Shown here: in pieces, positions 1 to 64,000 of the stretch
Position numbering within the stretch: position 1 is the first letter of the stretch
Layout of the letters: every line of letters begins with the position of its first letter
Program-made: the position numbers and the translations under genes
The notes under the pieces: generated by a model
Databases searched by the model: none
What the model was told of the DNA's origin: nothing
Seen by the model: only the letters and a program-made list of their open reading frames with translations
Origin: a virus
Strand: one strand, 5' to 3'
Length of the DNA: 64,000 nt
Virus record (IMG/VR): IMGVR_UViG_3300043788_000114
Coordinates: 1-64,000 of that record

Positions 1-309
1 CGAGTCGAAACCGACGAGGACCGCGCCAAGAAATCGCTCGGAGAAAGCGACCAGCCAATCAACGAATGGCTCACCGATCTCGGAGACCCAGAAGAAGGCG
101 ACCACACCTTCGACCGAACCAGACAGTACATCCAAGACCACCCGGAAGAATTCAAAATCCCCATTGCCCGTCCCAAGACTACCGCAGAAGAGGGACTCGC
201 AGTTGGAGGTCCTGAACCGGCTAAAGGTGAGCCCGGAGGACCTGCGGAAAGCACCGCCAATAACCCGCCTGCTAAAGAGCGCGTTCGGGGGAAGAAAACT
301 CGTTCTTGA
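1..309 (+). CDS. Hypothetical protein, 3' end of a gene cut by the window edge
   Basis: The first frame is open from base 1 to a TGA at 307-309, giving at least 102 residues. The N-terminus lies outside the window. The visible part is acidic, then becomes rich in Gly, Pro and Glu, and ends with a basic tail (KERVRGKKTRS). No family is recognised. It lies directly upstream of the terminase genes, so it probably belongs to the packaging region. The frame competes with a longer reading of the next gene over 164-309; I favour this one because the next gene has an ATG just after this stop. Confidence 0.5.
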   Translation, partial: RVETDEDRAKKSLGESDQPINEWLTDLGDPEEGDHTFDRTRQYIQDHPEEFKIPIARPKTTAEEGLAVGGPEPAKGEPGGPAESTANNPPAKERVRGKKTRS

Positions 310-313
310 TGCG

Positions 314-811
314 ATGCGTTTCGCCACGAGCGATGAAGTAATCGAGCCATTCCTTGAGAAATACGATTCCCTTTCCGAGCAGGACAGAAGGGCGGCTTCC
401 TTCGAAGCAATCGGCCTATCTGCTGGGTTGAATCTTAATCACCTCTACGGATCGGCAAGCATTGCCGTAGCCGCGTACTGCGGAAACAAGAGCCGCCTGA
501 TCGCCGTAACCAATCATCCCAAGGTGATGCAGAAGCGAGTCGAGTATGCACTCATCGCTGGCGGCGAAAAAGATCGCACCGCTTTGGACATTATGGTTGG
601 CTCTCAGCAATCTGCTAAAGGACCGACATTCATCGGAAAAGCGATATTCGGTGGTCCTTCCGCCAAGAAAGCGAAGGGCGATGATGACGACGATTCGGAA
701 GAGGAAACAGCGGCTACGCCGATGGTGGATGACATCGACGGTCTTTTCCCGGCAGCGGACGTAGTGCAGAACAAGTTGGTACCGATCCGGCAGAGATTGC
801 TCGATAAGTAA
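314..811 (+). CDS. Hypothetical packaging-region protein, candidate small terminase subunit
   Basis: A protein of 165 residues read from the ATG at 314; the frame is open back to a TTG at 164, so an N-terminus 50 residues longer is possible. The body is mostly helical in appearance, followed by a poly-Asp/Glu stretch (GDDDDDSEEE, around residues 120-129) and a short conserved-looking tail. Sequence alone does not identify it. The candidate role as DNA-recognition (small) terminase rests only on its position upstream of the large subunit, with a homing endonuclease gene wedged between them. No good Shine-Dalgarno sequence is seen for either start. Confidence 0.6.
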   Translation: MRFATSDEVIEPFLEKYDSLSEQDRRAASFEAIGLSAGLNLNHLYGSASIAVAAYCGNKSRLIAVTNHPKVMQKRVEYALIAGGEKDRTALDIMVGSQQSAKGPTFIGKAIFGGPSAKKAKGDDDDDSEEETAATPMVDDIDGLFPAADVVQNKLVPIRQRLLDK

Positions 812-844
812 GGTGAAAAATGGCGAATTATTGTGGAGGATACA

Positions 845-910
845 GGGGTGTCGAGCGTTGCCACGCTCAGCTTTCGCCAGTCCATCTCAGGAGGATGGCC
901 ATGACACCCC
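845..910 (+). promoter_or_regulatory. Structured translational leader of the HNH-AP2 gene (copy 1 of 3)
   Basis: Outer helix P1 pairs GGGGTGTC (845-852) with GACACCCC (903-910), so it contains the third base of the start codon at 901 and the next codons. P2 follows at once: GAGCG (853-857) with CGCTC (864-868). P3 pairs CCATC (882-886) with GATGG (894-898) and holds the Shine-Dalgarno AGGAG in its loop. Copies with the same layout but different helix sequences precede the endonuclease genes at 41036 (reverse) and 61574. This predicts an initiation region closed until P1 and P3 open. Confidence 0.75.
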
Positions 911-1809
911 TTCAATCGAGATTACCATCGATATTTGGCTGCATATGTCGTGACGAACACTGTCTGATCCCTCGCGGAAAATGCCACTGCGGTTGCGGAA
1001 AAGATACGCCGATAGCGAAAAAGACAAGAAAAGAACGCGGTGATGTTAGGGGATACCCGCATAAATATATTCTTGGCCACACGAGAAATGTTGGACACCG
1101 CCCCTTTCTTCCAGCAGGCATGTGCGTGTGTCGCGATCCAAATTGCACAATACCATTTGGTTTTTGCCACTGCGGATGTGGTCAGAAAACAAATATTGCG
1201 CCAAATTCTGATACGAAATCTTATTGGATTAAGGGTTTGCCAATTCCATTTCTTCTTGGTCACCATCGTAGGGAAATTCCAATTGCTGAAGATGCCGCGC
1301 CATTCAAAATCAACGGCTTCTATTGTAGATTGATTCCACTAACGCAGGGATTGCATGTAATCATTTGGGAGGCAGACTACAAATACTTAATGCACTGGAA
1401 GTGGTTTGCTGTTTGGGATGAGAATGCAAGATCGTTCTATGCTGGACGCCAAATAAGGGAGAAAAAAGGGAAACAATACACGCAATACATGCATCGGCAG
1501 CTTCTTGGTCTTGGAAAAGGCGATAAGCGACTAGGAGATCACGCAAACGGCAACACCCTAGACTGCCGCAGAGACAATCTTCGCTATGCAGGCTACGACG
1601 GCAACGCTCGTAATAGGAAAAAGCAACGCAACAATACGTCTGGTTTTAAGGGAGTTTCGCTAGATAGAGATACGGGGTTATATTCAGCAAATATAAGGGT
1701 CAACGGGGTATTGATTTATCTCGGGAGAAGGGGTTCTGCGCGCTTAGCTCACGAACTATATTGCTTTGCATCCAAATCGCTCCATGGAGAATTTTCTCGT
1801 GTACAGTGA
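901..1809 (+). CDS. HNH homing endonuclease with AP2-type DNA-binding domain
   Basis: A protein of 302 residues. It begins with two similar Cys-rich zinc-binding repeats (CICRDEHC and CHCGCG at about 14-33; CVCRDPNC and CHCGCG at about 75-94). An HNH_3-type nuclease core follows (YMHRQLLG near 186, then DHANGNTLDCRRDNLR near 213-228). It ends in an AP2-like three-stranded DNA-binding domain (about 245-300). Free-standing HNH-AP2 genes are known selfish homing endonucleases. The frame is open up to 820, but the ATG at 901 is chosen because AGGAG lies 8-10 bases upstream and all three leader-bearing genes here begin Met-(Thr/Ala)-Pro. Base composition is more AT-rich than its neighbours. The gene splits the packaging region between the candidate small subunit and terL. 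Confidence 0.9.
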   Translation: MTPLQSRLPSIFGCICRDEHCLIPRGKCHCGCGKDTPIAKKTRKERGDVRGYPHKYILGHTRNVGHRPFLPAGMCVCRDPNCTIPFGFCHCGCGQKTNIAPNSDTKSYWIKGLPIPFLLGHHRREIPIAEDAAPFKINGFYCRLIPLTQGLHVIIWEADYKYLMHWKWFAVWDENARSFYAGRQIREKKGKQYTQYMHRQLLGLGKGDKRLGDHANGNTLDCRRDNLRYAGYDGNARNRKKQRNNTSGFKGVSLDRDTGLYSANIRVNGVLIYLGRRGSARLAHELYCFASKSLHGEFSRVQ

Positions 1810-1858
1810 GCGCATCGCATTGCAAAACTTAAACTACTTCGCATCCTCTGAAGGATGG

Positions 1859-3958
1859 ATGCCGGTTTACCACACCTTCGACGAGATCAGGAACTTCACA
1901 GCCTACATCAATAAAATCGTCAAGCCGATGGAGTCCAACTCCAAAAGCACCTACTACGGTCTCGTCGAGCCGATCACTGAAAAGCGCAGACAAGAAATAT
2001 ACCGCTGGATCGAGAACGAGCAAATTCTTTGCGGCCTCGATTATGGATATTGGCGTGACAATTACGCCTACGTCGTGAACGAAGGTGGACAGGTCGTAAA
2101 GTTCAAGAACAGGCGCTCGCAGGATGTGTTCGACTCCGTTGTCGCGATGCTAGAAGAGCAGGAGGCGGGCATACAGATACTCACGCTGAAGGCTCGTCAG
2201 GTGGGCATCACTACGCTGGTCGCTTTGATGTTTATTCACAGGATGCTTTTCGTCCCGAACACGCTCGCCGTCATGGCCTCGGTGCAAAAAGAGAAGTCGG
2301 AAGAGATCGAAGTTAAGCTCAACACGGCTTACGAAATGTGTCCTTTCTGGCTGAAGCCAATGAGAGAGCCGAAGAGGAGCTTTTCGAACGGATCGCGCCT
2401 CAACATCGAATCTGGAATGCAACCGAAGGGAATTGCGCAGGGAAAAACGCCAACGCTAATTCACATTTCCGAGATCGGGCTGATCCCGAATCCGCACAAT
2501 GTGATCGAAGAAGGACTTCTCCCGGCCACGCACTCGAACAAAAACCTGTTCATGGTATTCGAAGGAACCGGCTCCGGCAACGTTGGATGGTTCCCAGACT
2601 TCTGGCGCTCGCAGAAGAGAGACTGGCCGCTCGGGCTCGCCAGAATGTGCCCGGTATTCATTTCGTGGCCGCTCGCAACCGATCTGTACCCTCAAGCAGA
2701 CTGGCTAAGACAGCATCCTGTTCCAGCGGGATTCTACGAAAAGAGGACCGAGGCAACCAAGGCTCACATTTCTCGGTGCGAATCGTATATCCGCAACACT
2801 CCTTACCTTTCGAAAGTCGTCGGATCAAGCTACCGCGTGCCTATCGAGCAACAATGGTTCTGGGAATTTGAGTGGCGTCAAGCAAAGGAAAGACATTCCC
2901 TGTTCCAGCACGCCGCGCGGCTCCCGGCAGACGATTTTGAGGCTCTCACGGGAGAACACGATAGCGTCTTTGATCAAGAAAAAATCATGGAGATCGAGGA
3001 CCACATTTACGAAATCAAAACAGATGGGTCCAAGTCGCGGCGGAAACCGGTGCAGGCTTACGCAATCACTGGTCACTCGATTGACGAGGAGTTCGAGCCG
3101 GAGGATTCGCAGATCGATCCTTATGAAGAGGTGATCCACCTGATCTGGAGATCGCATCGTGGCGAGCGTTACGATTGGGAATTAGTTCCGCTCCGTCCGT
3201 TCGACGAGGAAAATGAGAATGAGACTCTGGACAAACTTCTGGTCTTCGAGCCGCCGAAAAAAGGAGAACTCTACAGTTGCGGTGTGGACACGGCGCACGG
3301 CCTCGGCAAAGAGGATGAAGATCGTTTTTGCGCATCGATGACGCGCGTTTCAAGTGGATCAGGCTCCGACGTTCAATCCTGTGAACTCACTTCAAATCGC
3401 TTCTCCCCAGCGCAGGCCGTTCCGTTCCTTGCCGCAATAGCAACGTGGTACGGACAGGGATCAGGGCACTATCGCGGCGTCAAATTCTCCATCGAACAGG
3501 TTGAAGGCCCCGGCGACACGTGCCAGAACCAATTAAAGATTATGGGTTTTTCATGGCACCACACTCCGGGAAGGCTCGATGGCAAGAAGATCAAAGACGA
3601 AAACCGGCACCGTGAAGGTTGGTACTCTAACAAAACGACCGTGCCGATTCTCATGGACCGTTTCGTTGAGGCTGTGAATGGCGGCTGGTACGTTCCTCAG
3701 TCCAAATGGCTGATCGAGGAATTGAAGACGCTCGAACGTCACACGGTGGACGGTGGCAGGGACAAGATGGTTCACCAGAAAAGTAAACACGACGACAGAG
3801 TGCGTGGCGCTGCGCAGAGCTATTTGAATATGCACACCTACGACGATCTTGCAATGCGCAGTCAAAGGCGCTACGCTGTCCCACATAAGAAAAAGCATGA
3901 CCCCAACGAAGGCGTTTGCATGGCGAACGCTTTCTCTGTGGGCGACTGGAACGAATGA
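1859..3958 (+). CDS. terL: Terminase large subunit (ATPase and nuclease DNA-packaging motor)
   Basis: Drives ATP-dependent DNA translocation into the prohead and cuts the concatemer. Numbering from the 1859 start (699 residues): Walker A-like KARQVGITT at about 111-119, Walker B-like LIHISEIG at about 200-207, then an RNase H-fold nuclease with Asp477 (CGVDTAHG), Glu546 (IEQVEG) and an Asp pair at 645-646 (HDDRVRG). The frame is open further up to an ATG at 1766, inside the end of the upstream endonuclease gene. I choose 1859 because GAAGG lies 5 bases ahead and it avoids the overlap. A nuclease-domain relative lies at 5746-6456. The family assignment is secure; the start is not. Confidence 0.93.
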   Translation: MPVYHTFDEIRNFTAYINKIVKPMESNSKSTYYGLVEPITEKRRQEIYRWIENEQILCGLDYGYWRDNYAYVVNEGGQVVKFKNRRSQDVFDSVVAMLEEQEAGIQILTLKARQVGITTLVALMFIHRMLFVPNTLAVMASVQKEKSEEIEVKLNTAYEMCPFWLKPMREPKRSFSNGSRLNIESGMQPKGIAQGKTPTLIHISEIGLIPNPHNVIEEGLLPATHSNKNLFMVFEGTGSGNVGWFPDFWRSQKRDWPLGLARMCPVFISWPLATDLYPQADWLRQHPVPAGFYEKRTEATKAHISRCESYIRNTPYLSKVVGSSYRVPIEQQWFWEFEWRQAKERHSLFQHAARLPADDFEALTGEHDSVFDQEKIMEIEDHIYEIKTDGSKSRRKPVQAYAITGHSIDEEFEPEDSQIDPYEEVIHLIWRSHRGERYDWELVPLRPFDEENENETLDKLLVFEPPKKGELYSCGVDTAHGLGKEDEDRFCASMTRVSSGSGSDVQSCELTSNRFSPAQAVPFLAAIATWYGQGSGHYRGVKFSIEQVEGPGDTCQNQLKIMGFSWHHTPGRLDGKKIKDENRHREGWYSNKTTVPILMDRFVEAVNGGWYVPQSKWLIEELKTLERHTVDGGRDKMVHQKSKHDDRVRGAAQSYLNMHTYDDLAMRSQRRYAVPHKKKHDPNEGVCMANAFSVGDWNE

Positions 3959-3970
3959 CCGGGAGGAAGT

Positions 3971-4231
3971 ATGGGATTCAAAGATTGGTTCAAGAAGAAA
4001 GAGAAGCCGCCAGCGGTGACGCTTGTCGCGGAAGCACCTGCCGAATTGGATGAGGTCAGCAGGGTCGCAAACCATTTCGCCAAAGGCGGCGAGATCGTCG
4101 ATCTGACGAACCGCGACCGCAAACCGAATGACGGAATGCCTTCCGATCAGAGCATGATGCACCCGTGGAACGAGGCACACACGGGTACGCGGAGAGGACT
4201 ATCCAATCTGGGGAAGGGGGATCGGCGATGA
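3971..4231 (+). CDS. Small hypothetical protein
   Basis: An 86-residue protein with a strong ribosome site (GGGAGGAA just before the ATG). It begins with a basic amphipathic segment (MGFKDWFKKKEKP) and has no Cys motif or membrane span. The stop overlaps the next start by four bases (ATGA), so the two are translationally coupled. No family is recognised. Confidence 0.75.
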   Translation: MGFKDWFKKKEKPPAVTLVAEAPAELDEVSRVANHFAKGGEIVDLTNRDRKPNDGMPSDQSMMHPWNEAHTGTRRGLSNLGKGDRR

Positions 4232-4650
4232 GTGAGCGGAAGATCGCAGTACCGGAAGGAATGCTGAAGGCGGCACTGGATGGGCTGGGCATCGAAATTG
4301 TGGAGGCGCGGCGACAGTATGTTGAGAACGCCCTCGAAGCTGCCCTGCGCTGGCTGAGCTTGCATCCGGTGGTGCCGACAAAGGAGCAGACTGTAGTTTT
4401 ACGTGACTTGGACACCAACATATCAGCACAGTATGGACAAACTGCTCCAACATGCGCGTCTGTCTCGGCAGTAGTGACATTCTGGCAGCGCCGCATGTTC
4501 CTCGCGCCGGAGCAGGAAGTGATTCCAGTCGCGCAGACTATAGACCTAATCTGGAAAGCCCCAGAGGGAGACAGCCAAGACAGGAAAGATGCGAGAAACA
4601 CAACAACGACGTTTTTGAAGCCTATCGGAGAGGCCAGAAAGCAGGTGTGA
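4228..4650 (+). CDS. Hypothetical protein
   Basis: A 140-residue protein read from the ATG at 4228, which overlaps the upstream TGA; GAAGGGGG sits ahead of it. The frame is open further upstream, but the overlap and ribosome site favour this start. The N-terminal half looks helical (an Ala/Leu/Glu-rich stretch at residues 10-45). No known domain is recognised. Confidence 0.7.
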   Translation: MSERKIAVPEGMLKAALDGLGIEIVEARRQYVENALEAALRWLSLHPVVPTKEQTVVLRDLDTNISAQYGQTAPTCASVSAVVTFWQRRMFLAPEQEVIPVAQTIDLIWKAPEGDSQDRKDARNTTTTFLKPIGEARKQV

Positions 4651-4714
4651 GATGAATATCGGAGACTTCCAAGGGCACTGCTCTACAACTAGCACACCGC
4701 GCTACTAGAATCCG

Positions 4715-4882
4715 ATGTGTCGCTGCCAAACTTACCCAGATAATCTTGGTCCGTGCAGAACGTGGGAGGAAGGCGGCAATGGGAGATGTGTTTACTGCGA
4801 CCATGAACGAGATTGCCACTTCATTCTGACTGGCATGACACATGGCGAGCCGAATGCGGAGGGAAAGGAAATTCCGCTATGA
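4715..4882 (+). CDS. Small Cys-rich zinc-binding protein
   Basis: A 55-residue protein. Its core has the pattern CRCQTYPDNLGPC, then GGNGRCVYCDHERDC, giving at least six Cys and a His suited to two zinc sites. Almost the same pattern (CKCPTYPGNLGPC then GGNGRCVYCDHETDC) forms the C-terminus of the protein encoded on the other strand at 51505-51999. The two genes therefore share a duplicated domain. The stop overlaps the next start (ATGA). The upstream Shine-Dalgarno is weak. Function unknown. Confidence 0.65.
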   Translation: MCRCQTYPDNLGPCRTWEEGGNGRCVYCDHERDCHFILTGMTHGEPNAEGKEIPL

Positions 4883-5067
4883 ATGCCTCACAATTTACGC
4901 AAAAACAGATCAACGCGATTTGGAATAAGTTGGATGGGTTCCCTGTCGGTGAATGGAGCGATGTATCTTCATGCGTAACCATCCCGTTCGCAAAGGCCAG
5001 AATTACCGTAAACGGAGAATTGGAACGCTCACTCGAAATATCGATTGAGCCTCTGGTGGTCAACTGA
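4879..5067 (+). CDS. Small hypothetical protein
   Basis: A 62-residue protein from the ATG at 4879, which overlaps the previous stop; GGAGGGAAAGGAA precedes it. The frame continues upstream, but the coupled start is preferred. It has no motif I recognise. Confidence 0.65.
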   Translation: MNASQFTQKQINAIWNKLDGFPVGEWSDVSSCVTIPFAKARITVNGELERSLEISIEPLVVN

Positions 5068-5074
5068 GGTAATT

Positions 5075-5749
5075 ATGAAGTTTATCCGTCTCACTAAGCG
5101 CCATAACGAGCACGAGCGATGCCTCGTTTTATGGACTCCGTGGATGACAGTCGTGTTCGACTTTGGTTCTGTGCAGTGCAGAGGAACCGACGAGTTCGAA
5201 CTGGTGATCAAATATCGCGCGTGGGGTCCTGTTTTCTACTGGGGAAACCGCGACATTGAGAAGTTGGGCGAGCGGAACAAGTTCGACAGTTTCCAGTTCG
5301 CCCGCATTCAGCCGCGTTACGCAGAACTTCGTAAGAAGCGTATCGATGACCGCGACTTCTACGAAATCCGGGAACAACTCGTCCGTCAAGGCAAGCGGAA
5401 AAACCCTGCCAACATGACCTATGCCGAGCGCCATGCGGCGACGATGGATGCGGTGAAAACGATGGAGTTCAGCAACAACTTCGTCCACCTGATGACGACG
5501 CCAGTAGCTAAACTTGCCTTGGAGCGTGGCGAGATTGTGACGGACGACGTGACAGGCGAGGTGTTAACGGAGAAGATTTACGACGAGCACGCAGAAAAAA
5601 GCCTAAAACTACCAGTCCGCAACATGGGGATTTTGGGATTCAAAAAAGCAAAGGACCGAGACGGTTACGAGGCAATATGCGTACCGGGCATGGAGCGTCG
5701 GCAAATGGCGACGAGCGAAGATTTGAAGATGATCGGAGGCGGAGAATGA
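5075..5749 (+). CDS. Hypothetical protein
   Basis: A 224-residue protein. The ATG at 5075 follows GAGG and lies after the previous gene's stop; the longer reading from 5045 would overlap it. The N-terminal half has alternating hydrophobic and aromatic residues (ERCLVLWTPW, VVFDFGSVQC), and the C-terminal half is charged. The stop overlaps the next start by four bases. No family recognised. Confidence 0.75.
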   Translation: MKFIRLTKRHNEHERCLVLWTPWMTVVFDFGSVQCRGTDEFELVIKYRAWGPVFYWGNRDIEKLGERNKFDSFQFARIQPRYAELRKKRIDDRDFYEIREQLVRQGKRKNPANMTYAERHAATMDAVKTMEFSNNFVHLMTTPVAKLALERGEIVTDDVTGEVLTEKIYDEHAEKSLKLPVRNMGILGFKKAKDRDGYEAICVPGMERRQMATSEDLKMIGGGE

Positions 5750-6456
5750 ATAGGCGATCCCTTTTCAAGTTCTTTGGTATCGGAGTGGCGACGGCTGTGG
5801 TTGCGCCTAATTTCCTAGTTGAAACAAAGATGCGTAAACTCGATAAAGTAGTCAGCAGGAGGACAAATATCCCATCGCCATCGATATGCGGCGATATGTA
5901 CGAGCGGCCCCGCAAAGGATACGATTATAGTATCGGCGTGTACGTCGGAGACGAGATAAGCAGTCTTGATCCTTCCTGTATATCGATAATGCGCAAGGGT
6001 AACGGTAATGAATCAGATGTGCAAGCAGCCGAATTTATATACGGGCAGATGAGCGTGCTCGCATTAGTCGAACAGGTTGCATATTGGGCCAAGTGGTACG
6101 GCGCTAAGTGCAAGGATTCAAGAGGTCCACTAATAGTGATTGAACAGGTACAAGGGTATGGAGACCTTTGTCAAGCACAGTTGAAGATCGCAGGAATGAC
6201 ACGTTTTCATCGTGCCGCAGGGTATATTCCAAACAAGCCGCCAATGGTCAGAGATGGGTGGTATAGCACAAGGATGTCCACCCCACTTATTTTCTACAGA
6301 TTTTTTGAAGCGCTTGAGAATGGCTGGTACCGACCGAATTCAGAGACACTGAAGGACTGTCTGAAGCAGTACCCGCCAGAGGATTCAAGAAGAGGATGCC
6401 TCGCAGCGGCGGCGCAGTCTTACGTAGGCGCTCATGGATTGGAGCGTCGAGCATGA
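5746..6456 (+). CDS. Stand-alone, probably inactive terminase nuclease-domain paralogue with Tat-like N-terminus
   Basis: A 236-residue protein. Residues about 60-230 match the nuclease half of the large terminase encoded 2 kb upstream: IEQVQGYGDLCQAQLKI against IEQVEGPGDTCQNQLKI, DGWYSTRMSTP against EGWYSNKTTVP, and AAQSY near both C-termini. The ATPase half is absent. The first catalytic Asp is Tyr66 here and the Asp pair is replaced (RRGCLAAAA), while the Glu in IEQV stays, so cleavage is unlikely. The N-terminus MNRRSLFKFFGIG followed by a hydrophobic stretch resembles a twin-arginine export signal. It could be a decoy or regulator of packaging or an exported protein. Both neighbours overlap it by ATGA. 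Confidence 0.75.
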   Translation: MNRRSLFKFFGIGVATAVVAPNFLVETKMRKLDKVVSRRTNIPSPSICGDMYERPRKGYDYSIGVYVGDEISSLDPSCISIMRKGNGNESDVQAAEFIYGQMSVLALVEQVAYWAKWYGAKCKDSRGPLIVIEQVQGYGDLCQAQLKIAGMTRFHRAAGYIPNKPPMVRDGWYSTRMSTPLIFYRFFEALENGWYRPNSETLKDCLKQYPPEDSRRGCLAAAAQSYVGAHGLERRA

Positions 6457-7151
6457 GCAAATGGATCAATGTCACGAAGGCACTTCCCGACACTGAAACA
6501 CCGCGTATCGTCGGATGGATGGCTGGGCGAGCTGAGCCGTGCTGGTTTTCTGACGGCAAGTGGTACCTCTACGATGGCACGTTCTTTCTCACCGAAAAGA
6601 GCAGAATCCACACCGTAACGCATTGGATGGCCATCGACTGGATGACGTCAATGGAGTGGCCAGCGCACGGACCGGGTATCGTCAACCGATTACGGCACCA
6701 CGTGGGGCGATTGACGCGAGGAGCGTCAAACATGGCACGCGACATGCGACCGGGAGGATGGGGAAGCAAAGCGCAGCTTTCAAAAAAGCCTGTTTTCTAT
6801 CGCGACTCCTCCGGTAAGATCATGAGCGGGATGCCAGAGAATGTTCCGACACCGCGTGGATTGGAAAGGATAGTCTGCGGTTCCGCTATCGAAGCTGAGC
6901 GATACTCCGAAATGCAGCGTCGGCAAGAACGCGTCGAGCATGGTCGCGAATCCGAAAGGCGCGGGGCTATCGAAGCGGAGTTCCAAGCCGAAATTCGCTC
7001 GGAGATGCGGACAAAAATGGCGAATGCGAGGAATCCAATCAACCGCGAATTCATGCGGCGGGCGCTCGAACGGAACGCACAGATAGGCGATCCGACCGCT
7101 TACGAACGCGAGAGCTACCTACACGCAGAAGGATTCGAACAAGGCCATTGA
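6453..7151 (+). CDS. DUF551-like protein with charged helical tail
   Basis: A 232-residue protein from the ATG overlapping the previous TGA. The first 65 residues fit the small DUF551 pattern common in phages: it opens with SKWINVTKALPDTE, has a central W/Y-rich strand, and ends with VTHWMAIDW. A linker follows, then a long charged helix (about 150-215, rich in Arg, Glu and Met). The role of DUF551 proteins is unknown. Confidence 0.7.
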   Translation: MSKWINVTKALPDTETPRIVGWMAGRAEPCWFSDGKWYLYDGTFFLTEKSRIHTVTHWMAIDWMTSMEWPAHGPGIVNRLRHHVGRLTRGASNMARDMRPGGWGSKAQLSKKPVFYRDSSGKIMSGMPENVPTPRGLERIVCGSAIEAERYSEMQRRQERVEHGRESERRGAIEAEFQAEIRSEMRTKMANARNPINREFMRRALERNAQIGDPTAYERESYLHAEGFEQGH

Positions 7152-7164
7152 AAGCAGGGAATCC

Positions 7165-7530
7165 GTGGACGCCATCGATCAGTTGCTCTACATGCCTGCA
7201 TCGTTCGTTTGCGACAAGTGCAACTTTCATTTGGAAAAGGCAACTCTCTTCGCGGCCTCCGGGGAGATCGGTATTCCAGTGGAAGGCTATGAGCCGGAAC
7301 CGTGCCCCAACGATGGAGAGCTTCTCCGTCACGTGACATGGAAAGAGGCGTATGAAAACACGATCAAGCACAGCAACGAAATGATGCTGGCTTTGATCGA
7401 ATCGGTGAAACTTCAGAGCCACTACGCGGCGCAACTCAATGCATACGACGAGGGTAGAAGAAGAGAGTTTTCGTGCCCAGCGGAGTGGATTCAAAGGCTG
7501 ATCGACACGGGCGTGATTGAGTCCCGTTAA
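7165..7530 (+). CDS. Small zinc-ribbon-like hypothetical protein
   Basis: A 121-residue protein with a GTG start at 7165 preceded by AGGGA. An FVCDKCNF motif near residue 15 and a later Cys-Pro pair (EPCPNDGE) suggest a partial zinc site. The rest is helical and ends with EWIQRLIDTGVIE. No other start with a better ribosome site is seen. Function unknown. Confidence 0.6.
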   Translation: MDAIDQLLYMPASFVCDKCNFHLEKATLFAASGEIGIPVEGYEPEPCPNDGELLRHVTWKEAYENTIKHSNEMMLALIESVKLQSHYAAQLNAYDEGRRREFSCPAEWIQRLIDTGVIESR

Positions 7531-7558
7531 TCGGGTAGCAAAATATCTTAAAAATTGC

Positions 7559-7588
7559 TTGACAATGTAGTGCGCAATGCACTACGTT
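7559..7588 (+). promoter_or_regulatory. Promoter with palindromic operator for the ribbon-helix-helix gene
   Basis: A perfect TTGACA -35 box (7559-7564) is followed 18 bases later by a weak -10, TACGTT (7583-7588). Between them lies a perfect inverted repeat, GTAGTGC (7567-7573) and GCACTAC (7579-7585), with a 5-base centre. The gene downstream encodes a ribbon-helix-helix protein, a family that binds such short palindromes, so autorepression is the simple reading. Confidence 0.65.
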
Positions 7589-7593
7589 TAGCC

Positions 7594-7761
7594 ATGGAAC
7601 GAAGCCCTACAAGTTTCCGCTTATCGACTGTGGCTTTGGAGTTGATTGTCAAACTCTCAAAGGCGCTTGGAGTTTCCCAGACCTCTATCGTGGAGATGGC
7701 GATTCGGGAACTGGCCAAGCGGAACAAGATAAAACTCAGTGGCAAGGAAAGCTCTGTCTAG
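7594..7761 (+). CDS. Ribbon-helix-helix (CopG/Arc-like) DNA-binding protein
   Basis: A 55-residue protein from the ATG at 7594. A short beta segment (SFRLST) is followed by two helices (ALELIVKLSKALG and QTSIVEMAIRELAKR), the typical layout of ribbon-helix-helix repressors, which bind DNA as dimers through the strand. The perfect palindrome in its own promoter is the probable operator. The upstream TTG at 7555 would place the operator inside the gene and is rejected. No toxin partner gene is obvious next to it. Confidence 0.75.
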   Translation: MERSPTSFRLSTVALELIVKLSKALGVSQTSIVEMAIRELAKRNKIKLSGKESSV

Positions 7762-7863
7762 GCTTGATGGGGAGTGGTGTGCCTGTGCATGACGAGATGC
7801 GGTGCTCCGGGGTTTGGCGTGGTTGGGCGAGGTACTAAAAAATTCAAAAACGAGGTGAATGAT

Positions 7864-8484
7864 ATGGCTTCCAAAGCAACCGCTTTGAGCAATGTGTCTA
7901 ATGATGCGAAATTAGACATCGAGATTCAAACCCCCTTCATGATCGAAGCCTCAATTGAGGGCACAGCACCAATTCTTTTTCACAGATGGAGTTGTGAGGC
8001 TGTTGCAGAAAAAGCTGCCAGCAAAAAGGGCAGCGCGGCGAAGAAGAGCGACAATATCGAGAGCTACATGTACAAGACTGACAAAGGCGAGATTGCGATT
8101 CCTTCCGAGTATTTCCGCCAGTCGATCATCCACGCCGCGAAGTTCAAGCAGGACCCGCGCAGCCCGCGCAAAAGTGCGATGGACCTCTTCAAGGCAGGCG
8201 TTTGCACTATCGGTGAATTGTGTTCGCTAGGCGCGAAGGAACCAGACTATCTTGATCAGCGCCGCGTTGTGATTCAGCGCAACGGGATCACGAGAGTCCG
8301 TCCAGCGATGCTTGCTGGTTGGAAATGTAGTGTCAGCCTGCAAGTTCTTCTGCCAGAATACATCGATCACCAGATGTTGCACGAAACGCTCTCCTACGCA
8401 GGAAGGATCGTTGGTGTTGGGGATTTTCGGCCTTCATTCGGCAGGTTTGCAGTCACCGCCTTCAATGTGATCGCACTGAAGTAA
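7864..8484 (+). CDS. Hypothetical conserved-looking phage protein
   Basis: A 206-residue protein; ATG at 7864 with GAGGTGA ahead (the frame is open back to 7774). Segments that look like a compact alpha/beta enzyme or RRM-like fold are ASIEGTAPILFHRWS, IPSEYFRQSIIHAAK, VRPAMLAGWK and GRIVGVGDFRPSFGRF. I have an impression of similarity to uncharacterised phage proteins with the same G-T-x-P-x-L-x-H-R opening, but cannot name a family. It is the last gene before a 420-base non-coding block. Confidence 0.7.
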   Translation: MASKATALSNVSNDAKLDIEIQTPFMIEASIEGTAPILFHRWSCEAVAEKAASKKGSAAKKSDNIESYMYKTDKGEIAIPSEYFRQSIIHAAKFKQDPRSPRKSAMDLFKAGVCTIGELCSLGAKEPDYLDQRRVVIQRNGITRVRPAMLAGWKCSVSLQVLLPEYIDHQMLHETLSYAGRIVGVGDFRPSFGRFAVTAFNVIALK

Positions 8485-8589
8485 GTTCTGGCACACCATT
8501 CTCGGGCGAGTTAAGGTCTGATGGGGCGGGGCGAGATTGGGTCGGTCATGGTTTTGCGTGGAGTGGTTGTGTCTGGATTGGTCTGGTCC

Positions 8590-8613
8590 GGGCCTTCAGG
8601 CCGGTTTGGTTTG
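8590..8613 (+). repeat. Hairpin-plus-tail repeat, copy 1
   Basis: A 24-base element: GGGCC, four bases, GGCC, then GGTTTGGTTTG. GGCC and GGCC pair around the tetraloop TTCA. The second copy is at 8733-8756; they differ mainly in the loop and one or two tail bases. Confidence 0.6.
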
Positions 8614-8732
8614 CTAGGGATTGGTCAGGATAGTTGAGCACGGGTGATGTGGGTCCGGGCGAGACTAGGACTGGTAATCCACGGACTGGCGCGGATCGGC
8701 AGGGTTGGTCGAGAAATGGTCTGGCAGGGAAC

Positions 8733-8756
8733 GGGCCAAAAGGCCGGTATGGTTTG
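8733..8756 (+). repeat. Hairpin-plus-tail repeat, copy 2
   Basis: Second copy of the 24-base element, with loop AAAA and tail GGTATGGTTTG. The stem is kept while the loop changes, which suggests the hairpin matters. Confidence 0.6.
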
Positions 8757-8841
8757 GTGAGCTACCGCGTGGAAGTGTTGGGACAGGCGTGGCCCGGTCC
8801 GGCTGGCTGAGGTTTGGTAGTGTGAGATGTGGAAAATAGAT

Positions 8842-8869
8842 GGCGGACTCCGGTCCGCCATTTGTTTTT
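8842..8869 (+). terminator. Rho-independent terminator
   Basis: GGCGGAC (8842-8848) pairs with GTCCGCC (8853-8859) around a TCCG tetraloop and is followed by ATTTGTTTTT. It closes the early block before the portal gene. Confidence 0.85.
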
Positions 8870-8905
8870 GGGTAGACAGTTCAATCCCTTTGCCATAAGA
8901 TTCAC

Positions 8906-11068
8906 TTGAGTTGCACGACGGACTGGTTGGGAGCCAGTTCGAACCGGGAGAGAACGAAGGGTTGGTTGCCGGACTCTACAGAGACGATTCGTTGGCAAGT
9001 CCCAAACTGGGAGTCCTCCGCAAGCGTCAAGGTCGCTTGGGTTGAGGAGCAGATCGCCGAAGGTGAAGGATACCTTTCCGGCCAAGCGTGCTACCGCGAT
9101 CTGAACAAGAATCTACGTGTTTTCGATGGAATCTTCAAAGATAAAACCAAATCCTCACTGCTCACTAATCAGCTAAAATACAACGTTCGTAAATTCTGCG
9201 AAACGTTGGCCGAAGTCCGTGAGATCGCCGGATTTTCGAGTGACGTTCCATCCTACAAAAAGATGGCCGAGATGCTTACAAAGGTGAGCAAGGCCGTCTA
9301 TCTGGAATCCAATTTTCCGTACCAAATTCTCAAGGTTCTCCAATACGCCACGGTGATGGGAATCGGATACTTATGGCCGAAAGTCAGAACATCGGAATAC
9401 GGTTCCGGACCGCGCGAGATGGTGTTCGACGCTCTTGGCCTGCTCGACGTGGTTCCTGTTCAAATTCCTGCGCGGAGCAACGATGTGCAGGACGCTTACG
9501 CCGTCACGATCTACGACTATATGCCCATCGCGGAGGCGAGTGCTCGCTTCCCACTTTTTTATGGCCAACTCCAGACGGTCGGAAGAAACAACTACAAATC
9601 TCTTATCCAAGCTCAGCGTCAGGATTTCAATGCGACGTGGCGCTACGGACAGATCGGCGAAACACAGAGCAGGAGTTTCGGAAACCTGTACACGGAAATC
9701 CGCTACACGTTTATTCGCGACATGCGCGTGAACACGACGGGCTTAGAAATGAAGTGCGGTGATCCGGGAACCACATGGTTCTACAAGGTTCCTTACATCG
9801 GTCAGGAAATATTCGGCGGCATGAGAAACGGCAAGCCATATATGCGCCCCGCCATGGTCGAAGACTGCCGGATTTATCCAAATCTGCGATTGATCATCAC
9901 ATCTTCCGGGCTCGACAAGCCGATGTACGATGGCACATCTTTCGAGTGGGACCCAAAGATTCCGATTATCCAGTACACGGTAGATGATTGGTCTTGGGAA
10001 GCTCTTGGAAGATCGCTTGTTGGCGATGTGGCTTCCATCGAAACTACGATTCGCAAGCACGAGAGGAAAATCGATCAGGTAATCACCGCGCGCCTGAATC
10101 CGCCAATGGGTTACGATCTCGATACTAACGGCGGACAAAAGGTTGAACACTTCGACATTTTCGAAGAAGATGTGCGCCTCGGTCTGGCTGGAGGAGAGCC
10201 AAAAAAGAGTTTCCAGTCGCTCCTGCCTGACGAAGTTGCCGTAGGTCAAGACAATTGGACATTTTTGAAATATCTTGGAGAAAAAGAACTCGCCCAACTT
10301 GGCTTGAACGATGTAGGAAACCTCGCCAACATCAAGATGAATCTCGCCAACGACACGGCGGACAAGATGCTCGAATCTATTGGTCCAATCGCCAAGGGTA
10401 TCGCGATGAGGATCGAGAAAGCTAACAAACGTGTCGGCGAGAGAATGAAGTATCTGATCCCGCAATTCTTCGACGCCAACAGATTGGTCGAGTACGTCGG
10501 TCCGGATAACGTGGCGAAAGAGATGTTCGATTACGACCCGGACACACTCGTTCCGAGCCACTTGCCAGACGAGTTCATTGGTGGAAAGTATCCGGAGACT
10601 CCATCCAGATATGACCGGCTCACACGGGCGAAATTCTTCGTCAAGAAAATCCGCCTCGTCTCCGTTCCAAGCACGCTGTTGAAGATCACGCAGATGCAGG
10701 AGCAACTGAAGTTCCTCAACCTGAAGCGTGGTGGCGCTCCAATTTCGTGGGAGACGGTCTTCGAGAAGTTGGATATTGCTGATCCGAAGCGCGAGATCGA
10801 GAAGAATTTCAAGGAAGAAGTCGAGCTTCAGAAGATGAAGATTCTCGCTCAGATCGAGATCATGAAGATTTTGAAGAGCCTCGGTATTGATCCGTCGCAG
10901 CTTGGCGGAGGCGATGAAGGTGGGGGAGCTAAGCCAAAAGGCGGTGGTGGCGGCGGCGGTGCGCCGCACGCTGGGGGAAGGCCACCAAGTGGGCAGTCCG
11001 GGCCACGTGTGAAGCAAAAGGGCGCAGCCGGTGGTGCTCCTAGAACACTAATTTCGGAGAGCGGATGA
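8906..11068 (+). CDS. Portal protein (head-tail connector)
   Basis: A 720-residue protein forming the dodecameric ring through which DNA enters and leaves the head. The call rests on order (terminase, portal, scaffold, capsid), length and character: a mixed alpha/beta body, a long helical segment near residues 600-650, and a Gly/Pro-rich flexible tail (about 660-715). The annotated start is a TTG at 8906 with no clear ribosome site; other in-frame TTG codons follow at about 8927 and 8966, so the N-terminus is uncertain. The stop overlaps the next ATG. Confidence 0.82.
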   Translation: MSCTTDWLGASSNRERTKGWLPDSTETIRWQVPNWESSASVKVAWVEEQIAEGEGYLSGQACYRDLNKNLRVFDGIFKDKTKSSLLTNQLKYNVRKFCETLAEVREIAGFSSDVPSYKKMAEMLTKVSKAVYLESNFPYQILKVLQYATVMGIGYLWPKVRTSEYGSGPREMVFDALGLLDVVPVQIPARSNDVQDAYAVTIYDYMPIAEASARFPLFYGQLQTVGRNNYKSLIQAQRQDFNATWRYGQIGETQSRSFGNLYTEIRYTFIRDMRVNTTGLEMKCGDPGTTWFYKVPYIGQEIFGGMRNGKPYMRPAMVEDCRIYPNLRLIITSSGLDKPMYDGTSFEWDPKIPIIQYTVDDWSWEALGRSLVGDVASIETTIRKHERKIDQVITARLNPPMGYDLDTNGGQKVEHFDIFEEDVRLGLAGGEPKKSFQSLLPDEVAVGQDNWTFLKYLGEKELAQLGLNDVGNLANIKMNLANDTADKMLESIGPIAKGIAMRIEKANKRVGERMKYLIPQFFDANRLVEYVGPDNVAKEMFDYDPDTLVPSHLPDEFIGGKYPETPSRYDRLTRAKFFVKKIRLVSVPSTLLKITQMQEQLKFLNLKRGGAPISWETVFEKLDIADPKREIEKNFKEEVELQKMKILAQIEIMKILKSLGIDPSQLGGGDEGGGAKPKGGGGGGGAPHAGGRPPSGQSGPRVKQKGAAGGAPRTLISESG

Positions 11069-11865
11069 GGAAGGTATACATCTACGTTTTGAAACATCCG
11101 GAGACGTTTGAGATTCGTTACGTCGGGTTGACTCGTGCGCCACAGCGACGGTTGAACAACGAGATCAACTATCCCCATACAAAACACCTAGCGAATTGGA
11201 TGAACAGCCTTAAGATACTAAAGTTGAAACCCCTCATGGAGATCATAGAGGAATCGGTAGAAGGGGCTGCGGACGAAGCAGAACGACGCTGGATTGCAAA
11301 TTTTAGATCAAAAGGATGTCGACTGATCAATTACACAAGCGGCGGTGAAAATGGTTTCACGATGAGTGAAGAATTACGGGCCAAATTCCGCATACTCAAT
11401 AGCAGGAAGCGTCGCCCAATGTCCGATGAGCACAGGGCAAAGATTTCAGACTCCCTTAAAGGGAGAGAGTTGACACCGGGTAATGGAAAGTATTTTTCTG
11501 CGCTTAACATCAAGCGTAAGGGAATCCCCCTAAGAGAAGAGACGAAGGCGAAATTGAGAGAAATTGGTAGAGCGCAACTCAACGGCAAGTGGTTCGAGCG
11601 GTTCATAGAAGGGTGCCGGAATCGCAAACGCCCCTCAAAGTTCACTGACGAACAAAAGTCAGAAATCAAGTTCCTGATCTCAGAAGGGTACTCGCAAAAA
11701 ATTATTGCCGAAACATTTGGGATATGCATTGGCACCGTTTCGGATGCGAAGAGGGGGAAAATCTGGGCAAAAATAATACCAGCCACTTCCGCATCTATCG
11801 TTCCAGAATTTAAGAGTGTGCCACTCGTAAGAAACGAAAAAGGTCAGTACGAAAGAGCGGCATAG
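11065..11865 (+). CDS. GIY-YIG homing endonuclease with NUMOD3-like repeats
   Basis: A 266-residue protein. The N-terminal GIY-YIG nuclease domain shows VYIYVLKHP and RYVGLTRAPQRRL, with an acidic residue in the EAERRWIANF helix. NUMOD3-like DNA-binding modules follow (MSDEHRAKISDSLKG near 125, REETKAKLREIG near 160), then a helix-turn-helix (EIKFLISEGYSQKIIAETF). Composition is AT-richer than the portal gene. The ATG overlaps the portal stop, so the selfish gene is translated by coupling without breaking its neighbour. Confidence 0.9.
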   Translation: MRKVYIYVLKHPETFEIRYVGLTRAPQRRLNNEINYPHTKHLANWMNSLKILKLKPLMEIIEESVEGAADEAERRWIANFRSKGCRLINYTSGGENGFTMSEELRAKFRILNSRKRRPMSDEHRAKISDSLKGRELTPGNGKYFSALNIKRKGIPLREETKAKLREIGRAQLNGKWFERFIEGCRNRKRPSKFTDEQKSEIKFLISEGYSQKIIAETFGICIGTVSDAKRGKIWAKIIPATSASIVPEFKSVPLVRNEKGQYERAA

Positions 11866-11876
11866 CGGAGAAGTAT

Positions 11877-12488
11877 ATGGGCATAAAATGTTTTTGGCTT
11901 GAACCGACCGATAGAGAGAAGCGATACCTGCGTCGCTACGCCTCGGGCTCGAAGTGTTCCGGTCCAATGTCCTACCACGATGCCATGGTGTTCCTCGATG
12001 AATCTCGTGAAGTGATGAATGAGGACGGAACGCATTGGGTTGATAGCGGACAGACGGCGGAGGATTTCAATGGCCATCATCTTTGGCCGACGCGCTGCGC
12101 CTGCGGATACGAATTTCAGGAAGAAGATGCTCGGCAGTTGTTTAGTTCTCACATCTACCGGCGCACTGATACTGGCGAGGAGATGACGCTGAGAGATGCC
12201 CCTGATGGGGCGATGTGGGACGCGACATGGTTCCGTGATGCGCCCGGATGGTGCGGCCCGGACGGCAAATCAATTATTTGCAAAGTCCCTAAGAACCCCG
12301 ACTGGAGTATAGACGGGCCAGCGAGCAATTGCACGAAACCGAATGAACCACACCATTGCTGGGTGCGACATGGGATTCCGCCAAATCTGACCGTGGATAA
12401 AAATGGGGATACGTGCTCGGCTGGTGGTGGTTCCGTTCAAACTCGCGACTGGCACGGTTTTTTGCGCAACGGAGAACTCGTGCAGTAA
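11877..12488 (+). CDS. Hypothetical Cys-rich protein
   Basis: A 203-residue protein preceded by GGAGAAG. It has scattered metal-ligand residues (TRCACGYEF near 73, GWCGPDG near 123, CTKPNEPHHCW near 153) and many Trp. Similar proteins are frequent near phage head genes, but I cannot name a family. It probably binds zinc; role unknown. Confidence 0.72.
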   Translation: MGIKCFWLEPTDREKRYLRRYASGSKCSGPMSYHDAMVFLDESREVMNEDGTHWVDSGQTAEDFNGHHLWPTRCACGYEFQEEDARQLFSSHIYRRTDTGEEMTLRDAPDGAMWDATWFRDAPGWCGPDGKSIICKVPKNPDWSIDGPASNCTKPNEPHHCWVRHGIPPNLTVDKNGDTCSAGGGSVQTRDWHGFLRNGELVQ

Positions 12489-12511
12489 TCAGAGCTAAAA
12501 GGAGATCAGGG

Positions 12512-12751
12512 ATGCCAATTAGGATCAAGATTCAAAAGCATTATCTCCGGGGGGAATCAACGGTCGATCTACCCGCAGACGTGGCAGAGGTGGATCAGCA
12601 GTTGAGAGCCACGAAGGCCACCGGAAAGATGGTCGTCCTCTATAACGACGGTTACATCCAAGGAATCAACATCGAGCAAAATTGTAAGATGTCGGAAGCT
12701 GAAGCTACCGATACTCGATCCCGCATGGGAGTGCGCGATGTACATTTGTGA
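12512..12751 (+). CDS. Small hypothetical protein
   Basis: A 79-residue protein from the ATG at 12512, with AAAAGGAGA at good spacing. The frame is open 100 bases further up, but that would overlap the previous gene. It looks like a small beta-rich domain (MVVLYNDGYIQGINIEQN). Function unknown. Confidence 0.7.
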   Translation: MPIRIKIQKHYLRGESTVDLPADVAEVDQQLRATKATGKMVVLYNDGYIQGINIEQNCKMSEAEATDTRSRMGVRDVHL

Positions 12752-12825
12752 GACGTCTAATCTCCCGGAAAAGCGCAACCTATTGACTCAAAAAGCGCAG
12801 AAGTAGATTTTCCTAAAGATTTTTC

Positions 12826-12854
12826 TTGACAGAATTTTGAATTGGGTCTATTTC
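12826..12854 (+). promoter_or_regulatory. Candidate sigma-70-like promoter for the basic-protein gene at 12992
   Basis: A perfect TTGACA (12826-12831) lies 17 bases before TATTTC (12849-12854), within a 240-base intergenic stretch. The -10 is weak, so activity is inferred. Confidence 0.5.
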
Positions 12855-12918
12855 TGTTAAGGATTCACAACATTGCGCGTGCCTCCCATACTCCTTTCGG
12901 AATTTTGGGAACAAGTGG

Positions 12919-12959
12919 CGGCTTTGGAACCGGAGACGGTCTCAAAGCCGTTTTCATTT
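12919..12959 (+). terminator. Terminator-like leader hairpin before the basic-protein gene
   Basis: CGGCTTTG (12919-12926) pairs with CAAAGCCG (12943-12950), with an inner ACCG/CGGT stem, followed by TTTTCATTT. It sits between the promoter and the gene at 12992, so it may act as an attenuator or as the end of the upstream transcript. Similar hairpins precede the basic-protein genes at 17825 and 32967. Confidence 0.6.
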
Positions 12960-12991
12960 GGACCAAACTTCAACCACAAAGGAGAATCACC

Positions 12992-13102
12992 ATGGCAAGG
13001 AAAAAGCATCACAAGGCAAGCGCCAAGGCACACGTGAAGAAGGCCGGTCACAAGAAGGGCCACCGCAAGAGCCACTCGAAAAAGAGCATGATCAAGGCGT
13101 GA
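12992..13102 (+). CDS. Tiny Lys/His-rich basic protein
   Basis: A 36-residue protein from the ATG at 12992 with AAAGGAGAA upstream. More than half of the residues are Lys, His or Arg (MARKKHHKASAKAHVKKAG), like the tails of histone H1 or HU-like proteins. It belongs to a set of small basic proteins in this window and may neutralise packaged DNA or bind RNA. It is preceded by its own promoter candidate and hairpin. Confidence 0.7.
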   Translation: MARKKHHKASAKAHVKKAGHKKGHRKSHSKKSMIKA

Positions 13103-13129
13103 CGGTCGTAGCCACACAGGAGAAACGAA

Positions 13130-13435
13130 TTGGCTACTAGCCCAACAATGCCCGATCAGAGTGCTGGTGCCCCACCTTCAGGTGGTGGGGCCAGTACCCC
13201 ACCCACCGGAACGATGCCGACCCAAGGATCGTCACAGGGTCCGCCATCTCAGCAACCAGCAAATGACATACAGAAACTTTTGGGCAACTGGAGCACCGTT
13301 GCTCAGCAGGTCGCCGCTGCCTTTCCGCAGATTGCCTCGCAGATGAACAAGATCGTGCAGGCGATTGGTGAAGCGCAGACCGCGATGGTTACGCCGTCGC
13401 AGCCAACCCCAGCGGCCCAAAATCCGCCGTATTAA
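13130..13435 (+). CDS. Hypothetical Pro/Gly/Gln-rich protein
   Basis: A 101-residue protein with a TTG start at 13130; CAGGAGAAA at proper spacing supports it (an internal ATG at 13148 is the alternative). The first 45 residues are low-complexity Pro/Ser/Gly/Gln, followed by one amphipathic helix (DIQKLLGNWSTVAQQVAAAF onward) and a Pro-rich end. It lies directly upstream of the scaffold gene and may be a minor head or assembly protein. Confidence 0.65.
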   Translation: MATSPTMPDQSAGAPPSGGGASTPPTGTMPTQGSSQGPPSQQPANDIQKLLGNWSTVAQQVAAAFPQIASQMNKIVQAIGEAQTAMVTPSQPTPAAQNPPY

Positions 13436-13458
13436 AACGAAACCGGGAGAACAAAGAC

Positions 13459-14442
13459 ATGACAGTCGCAGAAGTATTACTCAAGTCGGGATGGACACAG
13501 GCTCAGATCGATGCGCTTGACGCGAAAGCCATGAGCGGGCTCAACGAATTTGTGGGCGGCATCGAGAAAACCGCAGCGGAGAAGGAACAAGCTGCGAAGG
13601 CGGCGGCTGAGAAAGCCGAGGCGGATCGCAAGGCGGCAGAAGCATCAGCCGTTCTCGCCAAGGAAGCGGAAGAAAAAGCGGCCCTCTCGAAGCGCAGCGT
13701 GGATGAGTTCTGGCGCGACACTTACAATCCCGGCGTTGCGAAGTGGGAAGAAGAGCGGGCGAAGCTGGCCAAGGAAGCGGCGGACAGGGCAGCAGAGGCG
13801 GCGTTCTACAAGACCCAACGCGAGAGTTACCTAAAGACTTTGAATATCGATCCGGCCAGTGCTCCCGAGTTCAAACCGGCAACGGAACCGGAAAAGAAAG
13901 AACCGCCGACGCCGGGAAGCCCCACATTCAGTCAGGATGACTTCCTCAAGCGCGTCGACAAGGGCGTCTTCACGATTCAGGACATCGGATGGAAATACCA
14001 GCAGCTTTATGGCGCACCGATCCCGGTGTCACCGAGCGATCTGGTGGCTCAAGCTGACGCGCTCAAGCTGAGCCCGATGGAGTATGCCGCGCGCACTTAC
14101 AAGTTTGCCGAGAAGGAAGCCGAGCGCCGCGCCGCCGAAGCCAAGGCACACGATGACAAGATTGCCGCTGACGCCATGGCCGCAAGAGACGCGGCTCACA
14201 AGGCGGAAGTGGAAAAACTCCAAGGCGAGTGGAACGCCGAGAAGCGCAAGCTCGCGGAGCAGACCAGCAACAACCCGGATACGAGAACACCTCCGGGATC
14301 GGCCAAGTTCTCCGATCTGCAAAGGGCAACCAAGGCGGGAGAGCGCAAGGACCCGACGCGGATGTCGCCAGAAGAGCGCAGGCGGTACACGCTCGACAAC
14401 ATTCACAAGACCATCGAAGAGCGCGAAATAGCAGTGGCGTAA
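13459..14442 (+). CDS. Capsid scaffolding protein
   Basis: A 327-residue protein preceded by CCGGGAGAA. It is dominated by Ala/Glu/Lys coiled-coil helices (about 35-125 and 215-280), separated by a Pro-rich linker with a small ordered segment (FSQDDFLKRVDKGVFTIQDI). It ends in a charged, basic tail. Such proteins act as internal scaffold for prohead assembly and leave before DNA fills the head. Position just before the capsid gene, separated only by a homing endonuclease gene, supports this. No protease motif is seen. Confidence 0.8.
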   Translation: MTVAEVLLKSGWTQAQIDALDAKAMSGLNEFVGGIEKTAAEKEQAAKAAAEKAEADRKAAEASAVLAKEAEEKAALSKRSVDEFWRDTYNPGVAKWEEERAKLAKEAADRAAEAAFYKTQRESYLKTLNIDPASAPEFKPATEPEKKEPPTPGSPTFSQDDFLKRVDKGVFTIQDIGWKYQQLYGAPIPVSPSDLVAQADALKLSPMEYAARTYKFAEKEAERRAAEAKAHDDKIAADAMAARDAAHKAEVEKLQGEWNAEKRKLAEQTSNNPDTRTPPGSAKFSDLQRATKAGERKDPTRMSPEERRRYTLDNIHKTIEEREIAVA

Positions 14443-14472
14443 GACGAATTTTAGGCGAAAACTTCTTGGATT

Positions 14473-14496
14473 TTATCGTTGATTCTATTACGATAA
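14473..14496 (+). promoter_or_regulatory. Inverted repeat upstream of the LAGLIDADG gene
   Basis: TTATCGT (14473-14479) and ACGATAA (14490-14496) form a perfect 7-bp stem with a 10-base loop, 20 bases before the start codon. It could be a leader hairpin or a protein-binding site. Confidence 0.5.
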
Positions 14497-14516
14497 GGCT
14501 CGGAAGGAAACACAAA

Positions 14517-15140
14517 ATGACGGTAGTTCACAGAAACAAGACGGGATTTGACGCAACGCGGAAACCAACAGCCATTGATATTGCGTGGGCTGCTGGAATC
14601 TACGAAGGGGAAGGAAGCTGTGTTGCGTCCGGAGAGAAAGACAGTAAGGGCGACCGTCGTTCGTTCGCCGTTAACGTGCCTCAGAAGGACCCGGAGATTC
14701 TGTACAAGTTGTGCGATCTATTTGGTGGGAGGATCAGCCTTTTCAATGTCAAAAGCAGGACGAGGTTCCCGATCTACCACTGGGTAAATTGTGGTGACAG
14801 GGCGAGAGCGTTTCTTACCGCCATTTACCCATTCCTGACAGCAAAACGCAAGGCGCAGATCAACGCAACTCGCGTTTCAATTTTTCTGGAAGAAGCTCAA
14901 GAATTTCTGGTTTTGCCAGTGGATGATGAGCCGTGCCCTAGGTACCAATCCATTTGTGAATGCGTGCAGAATTTTACAAGCGTTCATCGCGCAGCGGCAG
15001 ATTTGAAGCGCTATGAGTACTTGCGGAACTACTACCAACAGCCGGGCTACAAAGAGAAGAAGCGCATCGAGAAACGTAACTCAAGAAAACTCAAAAAGGA
15101 GCAATCGCTGAAAGTTGTCGAGATACAGAAGACAGCATAA
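14517..15140 (+). CDS. LAGLIDADG-type homing endonuclease
   Basis: A 207-residue protein from the ATG at 14517, after GGAAGGAAA. It carries one LAGLIDADG-like helix (AWAAGIYEGEGSCV at about 23-36), a typical core strand pattern (FAVNVPQKDPEILYKL) and the usual FLTAIYPFLTAKRKAQI helix. A single motif means it should act as a homodimer. The C-terminus is strongly basic. It is inserted exactly between scaffold and major capsid genes, and its AT content is higher than theirs. The frame is open far upstream, inside the scaffold gene, and that extension is rejected. Confidence 0.85.
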   Translation: MTVVHRNKTGFDATRKPTAIDIAWAAGIYEGEGSCVASGEKDSKGDRRSFAVNVPQKDPEILYKLCDLFGGRISLFNVKSRTRFPIYHWVNCGDRARAFLTAIYPFLTAKRKAQINATRVSIFLEEAQEFLVLPVDDEPCPRYQSICECVQNFTSVHRAAADLKRYEYLRNYYQQPGYKEKKRIEKRNSRKLKKEQSLKVVEIQKTA

Positions 15141-15159
15141 GTGATTGAAAGGAAACGAC

Positions 15160-16437
15160 ATGCCATTTACGCCGACAGACCCCACCTACAATGAGATCGA
15201 CTCCACAAATTTGGAGTCCGTGAGGAAAGAGGTTGTATGGAACAACTTTTTCGTCGGCACTCCATTCCTCGAAGAGTTGCGCCGCGCAGGCGTAGCCGAC
15301 CCATATCTGGGCGGCGCTGGCATGACCGAAGTGTTCCTCTTCGGTCGTCCGCAGGGCGCAGGTGTCAACCCCGGCCAGACGATCACGGTGACCCGTCAGC
15401 AGATCACCGACAAGCTGAAGTTCTACGAGAAGGGCTACGCTTCGTGGTTCCCGATGGACGACTGGGAAATGGACGACGGCTCGGGAACGGGCGGCGTCAT
15501 CAACTCCGGTCCGGCCAAGATTTGCGACATCTACGCGATCTTCATGGAAGCCTTGGTGATGCAGATCAACACCATGCTGGAGATGGACGCGTATCGTCAC
15601 GGCCAGCAGTCCTCATCTACGGTGCAGGACAACCGTTACAAGGTTTCGAACGGCCTTGACGAGGCGTTGAACAACGGCATCGATACATCGCTCTACGGAA
15701 ACCGTTACACCTCGTATGGGCAGCAGTTGCGCAACGGCGCGGTAGGCTCGGCGATCAACGTGACGCCGCTCTATCTCGGCCAGCCTAACTTTGGCACCGC
15801 AGCGGCTCCGGCAACCAGTGGTCCCGGACAGATCAACTTCGGATCGCTGATCCAACTCTGGTCGCAGTGCAAGATTACCGGTGGAGCGCCGAAGTTGGGT
15901 ATCACGAACGTGTTCGGCTTCAAGGCCATCGCGATTGCACTCGACGCTTACCGGCGCGATATTTCAAACGTGAAGCACGACATCACATGGGATGCGCTGG
16001 ACTTCAACGGAACCCAGATTTACTCCGATCCTCTAGCTCCGTCAGCGACCGCCCAGTATTACATTCCTCTCAGTTCAAACGCGGGCGCTTCCGGCAACAC
16101 GTCACTGGTTGACGGCGTGGGCAAGAACACCACCACGGTCGCCTACACGACACCGCAGTTCTTCAATGCGGCTGGCGCGGCGGTCAATTTCTCGCCGACA
16201 AACTCCGGCCTACCGTCAAATGCGGTCATTCAGCCATCGGAGGCGGTTTACTTCCTGACGCCGAACACCTTCAAGCTGAGGACCACTGACAAGGCTGGAT
16301 GGAACTTCGGCGTGCGCAGAACGAGCCAGTGGAACAACGTGAGCGTGGACACCATCTTCATGCGGTTGGCAACGAACCTGTACTGCACCCAGCCCCGCCA
16401 AAATGCTTACGCATACGGGTTCACAGCAATCGGCTAA
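15160..16437 (+). CDS. Major capsid protein
   Basis: A 425-residue protein; ATG at 15160 with GAAAGGAAA ahead. The N-terminal pattern (NNFFVGTPFLEELRRAG, about 25-41) is typical of one large class of tailed-phage capsid proteins. A glycine-rich loop follows (LGGAGMTEVFLFG), then repeated alpha/beta segments, and a conserved-looking C-terminus (RRTSQWNNVSVDTIFMRLAT). It should build the HK97-fold shell with portal and scaffold. Good codon use and a strong ribosome site fit high expression. Confidence 0.88.
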   Translation: MPFTPTDPTYNEIDSTNLESVRKEVVWNNFFVGTPFLEELRRAGVADPYLGGAGMTEVFLFGRPQGAGVNPGQTITVTRQQITDKLKFYEKGYASWFPMDDWEMDDGSGTGGVINSGPAKICDIYAIFMEALVMQINTMLEMDAYRHGQQSSSTVQDNRYKVSNGLDEALNNGIDTSLYGNRYTSYGQQLRNGAVGSAINVTPLYLGQPNFGTAAAPATSGPGQINFGSLIQLWSQCKITGGAPKLGITNVFGFKAIAIALDAYRRDISNVKHDITWDALDFNGTQIYSDPLAPSATAQYYIPLSSNAGASGNTSLVDGVGKNTTTVAYTTPQFFNAAGAAVNFSPTNSGLPSNAVIQPSEAVYFLTPNTFKLRTTDKAGWNFGVRRTSQWNNVSVDTIFMRLATNLYCTQPRQNAYAYGFTAIG

Positions 16438-16496
16438 TAGCCAGCGCACCGGCTTGATCGACGGAACGGAAACAGAGTAGTTCAAGGAGATTCAAG

Positions 16497-17354
16497 ATGC
16501 CTCTTCAGCAAGCTTTGCCGACATGGCTCGCGATCAACAACATGAATTCGGTGTCGCCGTCAGGCAATCTGGATACCCAGACCGGATTCCCTTACGAGGG
16601 CGGCGGATTGAATCCCGGCAACTACTTCGATCTGACCAACGAGGAAGCGGCCAACGCCTCCGACACAGCCAATGGACTTCTCTTCTCCGGACGGTACCGC
16701 TACGTTCAGGTTGACTCGGGAGCCACGGCGGCGAATGTGAAGACAGGCACGGTCGGCTACATCCGCTCCGGATCGAGCGTTGCCAGTGCAGTCACCACGA
16801 ACGCGGGCACCGGTCTGACGAACGGAAGCTACCAAGTGGCGGCAAATCCGGGCAATGGTGGAACTGGCGCGATCCTCGGCATCAACGTTGTCGGTGGCGT
16901 GATTGTCGGAAATCCGACAGTAGTTGCTGCGGGCTACGGATACGTCTCACCGCCAACCTTCACTCTCACGGCTCTCGGCGGCTCGGGCGCGGCAGTTGTT
17001 GCGCAGTTGGGTGTCAGCCAGAATGTGGTCACGAGCGCCGACATCGCGTTGACACCGGCTGCTGGAAACGCCGGTATCGGTCCGGTTCACCCGGTGGTGT
17101 TCCTCAACTCGATCACGCCCGGAAACTTCGGGTTCGTGCAGGAGAGCGGAACGGCCACAGTTCTCGCGGCCTCGGGCGACACGCAGGCGCAAAGCCAGAA
17201 TGCCCTGCCATCGACCGGTTCGGCTGGAGCAATGGTGGCGTCGTCGGCGTCCTACAGTATTCTCAACTTGGGTATCGTGATCGATCCACTGACCACGCCG
17301 CTCGCCAACACGCCGTTCAAGATTCAGATGACCACGCCAGCGTTCCAAGACTAA
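16497..17354 (+). CDS. Head-associated or decoration-like virion protein
   Basis: A 285-residue protein with AAGGAGA before the ATG. The middle (about 98-160) is a Gly/Val-rich beta module with GYGYVSPPTFTL; a module with the same spacing is found in the connector candidate at 18142. The rest is Ala/Gly/Thr-rich with few charges, as in capsid decoration proteins. Its position right after the capsid gene supports a head role. Confidence 0.65.
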   Translation: MPLQQALPTWLAINNMNSVSPSGNLDTQTGFPYEGGGLNPGNYFDLTNEEAANASDTANGLLFSGRYRYVQVDSGATAANVKTGTVGYIRSGSSVASAVTTNAGTGLTNGSYQVAANPGNGGTGAILGINVVGGVIVGNPTVVAAGYGYVSPPTFTLTALGGSGAAVVAQLGVSQNVVTSADIALTPAAGNAGIGPVHPVVFLNSITPGNFGFVQESGTATVLAASGDTQAQSQNALPSTGSAGAMVASSASYSILNLGIVIDPLTTPLANTPFKIQMTTPAFQD

Positions 17355-17372
17355 GGACGGGGAAAGGGACAC

Positions 17373-17696
17373 ATGCTTCTCACACCAATTACGCCGGTAC
17401 ACTACCCAACGCTGGTTGGCGACCGAAAGATCATTGTCGGCAGTGGCAGCGGACCGGCATCGTACAACCAGACGACTGGGGATGTGCTCAGCGTCCAGCA
17501 CTACAACATTGACGCGCCGTTGGGCGGCAGCGAAAGTCTGAGCGGAAACTATGCCGTGGTGCCTCGACCAGTCGGTATCGGCAATGCGCAGGGATGGACT
17601 CTGGACTGGTTCGCACTTCCCGGCTGGACGAGAGTTGCATCAAGCACCAATCTTTCTGCCGAACAAGTGCAGTTGGCAGTGATCGCAGGAACGTAA
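17373..17696 (+). CDS. Small virion protein, possible decoration protein
   Basis: A 107-residue protein, ATG at 17373, with GGGGAAAGGG upstream. It is beta-rich, nearly without Lys and without Cys. It follows the head genes and precedes the connector genes, so a capsid decoration or adaptor role is likely; no family is recognised. Confidence 0.6.
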   Translation: MLLTPITPVHYPTLVGDRKIIVGSGSGPASYNQTTGDVLSVQHYNIDAPLGGSESLSGNYAVVPRPVGIGNAQGWTLDWFALPGWTRVASSTNLSAEQVQLAVIAGT

Positions 17697-17743
17697 ACGA
17701 TTTTTCAACAAGTGTCTGATACCTCCCGGTTGCAGACAAATAG

Positions 17744-17793
17744 ACGCCCTCTGTGTGTGTGCCTCCTCCGGGGCAGCTTACGGAGGGCGTTTT
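17744..17793 (+). terminator. Terminator-like hairpin before basic-protein gene
   Basis: ACGCCCTC (17744-17751) pairs with GAGGGCGT (17783-17790) and is followed by TTT. It separates the head block from the gene at 17825, in the same arrangement as the hairpin at 12919. Confidence 0.6.
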
Positions 17794-17824
17794 GCTAGGA
17801 ACACAATTCGCAAAGGAGAATTTT

Positions 17825-17977
17825 ATGTCAAAGCGTAAGAAGGAAGTTTTGAACCGGCACGATCACAAGGGTCACAAGGTTTCGGCCAACGCGCACGCGA
17901 AAGGCAGTTTGAAGATCAAGTACGCGAAGAAGGCCAGCAAATCAAAGAAGGGATCGCACAAGACATTCATCGGCTGA
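17825..17977 (+). CDS. Small Lys/His-rich basic protein
   Basis: A 50-residue protein from the ATG at 17825 with AAAGGAGAA upstream. It is rich in Lys, His and Ser (HDHKGHKVSANAHAKG, then KYAKKASKSKKGSHK). It resembles the 36-residue protein at 12992 and the 85-residue protein at 32967, and has the same kind of hairpin in its leader. Nucleic-acid binding is the likely property. Confidence 0.65.
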   Translation: MSKRKKEVLNRHDHKGHKVSANAHAKGSLKIKYAKKASKSKKGSHKTFIG

Positions 17978-17988
17978 GGAGTCACGTG

Positions 17989-18132
17989 ATGACAAAGAGA
18001 GTCTCCAGCCGATGCTACATCGGCGCTGGCACGAAGTCCCATGGAAAGACGGACGTGGTGTATAGCAAGGGCGCGCGCACGCGCAAGAGCGGAAACGGCA
18101 AGACATCGCGCAAACGCGTGGCGGGGAAGTAG
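17989..18132 (+). CDS. Small Arg/Lys-rich basic protein
   Basis: A 47-residue protein starting at ATG 17989, after GGAGTCAC. It is basic throughout (KGARTRKSGNGKTSRKR). It follows the similar protein at 17825 within 12 bases, so both are co-transcribed. Confidence 0.6.
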   Translation: MTKRVSSRCYIGAGTKSHGKTDVVYSKGARTRKSGNGKTSRKRVAGK

Positions 18133-18141
18133 GAGTGAAGC

Positions 18142-19386
18142 GTGGCGTTCGGCAACATGATCCAAGAGATGCTCGGTGTCCCCGGCATGAACCGGGGCCT
18201 CGCGGCGACGCGGATCAATGAGGCCTTTACCAAGATACAAAATGAGAACGTCTGGTCGTTCCAGTGCCAGACTGGTGGGTGGCTGACGGCAAATCTTCTG
18301 GGTGGGCCAACGACACAGAGTTCATTTCTCAGCCCCGGCACGATCACGGTCAACCCATTCTCGACGACGATCACAGCGGACCCAGTAGCCACGCTGTGGT
18401 GGACGATGCCGGTCCCATATCCTCCCTTCCTGACGCAGCAGCAAATCCGCGTGCCTCTGTACTCCCTCTACTCGATCATCGCGCTCGGGAATAACGGGAC
18501 GGTAGCCTACGCGACGCTATTGACTGCGGGCTCCGGCCAGACACCGGGAACATATACGGTCCCTGTGATAGATAACGGAGGACCCGGAGCAGGAGCAACC
18601 GTTTCGATAACAGTAAACGCGGATGGTACGGTAACACTTCCTCCGATTGTCACGAATCCGGGAAGCGGATATGTGGCACCGGGGATCAACTTCGCAGAGG
18701 GAGGTATTCCTGCGACGTTTTCTGTAACTCTGATTGCGACCGCGACAATTGACAGGCCATGGATGGAGCCACCGCAGGTAAACGCGAACTACGCTATCTA
18801 CCAAGCGTATTATCCGGCGCTCCCCGGATTCAAACGGTGGTTCAACATCAGGGACACGACCAACGATGAACCGATGAACTGGTACGACCTGACACAGATC
18901 GATCTATCGGAGATTGATCCGCAACGCGAGATATTCGATCAGCCCGAGTATGTGGTTCCGTTTGGAATCGACAACAGGCCGGGGAGCGCGACTCTCGGTC
19001 AGCAACTTTACGAACTATGGCCGCACCCTATTACTCAACTTCCGTATACGTTCATGTGCCAGTGTAACTGGCCGAACCTGCAAAATCCGACAGACACCGT
19101 TCCGTATCCGCTCACTGAAGAGTTGGTGAAGCAGAGAACTTATGAGATGGTCGCATTATGGAAGGAATCACAAAAGGGCGACGATCAAGAGAGAGGTTCT
19201 GGTGCAAATTGGCAGTTCTTGACTAAGGCGCACCACGAGGAATACAAGGACGATCTTAGACAGATTCGAATAATGGATCGTCACCTTATAGAGTTGTATT
19301 TCACTAAGGCCCGAATGAGTGTTCCGTTCAATGCAGGCGAGCCGTTCACGAATACCAACGGAACTGCCAATGTGGGTTATTGGTAA
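18142..19386 (+). CDS. Head-tail connector or adaptor-like protein with inserted beta module
   Basis: A 414-residue protein with a GTG start at 18142; AGGAG precedes it by 8 bases. The N-terminus is helical (MIQEMLGVPGM onward). Residues about 125-190 form a Gly-rich beta insert ending in NPGSGYVAPGINF, similar to the module in the protein at 16497. The C-terminal half is a helical adaptor-like region (TEELVKQRTYEMVALWK, then a long charged helix). Position suggests a tail-completion or gatekeeper protein; this is inference. Confidence 0.6.
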   Translation: MAFGNMIQEMLGVPGMNRGLAATRINEAFTKIQNENVWSFQCQTGGWLTANLLGGPTTQSSFLSPGTITVNPFSTTITADPVATLWWTMPVPYPPFLTQQQIRVPLYSLYSIIALGNNGTVAYATLLTAGSGQTPGTYTVPVIDNGGPGAGATVSITVNADGTVTLPPIVTNPGSGYVAPGINFAEGGIPATFSVTLIATATIDRPWMEPPQVNANYAIYQAYYPALPGFKRWFNIRDTTNDEPMNWYDLTQIDLSEIDPQREIFDQPEYVVPFGIDNRPGSATLGQQLYELWPHPITQLPYTFMCQCNWPNLQNPTDTVPYPLTEELVKQRTYEMVALWKESQKGDDQERGSGANWQFLTKAHHEEYKDDLRQIRIMDRHLIELYFTKARMSVPFNAGEPFTNTNGTANVGYW

Positions 19387-19398
19387 CAAGGAGGATTC

Positions 19399-19800
19399 AT
19401 GCCAGCATATCCCGGTCCCGGACTAGCAGAACTACTGAGAGTCAATCGTCAGGCGTACATGTGGGAGAACGAGGTTCCTCCCGCTGGATTGTATCCCGGC
19501 TCTCTCAGTGTCGCTTATCTTTTGGAGCGCCTCGACTACGCTTCTTATCCGTGGGGTGCTTCCTTTGAGGCATGGTTCTCCGCAGACCCCGGCGCGTTTG
19601 AGATCGACATTGTAGGGGCCAACATCGATCAGCCTCAGAATTACATTCAACTCGGTACGATTACATCGGCGCAAAGTTATGTCCCCGGATTTTTTGTTGG
19701 ACGATGGGACATGCCTTCCAATATCTGGGTAAAGTACGTTGCATCGTACATAGTATCCCTGACAAACGCAGTGGACGTTAAGCTCATGGTGACACGGTAA
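19399..19800 (+). CDS. Small virion protein
   Basis: A 133-residue protein with GGAGGATTC before the ATG. It is beta-rich and aromatic (YPWGASFEAWFSADPGAFEI), a character common in connector and tail proteins. The stop overlaps the next ATG by one base. No family recognised. Confidence 0.6.
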   Translation: MPAYPGPGLAELLRVNRQAYMWENEVPPAGLYPGSLSVAYLLERLDYASYPWGASFEAWFSADPGAFEIDIVGANIDQPQNYIQLGTITSAQSYVPGFFVGRWDMPSNIWVKYVASYIVSLTNAVDVKLMVTR

Positions 19801-21281
19801 TGAAGAACATTTTTGCGGTTATGGTCCTCGCTTTCGCTTCATTGGCTTTTGCTCAAGGGAATCCTCCGCCAGTTGCTTCCTACATACTCAGTGGCGGAAA
19901 ATTTGTTCCCGCCCCGACCACTGCTAGTCTCGGAGCGATTTCCTATAATCCTCCACCAGCGGCCCTCTACTGCTTCAATTCATCGACGAAGAAATGGGTT
20001 CCTGCTGACTCTTCGTGCTTCGGCGGAGGAGGCGGCGGTGGGGTAACGTGGCCTACATCCGGGGATGTCGTTGTCAGTAATGGAACGAATTCGCCAAGTG
20101 GACTAGCACCGGTCAACGGCGATTGCGTTGTGGGAGCCGGAGGAGTATGGACAGTAGGAGGATGCGGCTCCGGCATCAGCGGAGGGACATCCGGTCAGGT
20201 TGCGGTGTTTGGTTCTGCTTCGACAATAACAAGTGGGATTCCTGTTGGTAGCACTGGAAATGACATTCTTCAATTGACTGGAGGACTCATTGCAGCATCA
20301 GTAATTCCAACACCGACAGGCTCAAGCCTTGGAGGAGTCGAATCCAGCAGTGGCGCGACGCACACTTTCGCCAACGCAATGCTTTCGAGTGGGACACTTC
20401 AATATGCCCAACCAGCCTTTACTGACATCAGCGGCAATCTTGGGACTGGGCAAGGACCGACCGCGATAACCAATATACTGTATGACAATGCCGGTACTTT
20501 GCAGGCAGCTACCGGTTCGGAGGTCAACACACTCATCCAAGGGCTCACCGGATGTAACACGGCGAGCAACGTATACACTCCGCAGAGCGGGACATGTGTA
20601 GCCCCGTCTGGAGGAACCAGCGTTACCGCAGCGCCGCCCTACGTCGAGATCGGATCGACCTTTTACGACCACGATTTTTATGCGGTAACCAAACCGGTCG
20701 GTTTTTCCAGCGGGTGCACGTTTAGTTCATCCTTCACATGGCTGAATAGCGTTACGCCGACTACCTGTACAAATGGGACAAACGGCAACGTTCTTATTCA
20801 GACTACTTCCGCTATTGTCGCGTGGGCGAGCGAGTCAGGATCGTCGAGTGTGGAGTGTGTGTTTAATGCAACGAGCAATATGGATTCAGGATTCGTGGGC
20901 TCTGGATGCTGGATTTACGACTCAACCAATGGGAAGATTTACGTTTTGGAGCCGGAGGTAGACGGAACTGGAATCGGATCGTACCAGATGTATCTTGCGA
21001 TCTACACCTGCACGTCACCTTGCACATCGGCGAATCCTTCGTTTAGCTCGAACGCTCTTACGGCCCTTCCGGGAGCGTATGGATTTGGATCGAACGCGCA
21101 TCTTAAATTGTCAGTGGCTTCTACGACTCTTACCGCAGCGATATGCCTCGATGGTGGGGCGAGCGCTTGCAGCCCGCTTATCACTGAGTCGGTCGGAACG
21201 ATCACCAAAGGCGGCTACATGATCAATGGCGCGTCGAGTGTAACGCTTACCGATGACATCATGAGCATCCTCGTCCAATGA
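19800..21281 (+). CDS. Fibre-like protein with N-terminal Sec signal peptide
   Basis: A 493-residue protein. The start MKNIFAVMVLAFASLAFAQ is a textbook Sec signal with an AFA cleavage site. A Gly-rich hinge (about 75-81) and a repeat module (GISGGTSGQVAVFGSAS) also used twice in the next protein follow. The C-terminal half is a Cys-containing, beta-rich domain, possibly a lectin-like receptor-binding part. Tail fibres are normally cytoplasmic before assembly, so a signal peptide is odd; several Cys pairs fit folding in the periplasm. The alternative is a lysogenic-conversion surface protein. Confidence 0.7.
   Translation: MKNIFAVMVLAFASLAFAQGNPPPVASYILSGGKFVPAPTTASLGAISYNPPPAALYCFNSSTKKWVPADSSCFGGGGGGGVTWPTSGDVVVSNGTNSPSGLAPVNGDCVVGAGGVWTVGGCGSGISGGTSGQVAVFGSASTITSGIPVGSTGNDILQLTGGLIAASVIPTPTGSSLGGVESSSGATHTFANAMLSSGTLQYAQPAFTDISGNLGTGQGPTAITNILYDNAGTLQAATGSEVNTLIQGLTGCNTASNVYTPQSGTCVAPSGGTSVTAAPPYVEIGSTFYDHDFYAVTKPVGFSSGCTFSSSFTWLNSVTPTTCTNGTNGNVLIQTTSAIVAWASESGSSSVECVFNATSNMDSGFVGSGCWIYDSTNGKIYVLEPEVDGTGIGSYQMYLAIYTCTSPCTSANPSFSSNALTALPGAYGFGSNAHLKLSVASTTLTAAICLDGGASACSPLITESVGTITKGGYMINGASSVTLTDDIMSILVQ
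20172..20300 (+). repeat. Fibre module repeat, copy 1
   Basis: Encodes a module of about 43 residues beginning GISGGTSGQVAVFGSAS and ending in LTGGLIAASV. Copies 2 and 3 are in the next gene. Protein-level identity is high, while the DNA has diverged, so these are old duplications. Confidence 0.65.
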
Positions 21282-24200
21282 AACTACGCCATGCCATCCC
21301 GTTATTTATTATGGTCGTGATCACCGGACGTGTGTCTGCTCAGACATCAGCGTTCAATGGTTTCTGCTACCAAGGAGGAATTCAGTCTCAGACATCAGGA
21401 TTGCCGTCGTCGAATTTTCTGCTAGGCGTCATCCCGAATTGCACCGTAACGGTATACCTGACCGGCACGACCACGAAAGCTACGATCTATGCGGACGCTT
21501 TAAGCACACATCTCTCGAATCCGTTTAAGGCGAAGATCATCGGTTCGACGGGAGCGGGACAGTGGCTCTTCTATGCTCCGAATGGTCAGACATACGACGT
21601 TGTGATGAGCGGCGGCAATTCTCCTCTCACATATCCATCCCCTGTAACACTCACGGGACTTGGCGGCGGATCGGGAGGCGGCGGAAGCGGGCCTCTAATT
21701 CAGACAAACGGCACGAACAACGTTCTCCAAACGCTGCTCAATTTCCAGAACACGGCAACAGTAAATTTCTCAAATCCGAGCGGAGGAATCGAACAGGCTT
21801 TTTGCAACACCACCAGCGGCGTGGGATCGCTCGGATGCTTCTTCATTCCTCTCACTGGTACCGGGGCTCCTTCGGCATCATGCTCGATCTCGAACGCAAG
21901 CCAGAATTACTATGACATTAACCCCGGAGTCACAAGTCCAACAGTATACATTTGCAAACTTGTCGGATCGTCTTATGCGTGGCAAGCAATTGCCACGGGA
22001 AGCATGGTCTATCCGGGCGCTGGAGTTCCGCTGTCAACAGGTTCAGCTTGGGGAACAAGTTACGCGGTACAAGGAACCGATTCCAAGCTGTTATCGTCTG
22101 GAATAGTTTCCGGAATAGCGGGTGCCTTACTTTGCCTCGACGGGGCAGGCGGTGCTTCGACAGGCGGATGCACCGTGCTAGTTCCAGTCTTTCAACATAA
22201 TGGAACTAACCTTGTCAATCAATCCACGATAAACTTTAATGACACTACGCCAGCACCTCCAGCCGGGTTCACAAACGTCACCTTCCAGACAAATTCTGGA
22301 GGCGCGATCTCTGCTTACGTCCCTACGCAGAACGGTTTTCAGATGCAACAAATCCCGCCACAGTCGGGTCAGTATGTGATCGTTTATGCTACCGCGAGCG
22401 CTAATAGCACCATTGGAGTTTCCGATGCCAACTCATCGAATGTATGGGGCATATTAAGCACTGGGCCACTAGGACTTGGGGGTAACGGAGAAGCAAGCAT
22501 CGTATGGAGCGGATTCACGCTTCCAAGTTATGTTAACCCAGCAAATGTCACTTCCGTATGGGCATCAGCAACATCTGAAAGCGGACCAAATCCACCCGGT
22601 TCCGGAACTTGCTTAGGCGGACCAATCGAAACTAGTACCGATTACAGCTTGTCAATCGCTGCGACAGGAACAGGAATCGGAACTTTCAACCTGATCCCCG
22701 GTGGAGGTGGATCGGTAAAAGGAAATGCGCTAGGCACAACTACAGATGAACTTACCGGGATGACAGGGGCAAATGTCCCATCGATCACAGTAAACGGTAC
22801 TTTACAAGCATCGGGGACATGCGTAGGTTCAAACTACGCTAATATCCCCCAAGTTCTTCTATACGTTTACTACACCGGAACAGCACCTCCAGCGGATAAC
22901 AATGTGATGGTGCAGCCGCCACTACAGTTCGCTGACAACACTCTCAGCATCAGTTCTCAAGCGCATTTTCCGGGAACGTCTTTGGTACCGACGACGATAA
23001 ACGCGCTACCTGATGCGGAGACATCTACCGATTGGTTAGTTCCAATCACAAACGGTGTAAGCTCGACAGATTGTACGACTGGCGGCGGATCGCACTACGT
23101 TATTTGCCAAAGCAATGGTTCATCTTGGTCATCGTATAACGTTTCTGGTGCTGTCTCGTCCGTCTCAAATTCAGATAGTAGCCTCACCTTTTCCCCAACG
23201 ACAGGTGCAGTAGTTGGCTCTCTCAATGTTGCCCACTCAAACACTTGGACAGCAACGCAAACGATGAGTGGACTTGTGCTCAGCGGGATCACCGGCTCTA
23301 CGCAATGCCTTCAGGTGAACTCTGGAGGAACGGTTTCAGGAACAGGATCGGCTTGCGGATCGGGAAGCTCAGGAATTAGCGGTGGAGTGTCAGGTCAGGT
23401 GGCGATATTCGGGTCGGCCACGACCATCACCAGCGGCATTGCGCTTGGCACAACCGGCAGCGACATCCCACAACTAAGCGGTGGACTCCTCAACAATTCA
23501 GTGGTCAATTGGGCGGCTCCGGGTGCCATCGGCAGCGGTACGCCGAATACAGGGTCATTCACGACGCTCGCAGCGAGCAGCACAGTCACATTTCCGGGAA
23601 TCGAAGGCGCGGGTACATATTGCGTTCAAGTGAGCGCCACAGGCGTGTTGAGCAACACCGGAGCGGCCTGCGGGTCAGGGAGCGGAGCAGTCAATTCAGT
23701 TTCAAATTCGGACAGCACATTGGTTTTCTCTCCGACAACCGGCGCTGTAGTGGGTTCCCTGAATCTTGCCAACGCGAATGCGTGGACAGCGCTTCAGACT
23801 TTTGGAACTCATATTTCGATTGGCGGAGTCACAGCAACCGGTGCGACGGGAACAGGCAATGTCGTCTTCTCGGCATCGCCGACACTCACTGGAACCTTGA
23901 TTGCCGCCAATATGAATACGAGCGGTACAGTGACAATGACCGGCATCGAGGCAGCAAGCTCAACGTCGTGCTTGCAAATCAGCACGTCGGGTTCGGTCAC
24001 AAACACGGGTACGGCCTGCGGAGCGGGCGGAAGCGGTCTTTCTGGAGTCAACAAGCAGACGAGCAGCTACACAGCAGTATCCGGAGACAACAACAAAGCT
24101 ATTCCATTCGATTGTTCGTCTACTTGTTCCCTCACATTGCCAACGTCGGTTCCAGCCGCTCCATGGACGGTATTCGCGATGGATTGGGGAGTGACAACAA

Positions 24201-26260
24201 TCTCGATTATACCGACAAGTGGGGCGCACCTCTACGCAGTGAGCGGCGCTGATCTAGGTACCGGAACTCTTAATCCGGGAATGGGGTTATCGATCTGGTC
24301 GGATGGAATCAATTACTTCATCAATCAGGGGGGGATTGTCACCGGTAGCAATGTGGTTCCGGAGTACGTTCAGTCACTATACAATAATAATCCGACGCCT
24401 CCTACAACCATCACTTACACAACGGATGTATCTCCGGGAAGTGCTTTGGTATTTGAGGGATACCATTCTTCTAGCAGTGTAACGGCAACAATTACTGACA
24501 ATCAAGGAGACACATTCAATCTATACAATTACCAGCAGGTAAGTGGTGAGTTTGACTTGAGACAATGGGTAGCCTGCAACGCCAAGGGTGGACCAACTAC
24601 CATTACAACTTCGCTCGCATTCTCTGTTCTATTTGCTTATGAATTTTCTAACGTAGCATCATCTTCGTGCGTCGATGGAAATAATTCAGCGCAAGGGAGT
24701 AACGTCGCATCACTTGGAACAGGATCAGTAACAACCACCGATCCATTCGATCTGATATTTGTTTCTGGAGCAGGTAGAGCTATAAATAGGACGTACACTG
24801 AAGCCAACGGGTACACGGATATACTGACTCTTCCATATTTCGCCAGTGCTCTGAATTATCAGGCGTGGTATGGAATTCAGCCATCAACCGGTTCACTTTC
24901 TGATACGGTTACCTACTTCACATCCGCTGATCCGGGAGGATACTACGCAGGAATTCTCGCTCTCAAGCCAGCGGCAAATACGAATGCTATTATCGAAGGC
25001 GATTTGATCGCAGCGCAACCGAATGGTTCACTTGGAGCCTTGCACGCTGGAGTAGATGGATACGTTCTAACGTCGAACGGTCCCGGAACTATTCCGACTT
25101 ACCAAGCGCCGTCCGGAAGTGGAACAGTGGTACCGTCATCTAGATACGACGCCCCATATTATTCAGCCACGGGTTCCGGAAGTACGCTAACGGGGGTTGC
25201 GATCAACGGGTTCCAATACGATTCGACCTCTGGGGTACCTGCCGCTGCCACTGCTTCTCAGGCCGCTACACTGATTCAGGGTCTTTCTGGGTGCTCTACG
25301 TCAGGATTCGTATTTACGCCAGCAGGAAGCGATTGCATAAATGTCAGCGCGATTAGCGGTGGAGTTTCAGGGGAAGTAGCTCTATTCGGGTCTGCGACCA
25401 CAATCACGAGCGGCGTCCAGTTGGGTACAACAGGCAGCGATATTCCGCAACTTAGCGGCGGTCTACTGGCTACATCGATTCTTCCGAAAGCAACTGCGAG
25501 TGCGTTCGGAGCAGTCGAGGGTGATGGATCAACGATCACTCTTGCCTCCGGTGTCATCAGTTGCACCACGGCAACGACATCGCAGGTAGGTTGCGTAAAG
25601 CCAGATGGCACGACCATAGCGATCACTGGAGGAGTGATCAGCGTCATCTCTCCGGGACTTGGCCTGCCAACGAAGTCATATACATCAAGCCAAACCGCGT
25701 CAAGCGCAGACAATAATTACGAAGTGGTAATGAATTGCAACTCCTGCAATTACACCCTGCCTGCGACTCAGCCATCAACGCAGTGGACAATTGGTTTGCA
25801 ATTCCGTGGCACCGGAGACGCACTGGTTCTGGCTTCAGGGGCCAGCTACAACTCGAATACCAATTCTCCGCAGGTGTACGAAGACCAACTTATCTCAATC
25901 ACTGCCAACCAGCAGACGACAACAGACTACATCGGTCCTAATCTTCTGGCGTCCAGCGCGCCGACGTATACGGCAGGAGCGAGCGTTACTTCTTGCGGTC
26001 AGGCCTCTGGATACACCAACACGAATGATCGCGGTGAAGTAACGATTGTCGGTGGATCGGCCACAACCGGAACGATCTGCACGGTAAACTTCTCGTCTAC
26101 ACTCAACTACGCGCCGGGACTTTGCACGGTTAATCAAAATGGTGGAACCACATTATTCAGTATCGGACATGGAACCGCAAGCACTACCAGCTTCACGATT
26201 ACTGCTGGAATATCCGTTATATCGTCGACTGTTAATGTGGACTACAGGTGTTCGCCTTGA
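21278..26260 (+). CDS. Giant modular fibre/adhesin-like protein with Sec signal peptide
   Basis: A 1660-residue protein, start overlapping the previous stop by four bases. MKLRHAIPLFIMVVITGRVSAQ is a Sec signal with cleavage after SA. Next is an Ig-like domain ending in Tyr/Pro-rich strands, a Gly linker (about 125-135), then a long series of beta modules. These include two copies of VSNSDS...FSPTTGAVVGSLN (near 630 and 810) and two of a GISGGVSG(Q/E)VA(I/L)FGSATTITSG module. It ends with a domain of shape CNYTLPATQPSTQWT. Composition is Gly/Ser/Thr-rich with few charges, as in phage fibres and surface adhesins. Confidence 0.72.
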   Translation: MKLRHAIPLFIMVVITGRVSAQTSAFNGFCYQGGIQSQTSGLPSSNFLLGVIPNCTVTVYLTGTTTKATIYADALSTHLSNPFKAKIIGSTGAGQWLFYAPNGQTYDVVMSGGNSPLTYPSPVTLTGLGGGSGGGGSGPLIQTNGTNNVLQTLLNFQNTATVNFSNPSGGIEQAFCNTTSGVGSLGCFFIPLTGTGAPSASCSISNASQNYYDINPGVTSPTVYICKLVGSSYAWQAIATGSMVYPGAGVPLSTGSAWGTSYAVQGTDSKLLSSGIVSGIAGALLCLDGAGGASTGGCTVLVPVFQHNGTNLVNQSTINFNDTTPAPPAGFTNVTFQTNSGGAISAYVPTQNGFQMQQIPPQSGQYVIVYATASANSTIGVSDANSSNVWGILSTGPLGLGGNGEASIVWSGFTLPSYVNPANVTSVWASATSESGPNPPGSGTCLGGPIETSTDYSLSIAATGTGIGTFNLIPGGGGSVKGNALGTTTDELTGMTGANVPSITVNGTLQASGTCVGSNYANIPQVLLYVYYTGTAPPADNNVMVQPPLQFADNTLSISSQAHFPGTSLVPTTINALPDAETSTDWLVPITNGVSSTDCTTGGGSHYVICQSNGSSWSSYNVSGAVSSVSNSDSSLTFSPTTGAVVGSLNVAHSNTWTATQTMSGLVLSGITGSTQCLQVNSGGTVSGTGSACGSGSSGISGGVSGQVAIFGSATTITSGIALGTTGSDIPQLSGGLLNNSVVNWAAPGAIGSGTPNTGSFTTLAASSTVTFPGIEGAGTYCVQVSATGVLSNTGAACGSGSGAVNSVSNSDSTLVFSPTTGAVVGSLNLANANAWTALQTFGTHISIGGVTATGATGTGNVVFSASPTLTGTLIAANMNTSGTVTMTGIEAASSTSCLQISTSGSVTNTGTACGAGGSGLSGVNKQTSSYTAVSGDNNKAIPFDCSSTCSLTLPTSVPAAPWTVFAMDWGVTTISIIPTSGAHLYAVSGADLGTGTLNPGMGLSIWSDGINYFINQGGIVTGSNVVPEYVQSLYNNNPTPPTTITYTTDVSPGSALVFEGYHSSSSVTATITDNQGDTFNLYNYQQVSGEFDLRQWVACNAKGGPTTITTSLAFSVLFAYEFSNVASSSCVDGNNSAQGSNVASLGTGSVTTTDPFDLIFVSGAGRAINRTYTEANGYTDILTLPYFASALNYQAWYGIQPSTGSLSDTVTYFTSADPGGYYAGILALKPAANTNAIIEGDLIAAQPNGSLGALHAGVDGYVLTSNGPGTIPTYQAPSGSGTVVPSSRYDAPYYSATGSGSTLTGVAINGFQYDSTSGVPAAATASQAATLIQGLSGCSTSGFVFTPAGSDCINVSAISGGVSGEVALFGSATTITSGVQLGTTGSDIPQLSGGLLATSILPKATASAFGAVEGDGSTITLASGVISCTTATTSQVGCVKPDGTTIAITGGVISVISPGLGLPTKSYTSSQTASSADNNYEVVMNCNSCNYTLPATQPSTQWTIGLQFRGTGDALVLASGASYNSNTNSPQVYEDQLISITANQQTTTDYIGPNLLASSAPTYTAGASVTSCGQASGYTNTNDRGEVTIVGGSATTGTICTVNFSSTLNYAPGLCTVNQNGGTTLFSIGHGTASTTSFTITAGISVISSTVNVDYRCSP
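23372..23505 (+). repeat. Fibre module repeat, copy 2
   Basis: Encodes GISGGVSGQVAIFGSATT onward, ending in QLSGGLLNNSV. Same module as at 20172 and 25348. Confidence 0.65.
25348..25482 (+). repeat. Fibre module repeat, copy 3
   Basis: Encodes AISGGVSGEVALFGSATT onward, ending in QLSGGLLATSI. It is preceded, as in copy 1, by a TLIQGL(T/S)GC segment, so a larger unit was duplicated. Confidence 0.65.
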
Positions 26261-26270
26261 GGGGGAAGTG

Positions 26271-28397
26271 ATGAAGTTGCGCTTTTTCATACCACTCATT
26301 ATCGCGTTCCAGATAATGGCGCAGTCTCCGTCTGCGTTTCTCGATTCGTCGCGTTACACGACGGCATGGCCGAGCGCGGGATTCTCGGTGCCTTCGTACA
26401 CGGTTCCCTGCGCGACACAGCCGTCGCTGACTGCTGGATCGGGAGCCGCGTCAGCCAACGCTACATCGATCCAGAACGCAATGGCGTCCTGCAATTCGAC
26501 GCACAATGTGGTCAACATTCCTGCCGGAACATGGTACGTGACGGCGCTTAGCACCTACACGCTATCGGCTCCGGGAAAGATGGTGATTCGTGGCGCGAGT
26601 GCTTCGACGAGCGATCTGATCTTCACGGCGGGGACGGGATGCACCGGGGGACTGACTACGGGAATTTGCTTTAAGGACACCCTAGGCCTCTACAACTGCT
26701 CGCAGCAGGTCATCCCATCCGGCAACGCGGCACCGTGTCTTGGCGGAGGATCGGGGAGCGGTGCGAATATGTGCAACTGGACAGCCGGATATTCGCAAGG
26801 CACAACTTCGATCACGCTTAATGGCTGCGGGTCGGCTCCGCCGGTAAACCAGACAATCATCCTCGATCAGGCCAACGACACAAGCGATACGTCCGGCGTC
26901 TACATCTGCGACACGAACATTGCGAACTGCGGGTATGAAAGTTCATCGGGTGGAAACAACAATGGGCGCTTTTTTAGCGGAGCTACGAGGTCTCAGCAGC
27001 AAGTGGCCTATGTGACTGCGGTGAGCGGTTCCGGGTCAGGACCGTACACCGTTACAATCTCTCCGGGTGTCTACTTCACGAACATCAGGTCAGGCCAATC
27101 GCCCGGAGCGTGGTGGCCGGGATTCGTTCAAAATCTTGGCATCGAAAATATCACCCTCGATGGATCGAATCTTTCAGGAGGAGCGACTGTCGGTTTCTAC
27201 GACTGCTACCAGTGTTGGGTGAAAGGCGTCCGCTCTCTGAATGCGGGAAGGAATCACGTCATGCCTTACCAGAGCGGTTTCGATGTGGTCCGTGACAGCT
27301 ATTTTTATCAATCTCAGTCTCATGCCTCGCAGAGTTATGTGGTTGAGGATGAGGAAGCATCTGGGATACTGGTCGAGAACAACATTTTCCAGCAAGTGAC
27401 CAATCCCACGATGTTCGGGCAGTGCTCTGGCTGCGTGACCGACTACAACTTCAGCGTGAACAATCCCTATACCGGGGCGGATTCGTGGATGGCTGGATCG
27501 TACTCCGTCCACAATGCTGGCAATGAGATGAATCTGTTTGAGGGGAACAACTTCAACGGCATCTGGGCCGATGACGCATGGGGATCGAGCGACCAGACGA
27601 CCTATTTCAGAAACATGCTCATCGGCTGGCAGGCGTGCAGTTGGAACACGGGTGGAGGAGTTACTTGCAGCCCAACAGGAGAATCGAATGCGACGTTTCC
27701 TGTGATGATGCGCGCCAATGACCGCGTATTCAATATGGTTGGGAATGTGCTCGGACAGCCGGGGTACCACAATCAATATCAGACCTATGCAACCTCAACG
27801 ACGGCTGGAACCGGGGCAGCGAACGAGAATACGAGTATCTACACGCTCGGATGGGGAGGTACAGGACCGGTCTGTTCGTCGGGATCGGTGACGAACTGCG
27901 ACCCGCTGAGCTTTTCTACCTTGATGCGGTGGGGAAACTGGGATGTGGTTAACGGTGCTACGCAGTGGAACGCAACCGAAGCGAGTCCGGGGGCTGTAAC
28001 TTACGTCAATGCCAACTTCACGTCGAGCTATTTCACAAGCCTTGCCCACACCCTTCCGAGTTCTCTGATTTATTCTTCTGCTCCGTCGTGGTGGGGATCG
28101 GGAAACTGGCCCGCTATCGGCCCTGACGTGACGGCAGGGAACGTGGGAATCTGCGCGAGCGGCACGTATCAGAACTCGCAGGCGTCTAGTGCGGGGCAAT
28201 GCGGTAGCGGGAGCCTGACTACTTCGTATGCATCTCACGTCTCTGCGATTCCGGCTCAACTCTGCTACTTGAATACGATGAATGGACCGCCGGATGGGTC
28301 CGGTTCCGTGCTAACGTTTAATGCAGCCACATGCTATTCGTTTTCATCGACGACACCCGGATCACCGCTAAATCTTTTAGGAACCGTATCGCCATAG
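26271..28397 (+). CDS. Right-handed beta-helix tailspike or surface lyase-like protein with Sec signal
   Basis: A 708-residue protein; ATG at 26271 after GGGGGAAG. The N-terminus (MKLRFFIPLIIAFQIMAQ) is a Sec signal, and MKLR is shared with two neighbours. Residues about 55-130 have the start typical of pectate-lyase-like beta-helix proteins (index residues, then VVNIPAGTWYV and MVIRGASAST). A long parallel-helix region follows, with stacked Asn and turns (ENITLDGSNLSGG, VVRDSYFYQSQSHAS, VENNIFQQV). It is Cys-rich (for example YDCYQCW, FGQCSGCVTDY), which suits export. A polysaccharide-binding or -cleaving role is likely but no catalytic set can be named. Confidence 0.78.
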   Translation: MKLRFFIPLIIAFQIMAQSPSAFLDSSRYTTAWPSAGFSVPSYTVPCATQPSLTAGSGAASANATSIQNAMASCNSTHNVVNIPAGTWYVTALSTYTLSAPGKMVIRGASASTSDLIFTAGTGCTGGLTTGICFKDTLGLYNCSQQVIPSGNAAPCLGGGSGSGANMCNWTAGYSQGTTSITLNGCGSAPPVNQTIILDQANDTSDTSGVYICDTNIANCGYESSSGGNNNGRFFSGATRSQQQVAYVTAVSGSGSGPYTVTISPGVYFTNIRSGQSPGAWWPGFVQNLGIENITLDGSNLSGGATVGFYDCYQCWVKGVRSLNAGRNHVMPYQSGFDVVRDSYFYQSQSHASQSYVVEDEEASGILVENNIFQQVTNPTMFGQCSGCVTDYNFSVNNPYTGADSWMAGSYSVHNAGNEMNLFEGNNFNGIWADDAWGSSDQTTYFRNMLIGWQACSWNTGGGVTCSPTGESNATFPVMMRANDRVFNMVGNVLGQPGYHNQYQTYATSTTAGTGAANENTSIYTLGWGGTGPVCSSGSVTNCDPLSFSTLMRWGNWDVVNGATQWNATEASPGAVTYVNANFTSSYFTSLAHTLPSSLIYSSAPSWWGSGNWPAIGPDVTAGNVGICASGTYQNSQASSAGQCGSGSLTTSYASHVSAIPAQLCYLNTMNGPPDGSGSVLTFNAATCYSFSSTTPGSPLNLLGTVSP

Positions 28398-28409
28398 GAG
28401 GCAACAATC

Positions 28410-28928
28410 ATGAAGTTAAGAAACATCGCTCTCGCTCTCTCGCTGTTCGCGCTTTCGCTGACCGCAGGCTGTCAAGTCCCGCAACCTTCACCGCAGCCAA
28501 CCGTGAGTCTCACTTGCACGCCATCGAAGGACGCAACTTCGAGCTATCTGTACGTGTTTGCCCGTGCATCCTGCACTAGCGCAACATCGTGCCCAGCCAA
28601 CACAGCAGGGAATACGGCCTACTCGGCGATCAACCCATCTGGCAGCGCGACGTGCTCCATTACGGACACAGCCCCGCTAAGTGGATTCGTTACCTATACG
28701 GTCAGTGAGGTGAATGCCGGAGTGACCGGCCAGCCGTCTGGACAGGTCAATAGCGGCGTTCCGCTGAGCGTTCCGTCATACCCCGGAACTCCCGGAAGCC
28801 TGAATGGGACGCAAACTGCTGCTCTCGCGCCGCCACTCAAGCCAGACGGAAAAACATTGCCGCAGATTGCGTCCAATAAGATTGGGACAGCAACCGGACT
28901 AAAGGCAAAGGTAAACCCCGGTTTTTAA
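28410..28928 (+). CDS. Putative lipoprotein
   Basis: A 172-residue protein, ATG at 28410, GGAGG nine bases ahead. The N-terminus MKLRNIALALSLFALSLTAGC ends in a lipobox (LTAGC), so the mature protein should be lipid-anchored at Cys21. A Pro-rich linker and one Ig-like beta domain follow (VSLTCTPSK to VTYTVSEVNAG). It is the fourth consecutive gene with an export signal. It could be a surface or superinfection-exclusion protein. Confidence 0.72.
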   Translation: MKLRNIALALSLFALSLTAGCQVPQPSPQPTVSLTCTPSKDATSSYLYVFARASCTSATSCPANTAGNTAYSAINPSGSATCSITDTAPLSGFVTYTVSEVNAGVTGQPSGQVNSGVPLSVPSYPGTPGSLNGTQTAALAPPLKPDGKTLPQIASNKIGTATGLKAKVNPGF

Positions 28929-28975
28929 TCGCAAGATTGTAATGGGCGCGGTAAAACGCTGATCCGATCAGAAAG

Positions 28976-29437
28976 ATGTGGACGGAGGGACAATTGGGAC
29001 TCGAAAGCGAAGCGGCAGCGTTTACGCGTACTGACAAGAAAAATCTGGACAAACTTGTTCAGGATATGTGGATTGGGCAAGATGTAAACAACCCATCAGT
29101 CACGACACGCCTCAAAATTCTTGAGGAGGATCGAGACAAAGTGATTACTGTCCACGTAGCACTTTTCGGCGACGAAGACCACGATGGCTTCATCGTGAAG
29201 TTCGAGCGCGCGTTGGGAATCTTTCGTGGGGGAATGTGGGCGCTGACTATTGTCGGGATCGTATTCATGGCAGTTTTTGGATACGCTTTAACATTGATCG
29301 TTCCGGCAGCAAAGCTAGTCATCGATGACTATTATTCCCATCATCCCGCCGCGCGCCAAAGTATGATTGTGCCGTATACAAATGCGCAGGATGCGGGCGC
29401 ACCACCACAGAACCAACAGTACGAAAACAGAAGGTGA
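28976..29437 (+). CDS. Membrane protein with one predicted span
   Basis: A 153-residue protein, ATG at 28976 after AGAAAG. The first 85 residues are soluble and charged, then there is one strong membrane span (WALTIVGIVFMAVFGYALTL, about 98-117) and a short Pro/Gln-rich tail. It starts the membrane/lysis block. Function unknown; a holin accessory is possible. Confidence 0.65.
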   Translation: MWTEGQLGLESEAAAFTRTDKKNLDKLVQDMWIGQDVNNPSVTTRLKILEEDRDKVITVHVALFGDEDHDGFIVKFERALGIFRGGMWALTIVGIVFMAVFGYALTLIVPAAKLVIDDYYSHHPAARQSMIVPYTNAQDAGAPPQNQQYENRR

Positions 29438-29441
29438 ATAA

Positions 29442-29636
29442 ATGCCAGACCATCCTAATGGACCCAATCCCAATCCCAGCGGCCCTGATCCAACAGGCTG
29501 CGGCGGAACAGGCCAGCACGCCTGCAATCCGGAACCATCTATCGTCATCGACGGCGTGAAGTATTGGACCGAGGAACAGATGACGGCACAGTCCAAGATG
29601 AACTATGCCAAGGGCCGTGCGGAGGCAACGGCGTAA
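29442..29636 (+). CDS. Small Pro/Gly/Asn-rich protein
   Basis: A 64-residue protein starting 5 bases after the previous stop, with AAGGTGA upstream. The first 30 residues are Pro/Asn/Gly with two Cys; the rest is a short charged helix. No family recognised. Confidence 0.55.
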   Translation: MPDHPNGPNPNPSGPDPTGCGGTGQHACNPEPSIVIDGVKYWTEEQMTAQSKMNYAKGRAEATA

Positions 29637-29645
29637 CCCCTTCCC

Positions 29646-30017
29646 ATGCCTAAACTCTCCAAGCTCATCTCGCGCATCGTCCGATTGGAGACGCAGCGAG
29701 AGGACCACGAGAAGGTTCACGAGCTAGAAGAGAAGGCCCGCAATGTTGCAGTCGTCGATATGAACCGCCGCCTCGATGACCACAATGATGTGATCGCAAA
29801 ATCGGAAGCTGCGCAAGCCAAGTTTGTAGAAATGGGCTGGTTTGAGCGTATCCACAAAGAACTCATAGACAGCACAAACAACACATTTACCGATGTGGAT
29901 AAACGCCTGACCTCACTTGAAGCCTCTCGCAACAAGATCATCGCCGTGGTGGTTGCATCGATGGTATTCGGCGGATTCATTGAATGGCTGCTGGGAATCT
30001 GGCTAAAAAAGCCGTGA
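29646..30017 (+). CDS. Coiled-coil membrane protein, hemolysin-XhlA-like
   Basis: A 123-residue protein: a charged coiled coil (about 1-90), then a C-terminal membrane span (IIAVVVASMVFGGFIEWLLG) and a LysLysPro end. This layout matches the XhlA-type partners of phage holins. It sits two genes before the holin candidate. Confidence 0.6.
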   Translation: MPKLSKLISRIVRLETQREDHEKVHELEEKARNVAVVDMNRRLDDHNDVIAKSEAAQAKFVEMGWFERIHKELIDSTNNTFTDVDKRLTSLEASRNKIIAVVVASMVFGGFIEWLLGIWLKKP

Positions 30018-30025
30018 AAGAAATA

Positions 30026-30051
30026 GCTTGCGTTTGCCGGTAGCAAGCGCG
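30026..30051 (+). promoter_or_regulatory. Small hairpin before the holin candidate
   Basis: GCTTGC and GCAAGC pair around a loop of about 12 bases, 15 bases before the start codon at 30066. It may tune translation of the holin; the evidence is the inverted repeat only. Confidence 0.35.
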
Positions 30052-30065
30052 AAACTGGAGGGACT

Positions 30066-30275
30066 ATGAAGAACTGGAAGACGACTGCGGCGGGCATCCT
30101 CAGCGCCCTGCTCGGCATGTCCGGGCCAACAACAGCACTACTGGCCGCTCTCCAAGCGATGAAGACCACACCGGATTACCGGCTCGCAATTTGGGGCGCA
30201 GTCCTCACATTCATTTTCGCAGTGCTGCGCGTGTGGCTCGGCTTGATCCAAAACGATGCACCGCCGAATCCATAA
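30066..30275 (+). CDS. Holin candidate
   Basis: A 69-residue protein with TGGAGGGAC before the ATG. It has two hydrophobic stretches (TTAAGILSALLGMSG and LAIWGAVLTFIFAVLRVWLGL) separated by a polar turn, and a short Pro-rich tail. Size, topology and place upstream of the lysozyme gene fit a small holin, which would open the inner membrane to the lysozyme. Confidence 0.6.
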   Translation: MKNWKTTAAGILSALLGMSGPTTALLAALQAMKTTPDYRLAIWGAVLTFIFAVLRVWLGLIQNDAPPNP

Positions 30276-30290
30276 CGGCGAAAGGCTGAA

Positions 30291-31064
30291 ATGGCACACT
30301 TCAAGTTAGGTCGGAAGGCGCTCGTAACCGATTCACGTACTCTGCGTCTCGCGCGCTACTTCTCGCCGACTCTCGCTCCCCCGCCTGCCAGCGTCGATTG
30401 GACCAAGGGTGTCACCCAATTCGGAATGATGCTCAACGGCCCGGACCCAAACAATCCGCCGAGCGCATCAGACGGCCTCGGTGACTGCACGATTGCCGGT
30501 GTGGCCCACGCGATTCAGATTTTCACCGCCAACTCAGGCACCGAAGTCACACTTCCAGACCAGACCATCCTCGACTACTACGAGTGGTGGGACGGCTACG
30601 TCGATGGCGATCCTTCGACCGATAACGGCGGGGTTGAAATCGACGTGCTGAATCACTGGAAGAAGAAGAAGTTCTGGGGGCACAGGCTCACCGCCTACGC
30701 CGATCCGGATGTGTCGAACCTGACGGAAGTCCGGCAGGCAGTGAGTTTGTTTGGTGGCCTCTACATTGGTTTGAGCGTCACTGACCAAGTGATGCAGAAC
30801 GACAACGATCCGACGATCCCGTGGGATGTCACGCCGAGTGATACAATCGACGGCGGTCACTGCGTGTTCGTGACAGGCTATGACGCTCAGTTCATCTACT
30901 TCATTTCATGGGGCCAAATTTACAAGATGACTCTGGCTTATTGGAATGCGTATGTCGATGAAGCGCACGCGTTGCTGAGTCCGGACTTTTTAGGAGCCAA
31001 CGGGCTCGATCCGCAGGGATTCAATCTCAAGCAATTGCAGGCTGACCTCGCAACCATCGTTTAA
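30291..31064 (+). CDS. Papain-like cysteine-peptidase-fold protein
   Basis: A 257-residue protein. Cys66 in GLGDCTIAG, His190 in IDGGHCVFVTG and the SWGQ segment near 206-209 match the Cys, His and Gln/Asn-side landmarks of papain-like peptidases. Lack of a signal sequence suggests action in the cytoplasm or in the virion. It lies in the lysis block, so a peptidoglycan-peptide or host-protein target is possible. The fold is inferred from motifs only. Confidence 0.62.
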   Translation: MAHFKLGRKALVTDSRTLRLARYFSPTLAPPPASVDWTKGVTQFGMMLNGPDPNNPPSASDGLGDCTIAGVAHAIQIFTANSGTEVTLPDQTILDYYEWWDGYVDGDPSTDNGGVEIDVLNHWKKKKFWGHRLTAYADPDVSNLTEVRQAVSLFGGLYIGLSVTDQVMQNDNDPTIPWDVTPSDTIDGGHCVFVTGYDAQFIYFISWGQIYKMTLAYWNAYVDEAHALLSPDFLGANGLDPQGFNLKQLQADLATIV

Positions 31065-31073
31065 GGGAGCACT

Positions 31074-31607
31074 ATGAATCGCAGAATGTTTTTGAAGATG
31101 TCCAGTGGCGCAGCGGTCGCAGTGGTGATCCTGCCAACCACCGGTTGTGCTTTCTCGGTGGTCGATACGCTTGACACGATCATCGAGGCAGTGAAGGGAA
31201 TCCTCGCCTACGTGGGCTCCTCCGAGCCATGGGCTGTGACGCTCCAGAATGCGCTTACCACGTTGGAGCAAGTTGCGGCGACGTGGACGACAGGCAGTGA
31301 TACCGCTATCTTGATCGATGCGCTCAATGCCGTCGAAGCGGTGCTCGCAGTGATTCCTTTGACTGCCGTGTACTCGCCGCTCATCGATCTCGTTGTGGCT
31401 GGCGTGGAGTCGATCATCAGCTACTTCGCCAAGACTGTTCCGGCGATTGCTTTCAAGGTAGCCGCGCGCAGAGCGACCCACAATCCACGCATTGGCCGGG
31501 TCAAGATCATGGCTCCGCACACTTTCCAGACGCCTGTTGGAGCGTTCAAACAGCAGTACAACGACGCGGCCATTGGTTGCGGATGCCCGCAATTGAAGTT
31601 GAAGTAG
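31074..31607 (+). CDS. Twin-arginine-signal lipoprotein
   Basis: A 177-residue protein. MNRRMFLKMSSGAAVAVVIL is a clear twin-arginine (Tat) signal followed by the lipobox-like PTTGC, so the folded protein should be exported and lipid-anchored at about Cys25. The mature part is almost entirely hydrophobic helices (about 30-130), then a basic tail with a CGC pair. Place between the Cys-peptidase and lysozyme genes suggests an envelope role in lysis (outer-membrane spanin-like) or exclusion. Tat lipoproteins are very unusual for phages. Confidence 0.65.
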   Translation: MNRRMFLKMSSGAAVAVVILPTTGCAFSVVDTLDTIIEAVKGILAYVGSSEPWAVTLQNALTTLEQVAATWTTGSDTAILIDALNAVEAVLAVIPLTAVYSPLIDLVVAGVESIISYFAKTVPAIAFKVAARRATHNPRIGRVKIMAPHTFQTPVGAFKQQYNDAAIGCGCPQLKLK

Positions 31608-31620
31608 TTCTAGGTGGTCG

Positions 31621-31923
31621 ATGATCCGCATCGACATGTTCGACGGTGCGCAGCCAAAACGCGGCGATTTGGTGCAGACCAACTGCGGGAATCGCCGCGA
31701 GCGCACGTGGTTCGTCATTCATGCGCGCAGAGTGAAACGGCGAGAAGATTCCGTCCCGCGTTACGAATTACACATCGTCCGCTGGTACGACATCGATCCT
31801 GAGATGCGGGTCAGGCTTTTCCAGAGCGCCGAGCGCCGTGGCGGACAGCGAGTGATCACCTTCAAGCGGTATCCGGCCAAGCGCAAGGCGAGAACCTTCG
31901 AGCAGTACATGGGAGCGCGATAG
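31621..31923 (+). CDS. Small basic hypothetical protein
   Basis: A 100-residue Arg-rich protein, ATG at 31621 with AGGTGG upstream. It has alternating strands (RGDLVQTN, WFVIHARRVKRR, YELHIVRWYDI) and no Cys motif. The stop overlaps the next GTG start by one base. Confidence 0.6.
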   Translation: MIRIDMFDGAQPKRGDLVQTNCGNRRERTWFVIHARRVKRREDSVPRYELHIVRWYDIDPEMRVRLFQSAERRGGQRVITFKRYPAKRKARTFEQYMGAR

Positions 31924-32348
31924 TGCAGATCAGCCCTAATGGAATCGCCTTCATTGAAGCAAACGAGGGATTTTCTGCGACCGTTTACAACGATACTGCG
32001 GGGAACGCCACCATCGGCTATGGGCATAAACTGGAAGTTGGAGAGTCTTTCCCTAATCCCATTACACAAGAAGAGGCTCAGCAACTTCTCCTTGGCGATC
32101 TGGCGCTTGTGGAACTCACGCTGGCTCAGTTAGTCCCTCCGAGTTGCACGCAAAGTCAGTTCGACGCTTTATGCGATTTCGGCTTCAATTTAGGCTGCGT
32201 GGCCCTCAAGACAATGCTCGGGCATGGATGGGAGTTTGTTCCTCTTCAAATTCCAAGATGGGATTTTGAAAAAGTGAATGGCGTAGAGCAACAGAGTCCA
32301 GCGCTTGAGGCTAGACGGCAGAGGGAAGTTGCTCTGTTTAATTCGTAG
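31923..32348 (+). CDS. Phage lysozyme, GH24 muramidase (endolysin)
   Basis: A 141-residue protein with a GTG start overlapping the previous stop by one base. It has the GH24 (T4/P22-type) active-site order: Glu15 (EANEGF), Asp24 (YNDTAG) and Thr30 (ATIGYGH). The later FDALCDFGFNLG helix and the WDFEKVNG segment are also typical. It cleaves the MurNAc-GlcNAc bond of peptidoglycan. There is no signal peptide, so it depends on a holin such as the candidate at 30066. Confidence 0.9.
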   Translation: MQISPNGIAFIEANEGFSATVYNDTAGNATIGYGHKLEVGESFPNPITQEEAQQLLLGDLALVELTLAQLVPPSCTQSQFDALCDFGFNLGCVALKTMLGHGWEFVPLQIPRWDFEKVNGVEQQSPALEARRQREVALFNS

Positions 32349-32356
32349 GAAGAGCC

Positions 32357-32635
32357 ATGAGCACCCCAAGACTTCATCTCGGTGGACCAAATGATGGATT
32401 TGCTCGCATCGATCAGGGATTTTGCTCACTCTATCCATGTCCCGGTCGTCTCATGCTATGCGCGATGGAAACTAGAAAAGTCGAATGTCCGCAGTGGATT
32501 GAGATTGAGGCCGCTAAACTTGGACGACCACCAAGCAAGGAATTGATCGAAGTGACTACCTATACCTACAAGTGCATTCATTGTGGTCATGAAGTGATGA
32601 GCACCAAATTTATTGAGGATGCTCTGAAAAACTGA
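32357..32635 (+). CDS. Small Cys-rich hypothetical protein
   Basis: A 92-residue protein with AGGAAGAG before the ATG. A C-terminal YKCIHCGHE zinc knuckle and upstream Cys residues (FCSLYPC, VECPQW) suggest a zinc fold. Role unknown. Confidence 0.6.
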   Translation: MSTPRLHLGGPNDGFARIDQGFCSLYPCPGRLMLCAMETRKVECPQWIEIEAAKLGRPPSKELIEVTTYTYKCIHCGHEVMSTKFIEDALKN

Positions 32636-32644
32636 GGAATCGCT

Positions 32645-32827
32645 ATGCCACCGGTCGAAACCTATCGCAGCGAAGAGGCGTATCGCAAAGCCAGAGCATA
32701 CACGCACATTCATCACATCCCGACACATGCTACCCGCGTTTGCATTAAAGGAAAAGGGTGTCACACGGTGAAGCACCGCAAAGGGAAGAAGAAGGCGCAG
32801 AAAAAGAGAGTATCGGCAAAGCGCTGA
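32645..32827 (+). CDS. Small basic protein
   Basis: A 60-residue protein, ATG at 32645 with GAGGAA upstream. His-rich centre (YTHIHHIPTHATRVC) and a Lys/Arg-rich end (KHRKGKKKAQKKR). It opens the cluster of basic proteins at 32.6-33.6 kb. Confidence 0.6.
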   Translation: MPPVETYRSEEAYRKARAYTHIHHIPTHATRVCIKGKGCHTVKHRKGKKKAQKKRVSAKR

Positions 32828-32833
32828 TTTTCC

Positions 32834-32862
32834 GTGACAAGCAAGCTATTTTCGGGTATAAA
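32834..32862 (+). promoter_or_regulatory. Strong sigma-70-like promoter
   Basis: GTGACA (32834-32839), a 17-base spacer and TATAAA (32857-32862): five of six matches in both boxes. It should drive the basic-protein cluster from 32967. Confidence 0.65.
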
Positions 32863-32914
32863 TTCACCATCGAGAAACGTGCCTTTCTGATCCGATCTTG
32901 GGGAGGATTCAGAA

Positions 32915-32956
32915 AACAAGCGGCGGCTTCGGGTCAAACCGGGGCCGCCGCTTGTT
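32915..32956 (+). promoter_or_regulatory. Very stable leader hairpin
   Basis: AACAAGCGGCGGC (32915-32927) pairs perfectly with GCCGCCGCTTGTT (32944-32956), 13 bp, with an inner CGG/CCG stem. It lies about 50 bases after the promoter and its end touches the GGAGGG ribosome site of the gene at 32967. There is no U tract, so it may protect the mRNA or control translation rather than terminate. Confidence 0.65.
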
Positions 32957-32966
32957 GGAGGGAAGT

Positions 32967-33224
32967 ATGCCGAATAAGAAAAAGTCCAAGAAAAAGTGGA
33001 TCGGGCACGCCGTCAAACACAAAGGCAGCTTGACCAAGGCCGCTGAAAAGCACGGCAAGTCCGTTCCTGCTGAGGCGGAGGCGGAATCGAAATCGCCTGA
33101 CAAGAAGATCGCCGCCCGTGGCCGTCTGGCGATGCGCTTCGAGGGGAAGGCCAAGCATGGCAACATCAAAAAGGCGAAGCACCACAAGAAGCATCCTCAC
33201 AAGCGCGTGTCGGGCAAAGCATGA
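32967..33224 (+). CDS. Lys-rich histone-H1-like basic protein
   Basis: An 85-residue protein, ATG at 32967 after GGAGGG. About a third of the residues are Lys (MPNKKKSKKKW, later KKAKHHKKHPHKR), with Ala/Ser/Glu between, as in histone H1 tails. It could compact DNA or bind RNA. The stop overlaps the next start (ATGA). Confidence 0.65.
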   Translation: MPNKKKSKKKWIGHAVKHKGSLTKAAEKHGKSVPAEAEAESKSPDKKIAARGRLAMRFEGKAKHGNIKKAKHHKKHPHKRVSGKA

Positions 33225-33349
33225 ACGAAGTCTCATCGACGAATCTGGAGTCTGTAGGCAGGAAGAAAGTTTCGTGCGCCTGCGCTCCGAAGCGCACCGG
33301 AAAGAAGACGAAGAAGGGGCCGCGCAAGAGGATCGCAGTGAAGAGGTGA
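33221..33349 (+). CDS. Small basic protein
   Basis: A 42-residue protein coupled to the previous gene by ATGA. It has a CAC pair in the middle (VSCACAPKR) and a Lys/Arg-rich end (TGKKTKKGPRKR). Interestingly SSTNLESV near the start repeats the DSTNLESV of the capsid N-terminus, perhaps by chance. Confidence 0.55.
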   Translation: MNEVSSTNLESVGRKKVSCACAPKRTGKKTKKGPRKRIAVKR

Positions 33350-33352
33350 GAG

Positions 33353-33634
33353 ATGGCGAAGCGTAAAAAGTCCCGTGGCGCAGACATGGCAGCGCCGATG
33401 CCAACTTCCGGAAGCCGCAGGATGCATGTTGGCATCGACAGTGCAGAAAACGGATTTGTGGTTCGTGTGAGCGGCGATAGTGGCGGGAAAAATCCTACCT
33501 ACCATGAGAAAACGATGGTCGCCACATCCCCAAACCACGCGCTCCGAGTGGCCGCATCGCATCTTCGCGGCGGCGTCAAGAAGGCCCACGGCAAAAAGGG
33601 CGGCAAGAAAAAATTCGCTGCAAAGAAAATGTAA
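33353..33634 (+). CDS. Basic protein with small central domain
   Basis: A 93-residue protein. A basic start (MAKRKKSRG), a central folded-looking part (about 20-65, GFVVRVSGDSGGK) and a Lys-rich tail (KKAHGKKGGKKKFAAKK). It ends the basic cluster. Possibly nucleic-acid binding. Confidence 0.6.
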   Translation: MAKRKKSRGADMAAPMPTSGSRRMHVGIDSAENGFVVRVSGDSGGKNPTYHEKTMVATSPNHALRVAASHLRGGVKKAHGKKGGKKKFAAKKM

Positions 33635-33642
33635 GATGACAA

Positions 33643-35148
33643 ATGGGAACATATTCTTGGCTTACGTTTCTCACCGCACGCCAGCAGCTTGCTGCGCGGC
33701 AGTACGACCCCAATAACCTCTTCTGGGCCGATGCCGAGAACGGAATTTCTATTCAGCAAGCGTTGAGGATGTTCAACGTTCTCACCTTCACGTGGAAAAC
33801 CAACTTTGCTTTCTCCTCCGCAAATCTGTGGAACTCGCTCGGGCTGATCGCCGACTCGCCCCGCCTCCGGACCATCACCGACACCTACTGCTACACGGAC
33901 ATGGAGTACAAGCTCCTCGAACCGCCAACCGGTGGAGTGTGGACGGGCACCACGCAGTTCTCGATCTCCGACCTCTCTCAGGCTCTCCAGCGGCGTAGGG
34001 ATGAAATGCTTCAGGTGTCGAACTGCAACCAGAGTTTGATGCCCAATATCCCGCTGACGCCGAACACGACAGTGACCAACCTTCCCGACACGGTGATCGA
34101 CGTCGCCCGGACCCGATATTTGCCATTACAGACGAGCACCACCGGAACCGCCTTGCAGGGCGTGAATGTGGTCAACGTTATATCGGTCACCGGGATCGCC
34201 ATCGGTCAACTTGTCGTCGGGAACGGAATACCTTATCCGACCACGGTCGCCGCAGTGGGAAGCGCCTCGATCACACTTTCGCAGTTGACGACCGGGCCAG
34301 TCTCGGGGTCGCTGGGATTCTTCACCGCGAGCACTCTCTACCGGGACGACACCATTGCGCAGGAATTCTACGAAGCACCGCTCTACCAGCAGGACCCCGG
34401 AACGCCGACAACTTTCAGCCTTTCGTCCGAGCCGCCCCTGTCGTGGGCCGTTGACATCCCGCCAGATCAGGCCGGGGTGTACGAATCGGTTGTGCTTCAG
34501 TCAGGAGCGGCCTTTGCGCCGCCCGCAAGCACGCTTATAGGCATCCCGGATGACTTCGCATGGGTTCTGGAGTGGGGAGCCCTTGCTGACCTGCTCGGGC
34601 GCGAATCTGAGGCCACAGACAGGGACCGTGCGGCATATTGCCTGCGCCGGTACCAAGACGGGCTCAACCTGCTCGTAAAGACGCCGTGGATCATGCTCGG
34701 CAAGGTGAATGGAGAGGCTGTCAATATCGATTCTATCGAGGCCACAGATCGCTACGATCCGGAGTGGGATTCAAACCCGAACGGTTTCGGTCCGGTGATC
34801 GTGACAGGAGGGATAGATTTCCTCGCCGCTCCGGTAGGCTCAGGAGTTGGCGTGACTGTACTGGGCAACGCCCCAGTCCCAGTTGCGGATGGCGACTTTG
34901 TGCAGGTGAGCCGCTCTGATTGGGACACCGTGCTTGATCTGGCGCAGTCGTTCAATGTTTTCAAGCAAGGCGGAGCGGAGTGGAAGGCCGCTCTTCAATT
35001 GGAGGCGAGAGCGATTCAGGCGTGCGCTGCTGAGAACACAAGAATCAAGTCGTATGGTTGCTTCTCCGACATCCTCGTCCAGCGTGGTCAGGTACAGGAA
35101 CGTAACCAAGAGCGATACAAAACTGCGAACGAGAAGAAGGCTCAGTAA
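33643..35148 (+). CDS. Virion structural protein
   Basis: A 501-residue protein starting 8 bases after the previous stop; no strong ribosome site. A helical N-terminus (LTARQQLAARQY) is followed by a beta insert around 180-230 with alternating Val/Thr, and a helical C-terminal region ending in a charged tail. Its size, lack of Cys/enzymatic motifs and position next to the giant protein suggest a neck or tail component. The stop overlaps the next ATG by one base. Confidence 0.62.
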   Translation: MGTYSWLTFLTARQQLAARQYDPNNLFWADAENGISIQQALRMFNVLTFTWKTNFAFSSANLWNSLGLIADSPRLRTITDTYCYTDMEYKLLEPPTGGVWTGTTQFSISDLSQALQRRRDEMLQVSNCNQSLMPNIPLTPNTTVTNLPDTVIDVARTRYLPLQTSTTGTALQGVNVVNVISVTGIAIGQLVVGNGIPYPTTVAAVGSASITLSQLTTGPVSGSLGFFTASTLYRDDTIAQEFYEAPLYQQDPGTPTTFSLSSEPPLSWAVDIPPDQAGVYESVVLQSGAAFAPPASTLIGIPDDFAWVLEWGALADLLGRESEATDRDRAAYCLRRYQDGLNLLVKTPWIMLGKVNGEAVNIDSIEATDRYDPEWDSNPNGFGPVIVTGGIDFLAAPVGSGVGVTVLGNAPVPVADGDFVQVSRSDWDTVLDLAQSFNVFKQGGAEWKAALQLEARAIQACAAENTRIKSYGCFSDILVQRGQVQERNQERYKTANEKKAQ

Positions 35149-38100
35149 TGGCACTAAAATTCAGAGCGCTCGACATTACGTCCCCCGTCAATCGCCTAAA
35201 AGCAGGCTTTGTCGCAATGGCCTGTAATGTTCGAGCTTATTTGGATGGCGGTTTTGCTCTCCGCAATTCGCTGACCCCGCCGTTGGTTTTAACCAACGCA
35301 GCATCGAGTCAAGTTAGCGCGGGAACTACCGGGCAAACAGGAGTAGGAGCCGCGTGGAATAACCCCGCGAATATCTTCGACACAGGAAGTGTCAATTTCA
35401 CAAATCTCCTCCTCGGAGGCGGCAACCCAACAGTATCGGAAATTCTCAATGTCACCGATCTAGGATTTGCGATCCCCGGCAGCGCGACGATTACAGGAAT
35501 CCAGTTTCAACTCCAAAGCCTTCCAGCCCTTGGCCATGGCGTCGCTATTACCTTTCAGCCAACACAAAATGGGGCGAACGCTGGAACTCCGACGACTCAA
35601 ACGCTCGGTCCCGCGCCCGGTGGACCGGTAACCATCGGTGGGCCGGGTAATCTCTTTGGATTTGCGTGGACTCCGGCGTTGATCAATGGCGCGACCGGTT
35701 TAGGGCTGAATATATCCGGAGCAGGAGGAGCCGCTCATACCTCAGCGGCTTGTGAGCTAAACTCTCTCGTCGTCACAGTGTTCTACAACACGAACATGAC
35801 GCTCATTCTGCCTGCGCCGCCGCATTCAATTCGCAGATTAAACGACTCGACTCCTAACGGACCATCGTCCGGTTACGCTCTTGTCGTTGGAGCGGGAACG
35901 GACATTTATCTCAACTCGACACAAGTTGCTTCCGGACTCTCCGGCAATCAAATTTCGCTCATTCCTTTCCGCCCGAATGCTTCCGTGCAGCCGTGGATGT
36001 ACTGGGCTGATTCGGCAGCGATGGGCAACGTCACTCTGAATACTAAATACCTCATCAATGGCAAGCCGGTGAACTTCGTTTCAAACGGCATGGGCAAGAC
36101 ACGCTCCGATGGGTTGACGTACAAAATGGGAATCGAGGAACCGCAACTCGCCCCCATTATTTCCACCGCTCCATCCAGCGTATCCGTTGGTGGTTTGTTG
36201 CAGGCAACTGACATTCCATGGACCAACTATCTCGGGCAGAACCCCGGATATAACTACGGAGAGTCGAACGGTCCACCGAATCCGGGAAGTCCAAACCCGA
36301 TAGATGGAACTCCGCCGTTTATTGTCGACGTGGCCAATGCCTCCACAGTGACAGTCACGGCCATCACTGGAACCGCGACGATCAATGGTACGTCGGCAGT
36401 ACCGACGAGTCCCGGACCAACTCCGGGATCGACAAACCCCGGTGGTTACGTGCAAGTTGGAGGAGTAGTTCCGGGAACAGTTTCCGTTGTTGTTGGTGCG
36501 TTCACGGATGGAGATGGCAATGTAGTACCTCTCGGCGTAGCGCCGCTCTACATTACATCGGTCATCGATGTGGGTGGAAACATCGGAGTGGCAATTCCCG
36601 TGCCATTTGGCGCTCAGCAGTTCCAGATTGGCATCAACTCCACGGGAAACACGTTCAATGCAAACTCGGGCTCTTTCCAGATCGAAGTTACGGTGACAAC
36701 GAATGCTCTGCCAACCGTCACATCGATTCTCGGCGACCTGACTTGCGCATATTTTGACGATTCGCCAACCTCCGGTCCAGTAGCTTCGTATATCTGGAAG
36801 AATCCGGATGATCCCGGAGGCTCGGGACCAACGCGCTCTGTCTCTGATGCGGTAGGCACAACGACAGGTGACTCCTTCATCTTCGATGCCACATTCACGG
36901 CTGGAATTCCCGGACTACCGGGAATCGGCTCGCCCACTGTACCGATGCTGTGGACAGACCTCAATCCTGATTCCGTCGCCGTAGGTTCCAATCCGATCTT
37001 TGCCGCACCACTGACGAAAACAAATCCGACGAACACACAGTTCGCCAACTTCAACTTTTGTCTTACAGGGAATATCTACTTCCCGTCTGCCGGTCTATTC
37101 ACGCTCGTCCTCACGAGCCACGATGATGTGATATGGGGAATCGGCGGCGGCGTGTCGCTGGTATCTGCCGTGGCGTCCGGCGTAGGCGAGGGTGGTGGCG
37201 TGGCAATCTCTGGATATGGCCAGACGATCACCGTGGTTGGTGGTTATCCGCTCCTTCCGAGACAAATCTACACGAGCGGATTGGGAGGAAACTACGCACA
37301 GACAACGGTAGTCGTGAGCGTTCCAGCGGCAGGCATTTACCCAATCGAACTCGACTTTGACTACTGGTTTCACTCAGGAAGAATTCTTCTGCTTGAGGGA
37401 TCGGCCACTGCTGGCGGTCCGCCGACGATCATCCCGCCTCTTCCGGCGAGCGTTAGGCAGGAGACGCAATATCGGTACGTGTACAGGTCATCGGCCACAG
37501 GAGCATTGTCGAATCCATCTCCGGAGTCAGCAGCCGAGACGGTGCCTGTCACGGCGAACACTGTCACGTCTTACTGGTCGCCCGATCCGCAGGTAGATGT
37601 TGTTGACTACTACCGCATCGATTCAGTGACATCGGATTTCACTTACGTCGCCACAGGACCTAACGACAATCTTGGACCGGGAGGAACGAATACACCGATC
37701 ACCGATTCCTTGCTGGACACTGAACTAGGATCGCAACTTCTAGAATTCGACAACTTCGAGCCATTCCCATCCATTGATCTTCCACAGAAGGGAATCTGTA
37801 ACGTCTCTGGCGGTGTCATCACATGGGTATCGGGCGGAGCTATCGGCGGAGCGTTTACAGGATTCAATATCCGCTGGCTGGGTGGAACAGTCATCCTCAT
37901 CGGCTCCCCTACGTCTCTTGCATATACACTGATCGCGCGACCAACATCGACGACGACGATCACGATTCCCGATGTTCCGGATGGAACGAATCTGGCTTAC
38001 GAGATTCCCGAACCAATTCTAGCCGCACAACCATTACCTTATGTTGACGGGCCTACGGACAATATCCCGTTTGCAAATGCAGTTGGCGATCCACTAAGAG

Positions 38101-39158
38101 GAGGAACTTTTTATTGGTCGAAGGGAAATAACCTAGACTCCGCTCCGGATACGAATCAGCAAGACATCACCGATCCGTCCGAAACTCTGAATAACTTGGC
38201 GATCACCACAGGCAAGGTGCTCTTGGGATCGATTAAGCGTTTCTGGGCCATCTTGCCCAACTTCTTCAATGCTCTGGCAACAGCTACCGGAACTTCAGGA
38301 TCAACATGGAGCACAAGGCTCACTTCAATCGACCGTGGCCTCTTTATCCCACGCTGCATCTGCGTCTCGGGCGGTGGAGGCGTGTTCTTCCGTGTCGATG
38401 ATGGGATTCATTACTCGCCATCAGGCATCTCGTCAAAGTCGATAACCGATGAAACGCTCTATCCGTTATTCCCGCATGAATCGCCCGGAGCAGGCGCTTC
38501 TTCCCCGCAGCCAATCACACGCAATGGAATCACAATCTATCCTCCAGACGATACGAAGCCGCAGCTACAGAAGATGGCATTCCAGAACGGGTATATGTAT
38601 TTTAAATATTCCGGAACGGACGGCAATCCTCACACGCTGGTATTCGATGAAGCTGCAATGGGATGGATATGGGACATAAAAAATCCGGAAGCGACATGCT
38701 ATGCGGCTAATGAGGGAGAAAGCATTCAAGGTACTCTAGTAGGATGTTTTGACGGATCGGTAAGACTTCTTTCGAGTGCTGGAACTGAGGTAGTGACGGG
38801 CACGGCTCTCACTGCCGCCATCGGCGGCGTGGGATGGAATCACATGTACGAGATCACCATCGAGTACGAATCCAAAGCAGCAGTGACATTGAGCTTCATC
38901 GCCGCCGATGTGAATAATGGAAGCTACGCCCCAAATCCTATTGTGCTTCCAGCAACAGCCGGTGGTCCGACGAAGTTCACCACGAAAGTGACTGCGAATA
39001 AGTGGCAACTACTACAGGCACAATTCCAGTCTGCCGATCCAGCGATGGCCATCTACCTAGAGGGTGTTTTCGGCAACGTAAAGGATTGGGGAACGACGGC
39101 AGGATACAGGCCGGTGAATTTCTTCATCCCTGCGGGAGGGGCCGGAGGTCAGCCATGA
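35148..39158 (+). CDS. Giant virion protein with PA14-like domain
   Basis: A 1336-residue protein. The start (FRALDITSPVNRLKAGF) is followed by beta-sandwich domains. A PA14-like domain is visible at about 610-760: an N-terminal strand region, then GLFTLVLTSHDDVIWGIGGG, and PIELDFDYWFHSGRILLL. Fibronectin-like strands (RYVYRSSATGALSNPSPESA) come next, and a C-terminal propeller-like region (FVFDGS-type repeats such as VGCFDGSVRLL). PA14 domains bind carbohydrates, so host-surface binding by a tail nozzle or fibre is plausible. The stop overlaps the next start by four bases. Confidence 0.7.
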   Translation: MALKFRALDITSPVNRLKAGFVAMACNVRAYLDGGFALRNSLTPPLVLTNAASSQVSAGTTGQTGVGAAWNNPANIFDTGSVNFTNLLLGGGNPTVSEILNVTDLGFAIPGSATITGIQFQLQSLPALGHGVAITFQPTQNGANAGTPTTQTLGPAPGGPVTIGGPGNLFGFAWTPALINGATGLGLNISGAGGAAHTSAACELNSLVVTVFYNTNMTLILPAPPHSIRRLNDSTPNGPSSGYALVVGAGTDIYLNSTQVASGLSGNQISLIPFRPNASVQPWMYWADSAAMGNVTLNTKYLINGKPVNFVSNGMGKTRSDGLTYKMGIEEPQLAPIISTAPSSVSVGGLLQATDIPWTNYLGQNPGYNYGESNGPPNPGSPNPIDGTPPFIVDVANASTVTVTAITGTATINGTSAVPTSPGPTPGSTNPGGYVQVGGVVPGTVSVVVGAFTDGDGNVVPLGVAPLYITSVIDVGGNIGVAIPVPFGAQQFQIGINSTGNTFNANSGSFQIEVTVTTNALPTVTSILGDLTCAYFDDSPTSGPVASYIWKNPDDPGGSGPTRSVSDAVGTTTGDSFIFDATFTAGIPGLPGIGSPTVPMLWTDLNPDSVAVGSNPIFAAPLTKTNPTNTQFANFNFCLTGNIYFPSAGLFTLVLTSHDDVIWGIGGGVSLVSAVASGVGEGGGVAISGYGQTITVVGGYPLLPRQIYTSGLGGNYAQTTVVVSVPAAGIYPIELDFDYWFHSGRILLLEGSATAGGPPTIIPPLPASVRQETQYRYVYRSSATGALSNPSPESAAETVPVTANTVTSYWSPDPQVDVVDYYRIDSVTSDFTYVATGPNDNLGPGGTNTPITDSLLDTELGSQLLEFDNFEPFPSIDLPQKGICNVSGGVITWVSGGAIGGAFTGFNIRWLGGTVILIGSPTSLAYTLIARPTSTTTITIPDVPDGTNLAYEIPEPILAAQPLPYVDGPTDNIPFANAVGDPLRGGTFYWSKGNNLDSAPDTNQQDITDPSETLNNLAITTGKVLLGSIKRFWAILPNFFNALATATGTSGSTWSTRLTSIDRGLFIPRCICVSGGGGVFFRVDDGIHYSPSGISSKSITDETLYPLFPHESPGAGASSPQPITRNGITIYPPDDTKPQLQKMAFQNGYMYFKYSGTDGNPHTLVFDEAAMGWIWDIKNPEATCYAANEGESIQGTLVGCFDGSVRLLSSAGTEVVTGTALTAAIGGVGWNHMYEITIEYESKAAVTLSFIAADVNNGSYAPNPIVLPATAGGPTKFTTKVTANKWQLLQAQFQSADPAMAIYLEGVFGNVKDWGTTAGYRPVNFFIPAGGAGGQP

Positions 39159-39322
39159 AATTTGGCAGCATCACATCGCGGCGTTGCAGGAGATGTGGCG
39201 TAGTCGGTACGTCGCAACTTCCTGACACGCCTCTGCACAGGGAGAAGAATAGTCATCGCCTCTGCGTGGGTTGCACCAACTGGCAGAGTAATAATCCGAA
39301 AAAGGGAATCAGGAATAAATGA
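39155..39322 (+). CDS. Small zinc-ribbon protein
   Basis: A 55-residue protein coupled to the giant gene (ATGA). It contains two CxxC knuckles (CRRC at 11-14, CVGC at 37-40), the basic plan of a zinc ribbon. It ends Lys/Arg-rich. The next gene also starts by ATGA overlap. Confidence 0.65.
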   Translation: MKFGSITSRRCRRCGVVGTSQLPDTPLHREKNSHRLCVGCTNWQSNNPKKGIRNK

Positions 39323-40188
39323 GCACGAACCCACCTAGTTTCAGGTTACCGATCAATGTGCGCGGCCTCGTGGACGATAAGGTAGCGGAGGCTATCGAGA
39401 ACCATGACGACGCAATCACCGATTTGCAGCAGGCGATCTCTCCTCTTGCCACCCAGATTACCGCTCTCAAGAGCGGAACCTCTTCATCTACCGGAACAGG
39501 GACGACGACTGTGGAGAACGTATCTACCGAGCAGATCACTAATAACTTCGTCAATAATATCGGCTTCGTCAATAACCAGACGGGTGTAACTTCCTACGCC
39601 ACTCAACAATCCGATCTCGGAAAAATAGTCGTGCTTGATGACGCGTCGGCTATCGCGGTGGCTTTGACTTCGGCTCCGGTGATCACCCTGCCGTGGTATG
39701 CCACATTCATCAACCTTGGTGCTGGGACAGCGACACTCACTCCGGTCTCCGGAACGATCAGCTATTCTGGGAATCTTGGAGCAGCATCGCTACCGCTATC
39801 TACAGGCCAATTGGCTATTGTGGGCTTCGATGGCACCAACTTCTGGGCTGCGGTAGCTGCGTTCCCTGTCGTGCCGCCACAGAACACGCCAGCCATTACC
39901 CATCAATTTCTGACTGCGTTTAATGCGATCAGTGGAGTATTCAGTCAGGCCCAACCGGCAATAGCCGATGTCTCAGGTCTCGCGGCTGCACTGGCGCTTT
40001 TGGCTCCGATTGCCAGCCCAACATTCACCGGAACGGTAACCCAGCCGGACGCACCCGTGCTCACGGCGGCGACGACGGCTACGAGCGCCACGGCTGGAGC
40101 GGCAAGCGCGCTACCAGCGACGCCAGCAGGGTATTTGGATATATCGATCAATGGAACGGTTTTCAAGGTGCCGTACTATGCGGTTTAG
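39319..40188 (+). CDS. Tail-fibre-like protein
   Basis: A 289-residue protein. A helical coiled-coil start (about 15-55) leads into Gly/Ser/Thr linkers and beta modules. The segment PIASPTFTGTVTQPD near 235-249 is a motif common in phage tail fibres, and the C-terminus is a short strand domain (DISINGTVFKVPYY). There is no signal peptide here, unlike the fibres at 19.8-28.4 kb. Confidence 0.68.
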   Translation: MSTNPPSFRLPINVRGLVDDKVAEAIENHDDAITDLQQAISPLATQITALKSGTSSSTGTGTTTVENVSTEQITNNFVNNIGFVNNQTGVTSYATQQSDLGKIVVLDDASAIAVALTSAPVITLPWYATFINLGAGTATLTPVSGTISYSGNLGAASLPLSTGQLAIVGFDGTNFWAAVAAFPVVPPQNTPAITHQFLTAFNAISGVFSQAQPAIADVSGLAAALALLAPIASPTFTGTVTQPDAPVLTAATTATSATAGAASALPATPAGYLDISINGTVFKVPYYAV

Positions 40189-40241
40189 TGTTCTTTTTAT
40201 GTGTTTTCACCATAGGGAATCGGTGTAGAATGGCGCTGTGC

Positions 40242-40256
40242 CGTCCGGGAGCGAGC
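40242..40256 (+). repeat. Direct repeat flanking the inserted endonuclease gene, left copy
   Basis: CGTCCGGGAGCGAGC, identical to 41119-41133. The pair encloses the reverse-strand endonuclease gene and its leader. Confidence 0.6.
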
Positions 40257-40262
40257 GCCGAG

Positions 40263-41036
40263 TCAATCAAAGAGAGACGGCTGTTGGTTCCCAGATTCGT
40301 CCGTGCGTTTGTACTTTGCGAGATAGATTCTTGCCATTTTTACCCACTCCTCTATTTCCAAGATTCCGAGGCGAGTATTGCATTTTGTGCATAGCAAACC
40401 ACGACGGCATTTTTCACACCCTCTTCCAGTAGGGCAGCAACGATGATCGTGATCAATCGACATACGCTTTTTGCCACTAAACTCATATGGAATTCCGCAG
40501 AGACCGCACAGACCATTTTGCTCGGCAAATTTTGTCTCATACCACTCCTTCGTGACTCCGTAATACGAGTAATTCCTCCCTTTCGTATACTCCTTTACGT
40601 ACTCCTTGTTGGCGTCTCTCCATTCCTTGTTTTTCTTGCGATTGATCTCTGGAGGGCGCGGTTCCGCACGCCACCTCTCTGCGGCGTCGAAGGCAAAACA
40701 GTCTTTGCAGGTTGGTGCCCTTCCGTCAGCGCACCGCTTGTTCTTGTAAAAACTGTCGAGAGGTTTTTCGATCCGGCATTTCGTGCAAATCTTTGTTGTC
40801 GAGACGCCAGCGAGGATAGCCTTTTTCTCTTCAAGTGATTCGTAGTACGCGATTGTGCAGCGTTTGCACCGCGAGCAATACCCGTCGCGTGCTCGGGTAT
40901 TCTTGGTGAACTTGCTCAAAGGAAGAATCTCTTTACAAACCCTACAAATCTTCTCAGCAAAACGAGCGTCTGGGGTGTTGAATTCCGCTTGTCTTTCAAT
41001 CTCTTGGGGGTATAATGTGGCAGATGAGGGTGCCAT
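40263..41036 (-). CDS. Endonuclease VII-like (HNH/ββα-metal) homing or recombination endonuclease
   Basis: A 257-residue protein on the opposite strand to all its neighbours. Two N-terminal zinc knuckle units occur (CRVCKEILPLSKF and CTKCRIEKPLDSF; each with a second CxxC). The C-terminal domain is endonuclease VII-like: NGLCGLCGIPYEF, the metal-binding SIDHDHRCC and the CRRGLLCTKCNTRLG segment. T4 endonuclease VII resolves branched DNA, but relatives are frequent as free-standing mobile genes. Orientation, flanking direct repeats and the shared leader all favour the mobile interpretation. Confidence 0.87.
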   Translation of the reverse strand: MAPSSATLYPQEIERQAEFNTPDARFAEKICRVCKEILPLSKFTKNTRARDGYCSRCKRCTIAYYESLEEKKAILAGVSTTKICTKCRIEKPLDSFYKNKRCADGRAPTCKDCFAFDAAERWRAEPRPPEINRKKNKEWRDANKEYVKEYTKGRNYSYYGVTKEWYETKFAEQNGLCGLCGIPYEFSGKKRMSIDHDHRCCPTGRGCEKCRRGLLCTKCNTRLGILEIEEWVKMARIYLAKYKRTDESGNQQPSLFD

Positions 41037-41089
41037 GTCGCTCCTTTCAGCGATGAGGTGAGAATCGAGCAGCCACGCTCGACACCCTC
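41026..41089 (-). promoter_or_regulatory. Structured translational leader (copy 2 of 3)
   Basis: Read on the minus strand: P1 pairs GAGGGTGTC (41089-41081) with GGCACCCTC (41034-41026), 9 bp with one G-U, covering the start codon's last base. P2 pairs GAGCG with TGCTC (41080-41067). P3 pairs TCGCT with AGCGA (41053-41038) and holds AAAGGAG. A -10-like TAGAAT precedes it. The layout is the same as at 845-910 and 61518-61585. Confidence 0.75.
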
Positions 41090-41118
41090 AATTCTATCAC
41101 CGAGTTGCGAGGAATGCG

Positions 41119-41133
41119 CGTCCGGGAGCGAGC
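41119..41133 (+). repeat. Direct repeat flanking the inserted endonuclease gene, right copy
   Basis: CGTCCGGGAGCGAGC, 14 bases before the start codon of the gene at 41147, whose upstream region it forms. The copy at 40242 therefore looks like a duplicate made during insertion. Confidence 0.6.
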
Positions 41134-41146
41134 ATGGAGAAAAATC

Positions 41147-41761
41147 ATGTCTTTCTTCGGGAGTCTGTTTGGGGGGCAAAATTCCACGCTTGATTCGTTA
41201 ATCCCAACCTTCGGGCAGGTTGGTGGAAATCAAGTTGGGCAAGGCCAAAAAAACCAAAGTACTGCGTCAGACTTCTGGAATTCGATTGTCGGCGGAGATG
41301 CCACGAAGACTATGCAAGCGCTGAGTCCGGAGGTGTCGGCGGAGAAGAAATCCTCTCAACTCGATACAAAAACAGCGACGGAGATGGGCAACCGCTCTGG
41401 CGGCACAAACGCATCCAACGCGGCATCCAAAGACAAAATTCATTCCGACGTCACGAATCTGATCGGGAATTTGACGAACTCATCCGCGAGCAACCTAGCA
41501 AGTCTTGGTACAAGTCAGGTCAGCACCGGCCTGAGTGCGTATGGAATGCAGGAGCAAGCGAGTCAGGAACAGCTAAGCAACTGGAGAGATTCTATCCTCG
41601 GCAAAGGAATCACTAGCGCCGCCGCATTCGCAGAATCATACGGTCTGAACAAAATACCCGGAGCTAAAAACAGTCAAAATAATAATCCCGGAGAATTCTT
41701 CAATTCGACGACATCTGGCTACCAACCCGTTTACGATGATGACGGAAATCAGATCGCCTAA
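41147..41761 (+). CDS. Hypothetical virion-associated protein
   Basis: A 204-residue protein from the ATG at 41147 with GGAGAAAA upstream; a TTG at 41105 would extend it into the endonuclease leader. It is Ser/Asn/Gln-rich with a hydrophobic N-terminal patch (MSFFGSLFGG), long helical stretches and few Cys. It begins the block of putative internal virion (ejection) proteins. No family recognised. Confidence 0.62.
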   Translation: MSFFGSLFGGQNSTLDSLIPTFGQVGGNQVGQGQKNQSTASDFWNSIVGGDATKTMQALSPEVSAEKKSSQLDTKTATEMGNRSGGTNASNAASKDKIHSDVTNLIGNLTNSSASNLASLGTSQVSTGLSAYGMQEQASQEQLSNWRDSILGKGITSAAAFAESYGLNKIPGAKNSQNNNPGEFFNSTTSGYQPVYDDDGNQIA

Positions 41762-41783
41762 ATCAGCGATATAGGAGACGCAC

Positions 41784-43328
41784 GTGGCGAGCGGAGAAGC
41801 TTGGCAAGCTGGCTGGAGTCTTGGGAGCGGAAAAGCAGAGCGAGAGATCGCTCACAAGCAAGCTCTGTCTGATGAAGAGCACGAGCAGAAAGTATCATTC
41901 ATTATCAATGAACTCTATAAGAACCAAGCAAAACTCGCTGCACTTAAGGACAAGGACGACAATCCACTTCCGGGATACGACAAGACCCTTAACGATATTC
42001 AGAATAATTTTCGCGATCTCAGAGAACTCCATGATCCCCAAAAATACCCCGGTGCCATTCAGCGCACTGGGTGGATGCTGACCGACGCACTCCATATCAC
42101 CAATCCTCAAGAGCGTATTCGGAAGGAAGGCGCGAAGAGAGCCGCTGGCGCTGCTGCTGACGAGCACTCAGCGTTGTCGTGGGCTGGGGCTGCGCCGATT
42201 GCGCCAGCACAAGAGGCGGCACAGAAATATGAGGCCGGTGTCAACGCCCAGTTATCTACCATCGACAAATCGAACATGTCGGACGAGGACAAGGAGCGGG
42301 CGAGGGCGGCAGTCTTCAAGATTTACCAGAGGCCGAACTACAAATTTCTCGATGTTCCCGGACTTGGAACGCAGATGTTCGACATGAACGATCCTGATTC
42401 GATTCCTGAAGGCGCTGTGCCGCACGTGAAGGAGACGATCACCGACGAAGAACTCTCTGAGTACAAGCAGGCGGTTGCCGGTGGATTTAAGGGAACCATC
42501 CAAGAATTTCGAGCGTCCAAGTCAGGAAAGATGACAGCAGGGCAATTACTGCAAGATTCTTATCTTGCAACTCTCGGTTTTCCTTCTGGCACACCGTGGG
42601 AGACGTTAACAAACCAGCAGCGTTCCGGTTACCAGCTTTACTTGAACGGTCTAAAGCAGCGCACGGCAAATCACCAAGCGACGATCACTGATCGCGATGG
42701 CAATGTACACGTGATTGACCTATCGAGTACATCTGGTCCGGTAGAAATGGCGCGTCCGGCAACTTCTAACCAGCCCCCAGAAGCAACCGGAGGACAGCCC
42801 GCTCCTACAACGCCGCAGGCAGTGAAAAACAAGGCTGCTTCAATCAGACCGCGCGCAACCAAGGCTGACATTGTTCTTAACTTCAAGAAGGCGACGCCAG
42901 ACTATACAAAGGCTAAGAACACCTACAATGATACAGAAAGAATTTCAAAACTTGCCGACAAATGGATTCTTCAGCCCAATTCCGAGGCTGACGCCAATTT
43001 CGTCCTTGCTTTGATCCGCAGCGAAGCAGGGCGCGTTAACCAGCAGGAAATCGGACAGATGTTCAATGCTGGAGGAATCTCAGAGGCTCCGGAAAGATGG
43101 GCAGCGAAAGCTGGTCATGGAGAACTCGCTCCCGATCTCAGAAAGCAGTTGGTTGACTTCGTTCACTTGCAGCGTGACGCAGCCAAGGAAGTAGTGGATG
43201 AGATGGATACGGGTTCCAGTGGAACGGCACCAAAGGGACCACCTACGGGAGCTTTTGGAACAGTGAATCATAACGGCAAGAACTACTACGTTGACGCGCA
43301 AGGGAATAATCTCGGGGTGGCTCCATAA
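41784..43328 (+). CDS. Internal virion/ejection-like protein
   Basis: A 514-residue protein with a GTG start after TAGGAGA. It is mostly helical: charged N-terminal coils (about 20-100), an Ala-rich helix, then a domain of Gln/Ser/Thr helices, and a beta tail (GKNYYVDAQGNNLGV). There are no Cys and no enzyme motif. Its place next to two larger proteins with lytic or enzymatic domains suggests an ejected virion protein. Confidence 0.6.
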   Translation: MASGEAWQAGWSLGSGKAEREIAHKQALSDEEHEQKVSFIINELYKNQAKLAALKDKDDNPLPGYDKTLNDIQNNFRDLRELHDPQKYPGAIQRTGWMLTDALHITNPQERIRKEGAKRAAGAAADEHSALSWAGAAPIAPAQEAAQKYEAGVNAQLSTIDKSNMSDEDKERARAAVFKIYQRPNYKFLDVPGLGTQMFDMNDPDSIPEGAVPHVKETITDEELSEYKQAVAGGFKGTIQEFRASKSGKMTAGQLLQDSYLATLGFPSGTPWETLTNQQRSGYQLYLNGLKQRTANHQATITDRDGNVHVIDLSSTSGPVEMARPATSNQPPEATGGQPAPTTPQAVKNKAASIRPRATKADIVLNFKKATPDYTKAKNTYNDTERISKLADKWILQPNSEADANFVLALIRSEAGRVNQQEIGQMFNAGGISEAPERWAAKAGHGELAPDLRKQLVDFVHLQRDAAKEVVDEMDTGSSGTAPKGPPTGAFGTVNHNGKNYYVDAQGNNLGVAP

Positions 43329-45991
43329 TGGATGATAGTGTTCCTCAGAAGTTCGATCTGAAAAAAACAAAGGTGACGCCAATCGCCGATGATGCCCCTG
43401 CGAAATTCGATCTAAGCGCGACACCCGTCACCCCTATCGGCGGTGAGGATTTCACCAGAAAGATCAAGGGTAAAGAGAATGAAGGCTTGTATCGGATGCT
43501 TCCGGCATCCATGCAGGACTATACCGACACATCTAAAGAGGTCATGGTTCCGTACAGCAGAGTGAGCGACGCTCTGTCGTCAGGGAGATTTCGTCTACAT
43601 CCAGACGAAGAAGATCGCTTCAAAAAGGACAGCGAGCACGAAAATCAGGGACCAACGCTCATCGAACGAGCGAGCGCCAAGATTCAAAGCCTCCTGCAAC
43701 CATCGACCGGCAAAGTTGGAACGATGCCGATTGGGATTGTCCCCGGAGTTGACGTGAACGAGGCGAAGGCTGCTGGCCGCGTTTTCACCGCTCTCCCCGG
43801 ATTCATAAAAGATTTGGGGACTGCGTACCTGAATGTCGCTGCCGGAAATGAGCACTACACGACGTTGCTGGATCTAGTCGATCCGGGGCAGGTTCCGGTA
43901 CAGCTACAGCAGCAATTCCATGAGGACTTAAAGACTGACCCAACCGGGAAGCTCGCCGCTGACAATCTCGTCGGCACGCTAATGGGTATGGGGCTTATTG
44001 CTAAGGCTCCCGAGGCCGCTAGGTCCGGAGCTAAAAGCGCGGCAGAAGCGGCTGGAATATCTACCGGCAAACCAGTTGAAGCACTCCGCAACGAGGTAAG
44101 GGATACGCTCGGCGTGTGGGGAAACACCCGAAGCGTGATAAAGAAATTCGGCAAGGAATCGGAAGATACGCGGACGGAAAACAGAAATCAGGAGCAACAG
44201 CATTTAGAAAAAACACAGGACGCGCTTCATGCCACGCACGGCGTGGAGCTTCGTCACGAGGCGGAGGTACGTCTTTCGGAGTCGAAAGCGGCAGAGGAAA
44301 ATGCCGCAGCCGCGCAAAGGCACCTTGAGGAAACGCAAGAGGCTCTCCATAAGACTGCCGGTTCGGAAATGGAAGCGGAACGAGAAAATAGGAAAGCCAA
44401 GATTGATACTCTGAAAAAGCAACAAAAGGAAGAAAGAGAGTATCGGGCAACAGTGGAAGAGGTGAGAAAGCATAACGAAGAAGTTCTCCGAGACAGAGAT
44501 AAGCGAGTCCAAGCTCAGCAGAAACTAGATACCGCCTCCGAGGAATTGGACGACAAAATCGCCGATGCACAAAAGAAGGCCAAGGACGCCGATGACGCAG
44601 CATGGGATGCTTGGCGGGCAAAAATCGGCAATGCGCAGGTGAATTTGGACCCTGTAGCTTCGGTGATAAAAGCTCAGGAAGATAAGATGAACCCGCAGCA
44701 AGTGGCGGAGTTTCGCGACATTCTCAAGGAATCGGAGAAATCTGGATCGGGGACAGATGCTCTCAATAAGGCATCGCAGCAGGCATTTGGCGCGAATTAC
44801 GACGGCCTCACACAAAGCCAGAAGGATGTGATCGATCAAGACTTTTCTCAACGAGGCGTCAGCGTAGCACAGGGTGGCTCCGCTGATACGCCGATCTCAC
44901 GCCTCCACGGATGGAAGACGCAACTTGAGGATGCGGTGCGCTCAGATCGAGCAGGGAACATAAAGTATGCTATCGGTCAGGTTCTCGATGCAGTGCGGAA
45001 GTTAGAGGATAGTGTATCGAAGGAGGCTGGCGCTGACGATCTTCTCAAAAAGGCGCGCGCGTTGCACGGTCCCTATGTAGACACGTTCCGTAATCCACAG
45101 ACCACACCGAGCACCGCCGCTAACTATGTGAGATCGAAGGTGACTCCAAATTTCACTAAGGACACGAAACTTGAGGCGTACATCACTAGATTGGGAGGAT
45201 ACGACCCGTCAATTCCCAAAATAGTAAGCCACATCGACAACCTTCAAGATGGTTTGAAGGCTCTACCGAAGGATGCTCCTCTCCGCGAGCAGATTAAACC
45301 GTATCCACCAAAACCACAGCCGGTGCCATCGCCAACTCTCAAAACTCCTGAACGCACGCCGCTCCCGGATCGTCCTGTGCCGGTGGAACCAGCCGCAGTC
45401 AAAGAGCCAGAGAGGACAGCGCCACCGGACAGACCGGCAGAAGTTCCACGGCCAGAAGCTCCAAACCTTCAAGCGGAAAATGCGCAATTCATCGCCGACA
45501 AACTTCGCGCCTATGGAAAGTACGGACAATGGGTGGTGCGTCTTCTCTTCGGCGGTGGAATGGCTGTCTTGATGAAGGGTAAGAGTCCTGAGTTTGGGGG
45601 AGACCTTCTACTCGGATCGATTGGTGTGAACGTGCTCACGCACGCGCTCCGCGCCCCGCGTGTTCTCGACTGGCTGGCGAAGCCGAGCGCGGAAGACATG
45701 AAGATTATCGCTTCGCTCCCCCCAGAGGATGCAGCAAAACTGCGCGAGGCTCTCGGAAATCTGGCGGAGGAGGAGCGCGAGAAGGACCCAAGCGCCGCCA
45801 ATGTGAAGATCGCCCCGATCATGGCGGCATGGCTTGCTGGAGGGAAAGCTGCGCCTCAGCCTCCGAGTTTGCCAGATATGAAGAAGCAGGCAGACACGTT
45901 GAACCCGCCAGCGGCTCCCGGCCCGCAAGGATCAGCGCAGCCCTACACGCACATCTTCGACCCGACTACTGGTAACATCGTGGCAGCGTAG
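43328..45991 (+). CDS. Large coiled-coil internal virion (polyvalent-type) protein
   Basis: An 887-residue protein overlapping the previous stop by one base. The N-terminus carries a tandem linear motif (PQKFDLKKTKVTPI and PAKFDLSATPVTPI), typical for polyvalent phage proteins. A helical domain and a long coiled coil follow (about 280-430, rich in Glu, Lys, Arg and Gln). The next region (about 640-720) is Pro-rich with repeated ERTPLPDRP-like units, ahead of a hydrophobic patch (VVRLLFGGGMAVLM, about 738-751). It could cross or bind the host membrane during ejection. Confidence 0.65.
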   Translation: MDDSVPQKFDLKKTKVTPIADDAPAKFDLSATPVTPIGGEDFTRKIKGKENEGLYRMLPASMQDYTDTSKEVMVPYSRVSDALSSGRFRLHPDEEDRFKKDSEHENQGPTLIERASAKIQSLLQPSTGKVGTMPIGIVPGVDVNEAKAAGRVFTALPGFIKDLGTAYLNVAAGNEHYTTLLDLVDPGQVPVQLQQQFHEDLKTDPTGKLAADNLVGTLMGMGLIAKAPEAARSGAKSAAEAAGISTGKPVEALRNEVRDTLGVWGNTRSVIKKFGKESEDTRTENRNQEQQHLEKTQDALHATHGVELRHEAEVRLSESKAAEENAAAAQRHLEETQEALHKTAGSEMEAERENRKAKIDTLKKQQKEEREYRATVEEVRKHNEEVLRDRDKRVQAQQKLDTASEELDDKIADAQKKAKDADDAAWDAWRAKIGNAQVNLDPVASVIKAQEDKMNPQQVAEFRDILKESEKSGSGTDALNKASQQAFGANYDGLTQSQKDVIDQDFSQRGVSVAQGGSADTPISRLHGWKTQLEDAVRSDRAGNIKYAIGQVLDAVRKLEDSVSKEAGADDLLKKARALHGPYVDTFRNPQTTPSTAANYVRSKVTPNFTKDTKLEAYITRLGGYDPSIPKIVSHIDNLQDGLKALPKDAPLREQIKPYPPKPQPVPSPTLKTPERTPLPDRPVPVEPAAVKEPERTAPPDRPAEVPRPEAPNLQAENAQFIADKLRAYGKYGQWVVRLLFGGGMAVLMKGKSPEFGGDLLLGSIGVNVLTHALRAPRVLDWLAKPSAEDMKIIASLPPEDAAKLREALGNLAEEEREKDPSAANVKIAPIMAAWLAGGKAAPQPPSLPDMKKQADTLNPPAAPGPQGSAQPYTHIFDPTTGNIVAA

Positions 45992-45993
45992 CC

Positions 45994-48777
45994 ATGCCCG
46001 ACCCTCAGCACAAACTCGTCAAGGTAGACGACTCGATCATCAAGTTTCCGGGTGACATGCCCGACGCTGATGTGGCTGCGGTCATCAAGAAATTTACTTC
46101 CTCTCCGGACTACAAAAAGCAGACACACACCAAAAACCAGATGCCATCGGGGATCGCGACGGAGGAGTCTGAGCACAAAAGACTCACCGGCAATGTTCCG
46201 ACCGTCACGCCGGACTGGAACACGGTGCGTCGGGCCGTCTACAAGGCCACAGAGCCCACTCTCCAGAACCCGAATACCAAGCCGGTCGACAACAGCGTAA
46301 AAGCGAACGTGGACGCCGCGTGGAACGCTGGAGCGAACGCAGCGAACGTGGGAGGAAACATCGCCAAGCGCGCGGGGCGCGTGATCTTTGGCGCGGTGGA
46401 CATGGCTCCGCAGATGTTCTCGATCCTGTCGAAGCTGGGATCGCCGGACGACAAGGTTTCACAGCAGGCCGAGACGGACTTGCTCAACTTCCATCCGGGC
46501 GCACAGATCGCGGACCGGCTGAAAGAGGCTGTCCACGACTGGCGGAAGTCGAAGAGCCTTGCGGCAGAGAACGCGTTGGGGGATGTGCTTGGATTCTTCC
46601 TGCTCGACAAAGCAGGAAAGGTTCTGCCGGAAGAGAGGATCAAACAACTCAACGCGGAAGGCGTGGTGCTTCCTCCGGAGGCAAAGCCAAAAGCTCCAGC
46701 ATCGATGCCGGGACAGCCACCGACGATTGAGGGAACATTTGAGCGCGCCACGCCGAAGCAGGTTGTGCCGGTCGAAGCGGCTGCGAAGCAGACCAGAAAC
46801 ACGCCGCCCAATCTGGAGGATGTGAAGGCGGCGGCGGAGAAACTCAAGCTGCCTGAGACGAATCCTCCAGCCGCGCCGCCGTCACTCGCCGACATCAAAG
46901 CCAAGGCAGAAGCGGTAAAGGCATCCAAGCCGGAGATCGCGCCGAAGCCTGCACCGCAGCCAGTAGCGACTCAACCTGTCGCAGCGCCGCCCAAAGTCGA
47001 AACTCCCGCACCGCAACCATCCACTGCTGTTCCTCCAGAACCGCCGAAAGCCGAAGCACCGCCAGCGCCAAAAGAGGAGCCTAAAACTACCAAGTACAAA
47101 TACGGCAACACACAAGCCGACATCCCGCAAGACTCCGACGCAGGTAAAGCTCTCGCGACCGCCCGCACCCAGATCGACAAGAACGACCTGATGCCGTCAA
47201 CTAACACGACAGATGGAAGCGGTCTCGAAGAGAACGCGCACATCACTGTGCGCTATGGAATCGACGGCGAGGACACGGCAGGGATCAAAGCGTATTTGGA
47301 AAAGCAGGCACCGTTTGAGGCCACATTGGGCAAGACGACTGCCTTCCCGCCAAGCGAGCACAGCGACGGTGGAGCGCCTATCGTTGTGAACATCGAATCA
47401 CCAGAACTGCACAGGATGGAGAAGGAGATCGATGAGCACGGCAACTTTGTTGACCGTTCGTTCCCGGAGTACAAGCCACACGTCACCTTGGGATATGTGA
47501 AGCCGGAGGCTGCGCAAAAGTATGTGGGCATGAACGGGATGGAAGGGAAAAAGTTCACCGTCAACTCCGTCTCGATCAGCAACAAAGATGGGTCTATCGA
47601 GGAAGTGCCGCTCAAGGGCACGCAAACACTGGAAAATGCGGACCTCAAGCAGGTGTACAAAGCACCCCCAGCGAGCGACATCCAACTTGCCGATGCGTGG
47701 AGGAGACTGGGAGATGTAAAGAACCAACTGGCTCAACTACCCCGCCCATACGATCCAAAACCGGACGCCACGCCGGAGCAGATCGAAAAGTGGAAAGCGG
47801 ATTACAAATCGTGGGCGGAGAAAGCGGAACCGTGGCTCCAGCAGTACACCCAAGCCACTCAGCAGATTGAGGACTTGAAGAACAGAGGTATCGGAGAAAT
47901 CCGGCTACTGCCGGACAAGTCCAGAATCCTTTACCTGAACCGCGCAGGATTGAACACGCTCTACACCGGCATGGCAGGAGAAGCGCGACCGGGCTACACG
48001 CTGAGCGGCGTGAGTCTTGACCCGCACACCGTGAAGTCGATCATCGGCAACCTGATGATCCTCAAACCACCACTGCACGAGGAATTGACGGACCTGATGC
48101 TTCGTGGGATGGACAAGAAAGGTGTAGTGATCGCCGCGATCCCGCGCAAGGGCGACTCGATCCGTGAAGCGGTCTCCACGTTGCGCGAAGAATTGAATCA
48201 TGGCTGGCAGAACACCGTCGCTGACCAGATGGGGAATCATCTTCCCAAGGAAAAGTTTGCGGAGTTGAACGAGGTGATTCCGGAGGGGATGAAGAGCCAT
48301 CTCAGGATCAACTACCCGGAGATTACCGACGACGGCAGCGAGTTGATGAATCGCAGGCGGGTGCGCGAGGCAAGTGCTAAGATGCTATCCGAGGCTCCGC
48401 AAAAGCTCGGGATCACAGAAGACGAAGCTGCCGCGTATCTGTTCCAGTATTTCACCGCGCTCGAAGAACAGCACGGGGAAAAAGCTCTGGACAAATTGCT
48501 CCACATCACCGTACTCGCAAAGGAGATCAAGGATGACTACTTCCGAGCAATCGACCGAGACACCGGAAAGCAAGCAGGTGGAAGAGGTGTGGGAAGCCTT
48601 CAAGACGAAGGGCCTCGCGGGGCTCCGGGAACTGATGCACAAGCGGGACGAGGAGTACCAGAAGGCGAAGGAGCAGCCGCAAAGCAAGTGAAAGTTAAGG
48701 ACCCGGAAGGTTACATCCACATCTTCCCGGATGAGAAGTCGGCATCGGCCTTTCGTGAGGCTGCGGGGATCAAATGA
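45994..48777 (+). CDS. Large polyvalent virion protein with 2H phosphoesterase domain
   Basis: A 927-residue protein. The N-terminus (HKLVKVDDSIIKFPGDMPDAD) is a motif often seen at the start of phage ejection proteins. A Pro/Ala-rich linker covers about 235-375. Residues about 390-520 form a 2H phosphoesterase-like domain: two H-x-T/V motifs, HITV at 416 and HVTL at 496, 80 residues apart, as in LigT/CPDase-type enzymes. The T4 anti-CBASS enzyme Acb1 belongs to this superfamily. A helical region follows, with EELNH (near 733) as a possible but weak zincin-like motif. Substrate is unknown. Confidence 0.68.
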   Translation: MPDPQHKLVKVDDSIIKFPGDMPDADVAAVIKKFTSSPDYKKQTHTKNQMPSGIATEESEHKRLTGNVPTVTPDWNTVRRAVYKATEPTLQNPNTKPVDNSVKANVDAAWNAGANAANVGGNIAKRAGRVIFGAVDMAPQMFSILSKLGSPDDKVSQQAETDLLNFHPGAQIADRLKEAVHDWRKSKSLAAENALGDVLGFFLLDKAGKVLPEERIKQLNAEGVVLPPEAKPKAPASMPGQPPTIEGTFERATPKQVVPVEAAAKQTRNTPPNLEDVKAAAEKLKLPETNPPAAPPSLADIKAKAEAVKASKPEIAPKPAPQPVATQPVAAPPKVETPAPQPSTAVPPEPPKAEAPPAPKEEPKTTKYKYGNTQADIPQDSDAGKALATARTQIDKNDLMPSTNTTDGSGLEENAHITVRYGIDGEDTAGIKAYLEKQAPFEATLGKTTAFPPSEHSDGGAPIVVNIESPELHRMEKEIDEHGNFVDRSFPEYKPHVTLGYVKPEAAQKYVGMNGMEGKKFTVNSVSISNKDGSIEEVPLKGTQTLENADLKQVYKAPPASDIQLADAWRRLGDVKNQLAQLPRPYDPKPDATPEQIEKWKADYKSWAEKAEPWLQQYTQATQQIEDLKNRGIGEIRLLPDKSRILYLNRAGLNTLYTGMAGEARPGYTLSGVSLDPHTVKSIIGNLMILKPPLHEELTDLMLRGMDKKGVVIAAIPRKGDSIREAVSTLREELNHGWQNTVADQMGNHLPKEKFAELNEVIPEGMKSHLRINYPEITDDGSELMNRRRVREASAKMLSEAPQKLGITEDEAAAYLFQYFTALEEQHGEKALDKLLHITVLAKEIKDDYFRAIDRDTGKQAGGRGVGSLQDEGPRGAPGTDAQAGRGVPEGEGAAAKQVKVKDPEGYIHIFPDEKSASAFREAAGIK

Positions 48778-50153
48778 GCACTGCGCCAATCGATTACAAA
48801 GCACTCGCCAAAACTCACGGCGCTATATCCAGCGTTCATGAGAGTGACATGCCAGATTACTCGGAAGTTCCTGAGTTCCTCAAAGAAAACCTCGACATGA
48901 GCAGGGTTCAGCAAGTAGTTACTCCGCCCAAGACAGAAGAAGATAAAAAATGGACGGCACAAGTCAATAAGAGTGATCCTTACAAAATCGAAGTTTTGGC
49001 TGACGATCTTTACGGACCTCCAATCCTAAACCATGAATTGACTCACACATTCCAATTCACACGCAACAAAGATATTGGTAAGGTATCTTCTCCGATTCAA
49101 GGCAATGGATTGTCGATCTACAATTACGGCGGAGTCCAAGGACTTCAAGATGCAAGAACGCATGGAAAGACGATCTCAGATTTTAATTCTGAGCAGCAAG
49201 CGGAAATGGTTAAGGACTACAAGTTTTACCACGATCAATATCTGAAAAAGGCTGCCGAGGGAAAGATCACGGCGGAAGACGAAAAGAAGATGTATGAGCT
49301 TCAGCAGGCATACCATCCTTTCATTCAACAACTGGCGGCAATGCCGGGGGTGAACGAGAAGATCGACAGGAACGCACTGTTGGAACTCGTAGGGCTCCAG
49401 AAGCCAGTGGCGATCAATACCAAGCCTGAGCCGCCCGGACTACCGGCCTACAATACGCCGGGGCTGGGAATGCTGCCAGCCGATCCATTGATGGGAGGCA
49501 AATCACAGCCGACGCCGACTCCGAAAGTGCCAATGGACCCACGTCTAGCCGCTGTCCAGAAGCAGTTCCCGCGTCTTGCTCCGTATCTTTCGAAGGTGAT
49601 GATCCAGCAAGGGAAGAAGACGAATCCAAACGATGATCGCGGCCTAGAATTCTATCCTCCATGGGAGAGTGAGAATCCTAATCCGGGGAAGATTACGCTT
49701 GAGCTATTCGATAGGCTCCAAGGTCCGACGCTTACCACCGCGCTCGGAGGAGACCTGCTGCATTATCTTGGTGGAGTCGATCCTAAAAGCGGCAAGCCTG
49801 TAGACCCCGAGTATTATGCGATGAAGCAGGCAGTTCTCAAGGCGAGAACTCCTCAGCAGCAGGCGATGGACCAGAGGGAATACGCTAATGCAGTGAAGAA
49901 TGAAGGAGAGAAACGTCCTTTCGCGCAATGGCTTCAGCAATCCCGGATCGATGCTTACATTCGTGGATACGTGACTCCGGAATTAGGAGGAAAATATCCT
50001 GACGAGTGGAGAAAGCAGGGGCAGTACAAGTCCCCGGCGATGCTCAAAGCTGTGGAAGCAATCCGCCAATACGTGACGACAGCGCCGCAATATCCGACAC
50101 TTGAGCAAATAAAAGCAAAAGCTGCGCAACTGAGGCCTGTGGGAGTAAAGTAG
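48774..50153 (+). CDS. Zincin metallopeptidase-like virion protein
   Basis: A 459-residue protein, coupled by ATGA. His87, Glu88 and His91 in ILNHELTHTFQ form an HExxH zinc-peptidase site; a third ligand is not obvious. The rest is helical with a Pro-rich linker (about 222-260) and a repeated helix pattern at the C-terminus. As with the two preceding proteins, it is probably packaged and injected. It could process virion or host proteins. Confidence 0.68.
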   Translation: MSTAPIDYKALAKTHGAISSVHESDMPDYSEVPEFLKENLDMSRVQQVVTPPKTEEDKKWTAQVNKSDPYKIEVLADDLYGPPILNHELTHTFQFTRNKDIGKVSSPIQGNGLSIYNYGGVQGLQDARTHGKTISDFNSEQQAEMVKDYKFYHDQYLKKAAEGKITAEDEKKMYELQQAYHPFIQQLAAMPGVNEKIDRNALLELVGLQKPVAINTKPEPPGLPAYNTPGLGMLPADPLMGGKSQPTPTPKVPMDPRLAAVQKQFPRLAPYLSKVMIQQGKKTNPNDDRGLEFYPPWESENPNPGKITLELFDRLQGPTLTTALGGDLLHYLGGVDPKSGKPVDPEYYAMKQAVLKARTPQQQAMDQREYANAVKNEGEKRPFAQWLQQSRIDAYIRGYVTPELGGKYPDEWRKQGQYKSPAMLKAVEAIRQYVTTAPQYPTLEQIKAKAAQLRPVGVK

Positions 50154-50157
50154 CGCC

Positions 50158-50379
50158 ATGCTGATTCAAATTCTGGACGAGCTTTGGTTGGACATCTGGA
50201 GCGTCACCGCGATCAAGAAGATCGACGAAAAATCCTGCACGCTCTGGGTAACCGGCCAAGGCGCGATGGATGGCCTCGTACTGGACTACCCGGCAGAAGA
50301 AGTCGCGCAGGCAATCAACGACGAGCGAGAAAAAGGCGACGAGGAGCCGGAGCCTGAGGACGAAGAGCCAGAAGAATGA
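50158..50379 (+). CDS. Small acidic protein
   Basis: A 73-residue protein. A short ordered part with Trp-rich strands (LWLDIWSVTAIKKID) ends in a strongly acidic tail (EEPEPEDEEPEE). Acidic tails like this occur in DNA-mimic proteins, but there is no evidence for that beyond composition. The stop overlaps the next start (ATGA). Its ribosome site is weak. Confidence 0.6.
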   Translation: MLIQILDELWLDIWSVTAIKKIDEKSCTLWVTGQGAMDGLVLDYPAEEVAQAINDEREKGDEEPEPEDEEPEE

Positions 50380-51293
50380 CATCCCCTGAACTTTTGACAC
50401 ACTTTGAGCACTGCCGATTAGACGGCTGGTGGAGCAGGAATTGGGAACTTCGGAAACTTCAGCCTAATGAGATGTTGCAAGAAGGTCTGAAAGTTGGCCT
50501 CACCTCCAGCCGGTCCGATTTTGGCCAACATGCCGGTGAGCACTGCTATACCCTCGGTGCCGATCCCGGACTCGAATCCAAAGAATACGATTTACACGCT
50601 CAAACGGTCCACATCGCTGCTCTGGCGGACGTGATTTCTCATGCCGTGCGCCGCGCCACAGAGCCGCCATGGAGCGTAGCGGAGCCGGTTAGGCTAGGAG
50701 ATGGCCCATACTGGCATCCAGCGGCCTTCCTAAGCCCTACTGGCGATTTTCTGAGACGCGTGGTGCTAGTTACCGCATGGAACGACGACCGGCATTACCA
50801 CGAGGCGAGGAGCTTCTTTTCACTCGGCGAAGTGTGCGTCTACGGTCTCCCTCTACAAGAGGCCGTAATCGTTTTGGGGGCCAGCAGAGATGGCAAACGC
50901 CACGGCCCACTCTCAAAAGGAATCCTCCACCCCAGAAGCAAGCAACTGCGCTTCCGAAAAAAGAACGACGTGAAGGTGCCATTCAAGGACTCTTGGGTCC
51001 CGATCTGGAGAGAGGATCGCGACGAAATCAGCACGCATGATTGGCTTCAGGCGATGCACGATGACGGAATTTTGGCCGACCATTGTTTCAGTGTGACCGT
51101 TCCAGTTCCAGAGCGGCAGGCGAGGCAGAAGATCGTCGATCTTATCGGAAGGAAACTCGATACTTTGATGGAAATGAGGGAGCAACCGGAAGGTTGTCTT
51201 TCAGTCTGCGACTGGCCCCCCTGCGCACATCGAGGGCACTGTCATTCCGGGAACCAGCCGAGTGGAAAGTATGGGTTCGTGCAGATCGGTTAA
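50376..51293 (+). CDS. Cas4/RecB-like PD-(D/E)XK nuclease with predicted iron-sulphur cluster
   Basis: A 305-residue protein. It has one Cys near the N-terminus (THFEHCRLDGWW) and three close to the C-terminus (SVCDWPPCAHRGHC), the ligand layout of Cas4/AddB-like exonucleases with a 4Fe-4S cluster. The centre (DDRHYHEARSFFSLGEVCVY) fits the nuclease core helix region, but I cannot pin down each catalytic residue. Phage relatives act in DNA processing or recombination. It converges with the leftward operon: the stops overlap by four bases. Confidence 0.65.
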   Translation: MTSPELLTHFEHCRLDGWWSRNWELRKLQPNEMLQEGLKVGLTSSRSDFGQHAGEHCYTLGADPGLESKEYDLHAQTVHIAALADVISHAVRRATEPPWSVAEPVRLGDGPYWHPAAFLSPTGDFLRRVVLVTAWNDDRHYHEARSFFSLGEVCVYGLPLQEAVIVLGASRDGKRHGPLSKGILHPRSKQLRFRKKNDVKVPFKDSWVPIWREDRDEISTHDWLQAMHDDGILADHCFSVTVPVPERQARQKIVDLIGRKLDTLMEMREQPEGCLSVCDWPPCAHRGHCHSGNQPSGKYGFVQIG

Positions 51294-51508
51294 GCCAGCG
51301 GCTTGTCTCCCGGCCTGACCATCTTCGTCGCGTCAAGCACCGTTCTAGCGCCGCCATTGCGCCGCGACAGGACATCATCCAACGCGAGGTAAACAATCTT
51401 CCACATGCGCCGCACGGACTCGGATGCCTGCGTTTCCCTGCGTAACTCAAGTCGATACTGATCGCGCAGTTCCTCGACCTCTTTGTCGGTAGCGTCCGTC
51501 AGTTTCAT
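51290..51508 (-). CDS. Small helical hypothetical protein
   Basis: A 72-residue protein, last gene of the leftward operon. Helical and charged (KEVEELRDQYRLELRRET), no Cys. Its start overlaps the upstream gene's stop by four bases. It ends in a tail-to-tail overlap with the gene at 50376. Confidence 0.6.
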   Translation of the reverse strand: MKLTDATDKEVEELRDQYRLELRRETQASESVRRMWKIVYLALDDVLSRRNGGARTVLDATKMVRPGDKPLA

Positions 51509-51999
51509 GCTTCAACCTTCGCTGAGCGCTTTCTTATACCCTCAAGCGCTTTGTGGCAGTCCGTCTCATGGTCACAGTAGACGCAGCGACCGTTACCCCC
51601 AGCAACGAATTCCGCGCACGGCCCCAGATTTCCGGGATAAGTTGGACATTTGCACTCCGGATTATAAAATCGCTCCGTAGAGGTTGTTTGGCAAACACCC
51701 TGTGCTTCACCGGGATTTAGGGTGGTTGGATGCTTGGGAATGCACGGCATGTAGAAACTGATAGGATCGTCCATCCTCCCAGCAGCCGTTATAGCTATGG
51801 CGCATTTACATTCCTCGCAGGTCACCATCCAATAACCGCATTCTGGAGCCGGATAAGGAAGCTCCACATAGCATTGCCTCTGGCCAAACGGTAGCTTCGG
51901 CATCGCCTTTCCATGTGGATAATCTGGATCGGGAGCGCATTGCGCCTTTCCGCGTCCCGATGGCTGGAAAACGATCTTATGTTTACTCTCGTCGCTCAT
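51505..51999 (-). CDS. Cys-rich zinc-binding protein
   Basis: A 164-residue protein with a TATWEECKC-like N-terminal zinc region (VTCEECKCAIAI near 57-68) and a C-terminal domain with CKCPTYPGNLGPC and GRCVYCDHETDC. The second domain is nearly the same as the whole 55-residue protein at 4715. Both flanking genes overlap by four bases. Function unknown. Confidence 0.68.
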   Translation of the reverse strand: MSDESKHKIVFQPSGRGKAQCAPDPDYPHGKAMPKLPFGQRQCYVELPYPAPECGYWMVTCEECKCAIAITAAGRMDDPISFYMPCIPKHPTTLNPGEAQGVCQTTSTERFYNPECKCPTYPGNLGPCAEFVAGGNGRCVYCDHETDCHKALEGIRKRSAKVEA

Positions 52000-52379
52000 T
52001 TTTCCTCTCCCGGTATTGGCGTGTTGGGGTAGCGCCGCTTGGCCTCTTCGACGCTCATTTCCTGTGTGAACTCGATTTCGCTCGGGACATCCTGCTGCGG
52101 CAATGGATCGTGAACCTGAAATTCGATCTTTGCCTTTTCTTGGGGCTCGAAGAAATACTTCCCTGCCACATCGGCACAGGATTCCATCGCCTTGTACGCC
52201 TGCTTTGCGTCTTTGGTGTTCATCATGTCGAGATGGATGTGGAGATCGCGAGCGAAGAGCGCGCGGTGCATCGTCAGTAGCGCAACTCTGGCGTAGTCCT
52301 CCGGTGTTGGCGGAGCGCCGCGATGCGCACCGGTCTCGTCCACGTAGCCTCCGGGCAGTAATCGGTAGCGGTAGGTCAT
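51996..52379 (-). CDS. Hypothetical protein
   Basis: A 127-residue protein starting at 52379, after GGAGG at good spacing (minus strand). The longer frame up to 52454 lies in the upstream gene and is rejected. It is a mixed alpha/beta protein (LLPGGYVDETGAHRG). Coupled to both neighbours by ATGA overlaps. Confidence 0.65.
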   Translation of the reverse strand: MTYRYRLLPGGYVDETGAHRGAPPTPEDYARVALLTMHRALFARDLHIHLDMMNTKDAKQAYKAMESCADVAGKYFFEPQEKAKIEFQVHDPLPQQDVPSEIEFTQEMSVEEAKRRYPNTPIPGEEK

Positions 52380-52771
52380 AAAGCCTCCTCTCTCCTTCGC
52401 TTCAATTCTTCCCCATAAGGCCCATTCGTTTGAGCGCAGAACCAACGATTCCACAACTCAGCATCATTCTCTTGCTTCCCAATAGCCATTCTTACCGGAG
52501 CCAGCGGACCGCCAAAGTGGATGACTTCAAGGAATATATCCGCTCCGTCTGCGATCATTCGACGCTGCTCGGGAGAAAGTTCCCATCTTGTAATCGCGCT
52601 ATGGCTATTCTCAGCGGGAAGCGTCGTCAATCTGGTTGGTAGCGGAGCCTTCACATTCCCCGGCAGCGTGCGGAGTGGAACGTAGCAGCCCTGTTCCAAG
52701 GCGTAGATTTTCTCAAACTCTTCCAGCCCATCAACAACAGGACCGATGGATGCGCTCAAGTAATCGAACAT
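52376..52771 (-). CDS. Hypothetical protein
   Basis: A 131-residue protein, part of the leftward operon; its stop overlaps the next start. It includes an acidic central part and a helical, basic C-terminus (GEELKRRREEAL). No known domain. Confidence 0.62.
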   Translation of the reverse strand: MFDYLSASIGPVVDGLEEFEKIYALEQGCYVPLRTLPGNVKAPLPTRLTTLPAENSHSAITRWELSPEQRRMIADGADIFLEVIHFGGPLAPVRMAIGKQENDAELWNRWFCAQTNGPYGEELKRRREEAL

Positions 52772-53215
52772 CTATCTCGCTCCGATCTGATTTGGTACAG
52801 GGAACGTCCTCATCGCCATCTGCATGTTGTGTTGGTAATAATGCTCCTCCGACGCGCACGTTTCGTTCATTTTGAAGTAGTCCCCATCCTTCGGCTTGAC
52901 GGCCCACGGCGAGAGGAGAAACGTGGTTTCCTTGCAGAGCGGACAGTAGAACGCCATCGGCCAACCCTGCTCCGGAGGAACGATCTTTGTCACGTGGATG
53001 CCACGGCGAAAGATGCGCTCCAGATCACCGAAAGGATCGTCATGGTCAAGCTCTATGAGCGGCCCATTCCATGCGCCCGTACTCCATTCGATAGGAGGCT
53101 GACTGGGAATTCCGTTGAGAATTCCCGTAATGGCATCCTGAGAGGCGAAGAACTCCTCGCGTTCGGCAATCGTCCACTCGCGCTCACTGGGCGGGTTCTG
53201 GTTTGGCTCCGTCAT
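52772..53215 (-). CDS. Hypothetical zinc-knuckle protein
   Basis: A 147-residue protein with GGAGGAAG before its ATG. A FYCPLCKE knuckle (around 93) and a Cys later (NETCASEEH) suggest a zinc site. Its start overlaps the upstream gene by 32 bases, which is unusual for this operon, but the ribosome site supports it. Confidence 0.62.
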   Translation of the reverse strand: MTEPNQNPPSEREWTIAEREEFFASQDAITGILNGIPSQPPIEWSTGAWNGPLIELDHDDPFGDLERIFRRGIHVTKIVPPEQGWPMAFYCPLCKETTFLLSPWAVKPKDGDYFKMNETCASEEHYYQHNMQMAMRTFPVPNQIGAR

Positions 53216-53381
53216 CTTCCTCCACTGGTCTGTACTCGGTTACCCGCCTCGGGATGCGCGAATAGGAGTATTTGCCTAATCCCTTCTTTGCTGATTCCTC
53301 GCTTTTGTACAAGCGGTACGGCTGATTCACACGCCACGTGCCGTTACTGAAATCTTCGATGATCCAGATCGGTTGGTTCAT
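53184..53381 (-). CDS. Small hypothetical protein
   Basis: A 65-residue protein with an aromatic N-terminus (PIWIIEDFSNGTWRV) and an acidic tail. Its start overlaps the upstream stop by four bases. Confidence 0.58.
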   Translation of the reverse strand: MNQPIWIIEDFSNGTWRVNQPYRLYKSEESAKKGLGKYSYSRIPRRVTEYRPVEEDDGAKPEPAQ

Positions 53382-53518
53382 GTCTTTAACTCACGTTCTT
53401 TGTCGCGCTCTTTTTCGAGTTGACGGTAGAGCTTGACGCACGACGTGCAGTTCCTCGTCACGCAACCGCCGAGATACACGTAGCGATGGCAGAGGCCGCA
53501 AACGATGCCATCTTTCAT
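53378..53518 (-). CDS. Tiny zinc-knuckle protein
   Basis: A 46-residue protein from the ATG at 53518 (GGGAG upstream; ATGA overlap with the previous gene). Its four Cys (CGLC, then CVTRNCTSC) form a compact zinc site. A charged helix closes it (RQLEKERDKERE). The frame extends upstream, but the coupled ATG is preferred. Confidence 0.6.
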   Translation of the reverse strand: MKDGIVCGLCHRYVYLGGCVTRNCTSCVKLYRQLEKERDKERELKT

Positions 53519-53700
53519 TCTGGCTCCCACGGCCAATCGGCCAAGGATATTTCGTACCACGGTTTCTGACCGTGCCACAAGAGGACTGGCTCATCGTAGA
53601 CAATCTTGCCTTCTACGCGGCGGCGCTCGCACACTCTTCCGTTTGCGTCACGGTAAAAGGAAATATCGACTTGAATTTTATCGCCGCTCATTGCCATCAT
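53515..53700 (-). CDS. Small hypothetical protein
   Basis: A 61-residue beta-rich protein (KIQVDISFYRD, GKIVYDEPVLLWH) ending in Trp-rich ADWPWEPE. There are three possible Met starts within ten bases; the first is used here. Confidence 0.55.
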   Translation of the reverse strand: MMAMSGDKIQVDISFYRDANGRVCERRRVEGKIVYDEPVLLWHGQKPWYEISLADWPWEPE

Positions 53701-53703
53701 CTT

Positions 53704-54027
53704 TCACCGCCGATAGAGTTTCTCTAACTCTTCTGGCGATAGTGATTCGGTCTGTCGATTGCTATGGTCATCTCTTTTCTCGATGAATATCTGGCATATA
53801 CAATACAGCCAAGCATCTGTGGGGTTGTATTCGCTGTGTGGCGCTAATCCAGCATGACATTTACCTTTTCCATCGGTGTGCACGCACCTAAAATGGCCGC
53901 ATACGCATATCCCATGAGTAAGTGGCGGCGCAGGAGATTGAACGATTACCGGAGAAGGTAGGACCGGAGGTTTCGGCGTGAGCGAATATACAAGTCGCGC
54001 GATCAATGCTTTCCAGAGTTCTTTCAT
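53704..54027 (-). CDS. Hypothetical protein with Pro-rich linker and zinc knuckles
   Basis: A 107-residue protein from the ATG at 54027, which overlaps the upstream stop by four bases. It has a short hydrophobic start, a Pro/Val linker (PKPPVLPSPVIVQS), then a Cys/His cluster (CVCGHFRCVH, KCHAG, YCIC). Possibly membrane-associated and zinc-binding. Confidence 0.58.
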   Translation of the reverse strand: MKELWKALIARLVYSLTPKPPVLPSPVIVQSPAPPLTHGICVCGHFRCVHTDGKGKCHAGLAPHSEYNPTDAWLYCICQIFIEKRDDHSNRQTESLSPEELEKLYRR

Positions 54028-54677
54028 CGCCACTCTCCATCGCCACTAGGACGCCTCGGCTGATCGTCGGTAGGAGTGTAGTCAAGGTCCTGCGCGCCAC
54101 CCATGGCCGTGTTGGGGATGAGCGGTACGGGTGCGGTAACGGTTCCCGGAACCGGAGCCCCGTTGGTGCGAAACAGTGCCGGATCGATACTCGGCGGGAG
54201 CGCGGGATCGGCCCCCGGCTGCATAGGAACAGGAGCCATCACCGGGTAGGTAGACCCATCCGCCAACGGGTAGCTCTGCATGGATGCCGGTTCGATCATC
54301 GGATTTCCGCCAAGCGCCCGGATCACGCTGACCAGCGACGGAATCTCGGCATTCAACGCGGCCACGCGGCCCATGTACTCCGCCCGCTGCTTGATCGCCT
54401 CCGCGAGGCGTTTCTCCGCGTAGGAACTGGCTCCTTTGAAGGCCTTCGGCATCGGTACAGTGCTCTGGCGTCTCCGGGTGAGTGCTGGCCGGGGAGCGGG
54501 CTCAGGAGCAGGTGCGGGCGGATCGACGGGGGGAGCAGGAGCGACTGCGGCTTCCTTGGCTTGTCTGGCTTTGGCCCATCTAGCATCAGAGGCAGCTTTG
54601 GCAATGGCCTTGCGCTGCTCAGGGGAAAGTTTCTCTTTCCGGGCCTTGCCACCCTCCGAACCGTGATTCTCATCCAT
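54024..54677 (-). CDS. Hypothetical Pro-rich protein with basic N-terminal helix
   Basis: A 217-residue protein. The first 35 residues (GSEGGKARKEKLSPEQRKAI onward) have the look of a short nucleic-acid-binding helix. A Pro/Ala linker follows, then a coiled segment (AEKRLAEAIKQRAEYM), and the last 80 residues are Pro/Thr-rich and disordered. Three TGCAAG repeats lie in the gap before its start. Confidence 0.6.
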   Translation of the reverse strand: MDENHGSEGGKARKEKLSPEQRKAIAKAASDARWAKARQAKEAAVAPAPPVDPPAPAPEPAPRPALTRRRQSTVPMPKAFKGASSYAEKRLAEAIKQRAEYMGRVAALNAEIPSLVSVIRALGGNPMIEPASMQSYPLADGSTYPVMAPVPMQPGADPALPPSIDPALFRTNGAPVPGTVTAPVPLIPNTAMGGAQDLDYTPTDDQPRRPSGDGEWR

Positions 54678-54690
54678 GGGGATTCCTCAA

Positions 54691-54732
54691 GTGCAAGCAT
54701 CGAATCTAGCACTGCAAGCATGAAAGTGCAAG
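54691..54732 (-). repeat. Three iteron-like heptamers upstream of the 54677 gene
   Basis: (G/C)TGCAAG on the + strand at 54691, 54712 and 54726, spaced 21 and 14 bases. They lie in a 63-base gap of an otherwise overlapping operon. Possible regulator-binding sites. Confidence 0.4.
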
Positions 54733-54740
54733 GATTGATT

Positions 54741-55385
54741 TTAGCGGTTGAAAGGAGTGAGGAACTTTTCGCGCCCAACGTCGCCGCCCCATTTTTGGGA
54801 ATAGTAGTAAAGATATAGCGGGAATGTCACTGAATTCACAAACTTTCGCATTGGATCGCTGTTGATCGTCGCGCTGCCTTCGTGCTTCACGTCTGTCAGG
54901 TTCGTGTCGATACATTCCCATCCTGCCAACCTGACGCGACGATAGTAGTCGTTATCCGTTGCGTACTGCGGCAAATTCACATCCCACTCTCCCACCACAT
55001 CGATCAGATCGGTGTTGAGCGCGCACATGGTGTCGTAGTGTGTGAACAAGACTCCCCATTTGCGGCCATCTGCTGCGGACTTTCGCGCGAAGTCGAGTAG
55101 CCCTTGAGCCACACCGGGTCCAGCTTCGGCATCATTGTGCATCCAAATGCAGATTTTCTGGCCGCATTCTCTGGTGAGCCGCATGATCCAGTTGAAGGTT
55201 TGCGAACAGGACAGCGGAACAGGAGGACGTAAGACATCACCCCACCAATGAGAACCTTTTGGAAGTCCGTTTGGAGAGTTGTCGATGATCGTCAGATTCT
55301 CGTGATATTCGGGAATCGAATCGACGGCTTTAGCTAACAGGTCTTCGCGTACCACGTGCGGAACGAATGCGCTGAAATCGCTCAT
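54741..55385 (-). CDS. GT-A-fold glycosyltransferase (family 2-like)
   Basis: A 214-residue protein. ICIWMHNDAEAG (about 89-100) supplies the metal/nucleotide-binding acidic motif, and YATDNDYYRRVRLAGW (about 140-155) the usual catalytic region of GT-2 enzymes; a HEGSAT motif follows. It transfers a sugar from a nucleotide donor. First of several modification genes in this cassette. Coupled to the radical-SAM gene by a four-base overlap. Confidence 0.75.
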   Translation of the reverse strand: MSDFSAFVPHVVREDLLAKAVDSIPEYHENLTIIDNSPNGLPKGSHWWGDVLRPPVPLSCSQTFNWIMRLTRECGQKICIWMHNDAEAGPGVAQGLLDFARKSAADGRKWGVLFTHYDTMCALNTDLIDVVGEWDVNLPQYATDNDYYRRVRLAGWECIDTNLTDVKHEGSATINSDPMRKFVNSVTFPLYLYYYSQKWGGDVGREKFLTPFNR

Positions 55386-56236
55386 TTTGAACTCCTGAAA
55401 ATTTGTGGTGACATCCCCATTGAAGCTTCGAATTGAATGGCGGGAACTGGCTCAATCATCTTGATGCCCAGTTTATTTTTGGCTTCGGTTTCAAGCCAGT
55501 CACGTTGCCTTACCAACTCTTCTGGAGAGATAAAGTCGGTCCATACATGGCTAACGTAACTACCCGGAATACCTTTGTAGTAATCGGCTGTCTGGGTAAA
55601 ATCTACGTCATTCATGTACAGCGCATCTTTAGTCTTCGACGCGGTAAATTTCCACACATTATTGCCGACTGGCTCAGCATCGTCCCAATATGGGCTGCCG
55701 GGATATGGGGTGATGATGGTGGCGTCCATTTCATCCGGACGTGTTTCTATCAACCACTCATAGGTGTCCATGATCGTCTCGTGACTTTCCCCGGCGTGGC
55801 CGAGCGACATGAGAGCCTTTACCTTGAGCCCGTGAGAATGAGCAATCTCCATACACCGCGTGTTCTGCTCACGTGTGGCCTTCTTTTCGATGTTAGTAAG
55901 TATCCTCTCAGAACCAGACTCAAATCCAACGAGTATCCAACGGAATCCAGCTTCGTACATTACATTTGCCTGCTCTTCGTTGAACAAGTTAGACTTGATA
56001 AAACCACGCAGCTTCCATTCGACGCCTAATCTTTCGGCCTCGCGCTTCAAACCACGCATTAAGTCAACCATGCTCTTACTGACGTTAAGCTCATCGTCGA
56101 AGAAATTTATAGCCGTGTACCCGTATACAGAGTGAATATGCAGAACTTCCTGAATTATGTTCTCATAATCCCTGTTACGGGTGCGCCGTAGCATTGCAGA
56201 GTTCCTTCCGGCGCAAAAGGAACACATATAGGACAC
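55382..56236 (-). CDS. Radical-SAM enzyme, C-terminal piece of a frameshifted gene
   Basis: A 284-residue piece with YMCSFCAG (two of the three cluster Cys) at the start, and radical-SAM core landmarks FFDDELNV, WKLRGFIKSN, LVGFESGSE and ALMSLGHAGE. The N-terminal B12-binding part and the first cluster Cys are on the piece at 56155-56817, in another frame. Re-reading one base at the CCT near 56232 joins them as CPYMCSFC, a perfect CxxxCxxC. So this is a broken or recoded single gene of about 480 codons, or a sequencing error. Confidence 0.78.
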   Translation of the reverse strand: MSYMCSFCAGRNSAMLRRTRNRDYENIIQEVLHIHSVYGYTAINFFDDELNVSKSMVDLMRGLKREAERLGVEWKLRGFIKSNLFNEEQANVMYEAGFRWILVGFESGSERILTNIEKKATREQNTRCMEIAHSHGLKVKALMSLGHAGESHETIMDTYEWLIETRPDEMDATIITPYPGSPYWDDAEPVGNNVWKFTASKTKDALYMNDVDFTQTADYYKGIPGSYVSHVWTDFISPEELVRQRDWLETEAKNKLGIKMIEPVPAIQFEASMGMSPQIFRSSK

Positions 56237-56817
56237 CCTAATTGTCCGACGAGATGTAACGCTGGATAGCCGTCAATCGAGTAATGGTAAGATTCGACAT
56301 CGAGTAGGTGCCGTGCAGGCCATGGTGAATCAGTAAACTTTTTGTTAGTCTGCCACATGGGACTTTTTGGATCGTCCGCATCTATTAGTCCTTTGAAGAA
56401 TGGGCTTATCGCTGAGAATATTGCGTCCTCTCCATCGCCCGCAATAACAACATCGAAATGTTCTAGTATCGCTTTCATTGGCGCATCAGCCCTATGCCTA
56501 CCACGCTTATAAGAAGAATGGATCAGTGTCGGATGCGGACCGCCAAGTATTAACTTCCTTCCGGGCACTTCTCGAAGCGCCTTGGCAATTCGCATAACTG
56601 ATGGAAATTGTGGTGTTGTAGAGGTGATGCCGAATATATCTGCGCCACGATACTGCCGCACAACTTCTTCGAAGTTGGCTACTCCACATAGGTCAAGATG
56701 ATCAACTTGGTAGCCGTCGCGTTCGAGAACCGCAGCAACCTTGAGAATACCGAGAGCGGCGAACACCCGGTCTTCAAGGAGGAACGGAGACGGTGGGGTT
56801 ACGAGACATATTTTCAC
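56155..56817 (-). CDS. Cobalamin-binding N-terminal piece of the frameshifted radical-SAM enzyme
   Basis: A 220-residue piece with a GTG start at 56817, overlapping the methyltransferase stop (GTGA). It shows the B12-binding domain typical of this enzyme class: ICLVTPPSPFLLEDRVF, VDHLDLCG, GADIFGITSTTPQF, KLILGGPHPT and VVIAGDGEDAI. It reaches the first cluster Cys (LGCPICVP) and then runs out of frame. B12 radical-SAM enzymes methylate or rearrange unreactive carbons; in phages they are sometimes part of sugar or DNA modification sets. Confidence 0.75.
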   Translation of the reverse strand: MKICLVTPPSPFLLEDRVFAALGILKVAAVLERDGYQVDHLDLCGVANFEEVVRQYRGADIFGITSTTPQFPSVMRIAKALREVPGRKLILGGPHPTLIHSSYKRGRHRADAPMKAILEHFDVVIAGDGEDAIFSAISPFFKGLIDADDPKSPMWQTNKKFTDSPWPARHLLDVESYHYSIDGYPALHLVGQLGCPICVPFAPEGTLQCYGAPVTGIMRT

Positions 56818-57386
56818 GGCTTCCTCCAAACAGTCATTCGCTCTGCTTCTGAAAGCAGTTTCCAATTCGCTGACTTCACGAATTGATCAAGACATGCGGC
56901 GACTTCGTGGTAGTCACTGTCGTGGACCGCAAGCACTCCGCTGGGTTTCAGGAATGGAATCCAATTTGCAAAATCGCGGCCTACCTGCGGAGCGTAATGC
57001 CACCCATCGATGTAGAGAAAATCGATAGGAAAATTCCACTGTGACGCCACCAAGTCGGTAGGCATTTTGTGATAGGTGAACGGGACTTCGAGAAAATGAT
57101 TCACGATGAGATTCCAAAACGCATACGTCGCATGTTTCGGTTCCCAGAGGAGAGCGTCAACGAGGTGAATATCGAGGTCGAGGTCTTTTTGAACCTGAAG
57201 GTATACCGATGACGATCTTCCAGTGTAGGTACCCAATTCCACTACACGAGAACCGGTGGGCAACGACAGCACATGGGGAACGAACGTCTTGAGTTCCGCC
57301 GCTGTGGCGGTGCAGAGAGGATGGTCATGCGTGCCGTTCCCCTCGGCAGAGAGCGAGAATTCGTAAACCTCGTCAAATGTCTTCAT
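56814..57386 (-). CDS. Class I SAM-dependent methyltransferase
   Basis: A 190-residue protein. The SAM-binding motif I is VVELGTYTGRSS (about 46-57); IDFLYIDGWHY (about 115-125) and GVLAVHDSDYHE (about 146-157) match the Methyltransf_24 family. These often methylate sugars or small molecules. It is coupled to the radical-SAM gene and lies between glycosyltransferases, so a sugar-modifying role is likely. Confidence 0.78.
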   Translation of the reverse strand: MKTFDEVYEFSLSAEGNGTHDHPLCTATAAELKTFVPHVLSLPTGSRVVELGTYTGRSSSVYLQVQKDLDLDIHLVDALLWEPKHATYAFWNLIVNHFLEVPFTYHKMPTDLVASQWNFPIDFLYIDGWHYAPQVGRDFANWIPFLKPSGVLAVHDSDYHEVAACLDQFVKSANWKLLSEAERMTVWRKP

Positions 57387-57402
57387 GGCTTAAACGATAG
57401 CA

Positions 57403-58095
57403 TCATTCAGGTTTTCTCAAGGCGGAAACTTCGCCACTTAGCAGCGCGCGAAATGGGTCTGGATGGCACGGACCAGCGAAATGCGCGAACTGAGGGGATG
57501 TTCCGTAGCGAGAGTTGTATGGCATTCCATCGCGCACGATCAATGATCCGTCTTCCTTGTCGGCGGAAACCACATAGAATAGCGTCGTCAGGGTATCGAG
57601 CGGAACGAGTTCGGGATGACTGGCGGCGAGTTGGCAAAACGCAAGTTGATCCATCACGTCGGCGTTGAATCTCAATCCGGCTTTCAGAGATTCGATCCAA
57701 GCAACGATGTATTCCGGGTAGCCGCACATCATTCCGGGGTTCGGATAGCGCCAAAGACTTGTGGAGCGGTACCATTGCGCAAGCGACTCATCTGGCCAGC
57801 AATTGCGCTCGGCGGAGATTAAGAGCGGAGGCACTCGGGTGTGCATACCGTAGATATTTCCGAAGAACAGCACATCCCATGCATCGGTGAAGACGATCCG
57901 GTCGTAGCCGGAGAATTTCTTGCACATCCTGTGCCAGTAATCCACTCTCCACCTTCCAGTCATGGAGCCGATCCCGTCAGATAACGTAATAGGCTCGATA
58001 TGGAAGTCGATGTGCGCATCGCGCAGTTGCCCTTCATACTCGTCAGTCAGGTATTTTCGCTCGGTGGCATGTGCGACGACAATCACGTCTTTCAT
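57403..58095 (-). CDS. PLOD/procollagen-galactosyltransferase-like glycosyltransferase
   Basis: A 230-residue protein with IVVAHATERKY at the start. The YDRIVFTDAWDVLFFG segment (about 64-79) holds the DxxD metal-binding motif. Then PNPGMMCGYP and DVMDQLAF follow, in the order of PLOD-type glycosyltransferases. Part of the modification cassette. Confidence 0.72.
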   Translation of the reverse strand: MKDVIVVAHATERKYLTDEYEGQLRDAHIDFHIEPITLSDGIGSMTGRWRVDYWHRMCKKFSGYDRIVFTDAWDVLFFGNIYGMHTRVPPLLISAERNCWPDESLAQWYRSTSLWRYPNPGMMCGYPEYIVAWIESLKAGLRFNADVMDQLAFCQLAASHPELVPLDTLTTLFYVVSADKEDGSLIVRDGMPYNSRYGTSPQFAHFAGPCHPDPFRALLSGEVSALRKPE

Positions 58096-58101
58096 AAATC
58101 C

Positions 58102-58332
58102 TCAATCTCCGCCAGCTTCCCATCCGGTTACGCAAGAAATACAAATATAAAGGAGCACCAAGCCGTAAGCCGCTCCCCCACCCAGAATGCCTGAGAACAC
58201 ACGCTCAATCATCGTATTCGGAACGTGCAGGTAGTAAGTGAACATCCACCAAAGAAATGGCGCGACCATCAGCGCGATTGCAATCGTCCAACGGCGAGCG
58301 GTGATTGGCGGACCACCGAGTTTGTTTTCCAT
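58102..58332 (-). CDS. Small membrane protein with two spans
   Basis: A 76-residue protein: TIAIALMVAPFLWWMFTYYL and a second span (FSGILGGGAAYGLVLLYICI), with a short charged N-terminus. It might carry lipid-linked sugars for the cassette, or act as a holin-like protein; the sequence does not decide. Confidence 0.62.
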   Translation of the reverse strand: MENKLGGPPITARRWTIAIALMVAPFLWWMFTYYLHVPNTMIERVFSGILGGGAAYGLVLLYICISCVTGWEAGGD

Positions 58333-58365
58333 ATATGCTCCGATCTGAGCGTTACTTTGTGCCGC

Positions 58366-59583
58366 TCATTTGAATCCCTCTCGGAACCATGCTTCCCAGC
58401 GAGGCCATAGATGTTTCCAGTCGTACCGTGGATCGAGACTCGTTCGCTTGCCGATCCATTCGTTCGCCTTCGTCGCCCAATCTTGAGCATTGTAGACAGG
58501 GCGCTTGGTCGCGAACGATCCTTGATAGTGAAACGCGATAGGATCAACTTGCATTTCCTTCGGAACGAAATCAGCGGCTCCAGCGTAACTCCCCGTCACC
58601 ACGGGAGTCTGACACGCGAGGCTCTCAGCCAACGGCAGTCCGAAACCTTCAGGACCTATGCCTAGCGTCAGATCGCAGGCCGAGAATGCTTCCGCCAGTT
58701 GTTCATCGGCAATCTGCGTCAAACTAATGATCGCCCTGTCGAGAATTCCATAATCGACTAGGAGTGCGGGGAGACTCCAGAATCGCTCGTATGCATCCGT
58801 GTGCAGCCATAGCCTCACTTTTCGGTCTCTGGCAATGATCGCTGCCGTTTCTATACCGAGCGCGAAATTTTTGCGGTCCTGATTCGTCGCGCAAATTCCG
58901 ATCAGGCAGGTGTCATCAGTGATCGGTCCGCTATCCTTCATGATCTGTTGGCCGCTAGTGATCTGGAAAAACATGTGGCGGCAGAGTTGACGATGCCTCT
59001 CGTAGAACGTTTCTCTGTCTACCCCATGCGGGATACTACTTAAATGCCGCTTCGATGATTCCTCGTCTCCGATAGTCCGCCGCAAAACATCTTCGCCAAA
59101 CTCACCATAGCCAAGCAGCGTATCGAACCCGAGCGCGGTTCGCATGAGTGGGAATGACAACTTGTCGTTCGGCCCTGAGCCGTCGATTGGCGCGTAGCCA
59201 AAAAGCTTGAACGGACGTTTGATGAGCCATTGACGCAACGCCGGGTTCTTGAGCAGAGAAGATTCCGAGAGTCTTGGCTGAGCGATCCAATCCAAGCGGG
59301 ATAAATCCCAAATCGTGAATACAATCCCAGACTCATTACCAGCAAAATCGTCCCAGACTTCAGGCAAAGTCGGGATCGCCCATTCCTGCATTCCCTCAAT
59401 GACGTAGTTCGTGAACCCAAAACGCCGTGAGCCGGGTCCACCCCATCCGAGAACGCCAACCCGATAAATATCGCTTAGGTGCTCATGCACCCTTGTCGTG
59501 ATGTCACGGCATATTCTTCCGAGGCCGCTTGATGACGATGGGCTGTCGGAGATGAAGAGGATTGGCGTGGGTTTTTCGGCCAT
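58366..59583 (-). CDS. GT-B glycosyltransferase (group 1/GT4-like)
   Basis: A 405-residue protein with the ATG at 59583. The N-terminal domain has LFISDSPSSSSGLGRI. The C-terminal domain has the GT4 signature GPEGFGLPLAESLACQT (about 300-316), with the E-x7-E spacing that contacts the nucleotide sugar, and SYAGAAD after it. The GTG at 59619 is rejected because it lies in the -35 region of the promoter at 59591-59619; the start is within a base or two of the expected transcription start, so the mRNA may be leaderless. First gene of the leftward operon. Confidence 0.8.
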   Translation of the reverse strand: MAEKPTPILFISDSPSSSSGLGRICRDITTRVHEHLSDIYRVGVLGWGGPGSRRFGFTNYVIEGMQEWAIPTLPEVWDDFAGNESGIVFTIWDLSRLDWIAQPRLSESSLLKNPALRQWLIKRPFKLFGYAPIDGSGPNDKLSFPLMRTALGFDTLLGYGEFGEDVLRRTIGDEESSKRHLSSIPHGVDRETFYERHRQLCRHMFFQITSGQQIMKDSGPITDDTCLIGICATNQDRKNFALGIETAAIIARDRKVRLWLHTDAYERFWSLPALLVDYGILDRAIISLTQIADEQLAEAFSACDLTLGIGPEGFGLPLAESLACQTPVVTGSYAGAADFVPKEMQVDPIAFHYQGSFATKRPVYNAQDWATKANEWIGKRTSLDPRYDWKHLWPRWEAWFREGFK

Positions 59584-59590
59584 GCGGTTG

Positions 59591-59619
59591 ACGATAGCGC
59601 CGAAGTGAAAGCGTGTCAA
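59591..59619 (-). promoter_or_regulatory. Leftward promoter of the modification operon
   Basis: On the minus strand: TTGACA (59619-59614), 17-base spacer, TATCGT (59596-59591). The ATG of the GT-B gene follows 8 bases after the -10, which leaves no room for a ribosome site. Confidence 0.65.
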
Positions 59620-59647
59620 GCGTCACCAGCGGTCAACGCGTGGATAG

Positions 59648-59676
59648 TTGACAAAAACCAAGCAGCGCGATACCGT
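59648..59676 (+). promoter_or_regulatory. Rightward promoter of the small regulator gene
   Basis: TTGACA (59648-59653), 17-base spacer, TACCGT (59671-59676). Same design as the divergent leftward promoter 28 bases away, with the ATG 5 bases after the -10 box. Confidence 0.6.
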
Positions 59677-59680
59677 GCAA

Positions 59681-59896
59681 ATGATGAATGACGATCAGAT
59701 CGTCCGGCTCATTCGAGGCAAACAGGGAGAGCAATCGCTCCGCGCCTACGCATCGCAGATAGGTGTTTCAGCAGCTTATCTGTCGGATGTGCTGAACGGG
59801 CACAGAGGGCCGGGGAAGAAAATGCTGAAGTTTTTTGGAATAGAAAAGACGCGCAGGGTGACGGTCACCTACGCGGCGACAAGAAAGAAGAAGTGA
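59681..59896 (+). CDS. Small helix-turn-helix regulator
   Basis: A 71-residue protein from the ATG at 59681 (a second ATG follows at once). LRAYASQIGVSAAYLSDVLNG is an XRE-like helix-turn-helix (about 24-44), followed by a short basic end. It is divergent to the leftward operon and shares its control region, so it could switch that operon. The mRNA looks leaderless. Confidence 0.72.
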   Translation: MMNDDQIVRLIRGKQGEQSLRAYASQIGVSAAYLSDVLNGHRGPGKKMLKFFGIEKTRRVTVTYAATRKKK

Positions 59897-59902
59897 TAGG
59901 AG

Positions 59903-60055
59903 CTAGATCACGTGCAGCAGGTAGAGAATCAGGAGGATCACCAGAATGGTTCCCAGCCCGATCCCACCACCGGCACCCGCACCCCACTGGGTGTGGCCCC
60001 AGTAGCCGAAGCCGCCGCCGAACAGCAAGATCAACAAGATAATGATGATCAGCAT
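59903..60055 (-). CDS. Tiny membrane protein, DUF3309-like
   Basis: A 50-residue protein: MLIIIILLILLFGGGFGYWG, a Gly-rich turn, then a second hydrophobic segment (GLGTILVILLILYLL). This is the plan of the small DUF3309 family. Its start overlaps the stop of the previous gene (TAATG). Confidence 0.6.
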   Translation of the reverse strand: MLIIIILLILLFGGGFGYWGHTQWGAGAGGGIGLGTILVILLILYLLHVI

Positions 60056-60231
60056 TAGTGACCCATCCCAAGGTGCAGCGGGAGGATGCCGCTAAACAGC
60101 GCGGATGCTACCCAAAACGCCAACCCAGCGGCAATGAGCCTGCCGAACCATGGGCTGGGCTGAGGCTGGGGATTCCAAATGGCAGCGATAGCGAACAGTA
60201 CAAACGCGAAAACCAAAAGGACGATTGACAT
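60055..60231 (-). CDS. Small two-span membrane protein
   Basis: A 58-residue protein with GAGGTGATCT before the ATG. Two hydrophobic stretches (IVLLVFAFVLFAIAAIW and LIAAGLAFWVASALFSGIL) surround a Pro-rich turn. Coupled to the next small membrane gene. Holin-like in shape but far from the lysozyme gene. Confidence 0.58.
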   Translation of the reverse strand: MSIVLLVFAFVLFAIAAIWNPQPQPSPWFGRLIAAGLAFWVASALFSGILPLHLGMGH

Positions 60232-60277
60232 AGATCACCTCAAGGCAATTGGATGCCGCTTTGCGGCAAATCGTCTG

Positions 60278-60283
60278 TATAAT
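60278..60283 (+). promoter_or_regulatory. Consensus -10 box
   Basis: TATAAT, 12 bases before the ATG of the gene at 60295. No good -35 box is found at 16-18 bases, so this is a weak call. Confidence 0.35.
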
Positions 60284-60294
60284 TCTGCTCAAGT

Positions 60295-60459
60295 ATGGCA
60301 ACACCCTGTTTCCAAAAGCCTGACTCGAATCCACCGGTTTGCGGCGTTCACAACGAACGTCTGGTGCCGGAACAGATTCGCGTGGACGACATGAAGATCG
60401 ATTGCCTGCGCTGCCCGAGAACCGGAAGCGTGGTGAAGGATTCGAAAAAAGAGAGTTGA
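60295..60459 (+). CDS. Tiny zinc-ribbon-like protein
   Basis: A 54-residue protein with Cys at 5, 16, 37 and 40 (PCF, VCG, CLRC), which could form one zinc site. It starts with a short leader after TATAAT and ends in a Lys-rich tail. Confidence 0.55.
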   Translation: MATPCFQKPDSNPPVCGVHNERLVPEQIRVDDMKIDCLRCPRTGSVVKDSKKES

Positions 60460-60590
60460 CAGGATTTCTGGACCGTGAGAGGATTTGAACCGTGAAGACT
60501 TTGTGCCTCAGTTCGCTCTCCTCGTATAGCTCATTACTGAGCGGCAGCGGGGGTTCGTGAACTGAGTCCAGAGTGGAATTCAGTGAAGCG
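60460..60590 (+). other. Non-coding stretch before the tRNA array
   Basis: No gene is supported. It starts at a TTGACA (60456-60461, with no matching -10) and includes inverted repeats such as CAGTTC/GAACTG and ACTGA/TCAGT, then a terminator. It could encode a small RNA. Confidence 0.35.
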
Positions 60591-60620
60591 GCCTCCGAGA
60601 AATCGGGGGCTTTTTAGTTT
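60591..60620 (+). terminator. Rho-independent terminator upstream of the tRNA array
   Basis: GCCTCCGA (60591-60598) pairs with TCGGGGGC (60603-60610) around GAAA and is followed by TTTTTAG and more T. It insulates the tRNA array from the upstream genes. Confidence 0.8.
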
Positions 60621-60624
60621 TTGC

Positions 60625-60709
60625 GCGAGAGTGGCGAAATGGCAGCACGCAGCGGTCTTAAAAACCGTTGGAGAAATCCGTGGGGGTTCAAGTCCCCTCT
60701 CTCGCACCA
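60625..60709 (+). tRNA. tRNA-Leu (UAA)
   Basis: Acceptor GCGAGAG/CTCTCGC, loop CTTAAAA with anticodon TAA, long variable arm, T arm with TTCAAGT; CCA is encoded. Confidence 0.93.
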
Positions 60710-60710
60710 T

Positions 60711-60785
60711 GAGCCTGTACCCAAGTGCTAAGGGAGCGGTCTGCAAAACCGTGATGCGGTGGTTGGATTCCACTCAGGCTCTCCA
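60711..60785 (+). tRNA. tRNA-Cys (GCA)
   Basis: Acceptor GAGCCTG/CAGGCTC, loop CTGCAAA with anticodon GCA, encoded CCA. T loop is unusual (TTGGATT). It starts one base after the previous tRNA. Confidence 0.88.
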
Positions 60786-60796
60786 AGTTTAAATGT

Positions 60797-60886
60797 GGCC
60801 CCGCTGGCGGATTGGCCCAGCCACTAGTCTTAGGAACTAGCGTCCTTAGCCGGACACTGTGGGTTCGAATCCCACCGGGGCTACCA
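60797..60886 (+). tRNA. tRNA-Leu (UAG)
   Basis: Acceptor GGCCCCG/CGGGGCT (one G-U), loop CTTAGGA with anticodon TAG, long variable arm, T arm GTGGG/CCCAC, encoded CCA. Confidence 0.92.
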
Positions 60887-60893
60887 AAGTTTT

Positions 60894-60980
60894 GCCGATG
60901 TGCTGGAATTGGAAGACGGACTGCACTCAAAACGCAGCGCGAGCAATCGCATGGGAGTTCGATCCTCCCCATCGGCACCA
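60894..60980 (+). tRNA. tRNA-Leu (CAA)
   Basis: Acceptor GCCGATG/CATCGGC, loop CTCAAAA with anticodon CAA, one A-C mismatch at the base of the anticodon loop, long variable arm, encoded CCA. Confidence 0.88.
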
Positions 60981-61031
60981 GATTAAGGCCGTATTAGGCG
61001 ACGAACTAAATTTAGTCGTGCGGCTAATTTT

Positions 61032-61119
61032 GGAGAGTCAACCGTTGAGGCTGACGGCGCGGTTTGCTAAACCGATGGTTCCCTTTGGGAATGGGCATCG
61101 TGCGCTCGGCTCTCCGCCA
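61032..61119 (+). tRNA. tRNA-Ser (GCU)
   Basis: Acceptor GGAGAGT/GCTCTCC, anticodon loop TTGCTAA (GCT), long variable arm, T arm with loop ATCGTGC instead of the usual TTC start, encoded CCA. Confidence 0.82.
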
Positions 61120-61141
61120 TGTTTGTGCAGTAAACGTGTTT

Positions 61142-61229
61142 GGGGAGTAAACCTGTCGGGCGACAGGGCTCGTCTGGAAAGCGATGCGGACCCATCGGGT
61201 TTGCGTTTCGAGTACGCTGCTCCCCGCCA
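61142..61229 (+). tRNA. tRNA-Ser (GGA) with unusual D arm
   Basis: Acceptor GGGGAGT/GCTCCCC, loop CTGGAAA with anticodon GGA, long variable arm, T arm TTCGAGT, encoded CCA. The D arm is six base pairs (CCTGTC/GACAGG) with a GGGC loop, a shape more like tRNA-Sec than normal tRNA-Ser. Confidence 0.82.
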
Positions 61230-61230
61230 C

Positions 61231-61318
61231 GGAAGCGTTGGGCATTTGGCAGGCCCACCCCGCTCGAAACGGGACACACCGCAAGGTGTTGGGGATTCGA
61301 CTTCCTCCGCTTCCGCCA
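61231..61318 (+). tRNA. tRNA-Ser (CGA)
   Basis: Acceptor GGAAGCG/CGCTTCC, loop CTCGAAA (CGA), D stem GGGC/GCCC, long variable arm, T loop TTCGACT, encoded CCA. One base after the previous tRNA. Confidence 0.9.
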
Positions 61319-61324
61319 CTGTTT

Positions 61325-61414
61325 GGATACGTTAGGCATGTGCCAAGCCTACCCCGTTTGAAGCGGGACGCTCCTGAAAGGGACTTGGGTGTTGGACTCA
61401 CCCCGTATCCGCCA
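61325..61414 (+). tRNA. tRNA-Ser (UGA)
   Basis: Acceptor GGATACG/CGTATCC, loop TTTGAAG (TGA), long variable arm, T arm GGGTG/CACCC, encoded CCA. Confidence 0.88.
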
Positions 61415-61419
61415 GATGT

Positions 61420-61506
61420 GCAGCGTATGACCGGGCGCACGGTCACCGCTCTGTAAAAGCGGCGCTCATTCGAGCATGGGGAGTTGAAGCCTCTCACGCT
61501 GCACCA
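61420..61506 (+). tRNA. tRNA-Tyr (GUA)
   Basis: Acceptor GCAGCGT/ACGCTGC, anticodon stem CCGCT/AGCGG with loop CTGTAAA (GTA), D stem GACC/GGTC, long variable arm as in bacterial tRNA-Tyr, encoded CCA. Confidence 0.9.
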
Positions 61507-61517
61507 GAGATGTATAA

Positions 61518-61585
61518 TTGGGGTGTCAGGTGCGTGAACACCCGGCTTACGCCAACCGGAAATGAGGTTTCCGATGACACCCCAA
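61518..61585 (+). promoter_or_regulatory. Structured translational leader (copy 3 of 3)
   Basis: P1 is a perfect 10 bp (TTGGGGTGTC, 61518-61527; GACACCCCAA, 61576-61585). P2 pairs GGTG (61529) with CACC (61539). A small GGC/GCC hairpin follows (61544-61553). P3 pairs CGGAAA (61557) with TTTCCG (61568) and has GAGG in its loop. A TATAAT box (61513-61518) overlaps its edge, at the place where TAGAAT lies in copy 2. Confidence 0.75.
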
Positions 61586-62404
61586 GAGCAAAGTGTACCA
61601 GCGCCAACGAAGTGGTGCCAGAAGCATCTACACGAAATCTCAATATCTACGAAAAGATGCCAAGAATGCCGGAAGGCGTATTTTCGGAAATACAGAACGC
61701 TTAACAGAGAGCACCTAAATTCTCTTGATCGAGAACGGTATCGAAAAAAACACGAAGGCCAACTTCGAAAGTATAATGGCTCTCCGGGCGGTATCGCCAG
61801 AGCGACCAAATCACGTCGCGAGGCTCTCGATAAGTATTACTCCAATCCAAAGATTTGCAAAAATTGCGGAGGCCCAATAGTCGTCAAGGATGGCGAGAAG
61901 ATTCCGCAAGCAAGGAAGCGAACCTTTTGCACACGGCGGTGCGCTGCCATTTTTAACAATCATTTACGGAAAAAAGAACGAGCGTGCAAGACCTGCGGGG
62001 GAGCAGTACGCAGAACAAGCAAGAGAATGCGTAACTACTGCGACGACTGCTTAAATGTGAAACTCCTTGCGATTACTGGAAAAATATCGAAACGTGCGTT
62101 ATTTACACGGAGAAATGGGTACCAATCGGCACGGTCGCAAATCCGAAGACACGCAGAGACGGTGTTCAATCGCTCCGGAAAGAAGAAGGTCTGTGCCATT
62201 TGCGGGTATAGCCTGTACGTTGAAATCGCTCATTTGCGAGCGGTGGCCGATTTTTCTGAGGACGCGCTCATTGAAGAGATCAACGCGGTAGGTAACTTAA
62301 TAGCCTTTTGCGCCAATCATCATTGGGAATTTGACAACGATAAACTTGTCGAGGATAATGTAACGGCGGAGTGGACTGGAGATGGTTCCAGCTTGGTCTC
62401 ATAA
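61574..62404 (+). CDS. HNH endonuclease inserted in the tRNA array
   Basis: A 276-residue protein from the ATG at 61574, chosen for the leader and Met-Thr-Pro start (an ATG at 61562 is four codons upstream). A series of zinc knuckles (CQKHLHEISISTKRCQEC, CKNCGG, CTRRC, CKTCGG) precedes a C-terminal HNH core: VCAICGYSLYVEIAHL, then NLIAFCANHHWEFDND. The last 40 bases overlap a tRNA gene, and the TAA stop lies in the tRNA's anticodon loop. It is the only protein-coding insertion of this size among the tRNAs. Confidence 0.85.
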   Translation: MTPQEQSVPAPTKWCQKHLHEISISTKRCQECRKAYFRKYRTLNREHLNSLDRERYRKKHEGQLRKYNGSPGGIARATKSRREALDKYYSNPKICKNCGGPIVVKDGEKIPQARKRTFCTRRCAAIFNNHLRKKERACKTCGGAVRRTSKRMRNYCDDCLNVKLLAITGKISKRALFTRRNGYQSARSQIRRHAETVFNRSGKKKVCAICGYSLYVEIAHLRAVADFSEDALIEEINAVGNLIAFCANHHWEFDNDKLVEDNVTAEWTGDGSSLVS

Positions 62405-62442
62405 GCCAAATCACGGCGGTTCGATTCCGCTCTCCGCAACCA
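62365..62442 (+). tRNA. tRNA with CAU anticodon (Met, or Ile2)
   Basis: Stem GCGGAG/CTCCGC with a G-A mismatch at the end, anticodon stem TTGGT/GCCAA, loop CTCATAA (CAT), T loop TTCGATT, encoded CCA. The 1-72 mismatch is initiator-like, but the anticodon stem lacks three G-C pairs; elongator Met or lysidine-modified Ile are possible. Four bases lie between acceptor and D stem, which is odd. Confidence 0.75.
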
Positions 62443-62454
62443 TTTCATTGGAGG

Positions 62455-62504
62455 TTCCCATGACAGATCACTAGCGAAAGGTTGGTGAGAAACTGTCATG
62501 GGAA
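62455..62504 (+). promoter_or_regulatory. Start-codon-sequestering stem-loop with four-codon uORF
   Basis: TTCCCATGACAG (62455-62466) pairs perfectly with CTGTCATGGGAA (62493-62504), 12 bp, loop 26 bases. The right arm contains the ATG of the gene at 62498. The left arm contains another ATG (62460), preceded by GGAGG, which begins a four-codon reading frame (Met-Thr-Asp-His, stop). Ribosomes on this short frame would open the stem. Confidence 0.65.
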
Positions 62505-62710
62505 ACGCCCACGCGTGGCGTCACCGGACTGGACGTGGTACTCCCTGTCCTACCGGTTGTCTCTATTGCAAGATGCGTCCCAAGGAAGGCGAACCGGGAG
62601 AGCGGCACAAGAACTACGCCAACAAAAACTCTCGCGGTCGTCGCACTCCACGGGGCAAGCAGAACAACAAGAAGCGCAAGAGTCCAAAGCTCAAACTAGG
62701 AGTCCAATGA
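62498..62710 (+). CDS. Small basic protein with CLYC knuckle
   Basis: A 70-residue protein. A CPTGCLYCKM centre and a long Lys/Arg/Asn-rich tail (GRRTPRGKQNNKKRK). Its start is buried in a 12-bp stem-loop. It lies between the CAU tRNA and the tmRNA, and may bind RNA. Related in character to the basic proteins at 12992, 17825 and 32967. Confidence 0.6.
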   Translation: MGNAHAWRHRTGRGTPCPTGCLYCKMRPKEGEPGERHKNYANKNSRGRRTPRGKQNNKKRKSPKLKLGVQ

Positions 62711-62774
62711 TCTTCGATCCAGAATTCGGATGGTGGAGGAGTTGGATCAGTATCGATCTTGGCGCGTAAGCGCT

Positions 62775-62930
62775 GAGTGGAGGCCGGGGGCCGCAAGGCA
62801 CTGGGTCCGTTCTCGGACGTAAACCGAGTGGTGGAGGCGGCGGCAACGCCGCCCCTAGTTTTCGAGTACGCATGTAGAAGGTGATGGAGTTTGATTTCGG
62901 ACGTGGGTTCAACTCCCACCGGCTCCACCA
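62775..62930 (+). ncRNA. ssrA: Permuted tmRNA, acceptor piece
   Basis: Contains the 3' part of tmRNA but lies upstream of the 5' part. Conserved ATTTCGGACG (62894-62903) leads to the T arm GTGGG/CCCAC (62903-62919) with loop TTCAACT, then acceptor strand CGGCTCC (62920-62926), A and encoded CCA (62928-62930). The strand pairs with GGGGCCG at 63049-63055, with G3-U70, the alanine identity pair. A GGCGGCG/CGCCGCC hairpin with GCAA loop (62836-62853) and pseudoknot-like CTCGG/CCGAG lie upstream. The 5' end is not certain. Confidence 0.85.
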
Positions 62931-63048
62931 AGAAGCACTTGAACGAGAAGCGCCGACTTACGATCATGAACACAACGTCTCTGTTTTCGGCTAACTCAAA
63001 AAAGCGAAGCTCGTTGGCTGTCGCTCAATGGTTCGAGTGTTTCTTTGT
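62931..63048 (+). other. Intervening segment between the two tmRNA pieces
   Basis: Non-coding spacer of 118 bases between the CCA of the acceptor piece and the G1 of the coding piece. In known permuted tmRNAs such a segment is removed by processing. I see no gene here. Confidence 0.65.
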
Positions 63049-63240
63049 GGGGCCGTCACGGTTTCGACGGAATTAGAGGACATCACGCAGTTCATGCCGG
63101 ATGCTGTGGCCCACGAAACGGGACAACAGAAAACTAGGTGCAGAACCATTTGCACTGCCAATGGCTGCTTAAACACCAGTCATTCGAGGGTGGCCGCAAT
63201 ACTCGTCAAAGAACCATGCGGCAACAAATTCTATGCCCGA
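63049..63240 (+). ncRNA. ssrA: Permuted tmRNA, coding piece with tag reading frame
   Basis: Starts GGGGCCG (63049), then GGTTTCGACGG, the tmRNA D-loop signature. CATCAC (63081-63086) and CATGC (63093-63097) pair with GTGATG (62881-62886) and GCATG (62870-62874) on the acceptor piece, forming helix P2. The tag frame starts at GCA (63140) and ends TAA (63170-63172): Ala-Glu-Pro-Phe-Ala-Leu-Pro-Met-Ala-Ala. tmRNA frees stalled ribosomes and marks the peptide for proteolysis. The 3' end of this piece is an estimate. Confidence 0.85.
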
Positions 63241-63393
63241 GAATCGGAGAAAAAAGCAGCGGAGAAGGAAAGTCCTGCGACAAATCGAGCGGCGCAGGCA
63301 GTTCCAGCGAGTCAATGAAATCCTGTTGCGCTCCGCTTTCGGGGTAGAATGGAAAAAGTACCGCCAGCGTGGAATCGCGGTGCCGTAAGTTTC

Positions 63394-63469
63394 GGGGTCG
63401 TAGCTTAATTGGAAAAGCGCTTCCTTGTCACGGAAGAAGTCGAGGGTTCAACTCCCTTCGATCCCGCCA
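63394..63469 (+). tRNA. tRNA-Asp (GUC)
   Basis: Acceptor GGGGTCG/CGATCCC, loop TTGTCAC (GTC), T loop TTCAACT, encoded CCA. Its 3' end could be mistaken for the tmRNA end, but the acceptor does not pair with the tmRNA 5' strand as well. Confidence 0.92.
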
Positions 63470-63483
63470 AGTTTGGAGATGAC

Positions 63484-63648
63484 ATGTCCAAGAGATGGAG
63501 AAAGCGCCAAGCGAGGATGGCAGCGACAGCCGCCGCGCAGCCTGCTGTTACGGAGCAACCTGCGGCGCAACAGACAGCACCTCCGCCCGCTGCCCAGCCT
63601 GAACGCGTACAGAAGATTCCTACGTGGCCATGGCGTGCGGTAGGGTAG
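63484..63648 (+). CDS. Small Ala/Pro/Gln-rich protein
   Basis: A 54-residue protein from the ATG at 63484 with GGAG at 7 bases. It opens MSKRWRKRQARM, then a Pro/Ala/Gln-rich tract and a hydrophobic end (IPTWPWRAVG). Starting at 63409 would cover the tRNA and is rejected. Function unknown. Confidence 0.55.
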   Translation: MSKRWRKRQARMAATAAAQPAVTEQPAAQQTAPPPAAQPERVQKIPTWPWRAVG

Positions 63649-63660
63649 AGAAAAGTTTTC

Positions 63661-63735
63661 GTCCCTGTCTGCTAGAGGCGAGGCATCCGCGTTCTCATCG
63701 CGGCAACATCGGTTCGAATCCGATCAGGGACGCCA
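63661..63735 (+). tRNA. tRNA-Glu (CUC)
   Basis: Acceptor GTCCCTG/CAGGGAC, anticodon stem CCGCG/CGCGG with loop TTCTCAT (CTC), T arm ATCGG/CCGAT, encoded CCA. Confidence 0.9.
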
Positions 63736-63739
63736 AGTT

Positions 63740-63834
63740 GCGCGGCGGCGAGACAGCCGTCAGTATTTGCGTCGAGTACATCTGAGCTACCCGCTATGGA
63801 GGTAGACGCAAGTCGATCATCTGACTAGCCGCGC
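63740..63834 (+). ncRNA. Unidentified structured RNA in the tRNA array
   Basis: A 7-bp closing stem GCGCGGC (63740) with GCCGCGC (63828) holds a small GGC/GCC hairpin (63747-63758) and a long interrupted hairpin: GTCAG/CTGAC (63759, 63821), TTGCGTC/GACGCAA (63767, 63805) and a terminal TACC/GGTA stem. It has acceptor-like closing geometry but no anticodon or T arm and no CCA. No known family fits. Confidence 0.55.
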
Positions 63835-63843
63835 TTCGTTTAT

Positions 63844-63917
63844 GGGGTCGTCTTCTAACGGTAGGAAAGCTGATTTTCGCTCAGCTAATGCCGGTTCAAC
63901 TCCGGTCGGCCCTTCCA
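63844..63917 (+). tRNA. tRNA-Glu (UUC)
   Basis: Acceptor GGGGTCG/CGGCCCT (two G-U pairs), stem GCTGA/TCAGC with loop TTTTCGC (TTC), T loop TTCAACT, encoded CCA; discriminator T instead of the usual G. Confidence 0.87.
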
Positions 63918-63938
63918 ATTTTCATCCCGGAGGAACCC

Positions 63939-64000
63939 ATGCACAGCGTCTATGTGGAATACGATGGCGGCATCAACGCCGCGACCGATGAGGCAATCTA
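63939..64000 (+). CDS. Start of a gene cut by the window edge
   Basis: An ATG at 63939 after GGAGGA opens a frame (MHSVYVEYDGGINAATDEA) that continues to the edge. Only about 20 residues are visible, so nothing can be said about its role. Confidence 0.55.
   Translation, partial: MHSVYVEYDGGINAATDEAI

What the first reader, a model, noticed from the sequence alone, without database searches (positions are those of the whole stretch)
845..61585. A conserved three-helix leader controls three separate HNH-type endonuclease genes
Leaders at 845-910 (+), 41026-41089 (-) and 61518-61585 (+) share one plan: an outer helix formed by (G)GGGTGTC and the codons that start the gene, a second hairpin directly after it, and a third hairpin with the Shine-Dalgarno in its loop, two or three bases before ATG. 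Helix sequences differ but pairing is kept (P3: CCATC/GATGG, TCGCT/AGCGA, CGGAAA/TTTCCG), which is covariation. The proteins belong to different HNH subtypes and share only their Met-(Thr/Ala)-Pro start, which P1 encodes. I know of no named RNA family with this plan. It may be a temperature-, protein- or ligand-controlled translational lock, or a mobile-element end.
Basis: partly seen in the sequence, partly recalled or inferred. Interest (0 to 1): 0.9.

Follow-up and report, generated by a model that had tools for sequence, protein, structure and literature searches.

The report
Phage RNA lock on nuclease genes
Three nuclease genes in this phage share a folded RNA leader, found ahead of similar genes in about fifty other environmental phage contigs, that apparently hides the start codon in messages made from upstream genes and frees it in messages made from a promoter built into the fold.

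Summary
All three leaders exist at the stated coordinates, and they belong to a family absent from Rfam: 63 distinct copies in environmental phage contigs, none in the cultured phages or the bacterial and archaeal genomes I could search. Outer-helix (P1) pairing is kept through many sequence changes: 7.49 of 8 pairs, against 6.11 when partners are shuffled. 11 of 17 pairs covary on a tree-aware test. A fourth short helix also exists.

A -10 box ends 0-3 nt before P1 in 62 of 63 copies; it is strong in 61 and degenerate at the 845 copy. Its expected start site lies inside P1's 5' strand, so local transcripts keep only about 3 of 8 P1 pairs, while read-through transcripts keep all. Computed AUG-opening cost falls from 5.7 to 1.2 kcal/mol.

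The best-supported mechanism is an expression lock of the T4 gene e / I-TevI type. Here it is a conserved, portable RNA family rather than one-off hairpins, ahead of several nuclease families and also DNA methyltransferases. Mobile-element ends are not supported. A ligand or protein trigger is not excluded, because the junction sequence is conserved beyond what a simple lock needs. No start site or repression has been measured.

The parts
839..844 (+). Degenerate -10-like site (GATACA) before leader 1; the weakest promoter of the family
   Evidence: score 0.5; the family median is 7.3
845..852 (+). Leader 1: P1 5' strand GGGGTGTC
853..868 (+). Leader 1: P2 hairpin GAGCGT-TGCC-ACGCTC
869..878 (+). 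Leader 1: junction with short P2b-like hairpin (AGC TTTC GCC)
882..898 (+). Leader 1: P3 hairpin CCATC-TCAGGAG-GATGG with Shine-Dalgarno AGGAGG (889-894)
903..910 (+). Leader 1: P1 3' strand GACACCCC, i.e. the G of ATG (901-903) and codons 2-3
901..1809 (+). HNH_3/AP2-type endonuclease gene, 302 aa (MTPLQSR...)
41091..41096 (-). -10 box TAGAAT (TGATAGAAT) of leader 2
41081..41089 (-). Leader 2: P1 5' strand GAGGGTGTC
41067..41080 (-). Leader 2: P2 hairpin GAGC-GTGGCT-GCTC
41038..41053 (-). Leader 2: P3 hairpin TCGCT-GAAAGG-AGCGA with Shine-Dalgarno AAGGAG
41026..41034 (-). Leader 2: P1 3' strand GGCACCCTC (G of ATG 41036-41034 and codons 2-4)
40263..41036 (-). Endonuclease VII-like (HNH) gene, 257 aa (MAPSSAT...)
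61513..61518 (+). -10 box TATAAT of leader 3
61520..61527 (+). Leader 3: P1 5' strand GGGGTGTC (two further pairs with TT 61518-61519)
61529..61542 (+). Leader 3: P2 hairpin GGTG-CGTGAA-CACC
61544..61553 (+). Leader 3: P2b hairpin GGC-TTAC-GCC
61557..61573 (+). Leader 3: P3 hairpin CGGAAA-TGAGG-TTTCCG with Shine-Dalgarno GAGG
61576..61583 (+). Leader 3: P1 3' strand GACACCCC (G of ATG 61574-61576 and codons 2-3)
61574..62404 (+). HNH_2-type endonuclease gene, 276 aa (MTPQEQS...)

Best explanation
The leader is a cis-acting expression lock with its own key. In any RNA that reads into the gene from upstream, the 8-nt segment just after the -10 box pairs with the G of the start codon and codons 2-3 (P1). 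The compact P2-P2b-P3 fold in between holds the Shine-Dalgarno in a hairpin, so ribosomes cannot start. The -10 box sits directly against P1, so RNA polymerase using it should start inside the 5' strand of P1. That RNA lacks most of P1, the start codon is exposed and the nuclease is made. The nuclease gene is thus insulated from its neighbours' transcription and translated only when its own promoter fires, perhaps at a particular stage of infection. Shown by sequence: the helices, their covariation, the fixed promoter position, the shared leader on unrelated genes. Computed: loss of P1 and a cheaper start-codon opening in the local transcript. Inferred: the transcription start site, translational repression, and the timing.
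For: Promoter: in the 39-member set the -10 score has median 7.3, reached by 0.46% of background positions. In the 63-member set a -10 box ends 0-3 nt before P1 in 62, and 61 score >=4.4 against 4.8% of background. The 7th nt after it is G in 46/63. Truncation: with +1 at that nt, P1 falls from 7.5 to 3.3 pairs of 8. AUG-opening cost falls from 5.7 to 1.2 kcal/mol, lower in 60/63, and the result holds for +1 anywhere 5-9 nt after the box. Control ATGs trimmed the same way: 3.7 to 3.9. Structure: P1 changes on both sides at 5 of its 8 pairs, 95% of cells paired. 4 pairs have E<=0.017 against all 2080 column pairs on a tree-aware null, and 11/17 structural pairs E<0.05 within the structure. Scans for compensated P1 variants (GGGGTC/GACCCC, GGTTGTC/GACAACC) found further full members. 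Placement: in loci fetched by protein similarity alone, all 17 plus-strand model hits lie at the start of the homologous gene. Of 52 copies with a callable upstream ORF, 35 have it on the same strand, median 21 nt away, so read-through is expected. Precedent: this arrangement is reported for T4 gene e, I-TevI, I-TevII, I-TevIII, segB and Aeh1 mobE.
Against: No transcript ends or expression data exist for these phages; the start site is inferred from the usual -10 to +1 distance. Leader 1 of the window has only a degenerate -10. Leader 2 is antisense to its neighbours, where read-through should be rare; 17 of the 52 copies with a callable upstream ORF have it on the opposite strand. The junction is more conserved (AAG(N)CC in 24/48 members found without using it, 2.0 expected) than a plain lock needs. 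No -35 box is conserved, so who reads the promoter is unknown. For leader 2 the computed opening cost does not fall.
Confidence: 0.62

Rival explanations
1. A ligand- or protein-responsive leader (riboswitch-like or repressor-binding): the four-helix junction is a receptor and P1 is the expression platform that closes or opens the start codon in all transcripts.
For: The junction is conserved in sequence and compact: P2 usually follows P1 within 0-1 nt and P2b follows P2 directly. The P2 loop is often 6 nt with A-rich 3' end. P2, P2b and P3 would remain in the local transcript.
Against: The promoter start site falls inside P1, so most local transcripts could not form the platform. Sequence variants of the junction are tolerated (e.g. 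L014, L039). The genes behind it share no metabolite.
Confidence: 0.22
2. A mobile-element end or recombination hot spot: the inverted arms are DNA signals by which the cassette moves.
For: Near-identical leaders precede genes of different Pfam families (L014 C5 methylase, L125 N6/N4 methylase; L130 no Pfam match). Copies occur on both strands and in many contigs. The second gene has a 15-nt direct repeat on its flanks.
Against: Flanking repeats are at about chance level in nearly all other cassettes. The arms vary in sequence while keeping pairing, unlike recognition sites. The arms are locked to a -10 and a start codon.
Confidence: 0.06
3. An RNA thermometer or purely constitutive attenuator: the structure only lowers or temperature-tunes translation.
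For: Shine-Dalgarno and start codon are in helices in the long RNA.
Against: P1 is GC-rich and strong; a fixed embedded promoter has no role in this model; no reason for the conserved junction.
Confidence: 0.06

Closest known systems
T4 gene e (lysozyme) and I-TevI/I-TevII/I-TevIII, segB, Aeh1 mobE leader hairpins with embedded late promoters (reviews PMC3014915, PMC2988022)
   Same: A helix hides the ribosome binding site/start in long upstream-initiated RNA; a promoter in or next to the 5' strand makes RNA that lacks that strand; found on homing endonuclease genes. T4 late promoters also lack a -35 (from memory).
   Different: From the reviews and their figure legends, the T4 structures appear to be separate hairpins for each gene, not one homologous family. 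Here one four-helix fold with conserved junction is shared by unrelated nuclease and methylase families across dozens of contigs, P1 uses the start codon and codons 2-3, and the -10 is TATAAT-like.
Known Rfam families
   Same: none
   Different: No match over the leaders at curated cut-offs for the window, or at E<=1 in five loci that carry members.
HEARO (HNH endonuclease-associated RNA; from memory)
   Same: A structured RNA near HNH-type genes
   Different: From memory: HEARO is a separate larger RNA linked to IscB-type RNA-guided nucleases. It is not an overlapping start-codon leader; no Rfam hit here.

Membership tests
T4-type embedded-promoter translational lock (mechanistic class) | Helix covering the SD or start codon in read-through RNA | tested here: met
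T4-type embedded-promoter translational lock (mechanistic class) | Promoter positioned so that its transcript lacks the 5' strand | tested here: met
   Predicted from the -10 position in 62/63 copies; start site not mapped
T4-type embedded-promoter translational lock (mechanistic class) | Read-through RNA translated poorly, local RNA well | not testable with these tools
   Needs reporters or toeprinting
T4-type embedded-promoter translational lock (mechanistic class) | Promoter is a late promoter (TATAAATA, gp55) | tested here: inconclusive
   The box is TATAAT/TAGAAT without -35; the polymerase and timing are unknown
Any Rfam 15 family | Covariance-model match over the leader | tested here: not met
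Riboswitch | Conserved structure with covariation in a 5' leader | tested here: met
Riboswitch | Ligand-dependent change of expression | not testable with these tools
   No ligand candidate from the genes behind it
Mobile-element terminus | Flanking direct or inverted repeats at the cassette edges | tested here: not met
   one clear exception, the 41 kb gene

The most novel reading that the evidence does not exclude
A new family of structured phage mRNA leaders that works as a portable regulatory cassette. Its four-helix junction binds a host or phage factor, so that both promoter choice and factor binding decide when selfish nucleases and methylases are made, and the cassette is swapped between unrelated genes.
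Probability: 0.25. Interest if true: 0.85.

Novelty: new variant of a known kind. Interest (0 to 1): 0.7.

Why it matters
In T4, start-codon locks on homing endonucleases are described gene by gene. A conserved RNA family doing the same job ahead of at least five kinds of nuclease and two methylases suggests that the timing of selfish genes is under strong, shared selection and can be acquired as a unit. It gives a search model (R1) to find such genes in uncultured phages, and a simple reporter design to test when they are switched on.

Tried and rejected
(1) An outer helix P0 between the -10 region and the conserved TNTACC segment inside the gene: cognate pairing equals non-cognate (-8.37 against -8.36 kcal/mol, permutation p=0.48); rejected.

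(2) Mobile-element ends: direct 7.2 and inverted 7.1 nt longest matches on average, against 6.9 by shuffling; rejected except for one gene with a 15-nt direct repeat.

(3) Presence in bacterial and archaeal genomes: the one scan gave 31 pattern hits, all at or below 21.4 bits, i.e. noise; decoy loci chosen for the same P1 words reach 25.0 bits.

(4) Presence in cultured phages: no meaningful match in 50,697 records; the first 25 kb of the window matches none by megablast.

(5) A conserved -35 box: mean best match 2.90 of 6, background 2.90; none.

(6) A first covariation test with 39 sequences did not reach E<0.05 against all pairs; it did with 63.

(7) Empty-site search for the 41 kb gene: the only relative (L445) carries a 37%-identical gene of the same family at the same place, so no empty site was seen.

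(8) A Pfam call of window 61573-62404 was out of frame by one and was repeated correctly.

Full report
What was checked. The window is part of a 138,516-base virus record. The genes behind them are an HNH_3 protein with a weak AP2 match, an endonuclease VII relative and an HNH_2 protein. Rfam has nothing at the leaders.

More copies. A pattern of the two P1 strands alone, scanned over IMG/VR, gave about 118 stretches, most of them chance, but about fifteen with the whole plan plus TATAAT-like letters just before P1. A stricter pattern gave 38 stretches, of which 36 carry the plan. A pattern that used only the junction and P3, leaving P1 free, found members whose P1 differs on both strands: GGAGATGTC/GACATCTCC, GGGGTCA/TGACCCC, GGGTTGTC/GACAACCC. 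Two scans designed on that prediction, for GGGGTC/GACCCC and GGTTGTC/GACAACC, found some twenty more. Loci fetched by protein similarity only, with no RNA information, gave 17 plus-strand model hits in 375 kb, every one at the start of the homologous gene. In all, 63 distinct sequences were aligned to model R1. Several phages carry two or three copies, the window's record three. Specificity: decoy loci chosen for the same P1 words score at most 25.0 bits; 61 of the 63 members score 27 or more, and the other two (L432 second copy, L337) lie at gene starts. The 32 sequences used to build R1, the window's three among them, match it by construction; about half of the 63 were not used.

Structure. 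P1 is fixed by position, not by fitting: 7.49 of 8 pairs form, 6.11 +- 0.10 if partners are permuted. P2 starts within two nt of P1 and P3 ends within five nt of the start codon in 38 of 39 each, with 5.4 and 13.8 expected. A fourth helix, P2b (GG(C) right after P2 with (G)CC), is present in 48 of 61, 3.3 expected; its third pair appears as C-G, A-T and T-A. On a tree-aware null of my own, in the manner of R-scape but not R-scape itself, the four best of 2080 column pairs are all structural with E<=0.017, and 11 of 17 structural pairs pass within the structure. With the first 39 sequences alone this was not significant against all pairs. Even homologues that the model misses tend to pair the segment after the -10 with the early coding region (p=0.0018, some near-duplicates among the 17), in some cases 20-35 nt inside the gene (L320, L327).

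The promoter. A -10 box ends 0-3 nt before P1 in 62 of 63 copies, 1 nt in 35; no -35 is conserved. Bacterial RNA polymerase starts about 7 nt after the -10 (established knowledge), i.e. at nt 4-7 of P1; that letter is G in 46 of 63. Transcripts from this promoter would keep about 3 of 8 P1 pairs. The cost of opening the start codon falls from 5.7 to 1.2 kcal/mol, lower in 60 of 63, for any start 5-9 nt after the box; trimmed control ATGs do not change. This is the arrangement reviewed for T4 gene e and for I-TevI, I-TevII, I-TevIII, segB and mobE (PMC3014915; PMC2988022).

What it serves. The genes are mostly DNA nucleases of different folds: HNH_3, AP2-HNH, endonuclease VII, PD-(D/E)XK and DUF559. 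A near-identical leader subtype also precedes a C5 and an N6/N4 DNA methylase and a third gene without a Pfam match (L014, L125, L130). The leader therefore appears to move between genes. It is not on every nuclease: three further HNH/endonuclease VII genes of the same phage at 102, 110 and 127 kb have no recognisable copy. At the orthologous site of a relative (L445) the gene is 37% identical and its leader has different P2 and P3 sequences in the same plan, though its P1 looks weak by eye.

Limits. Nothing here measures RNA. Leader 1 has a poor -10, leader 2 lies antisense to its neighbours and its computed opening cost does not fall, so the read-through argument is weakest for those two. 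The conserved junction is unexplained by a plain lock. Host and promoter recognition are unknown. The literature check covers open-access papers only.

Noticed in passing
window 62838-63263: A permuted (two-piece) tmRNA gene, tag AEPFALPMAA, in a phage tRNA cluster (60625-63917); both Rfam tmRNA models and ARAGORN find it. No clear tmRNA in the other 26 records tested.
   Followed up: partly
members' coding start, about +20 from ATG; e.g. window 61590-61600: A T-N-T-A-C-C nucleotide motif recurs about 20 nt into the genes in different reading frames. Pairing with the -10 region was tested and rejected.
   Followed up: partly
L320, L327 (also L336, less clear): Homologous genes with a variant plan: no P2, and the P1 3' strand lies 20-35 nt inside the gene instead of at codons 1-3.
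   Followed up: partly
window 41133-41119 (-) and 40256-40242 (-): A 15-nt direct repeat GCTCGCTCCCGGACG flanks the endonuclease VII gene and its leader; the relative L445 has a similar pair.
   Followed up: partly
window 40218-40325: 108 bp 99% identical to L445 while the gene bodies differ (37% protein identity): shared 3' gene end plus a TAGAAT box (40226-40231) followed by a GGCGCT...AGCGCC hairpin, with no evident gene.
   Followed up: no
L046, L094, L128, L146, L147 and others: Identical leaders followed by only a 13-codon frame (MTPQEMIIPRSIL-stop): perhaps a decayed gene or a leader kept without its gene.
   Followed up: no
window 820-901: An in-frame ATG at 820 with an AAGGTG-like site could extend the first endonuclease upstream through the leader; homologues start at MTP, so 901 is preferred.
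   Followed up: partly
window 45994-48777: A 927-aa protein with an RNA ligase-like stretch (phrog_755, E 8e-11) among mostly unclassified large proteins.
   Followed up: no

What the first reader, a model, noticed from the sequence alone, without database searches (positions are those of the whole stretch)
5746..6456. Second terminase nuclease domain, catalytically eroded, with a twin-arginine-like N-terminus
The protein matches the C-terminal half of the large terminase 2 kb upstream (IEQVxGxGDxCQxQLKI, GWYS, AAQSY) but lacks the ATPase. The first Asp is Tyr66 and the Asp pair is gone. The N-terminus reads MNRRSLFKFFGIG plus a hydrophobic stretch. A decoy of the packaging nuclease, a packaging regulator, or an exported protein reusing the fold are all possible. 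A duplicated terminase end might also come from gene conversion by the endonuclease next to terL.
Basis: partly seen in the sequence, partly recalled or inferred. Interest (0 to 1): 0.8.

Follow-up and report, generated by a model that had tools for sequence, protein, structure and literature searches.

The report
Exported-looking, catalytically dead packaging-nuclease mimic
This phage carries, besides its DNA-packaging motor, a second, stand-alone copy of the motor's cutting domain that has lost its catalytic residues and gained an export-type signal, and related phages carry pieces of other virion proteins behind the same signal at the same place, which suggests a swappable set of virion-protein mimics.

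Summary
Window 5746-6456 encodes a 236-aa protein homologous to the nuclease half of the terL at 1793-3958 (BLASTP E 4e-29). It lacks the ATPase; motif-I Asp is Tyr66, the Asp pair is gone, the Glu remains. A predicted model overlays terminase nucleases (T4 gp17, Z 20.9). It is not a recent copy of the local terL: seven distinct stand-alone proteins form one clade (100/100), occur patchily among the phages and are under purifying selection (dN/dS about 0.2).

All begin with MNRRSFFKFLGIGAATAAVAPKxLAE-like sequence, a Tat-signal-like leader that clears the NCBIfam Tat cut-off in several relatives but not in the window copy. The new finding is that this leader heads other small genes, nearly all in the same slot directly upstream of one conserved gene between terL and portal. 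Their cargoes come from a portal segment or, more weakly, a head-decoration-like protein; some relatives have the slot empty. So this is a cargo-swapping slot for leader-tagged virion-protein mimics.

Function is inferred: most likely binding without cutting, as a decoy for whatever recognises TerL or portal (host sensors, or a rival's motor). Gene conversion by the nearby endonuclease is not supported.

The parts
5746..6456 (+). Stand-alone, catalytically eroded TerL nuclease-domain paralogue with Tat-like leader (236 aa)
5746..5823 (+). Leader MNRRSLFKFFGIGVATAVVAPNFLVE, shared with other cargo genes in related phages
5824..5895 (+). Variable linker between leader and nuclease-like domain; aligned with gaps and little identity in relatives
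5896..6453 (+). RNase H-fold nuclease-like domain: Tyr66 in place of motif-I Asp, Glu133 kept, Asp pair and preceding segment lost
1793..3958 (+). terL of this phage (start codon not settled); complete nuclease motifs GVDTA, IEQ, KHDDR; homologue of the feature
5075..5749 (+). Upstream neighbour of the slot (224 aa, no family match); in L013, L019, L014-L016, L074 it is followed directly by the 6453 gene (empty slot)
6453..7151 (+). Downstream neighbour of the slot, DUF551-like N-terminus (sub-threshold), matched in 79 of the compared loci; overlaps the feature's stop (ATGA)
8909..11068 (+). Portal protein (719 aa as searched); its homologues match the cargo of the L004/L010/L009 leader genes
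16497..17354 (+). Decoration-like structural gene; weak match to the cargo of L006/L009/L037/L073 (TPGNYGFIQ part) and to the GSGY cargo of L030

Best explanation
Shown: the gene belongs to a single-origin family of stand-alone TerL nuclease-domain paralogues, most of them without the metal-binding acids, each headed by a conserved Tat-signal-like leader and placed in a slot upstream of a conserved gene between terL and portal; in related phages the same leader and slot carry other cargoes, of which the portal segment is clearly virion-derived and the decoration-like ones probably so. Inferred: the protein works by binding, not cutting. It is a mimic that presents TerL surfaces to something that normally recognises TerL, most likely a host immune sensor of the packaging machinery (as Avs proteins recognise TerL and portal) or the packaging motor of a co-infecting phage, and so blunts that response. 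The leader is inferred to send the mimic, or what it has bound, to the membrane or across it. The cargo is swapped between phages because hosts or rivals differ.
For: Homology and fold. Loss of the cleavage machinery with the rest kept: of 60 TerL columns conserved at 90% or more, 32 are kept in at least 6 of 7 stand-alone proteins; motif-I Asp is kept in 1/7, first Asp of the pair in 1/7, second in 0/7, the Glu in 7/7. Selection: dN/dS about 0.22-0.24 in the least saturated pairs. One clade, patchy occurrence. Fast divergence: window-L020 45% against 84% for their TerL nuclease domains. One slot; empty slot. Leader-cargo link: 9 of 15 leader ORF clusters but 1 of 183 other ORF clusters in the terL-portal interval match larger proteins outside it. 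Sensors known for these proteins: Avs1-4 recognise TerL or portal (PMC12931631); SpbK and Avs4 bind portal (PMC12847820).
Against: No interaction, localisation or phenotype is tested. A Tat signal would take the protein out of the cytoplasm, where TerL sensors and packaging motors are; leaderless portal-segment ORFs in L006, L038, L039 and L081 suggest cytosolic action for that cargo. L055/L058/L113 keep motif-I Asp, Glu and one Asp, so weak catalysis is not excluded there. The zinc-ribbon, L042 and L112 leader genes have no, or only a short, virion match. The virion enrichment is partly one family counted six times.
Confidence: 0.35

Rival explanations
1. Packaging accessory or regulator: the dead nuclease domain joins or competes with TerL subunits or sits at the portal, tuning cutting or motor assembly of the same phage, with the leader acting as a membrane tether for assembly.
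For: TerL-like fold and many conserved TerL residues; co-directional position between terL and portal, overlapping the next gene; other cargoes in the slot are portal- and decoration-related.
Against: Absent from close relatives with nearly the same TerL (empty slot), so not needed for packaging; diverges much faster than the cognate TerL and does not track it.
Confidence: 0.2
2. Exported effector reusing the RNase H fold: a Tat-secreted protein acting in the periplasm or outside, for example in superinfection exclusion.
For: RR.F[FL]K leader kept at protein level (pN 0.07-0.20) while synonymous sites have diverged; TIGR01409 passes its cut-off for L020, L006, L009 (first gene), L010 and L071; Ala at the expected signal-peptidase -1 position in 10 of 17 leaders inspected by eye.
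Against: The window copy is not reported by TIGR01409 or PF10518 and has Val at -1. TerL is not part of the mature virion (general knowledge), so a surface decoy for incoming virions does not explain a TerL cargo.
Confidence: 0.2
3. Interference with co-infecting phages: dominant-negative fragments of TerL or portal poison the assembly of related competitors.
For: Cargoes are partial versions of multimeric assembly proteins and differ between close relatives.
Against: Self-poisoning would have to be avoided; no experimental sign; the leader would remove the fragment from the assembly site.
Confidence: 0.15
4. Recombination debris: the terL-portal interval is a hotspot where a small Tat-signal ORF became fused to pieces of neighbouring genes, without function.
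For: Variable interval of roughly 0.4-6 kb with an HNH gene next to terL in the window; mosaic linkers, for example portal-like YTVDDWEW in L020.
Against: Single-origin clade over divergent phages, intact frames, dN/dS about 0.2, conserved slot.
Confidence: 0.08

Closest known systems
Large terminase nuclease domain (T4/RB49 gp17, G20c TerL, RNase H fold)
   Same: Same fold over residues about 45-236 (Z 20.9 to 3cpe), sequence homology to this phage's own TerL, Glu of motif II kept
   Different: No ATPase, no motif-I Asp, no Asp pair; carries a Tat-like leader; separate gene next to an intact terL
Twin-arginine signal peptides (TIGR01409, PF10518)
   Same: RR.F[FL]K motif, Ala/Gly-rich hydrophobic stretch, polar end; several relatives score above the TIGR01409 cut-off
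   Different: Window copy below detection; phage gene with virion-derived cargo; export untested
Triggers of Avs and SpbK immune sensors (TerL, portal), described in PMC12931631 and PMC12847820
   Same: The clearly identified cargoes of the slot, TerL nuclease domain and portal segment, are parts of exactly these sensed proteins
   Different: The slot genes carry fragments, not whole proteins; no sensor of this host is known and no interaction was tested
TerL of Tunturiibacter phages Tunturi_1/2 (Acidobacteriota host)
   Same: Only hit among 50,697 phage records (27.7% over 71%)
   Different: A complete TerL; no stand-alone copy annotated between its terL and portal

Membership tests
Large terminase (TerL) | RNase H-fold nuclease domain homologous to TerL | tested here: met
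   BLASTP E 4e-29; Foldseek and VIA top hits are terminase nucleases
Large terminase (TerL) | N-terminal packaging ATPase domain | tested here: not met
   236-aa protein; alignment starts at TerL residue 484
Large terminase (TerL) | Catalytic acids: motif-I Asp, Glu, C-terminal Asp pair | tested here: not met
   Tyr66; Glu133 kept; Asp pair replaced by Arg-Gly
Tat substrate | Twin-arginine motif before a hydrophobic stretch at the N-terminus | tested here: met
   MNRRSLFKFFGIGVATAVVAP; R3 and R4 invariant in the seven stand-alone proteins
Tat substrate | Score above the curated Tat-signal model cut-off | tested here: inconclusive
   Window copy: no hit. L020 18.2, L006 17.8, L009 24.9, L010 22.7, L071 18.6 bits against cut-off 16.7; PF10518 below its cut-off in all ten
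Tat substrate | Tat-dependent export | not testable with these tools
   needs an experiment; no SignalP or TatP at hand
Immune-sensor decoy (Avs/SpbK type) | Binds the sensor without activating it | not testable with these tools
   no host genome or sensor identified
Product of local terL duplication or gene conversion | Closest relative is the phage's own terL | tested here: not met
   Stand-alone proteins form one clade, 100/100; 40% to own TerL, 42% to the TerL of L023

The most novel reading that the evidence does not exclude
A phage lineage keeps a dedicated slot of leader-tagged mimics of its own virion and packaging proteins (TerL nuclease, portal segment, head decoration), swapped between phages like cassettes, that act as decoys or relocators for host sensors of these proteins: a new anti-immune strategy.
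Probability: 0.22. Interest if true: 0.87.

Novelty: new variant of a known kind. Interest (0 to 1): 0.64.

Why it matters
TerL and portal are among the phage proteins that bacterial immune sensors are known to recognise. A slot in which phages trade leader-tagged, catalytically dead or truncated copies of such proteins would be a direct, testable form of molecular mimicry, and would explain why pseudo-terminase genes persist. Even if the decoy reading is wrong, a conserved Tat-like leader on packaging-protein fragments implies an unknown step at the membrane in late infection.

Tried and rejected
Pfam and PHROGs on the window protein: no significant family. PDB sequence search with the protein or with a 45-row profile: no terminase found; only the fold search shows it. 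A first viral-contig scan with the single sequence found nothing; scans with terL and with the family alignment did. Genome contigs: only one TerL, in an actinobacterial MAG. Phage records: no relative of the window protein except Tunturi TerL, none of the decoration-type leader gene. Portal model was poor (pLDDT 56), so the portal domain from which the cargo comes is not assigned. Profile comparison A2 against A3 is circular and not used. Decoration homology is weak (hhalign 83%, 20 columns; hmmsearch best E 0.002 with the two parts scored separately) and is given as probable only. The leader as a DNA recombination element was rejected: synonymous sites in it are diverged. Gene conversion by the HNH endonuclease was rejected. 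Paper searches for stand-alone or inactive terminase nuclease paralogues and for phage Tat signals gave nothing matching; subscription papers are not covered.

Full report
What is there. Window 5746-6456 (+) is an intact 236-aa ORF starting at an ATG that overlaps the upstream stop (ATGA) and is preceded by GGAGG. The contig is a 138.5-kb IMG/VR virus record; the protein has exactly two matches in it, itself and the terL nuclease region, and a search of the held pieces of the whole contig with a leader profile found no second leader gene in it.

Homology and fold. BLASTP against the C-terminal half of the terL at 1793-3958 gives 35% identity over 201 aa, E 4e-29. An AlphaFold2 model from a 45-row alignment has mean pLDDT 80 and pTM 0.76; the first 45 or so residues (leader and linker) are poorly predicted. 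Foldseek's best PDB hits are RB49 and T4 gp17 and G20c terminase nucleases, and VIA-align gives Z 20.9 to T4 gp17, 2.4 A over 172 residues, for model residues 45-236. PDB sequence searches find nothing.

Active site. In 38 aligned TerL nuclease domains the motif-I Asp, the Asp pair and the His before it are invariant. Across the seven stand-alone proteins the motif-I Asp is Y, E, Q, D, E, E, E; the first Asp of the pair is kept only in L055; the second Asp, the following Arg and the His are lost in all; the Glu of IEQ is kept in all. Of 60 TerL columns conserved at 90% or more, 32 are kept in at least six of seven and 12 are lost in all. So the cutting machinery is removed and the rest of the fold is maintained. 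The L055 type retains Asp, Glu and one Asp and might still bind metal.

Family and evolution. Relatives were fetched with terL (80 loci), with a leader DNA pattern and with the family alignment. Distinct stand-alone proteins: window, L020, L023, L055 (identical in L058 and L113), L077, L097, L109. In a tree with 56 TerL domains they form one clade (100/100); their carriers' TerLs lie in different parts of the TerL tree. Between phages they diverge faster than TerL: window-L020 45% against 84%. dN/dS in the least saturated pairs is 0.22-0.24. The gene is thus old, mobile or often lost, and under purifying selection. A recent local duplication or gene conversion does not fit: identity to its own TerL is 40%, no more than to other phages' TerL.

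The leader. Residues 1-26 are shared far beyond the TerL-type genes. The consensus MNRRSFFKFLGIGAATAAVAPKxLAE has the twin-arginine motif and a moderately hydrophobic, Ala/Gly-rich stretch. TIGR01409 reports it above its cut-off in five of ten proteins tested, not in the window copy; PF10518 matches stay below its cut-off. Protein conservation with diverged synonymous sites shows that selection acts on the peptide, not on a DNA element. Many leaders end with Ala at the expected cleavage position; the window copy has Val and may stay uncleaved (inference).

Other cargoes. L004/L005, L010 and the second leader gene of L009 carry a segment homologous to portal residues about 404-462 (E down to 1e-11 or better). 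L006, L009 (first gene), L037 and L073 carry a domain whose end resembles the TPGNYGFIQ part of a decoration-like structural gene (window 16497-17354 and orthologues; weak). L030 carries a GSGY repeat also found in that gene (E 5e-4); L071 looks similar by eye. The linker of L020 contains YTVDDWEW, as in the portal motif YTVDDWAWEP. L112 shares 18-19 residues with very large proteins, one of which follows it on its own contig. L042 has no match. In L006, L038, L039 and L081 a leaderless ORF sits just upstream of the same conserved gene; the L006 one matches portal at E 7e-4, the others resemble it.

One slot. In the window, L020, L023, L055/L058/L113, L077, L097, L109, L004/L005, L006, L009, L010, L042, L071 and L073 the leader gene is the gene before a homologue of window 6453-7148. 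In L013, L019, L014-L016 and L074 the upstream neighbour (window 5075-5749 homologue) is followed directly, after about 100 bases, by that gene: an empty slot. A divergent group (L030, L032, L034, L066) has a weaker leader just after the 6453 gene; L037 and L112 are exceptions in position. In the terL-portal interval 9 of 15 leader ORF clusters, but 1 of 183 other clusters, match larger proteins encoded outside the interval (Fisher p 5e-11). Six of the nine are the TerL type and share descent, so the p-value overstates independence; the fair statement is one strong TerL family, one strong portal family and one or two weak decoration families behind one leader.

How it most likely works. Shown: homology, fold, loss of catalytic residues, conserved leader, slot, cargo exchange, selection. 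Inferred: binding without cutting. TerL and portal are recognised by Avs1-4 (PMC12931631); [quoted passage not shown] A slot trading fragments of such proteins fits decoys, with the leader as relocator. The main difficulty is compartment: a Tat substrate leaves the cytoplasm. Alternatives are a packaging accessory, an exported effector, interference with rivals, or debris; the last is disfavoured by selection and single origin.

Novelty. The gene is a pseudo-enzyme paralogue of a known domain. The leader-cargo slot was not found in the papers searched, which is weak evidence because subscription papers are not covered. I rate it a new variant of a known kind, with a categorically new reading kept open.

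Noticed in passing
window 820-1809: HNH endonuclease gene ending at the start of terL (phrog_99, E 1.7e-27).
   Followed up: partly
window 11065-11868: ORF after the portal whose start reads like a GIY-YIG endonuclease (by eye, not tested).
   Followed up: no
L112 9599-9297 (minus strand), contig G001: Leader gene far from terL that lies before a 1200-aa ORF (L112 7646-4047) and shares an 18-residue stretch with it; 19 residues also with window 35106-39155.
   Followed up: partly
L038, L039, L081, and L006 13721-14104: Leaderless small ORF (MSAQDxIIIYPDM...) with a portal-like segment just upstream of the conserved 6453-type gene.
   Followed up: partly
L032 12859, L034 4803, L066 11913: Cys-rich (zinc-ribbon-like) proteins with a weak Tat-like leader just after the 6453-type gene; relatives without the leader exist.
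   Followed up: no
L100 220 and L102 3667: Tat-like leaders on small ORFs in virus contigs without a matching terL or portal; cargo unmatched.
   Followed up: partly
L042 3920-4552: The terL frame is interrupted inside the nuclease domain after about 154 codons; may be a sequencing error or a real break.
   Followed up: no
window 7555-7761: Small transcriptional-regulator-like ORF (phrog_3887, E 1.3e-6) between the slot and the portal.
   Followed up: no

What the first reader, a model, noticed from the sequence alone, without database searches (positions are those of the whole stretch)
19800..28928. Four consecutive fibre, spike and lipoprotein genes all start with export signals
Genes at 19800, 21278, 26271 and 28410 start with Sec signals or a lipobox; three share MKLR. 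Their mature parts look like phage fibres or beta-helix spikes and hold many Cys. Tail proteins usually assemble in the cytoplasm. So either these proteins are displayed on the host (exclusion, biofilm or conversion factors), or this phage's spikes fold in the periplasm.
Basis: partly seen in the sequence, partly recalled or inferred. Interest (0 to 1): 0.8.

Follow-up and report, generated by a model that had tools for sequence, protein, structure and literature searches.

The report
Phage tail spikes carrying export signals
A soil-phage genome, like dozens of related phages thought to infect Acidobacteriota, puts bacterial export signals on its tail-spike and tail-fibre genes, which suggests that the phage folds its host-recognition proteins outside the cytoplasm and fits them to virus particles when the cell bursts; this is unusual and can be tested with an already cultured relative.

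Summary
Four consecutive genes (19800, 21278, 26271, 28410) begin with Sec-type signals (three SPase-I-like, one lipobox), and their products hold 2-3% Cys, while the other virion genes hold 0-1%.

The signals look functional. A 95%-identical mature spike sits under an unrelated signal in another phage, and the DNA identity starts at the cleavage site. In 30 of 36 viral loci the same domain follows a signal. Its Cys pair is present in 26 of 30 signal-bearing copies and 0 of 5 signal-less ones.

The mature N-terminus of the 1660-aa protein matches the tail-docking domain of solved podophage tailspikes (Pam1, Pan3). No signal-less fibre candidate was seen elsewhere in the 138.5-kb record. The cultured Acidobacteriota podovirus Tunturi 1 has five such genes in the same slot, and the unrelated siphovirus Tunturi 4 has two.

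Best explanation: receptor- and exopolysaccharide-binding spikes are exported by Sec, folded oxidatively in the periplasm, and docked on virions at or after lysis. Export is well supported. Docking is inferred. The main rival is secreted non-virion enzymes or exclusion factors; the 708-aa spike has signal-bearing homologues in Terriglobia exopolysaccharide clusters. I found no description of Sec-exported tailspikes in the papers searched. Virion proteomics of Tunturi 1 would decide.

The parts
19800..21281 (+). 493-aa fibre-like protein with Sec signal (19800-19853, cleavage FA|QG)
   Evidence: Cys 2.8%, Gly/Ser/Thr/Asn 44%; shares repeats with the 1660-aa fibre
21278..26260 (+). 1660-aa fibre with Sec signal
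   Evidence: 36 viral loci share its N-terminal domain, 30 with a signal in front
21278..21340 (+). signal peptide of the 1660-aa fibre, cleavage VSA|Q
   Evidence: sequence
21341..21688 (+). mature N-terminal domain, homologous to podophage tailspike head-binding (docking) domain, with a conserved Cys pair (Cys30, Cys55)
   Evidence: HMM to PDB 9vyg E 1.7e-6 and 7eeq E 4.6e-4; AF2 pLDDT 79.7; Foldseek top four PDB hits are the same tailspikes; Cys covariation
26271..28397 (+). 708-aa spike (beta-helix-type, inferred) with Sec signal (26271-26321, cleavage IMA|Q); no docking domain of its own
   Evidence: 95% identical mature DNA under another signal in L002; Terriglobia homologues with signals. 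The structure model was poor, so the fold is inferred
26316..28324 (+). block shared with an otherwise unrelated phage (L002): 94.8% DNA identity starting at codon 16, next to the cleavage site
28410..28928 (+). 172-aa Cys-rich lipoprotein, lipobox LTAG|C
   Evidence: L006 orthologue keeps a lipobox although its signal differs, DNA similarity resumes at codon 22
18142..19386 (+). signal-less head-tail/tail protein that precedes the cassette (homologue of Tunturi 1 gp11)
31923..32348 (+). signal-less endolysin downstream of the cassette
   Evidence: homologue of Tunturi 1 endolysin
33643..39158 (+). signal-less tail proteins (501 aa, homologue of Tunturi 1 gp30; 1336 aa nozzle-like, homologue of gp31)
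   Evidence: Cys 0.7-1.0%

Best explanation
The genes at 19800-28397 are the receptor- and exopolysaccharide-binding fibre/spike module of a podovirus of the Tunturi-1 lineage that infects Acidobacteriota. Unlike ordinary tailspikes they are made as Sec preproteins. The host Sec machinery exports them, signal peptidase I trims them to a mature N-terminus which in the 1660-aa fibre is the virion-docking domain, and they fold and form disulfides in the periplasm. Virions are built in the cytoplasm without them, and the mature spikes dock onto the tails when holin, endolysin and envelope rupture mix the compartments. The adjacent lipoprotein (28410) stays on the envelope, possibly as an exclusion or spike-handling factor. 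Supported here: signals, Cys pattern, docking-domain homology, synteny, conservation. Inferred: cleavage, export, disulfides, and docking at lysis.
For: 1) Signals are real and selected. The window and L002 spikes share 94.8% identical mature DNA beginning at codon 16, while their signal DNA is 57% identical; both keep good signals. The lipoprotein shows the same break at its lipobox against L006. 30 of 36 loci with the N-domain have a signal right in front. 2) Oxidising compartment. Cys is 2.0-3.3% in these four against 0-1.0% in 15 other virion genes (P=0.0014). The N-domain Cys pair is in 26/30 signal-bearing and 0/5 signal-less homologues (P=0.0004), and the two Cys are lost together in 3 of 4 losses among signal-bearing copies. 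L026, in the same lineage and slot, lacks both the signal and all Cys. 3) Tailspike identity. The mature N-domain matches cyanopodophage Pan3 and Pam1 tailspike docking domains by HMM and fold, and tailspike, pectate-lyase and EPS-depolymerase N-termini in BFVD. The N-domain is conserved while C-terminal parts vary. 4) Place. The cassette follows the gp11-like tail protein and precedes endolysin and nozzle genes in many relatives. Cultured Tunturi 1 has five such genes there. 5) Elimination. In the 138.5-kb record no other fibre-like gene was seen. 6) Docking of finished spikes to tail-less particles in vitro is established for phage P22 (own knowledge).
Against: No virion proteomics was found; the Tunturi paper text reports none (PMC11924767). 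The docking domain was found only on the 1660-aa protein. The 708-aa spike lacks it and resembles host secreted proteins. Bacterial WceF keeps a tailspike head domain without being on a virion (PMC7949094), so that domain alone does not prove virion assembly. Tunturi 3, on the same host strain, has signal-less fibres, so export is not required by the host. SignalP was not run. The fold match has modest TM scores (0.4-0.6).
Confidence: 0.55

Rival explanations
1. Exported but never on virions: the infected cell secretes soluble beta-helix enzymes and adhesins that trim exopolysaccharide, help release and spread, or block superinfection, together with an envelope lipoprotein.
For: The 708-aa protein has no docking domain and has signal-bearing homologues in Terriglobia; two lie in Wzx/Wzy exopolysaccharide clusters and 23 of 250 genomes carry one. 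WceF of Pantoea is a signal-bearing, EPS-cluster, tailspike-like hydrolase (PMC7949094). A lipoprotein sits in the same operon, and phage lipoproteins (cor) block superinfection (PMC4936722).
Against: The 1660-aa fibre and its homologues start with a tailspike docking domain and lie in the tail module. If none is on the virion, the phage has no visible fibre. Fibre and spike genes differ between near-identical phages (window and L006), as receptor-binding genes typically do.
Confidence: 0.3
2. Mixed cassette: the docking-domain fibres are virion parts, while the 708-aa spike and the 172-aa lipoprotein are exported helper or exclusion proteins.
For: Only the 1660-aa protein shows the docking domain. 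The 708-aa spike moves alone between unrelated phages and resembles host proteins.
Against: In L006 and L061 the same domain is part of a longer fibre-like protein, which fits a virion role.
Confidence: 0.1
3. The hydrophobic N-termini are not used for export but stay on the protein, for example as a hydrophobic plug or tether in the virion, or translation starts downstream of them.
For: In-frame start codons exist near the end of some signals; signal-less homologues such as L026 occupy the same slot.
Against: Charged n-region, c-region and A|Q cleavage site are kept across very different sequences; DNA identity stops at the cleavage site; the Cys pair tracks the signal.
Confidence: 0.04
4. 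Chance or mis-annotation: hydrophobic starts without meaning.
For: The scoring rule gives about 7% positives among ordinary phage genes.
Against: Four in a row here, five in Tunturi 1, 30 of 36 homologues.
Confidence: 0.01

Closest known systems
Podophage tailspikes with head-binding domain (cyanophage Pam1, PDB 7eeq; cyanopodophage Pan3, PDB 9vyg/9vyh; P22 gp9)
   Same: Homologous docking domain at the mature N-terminus (Pam1, Pan3), variable large C-terminal part, place in the tail module
   Different: In the matched solved chains the docking domain lies at or near the N-terminus; here a Sec signal precedes it, and most copies have a Cys pair in it
WceF of Pantoea stewartii (host EPS-cluster hydrolase with tailspike fold, PMC7949094)
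   Same: Export signal in front of a tailspike-like architecture; link to host exopolysaccharide
   Different: Encoded by the bacterium, Tat signal, proposed role in EPS modification, not in a phage genome
Terriglobia secreted proteins in EPS clusters (L007, L008)
   Same: 32-34% identical to the 708-aa spike over nearly full length, Sec signal, many Cys
   Different: Chromosomal, next to Wzx, Wzy and glycosyltransferase genes
Tunturiibacter phages Tunturi 1, 2 and 4
   Same: Same kind of signals on consecutive tail genes; Tunturi 1 has the same slot and homologous terminase, portal, capsid and tail proteins
   Different: Signals not mentioned in the description found (PMC11924767); Tunturi 4 is an unrelated siphovirus
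Phage proteins known to use Sec: exported endolysins (fOg44 Lys44, P1 Lyz, PMC6116005), Cor/Llp-type lipoproteins, lambda Lom
   Same: Phage use of the host Sec system
   Different: Lysis or exclusion proteins, not fibres or spikes

Membership tests
Podophage tailspike / tail fibre | N-terminal virion-docking domain homologous to known tailspikes | tested here: met
   1660-aa protein: HMM E 1.7e-6 to 9vyg, 4.6e-4 to 7eeq; Foldseek top four PDB hits. Not found on the 493-aa and 708-aa proteins
Podophage tailspike / tail fibre | Gene lies in the tail module, conserved in place | tested here: met
   Between gp11-like and endolysin/nozzle genes in many relatives
Podophage tailspike / tail fibre | Large Gly/Ser/Thr/Asn-rich protein, conserved N-terminus, variable C-terminus | tested here: met
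Podophage tailspike / tail fibre | Present in the mature virion | not testable with these tools
   Needs virion mass spectrometry
Podophage tailspike / tail fibre | Trimeric beta-helix or fibre fold | tested here: inconclusive
   AF2 of the 708-aa spike failed (mean pLDDT 36); Pfam beta-helix or pectate-lyase hits in a few relatives
Sec-exported protein | n-, h- and c-region with SPase I or lipobox site | tested here: met
   (own rule; SignalP 6 not available)
Sec-exported protein | Signal kept while its sequence changes | tested here: met
Sec-exported protein | Demonstrated export and cleavage | not testable with these tools
   Needs reporter fusions or N-terminal peptides
WceF-like secreted EPS hydrolase | Encoded in a host EPS cluster, not in a phage | tested here: not met
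   Window is part of a 138.5-kb virus record with terminase, portal and capsid genes

The most novel reading that the evidence does not exclude
A lineage of tailed phages completes its virions outside the cytoplasm: receptor-binding spikes are Sec-exported, disulfide-bonded in the periplasm and docked on otherwise finished particles at or after lysis, so virion assembly is split between two compartments.
Probability: 0.5. Interest if true: 0.9.

Novelty: new variant of a known kind. Interest (0 to 1): 0.72.

Why it matters
Tailed phages are taught to assemble wholly in the host cytoplasm. Sec-exported spikes would mean a two-compartment assembly, a route to disulfide-stabilised spikes, and a window in which free mature spikes in the periplasm or medium could act on exopolysaccharide, block receptors, or be picked up by other phages. 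It also bears on how uncultured soil phages are annotated, since such genes may be filed as host-derived secreted proteins. Cultured phages (Tunturi 1, 2, 4) make it directly testable.

Tried and rejected
MKLR as a shared tag: rejected, since codons differ and relatives do not keep it. General rule for Acidobacteriota phages: rejected, since Tunturi 3 on the same host strain has signal-less fibres. Structure of the 708-aa spike: model unusable (pLDDT 36), so no fold search was made with it; sequence profile search of PDB found nothing credible. Pfam finds no family for the four window proteins, and PHROGs gives one significant partial hit, a virion structural protein on the 1660-aa fibre. INPHARED tblastn with the 708-aa spike: no match. 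Literature searches for signal peptides on tail fibres or spikes: in the papers opened only endolysins, lipoproteins, Lom and spanins turned up; the library is open-access only. The N-domain in Terriglobia genomes gives mostly short weak hits in long ORFs, not followed.

Full report
The window is the first 64 kb of a 138,516-base virus record. It has a terminase (1766), portal-like (8906) and major head protein (15145). Its terminase, portal, capsid, gp11-like, endolysin, gp30- and gp31-like proteins match those of Tunturi 1, a cultured podovirus of Tunturiibacter psychrotolerans (Acidobacteriota) (PMC11924767). The window phage is therefore best read as a larger member of that lineage. Its host is inferred, not shown.

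The observation. The four genes at 19800, 21278, 26271 and 28410 run head to tail and begin with signals of ordinary Sec type; the fourth has a lipobox. SignalP was not available, so a simple explicit rule was used. On 178 annotated genes of Tunturi 3 and 4 the rule fires in 12 cases, so a run of four is not chance. The MKLR start shared by three genes is written with different codons and is not kept by relatives. The mature parts have 2.0-3.3% Cys, against 0-1.0% in 15 other virion genes of the window.

The signals are under selection. The 708-aa spike has a relative in phage contig L002. The only DNA similarity found between window 19000-33000 and L002 is one block, window 26316-28324, 94.8% identical. 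It starts at codon 16 of the spike gene, two codons before the predicted cleavage (IMA|Q), and runs close to the end of the gene. The signal DNA in front is only 57% identical (29 of 51 positions), of different length, yet is a good signal in both. The lipoprotein shows the same pattern against L006, where DNA similarity resumes at codon 22, right after the lipobox Cys. Thus mature parts have moved or been kept while their signals differ, and a signal is present each time.

Breadth. [quoted passage not shown] 30 have a signal directly in front (a few loci are near-duplicates, and the search pattern came from signal-bearing sequences, so the fraction is not an unbiased estimate). A second N-terminal family from L002 gave five loci, all with signals. 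The spike family in viral contigs also nearly always has one (L064 is a signal-less exception). Tunturi 1 has five such genes in the same slot, gp12, gp13, gp14 (annotated tail spike), gp16 and gp17 (annotated virion structural protein). The unrelated siphovirus Tunturi 4 has two next to its tail-fibre genes, gp113 and gp114. Tunturi 3 has none on its fibres. Export is therefore recurrent but not obligatory.

A link to disulfides. In the N-domain two cysteines (Cys30 and Cys55 of the window protein) are both present in 26 of 30 signal-bearing sequences and in none of 5 signal-less ones (Fisher P = 0.0004). Among signal-bearing sequences they are lost together in 3 of 4 losses. Phylogenetic relatedness is not corrected for. 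L026 is instructive: it belongs to the same lineage (homologous terminase, portal, capsid, nozzle), has the fibre in the same slot, but lacks the signal and has no Cys at all in that protein. The next two genes in L026 still carry signals.

What the proteins are. A profile of the mature N-domain matches, in the PDB, only tailspike chains: cyanopodophage Pan3 (9vyg, E 1.7e-6; 9vyh) and the cyanophage Pam1 tailspike head-binding domain (7eeq, E 4.6e-4). An AlphaFold model (pLDDT 79.7) gives the same proteins as its four best Foldseek hits (probability 0.96-1.00, TM 0.4-0.5), and in BFVD many phage pectate-lyase-type, tail-fibre, tail-spike and EPS-depolymerase proteins. The segment that signal peptidase would expose is thus the segment by which such spikes attach to the tail. 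The conserved N-terminus and divergent remainder, the tail-module position, and replacement of the fibre/spike genes between the window phage and its near-identical relative L006 (95-99% in 33643/35148) are the usual marks of receptor-binding proteins. No other large Gly/Ser/Thr/Asn-rich fibre-like gene was seen in the whole record, although it is not known to be complete.

The 708-aa spike and the host. It has no docking domain. Its homologues include signal-bearing chromosomal proteins of Terriglobia (matches in 23 of 250 genomes of the class; signals read in those checked). Two are flanked by glycosyltransferase, Wzx-type, Wzy-type and other polysaccharide genes. The arrangement resembles Pantoea stewartii WceF, a host EPS hydrolase with tailspike fold and a Tat signal (PMC7949094). 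An exopolysaccharide-directed activity is therefore likely for the spike, but untested; its own structure model failed. It may ride on the virion or act as a secreted helper.

Mechanism and likelihood. Export of the cassette is close to certain from sequence (about 0.9). That at least the docking-domain fibres are virion spikes is likely (about 0.65-0.7). That they reach the virion after export, at or after lysis, is the joint inference (0.55). It is chemically plausible, since P22 tailspikes attach to tail-less particles in vitro (own knowledge), and the endolysin here has no signal, so export is selective. The chief rival is secretion without virion assembly (0.3), and a mixed cassette is possible (0.1). 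No paper found in the searched library describes Sec-exported tail fibres or spikes, but that library is open-access only, so novelty is provisional. The cultured Tunturi phages make the question directly answerable by virion proteomics.

Noticed in passing
window 31074-31607: 177-aa protein with Tat-like plus lipobox start (MNRRMFLKMSSGAAVAVVILPTTGC), conserved in L006; a further phage-encoded lipoprotein in the lysis region.
   Followed up: partly
window about 5746-6456: In-frame start MNRRSLFKFFGIGVATAVVAPN inside ORF 5677 looks like a Tat signal; a similar one occurs in Tunturi 3 (L011 42137-42649).
   Followed up: no
window 11065-11865 and 14229-15140: A homing-endonuclease-like gene (PHROG hits) and an ORF with a LAGLIDADG-like look interrupt the head-gene region.
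   Followed up: no
window 45994-48777: 927-aa protein in the internal-virion-protein region has an RNA-ligase PHROG hit (residues 412-508, E 7.8e-11).
   Followed up: no
L014 35018-37324 and L009 19474-23028: gp17-type Cys-rich signal-bearing protein is shared (about 50%) between an unrelated podovirus and siphovirus; homologues with signals also in L030 and L031.
   Followed up: partly
L002 2901-4187: ATP-grasp-like gene directly upstream of the signal-bearing fibre cassette in this phage.
   Followed up: no
L026 12146-16234: Signal-bearing fibre gene appears split into several frames (possible frameshift or assembly error).
   Followed up: no
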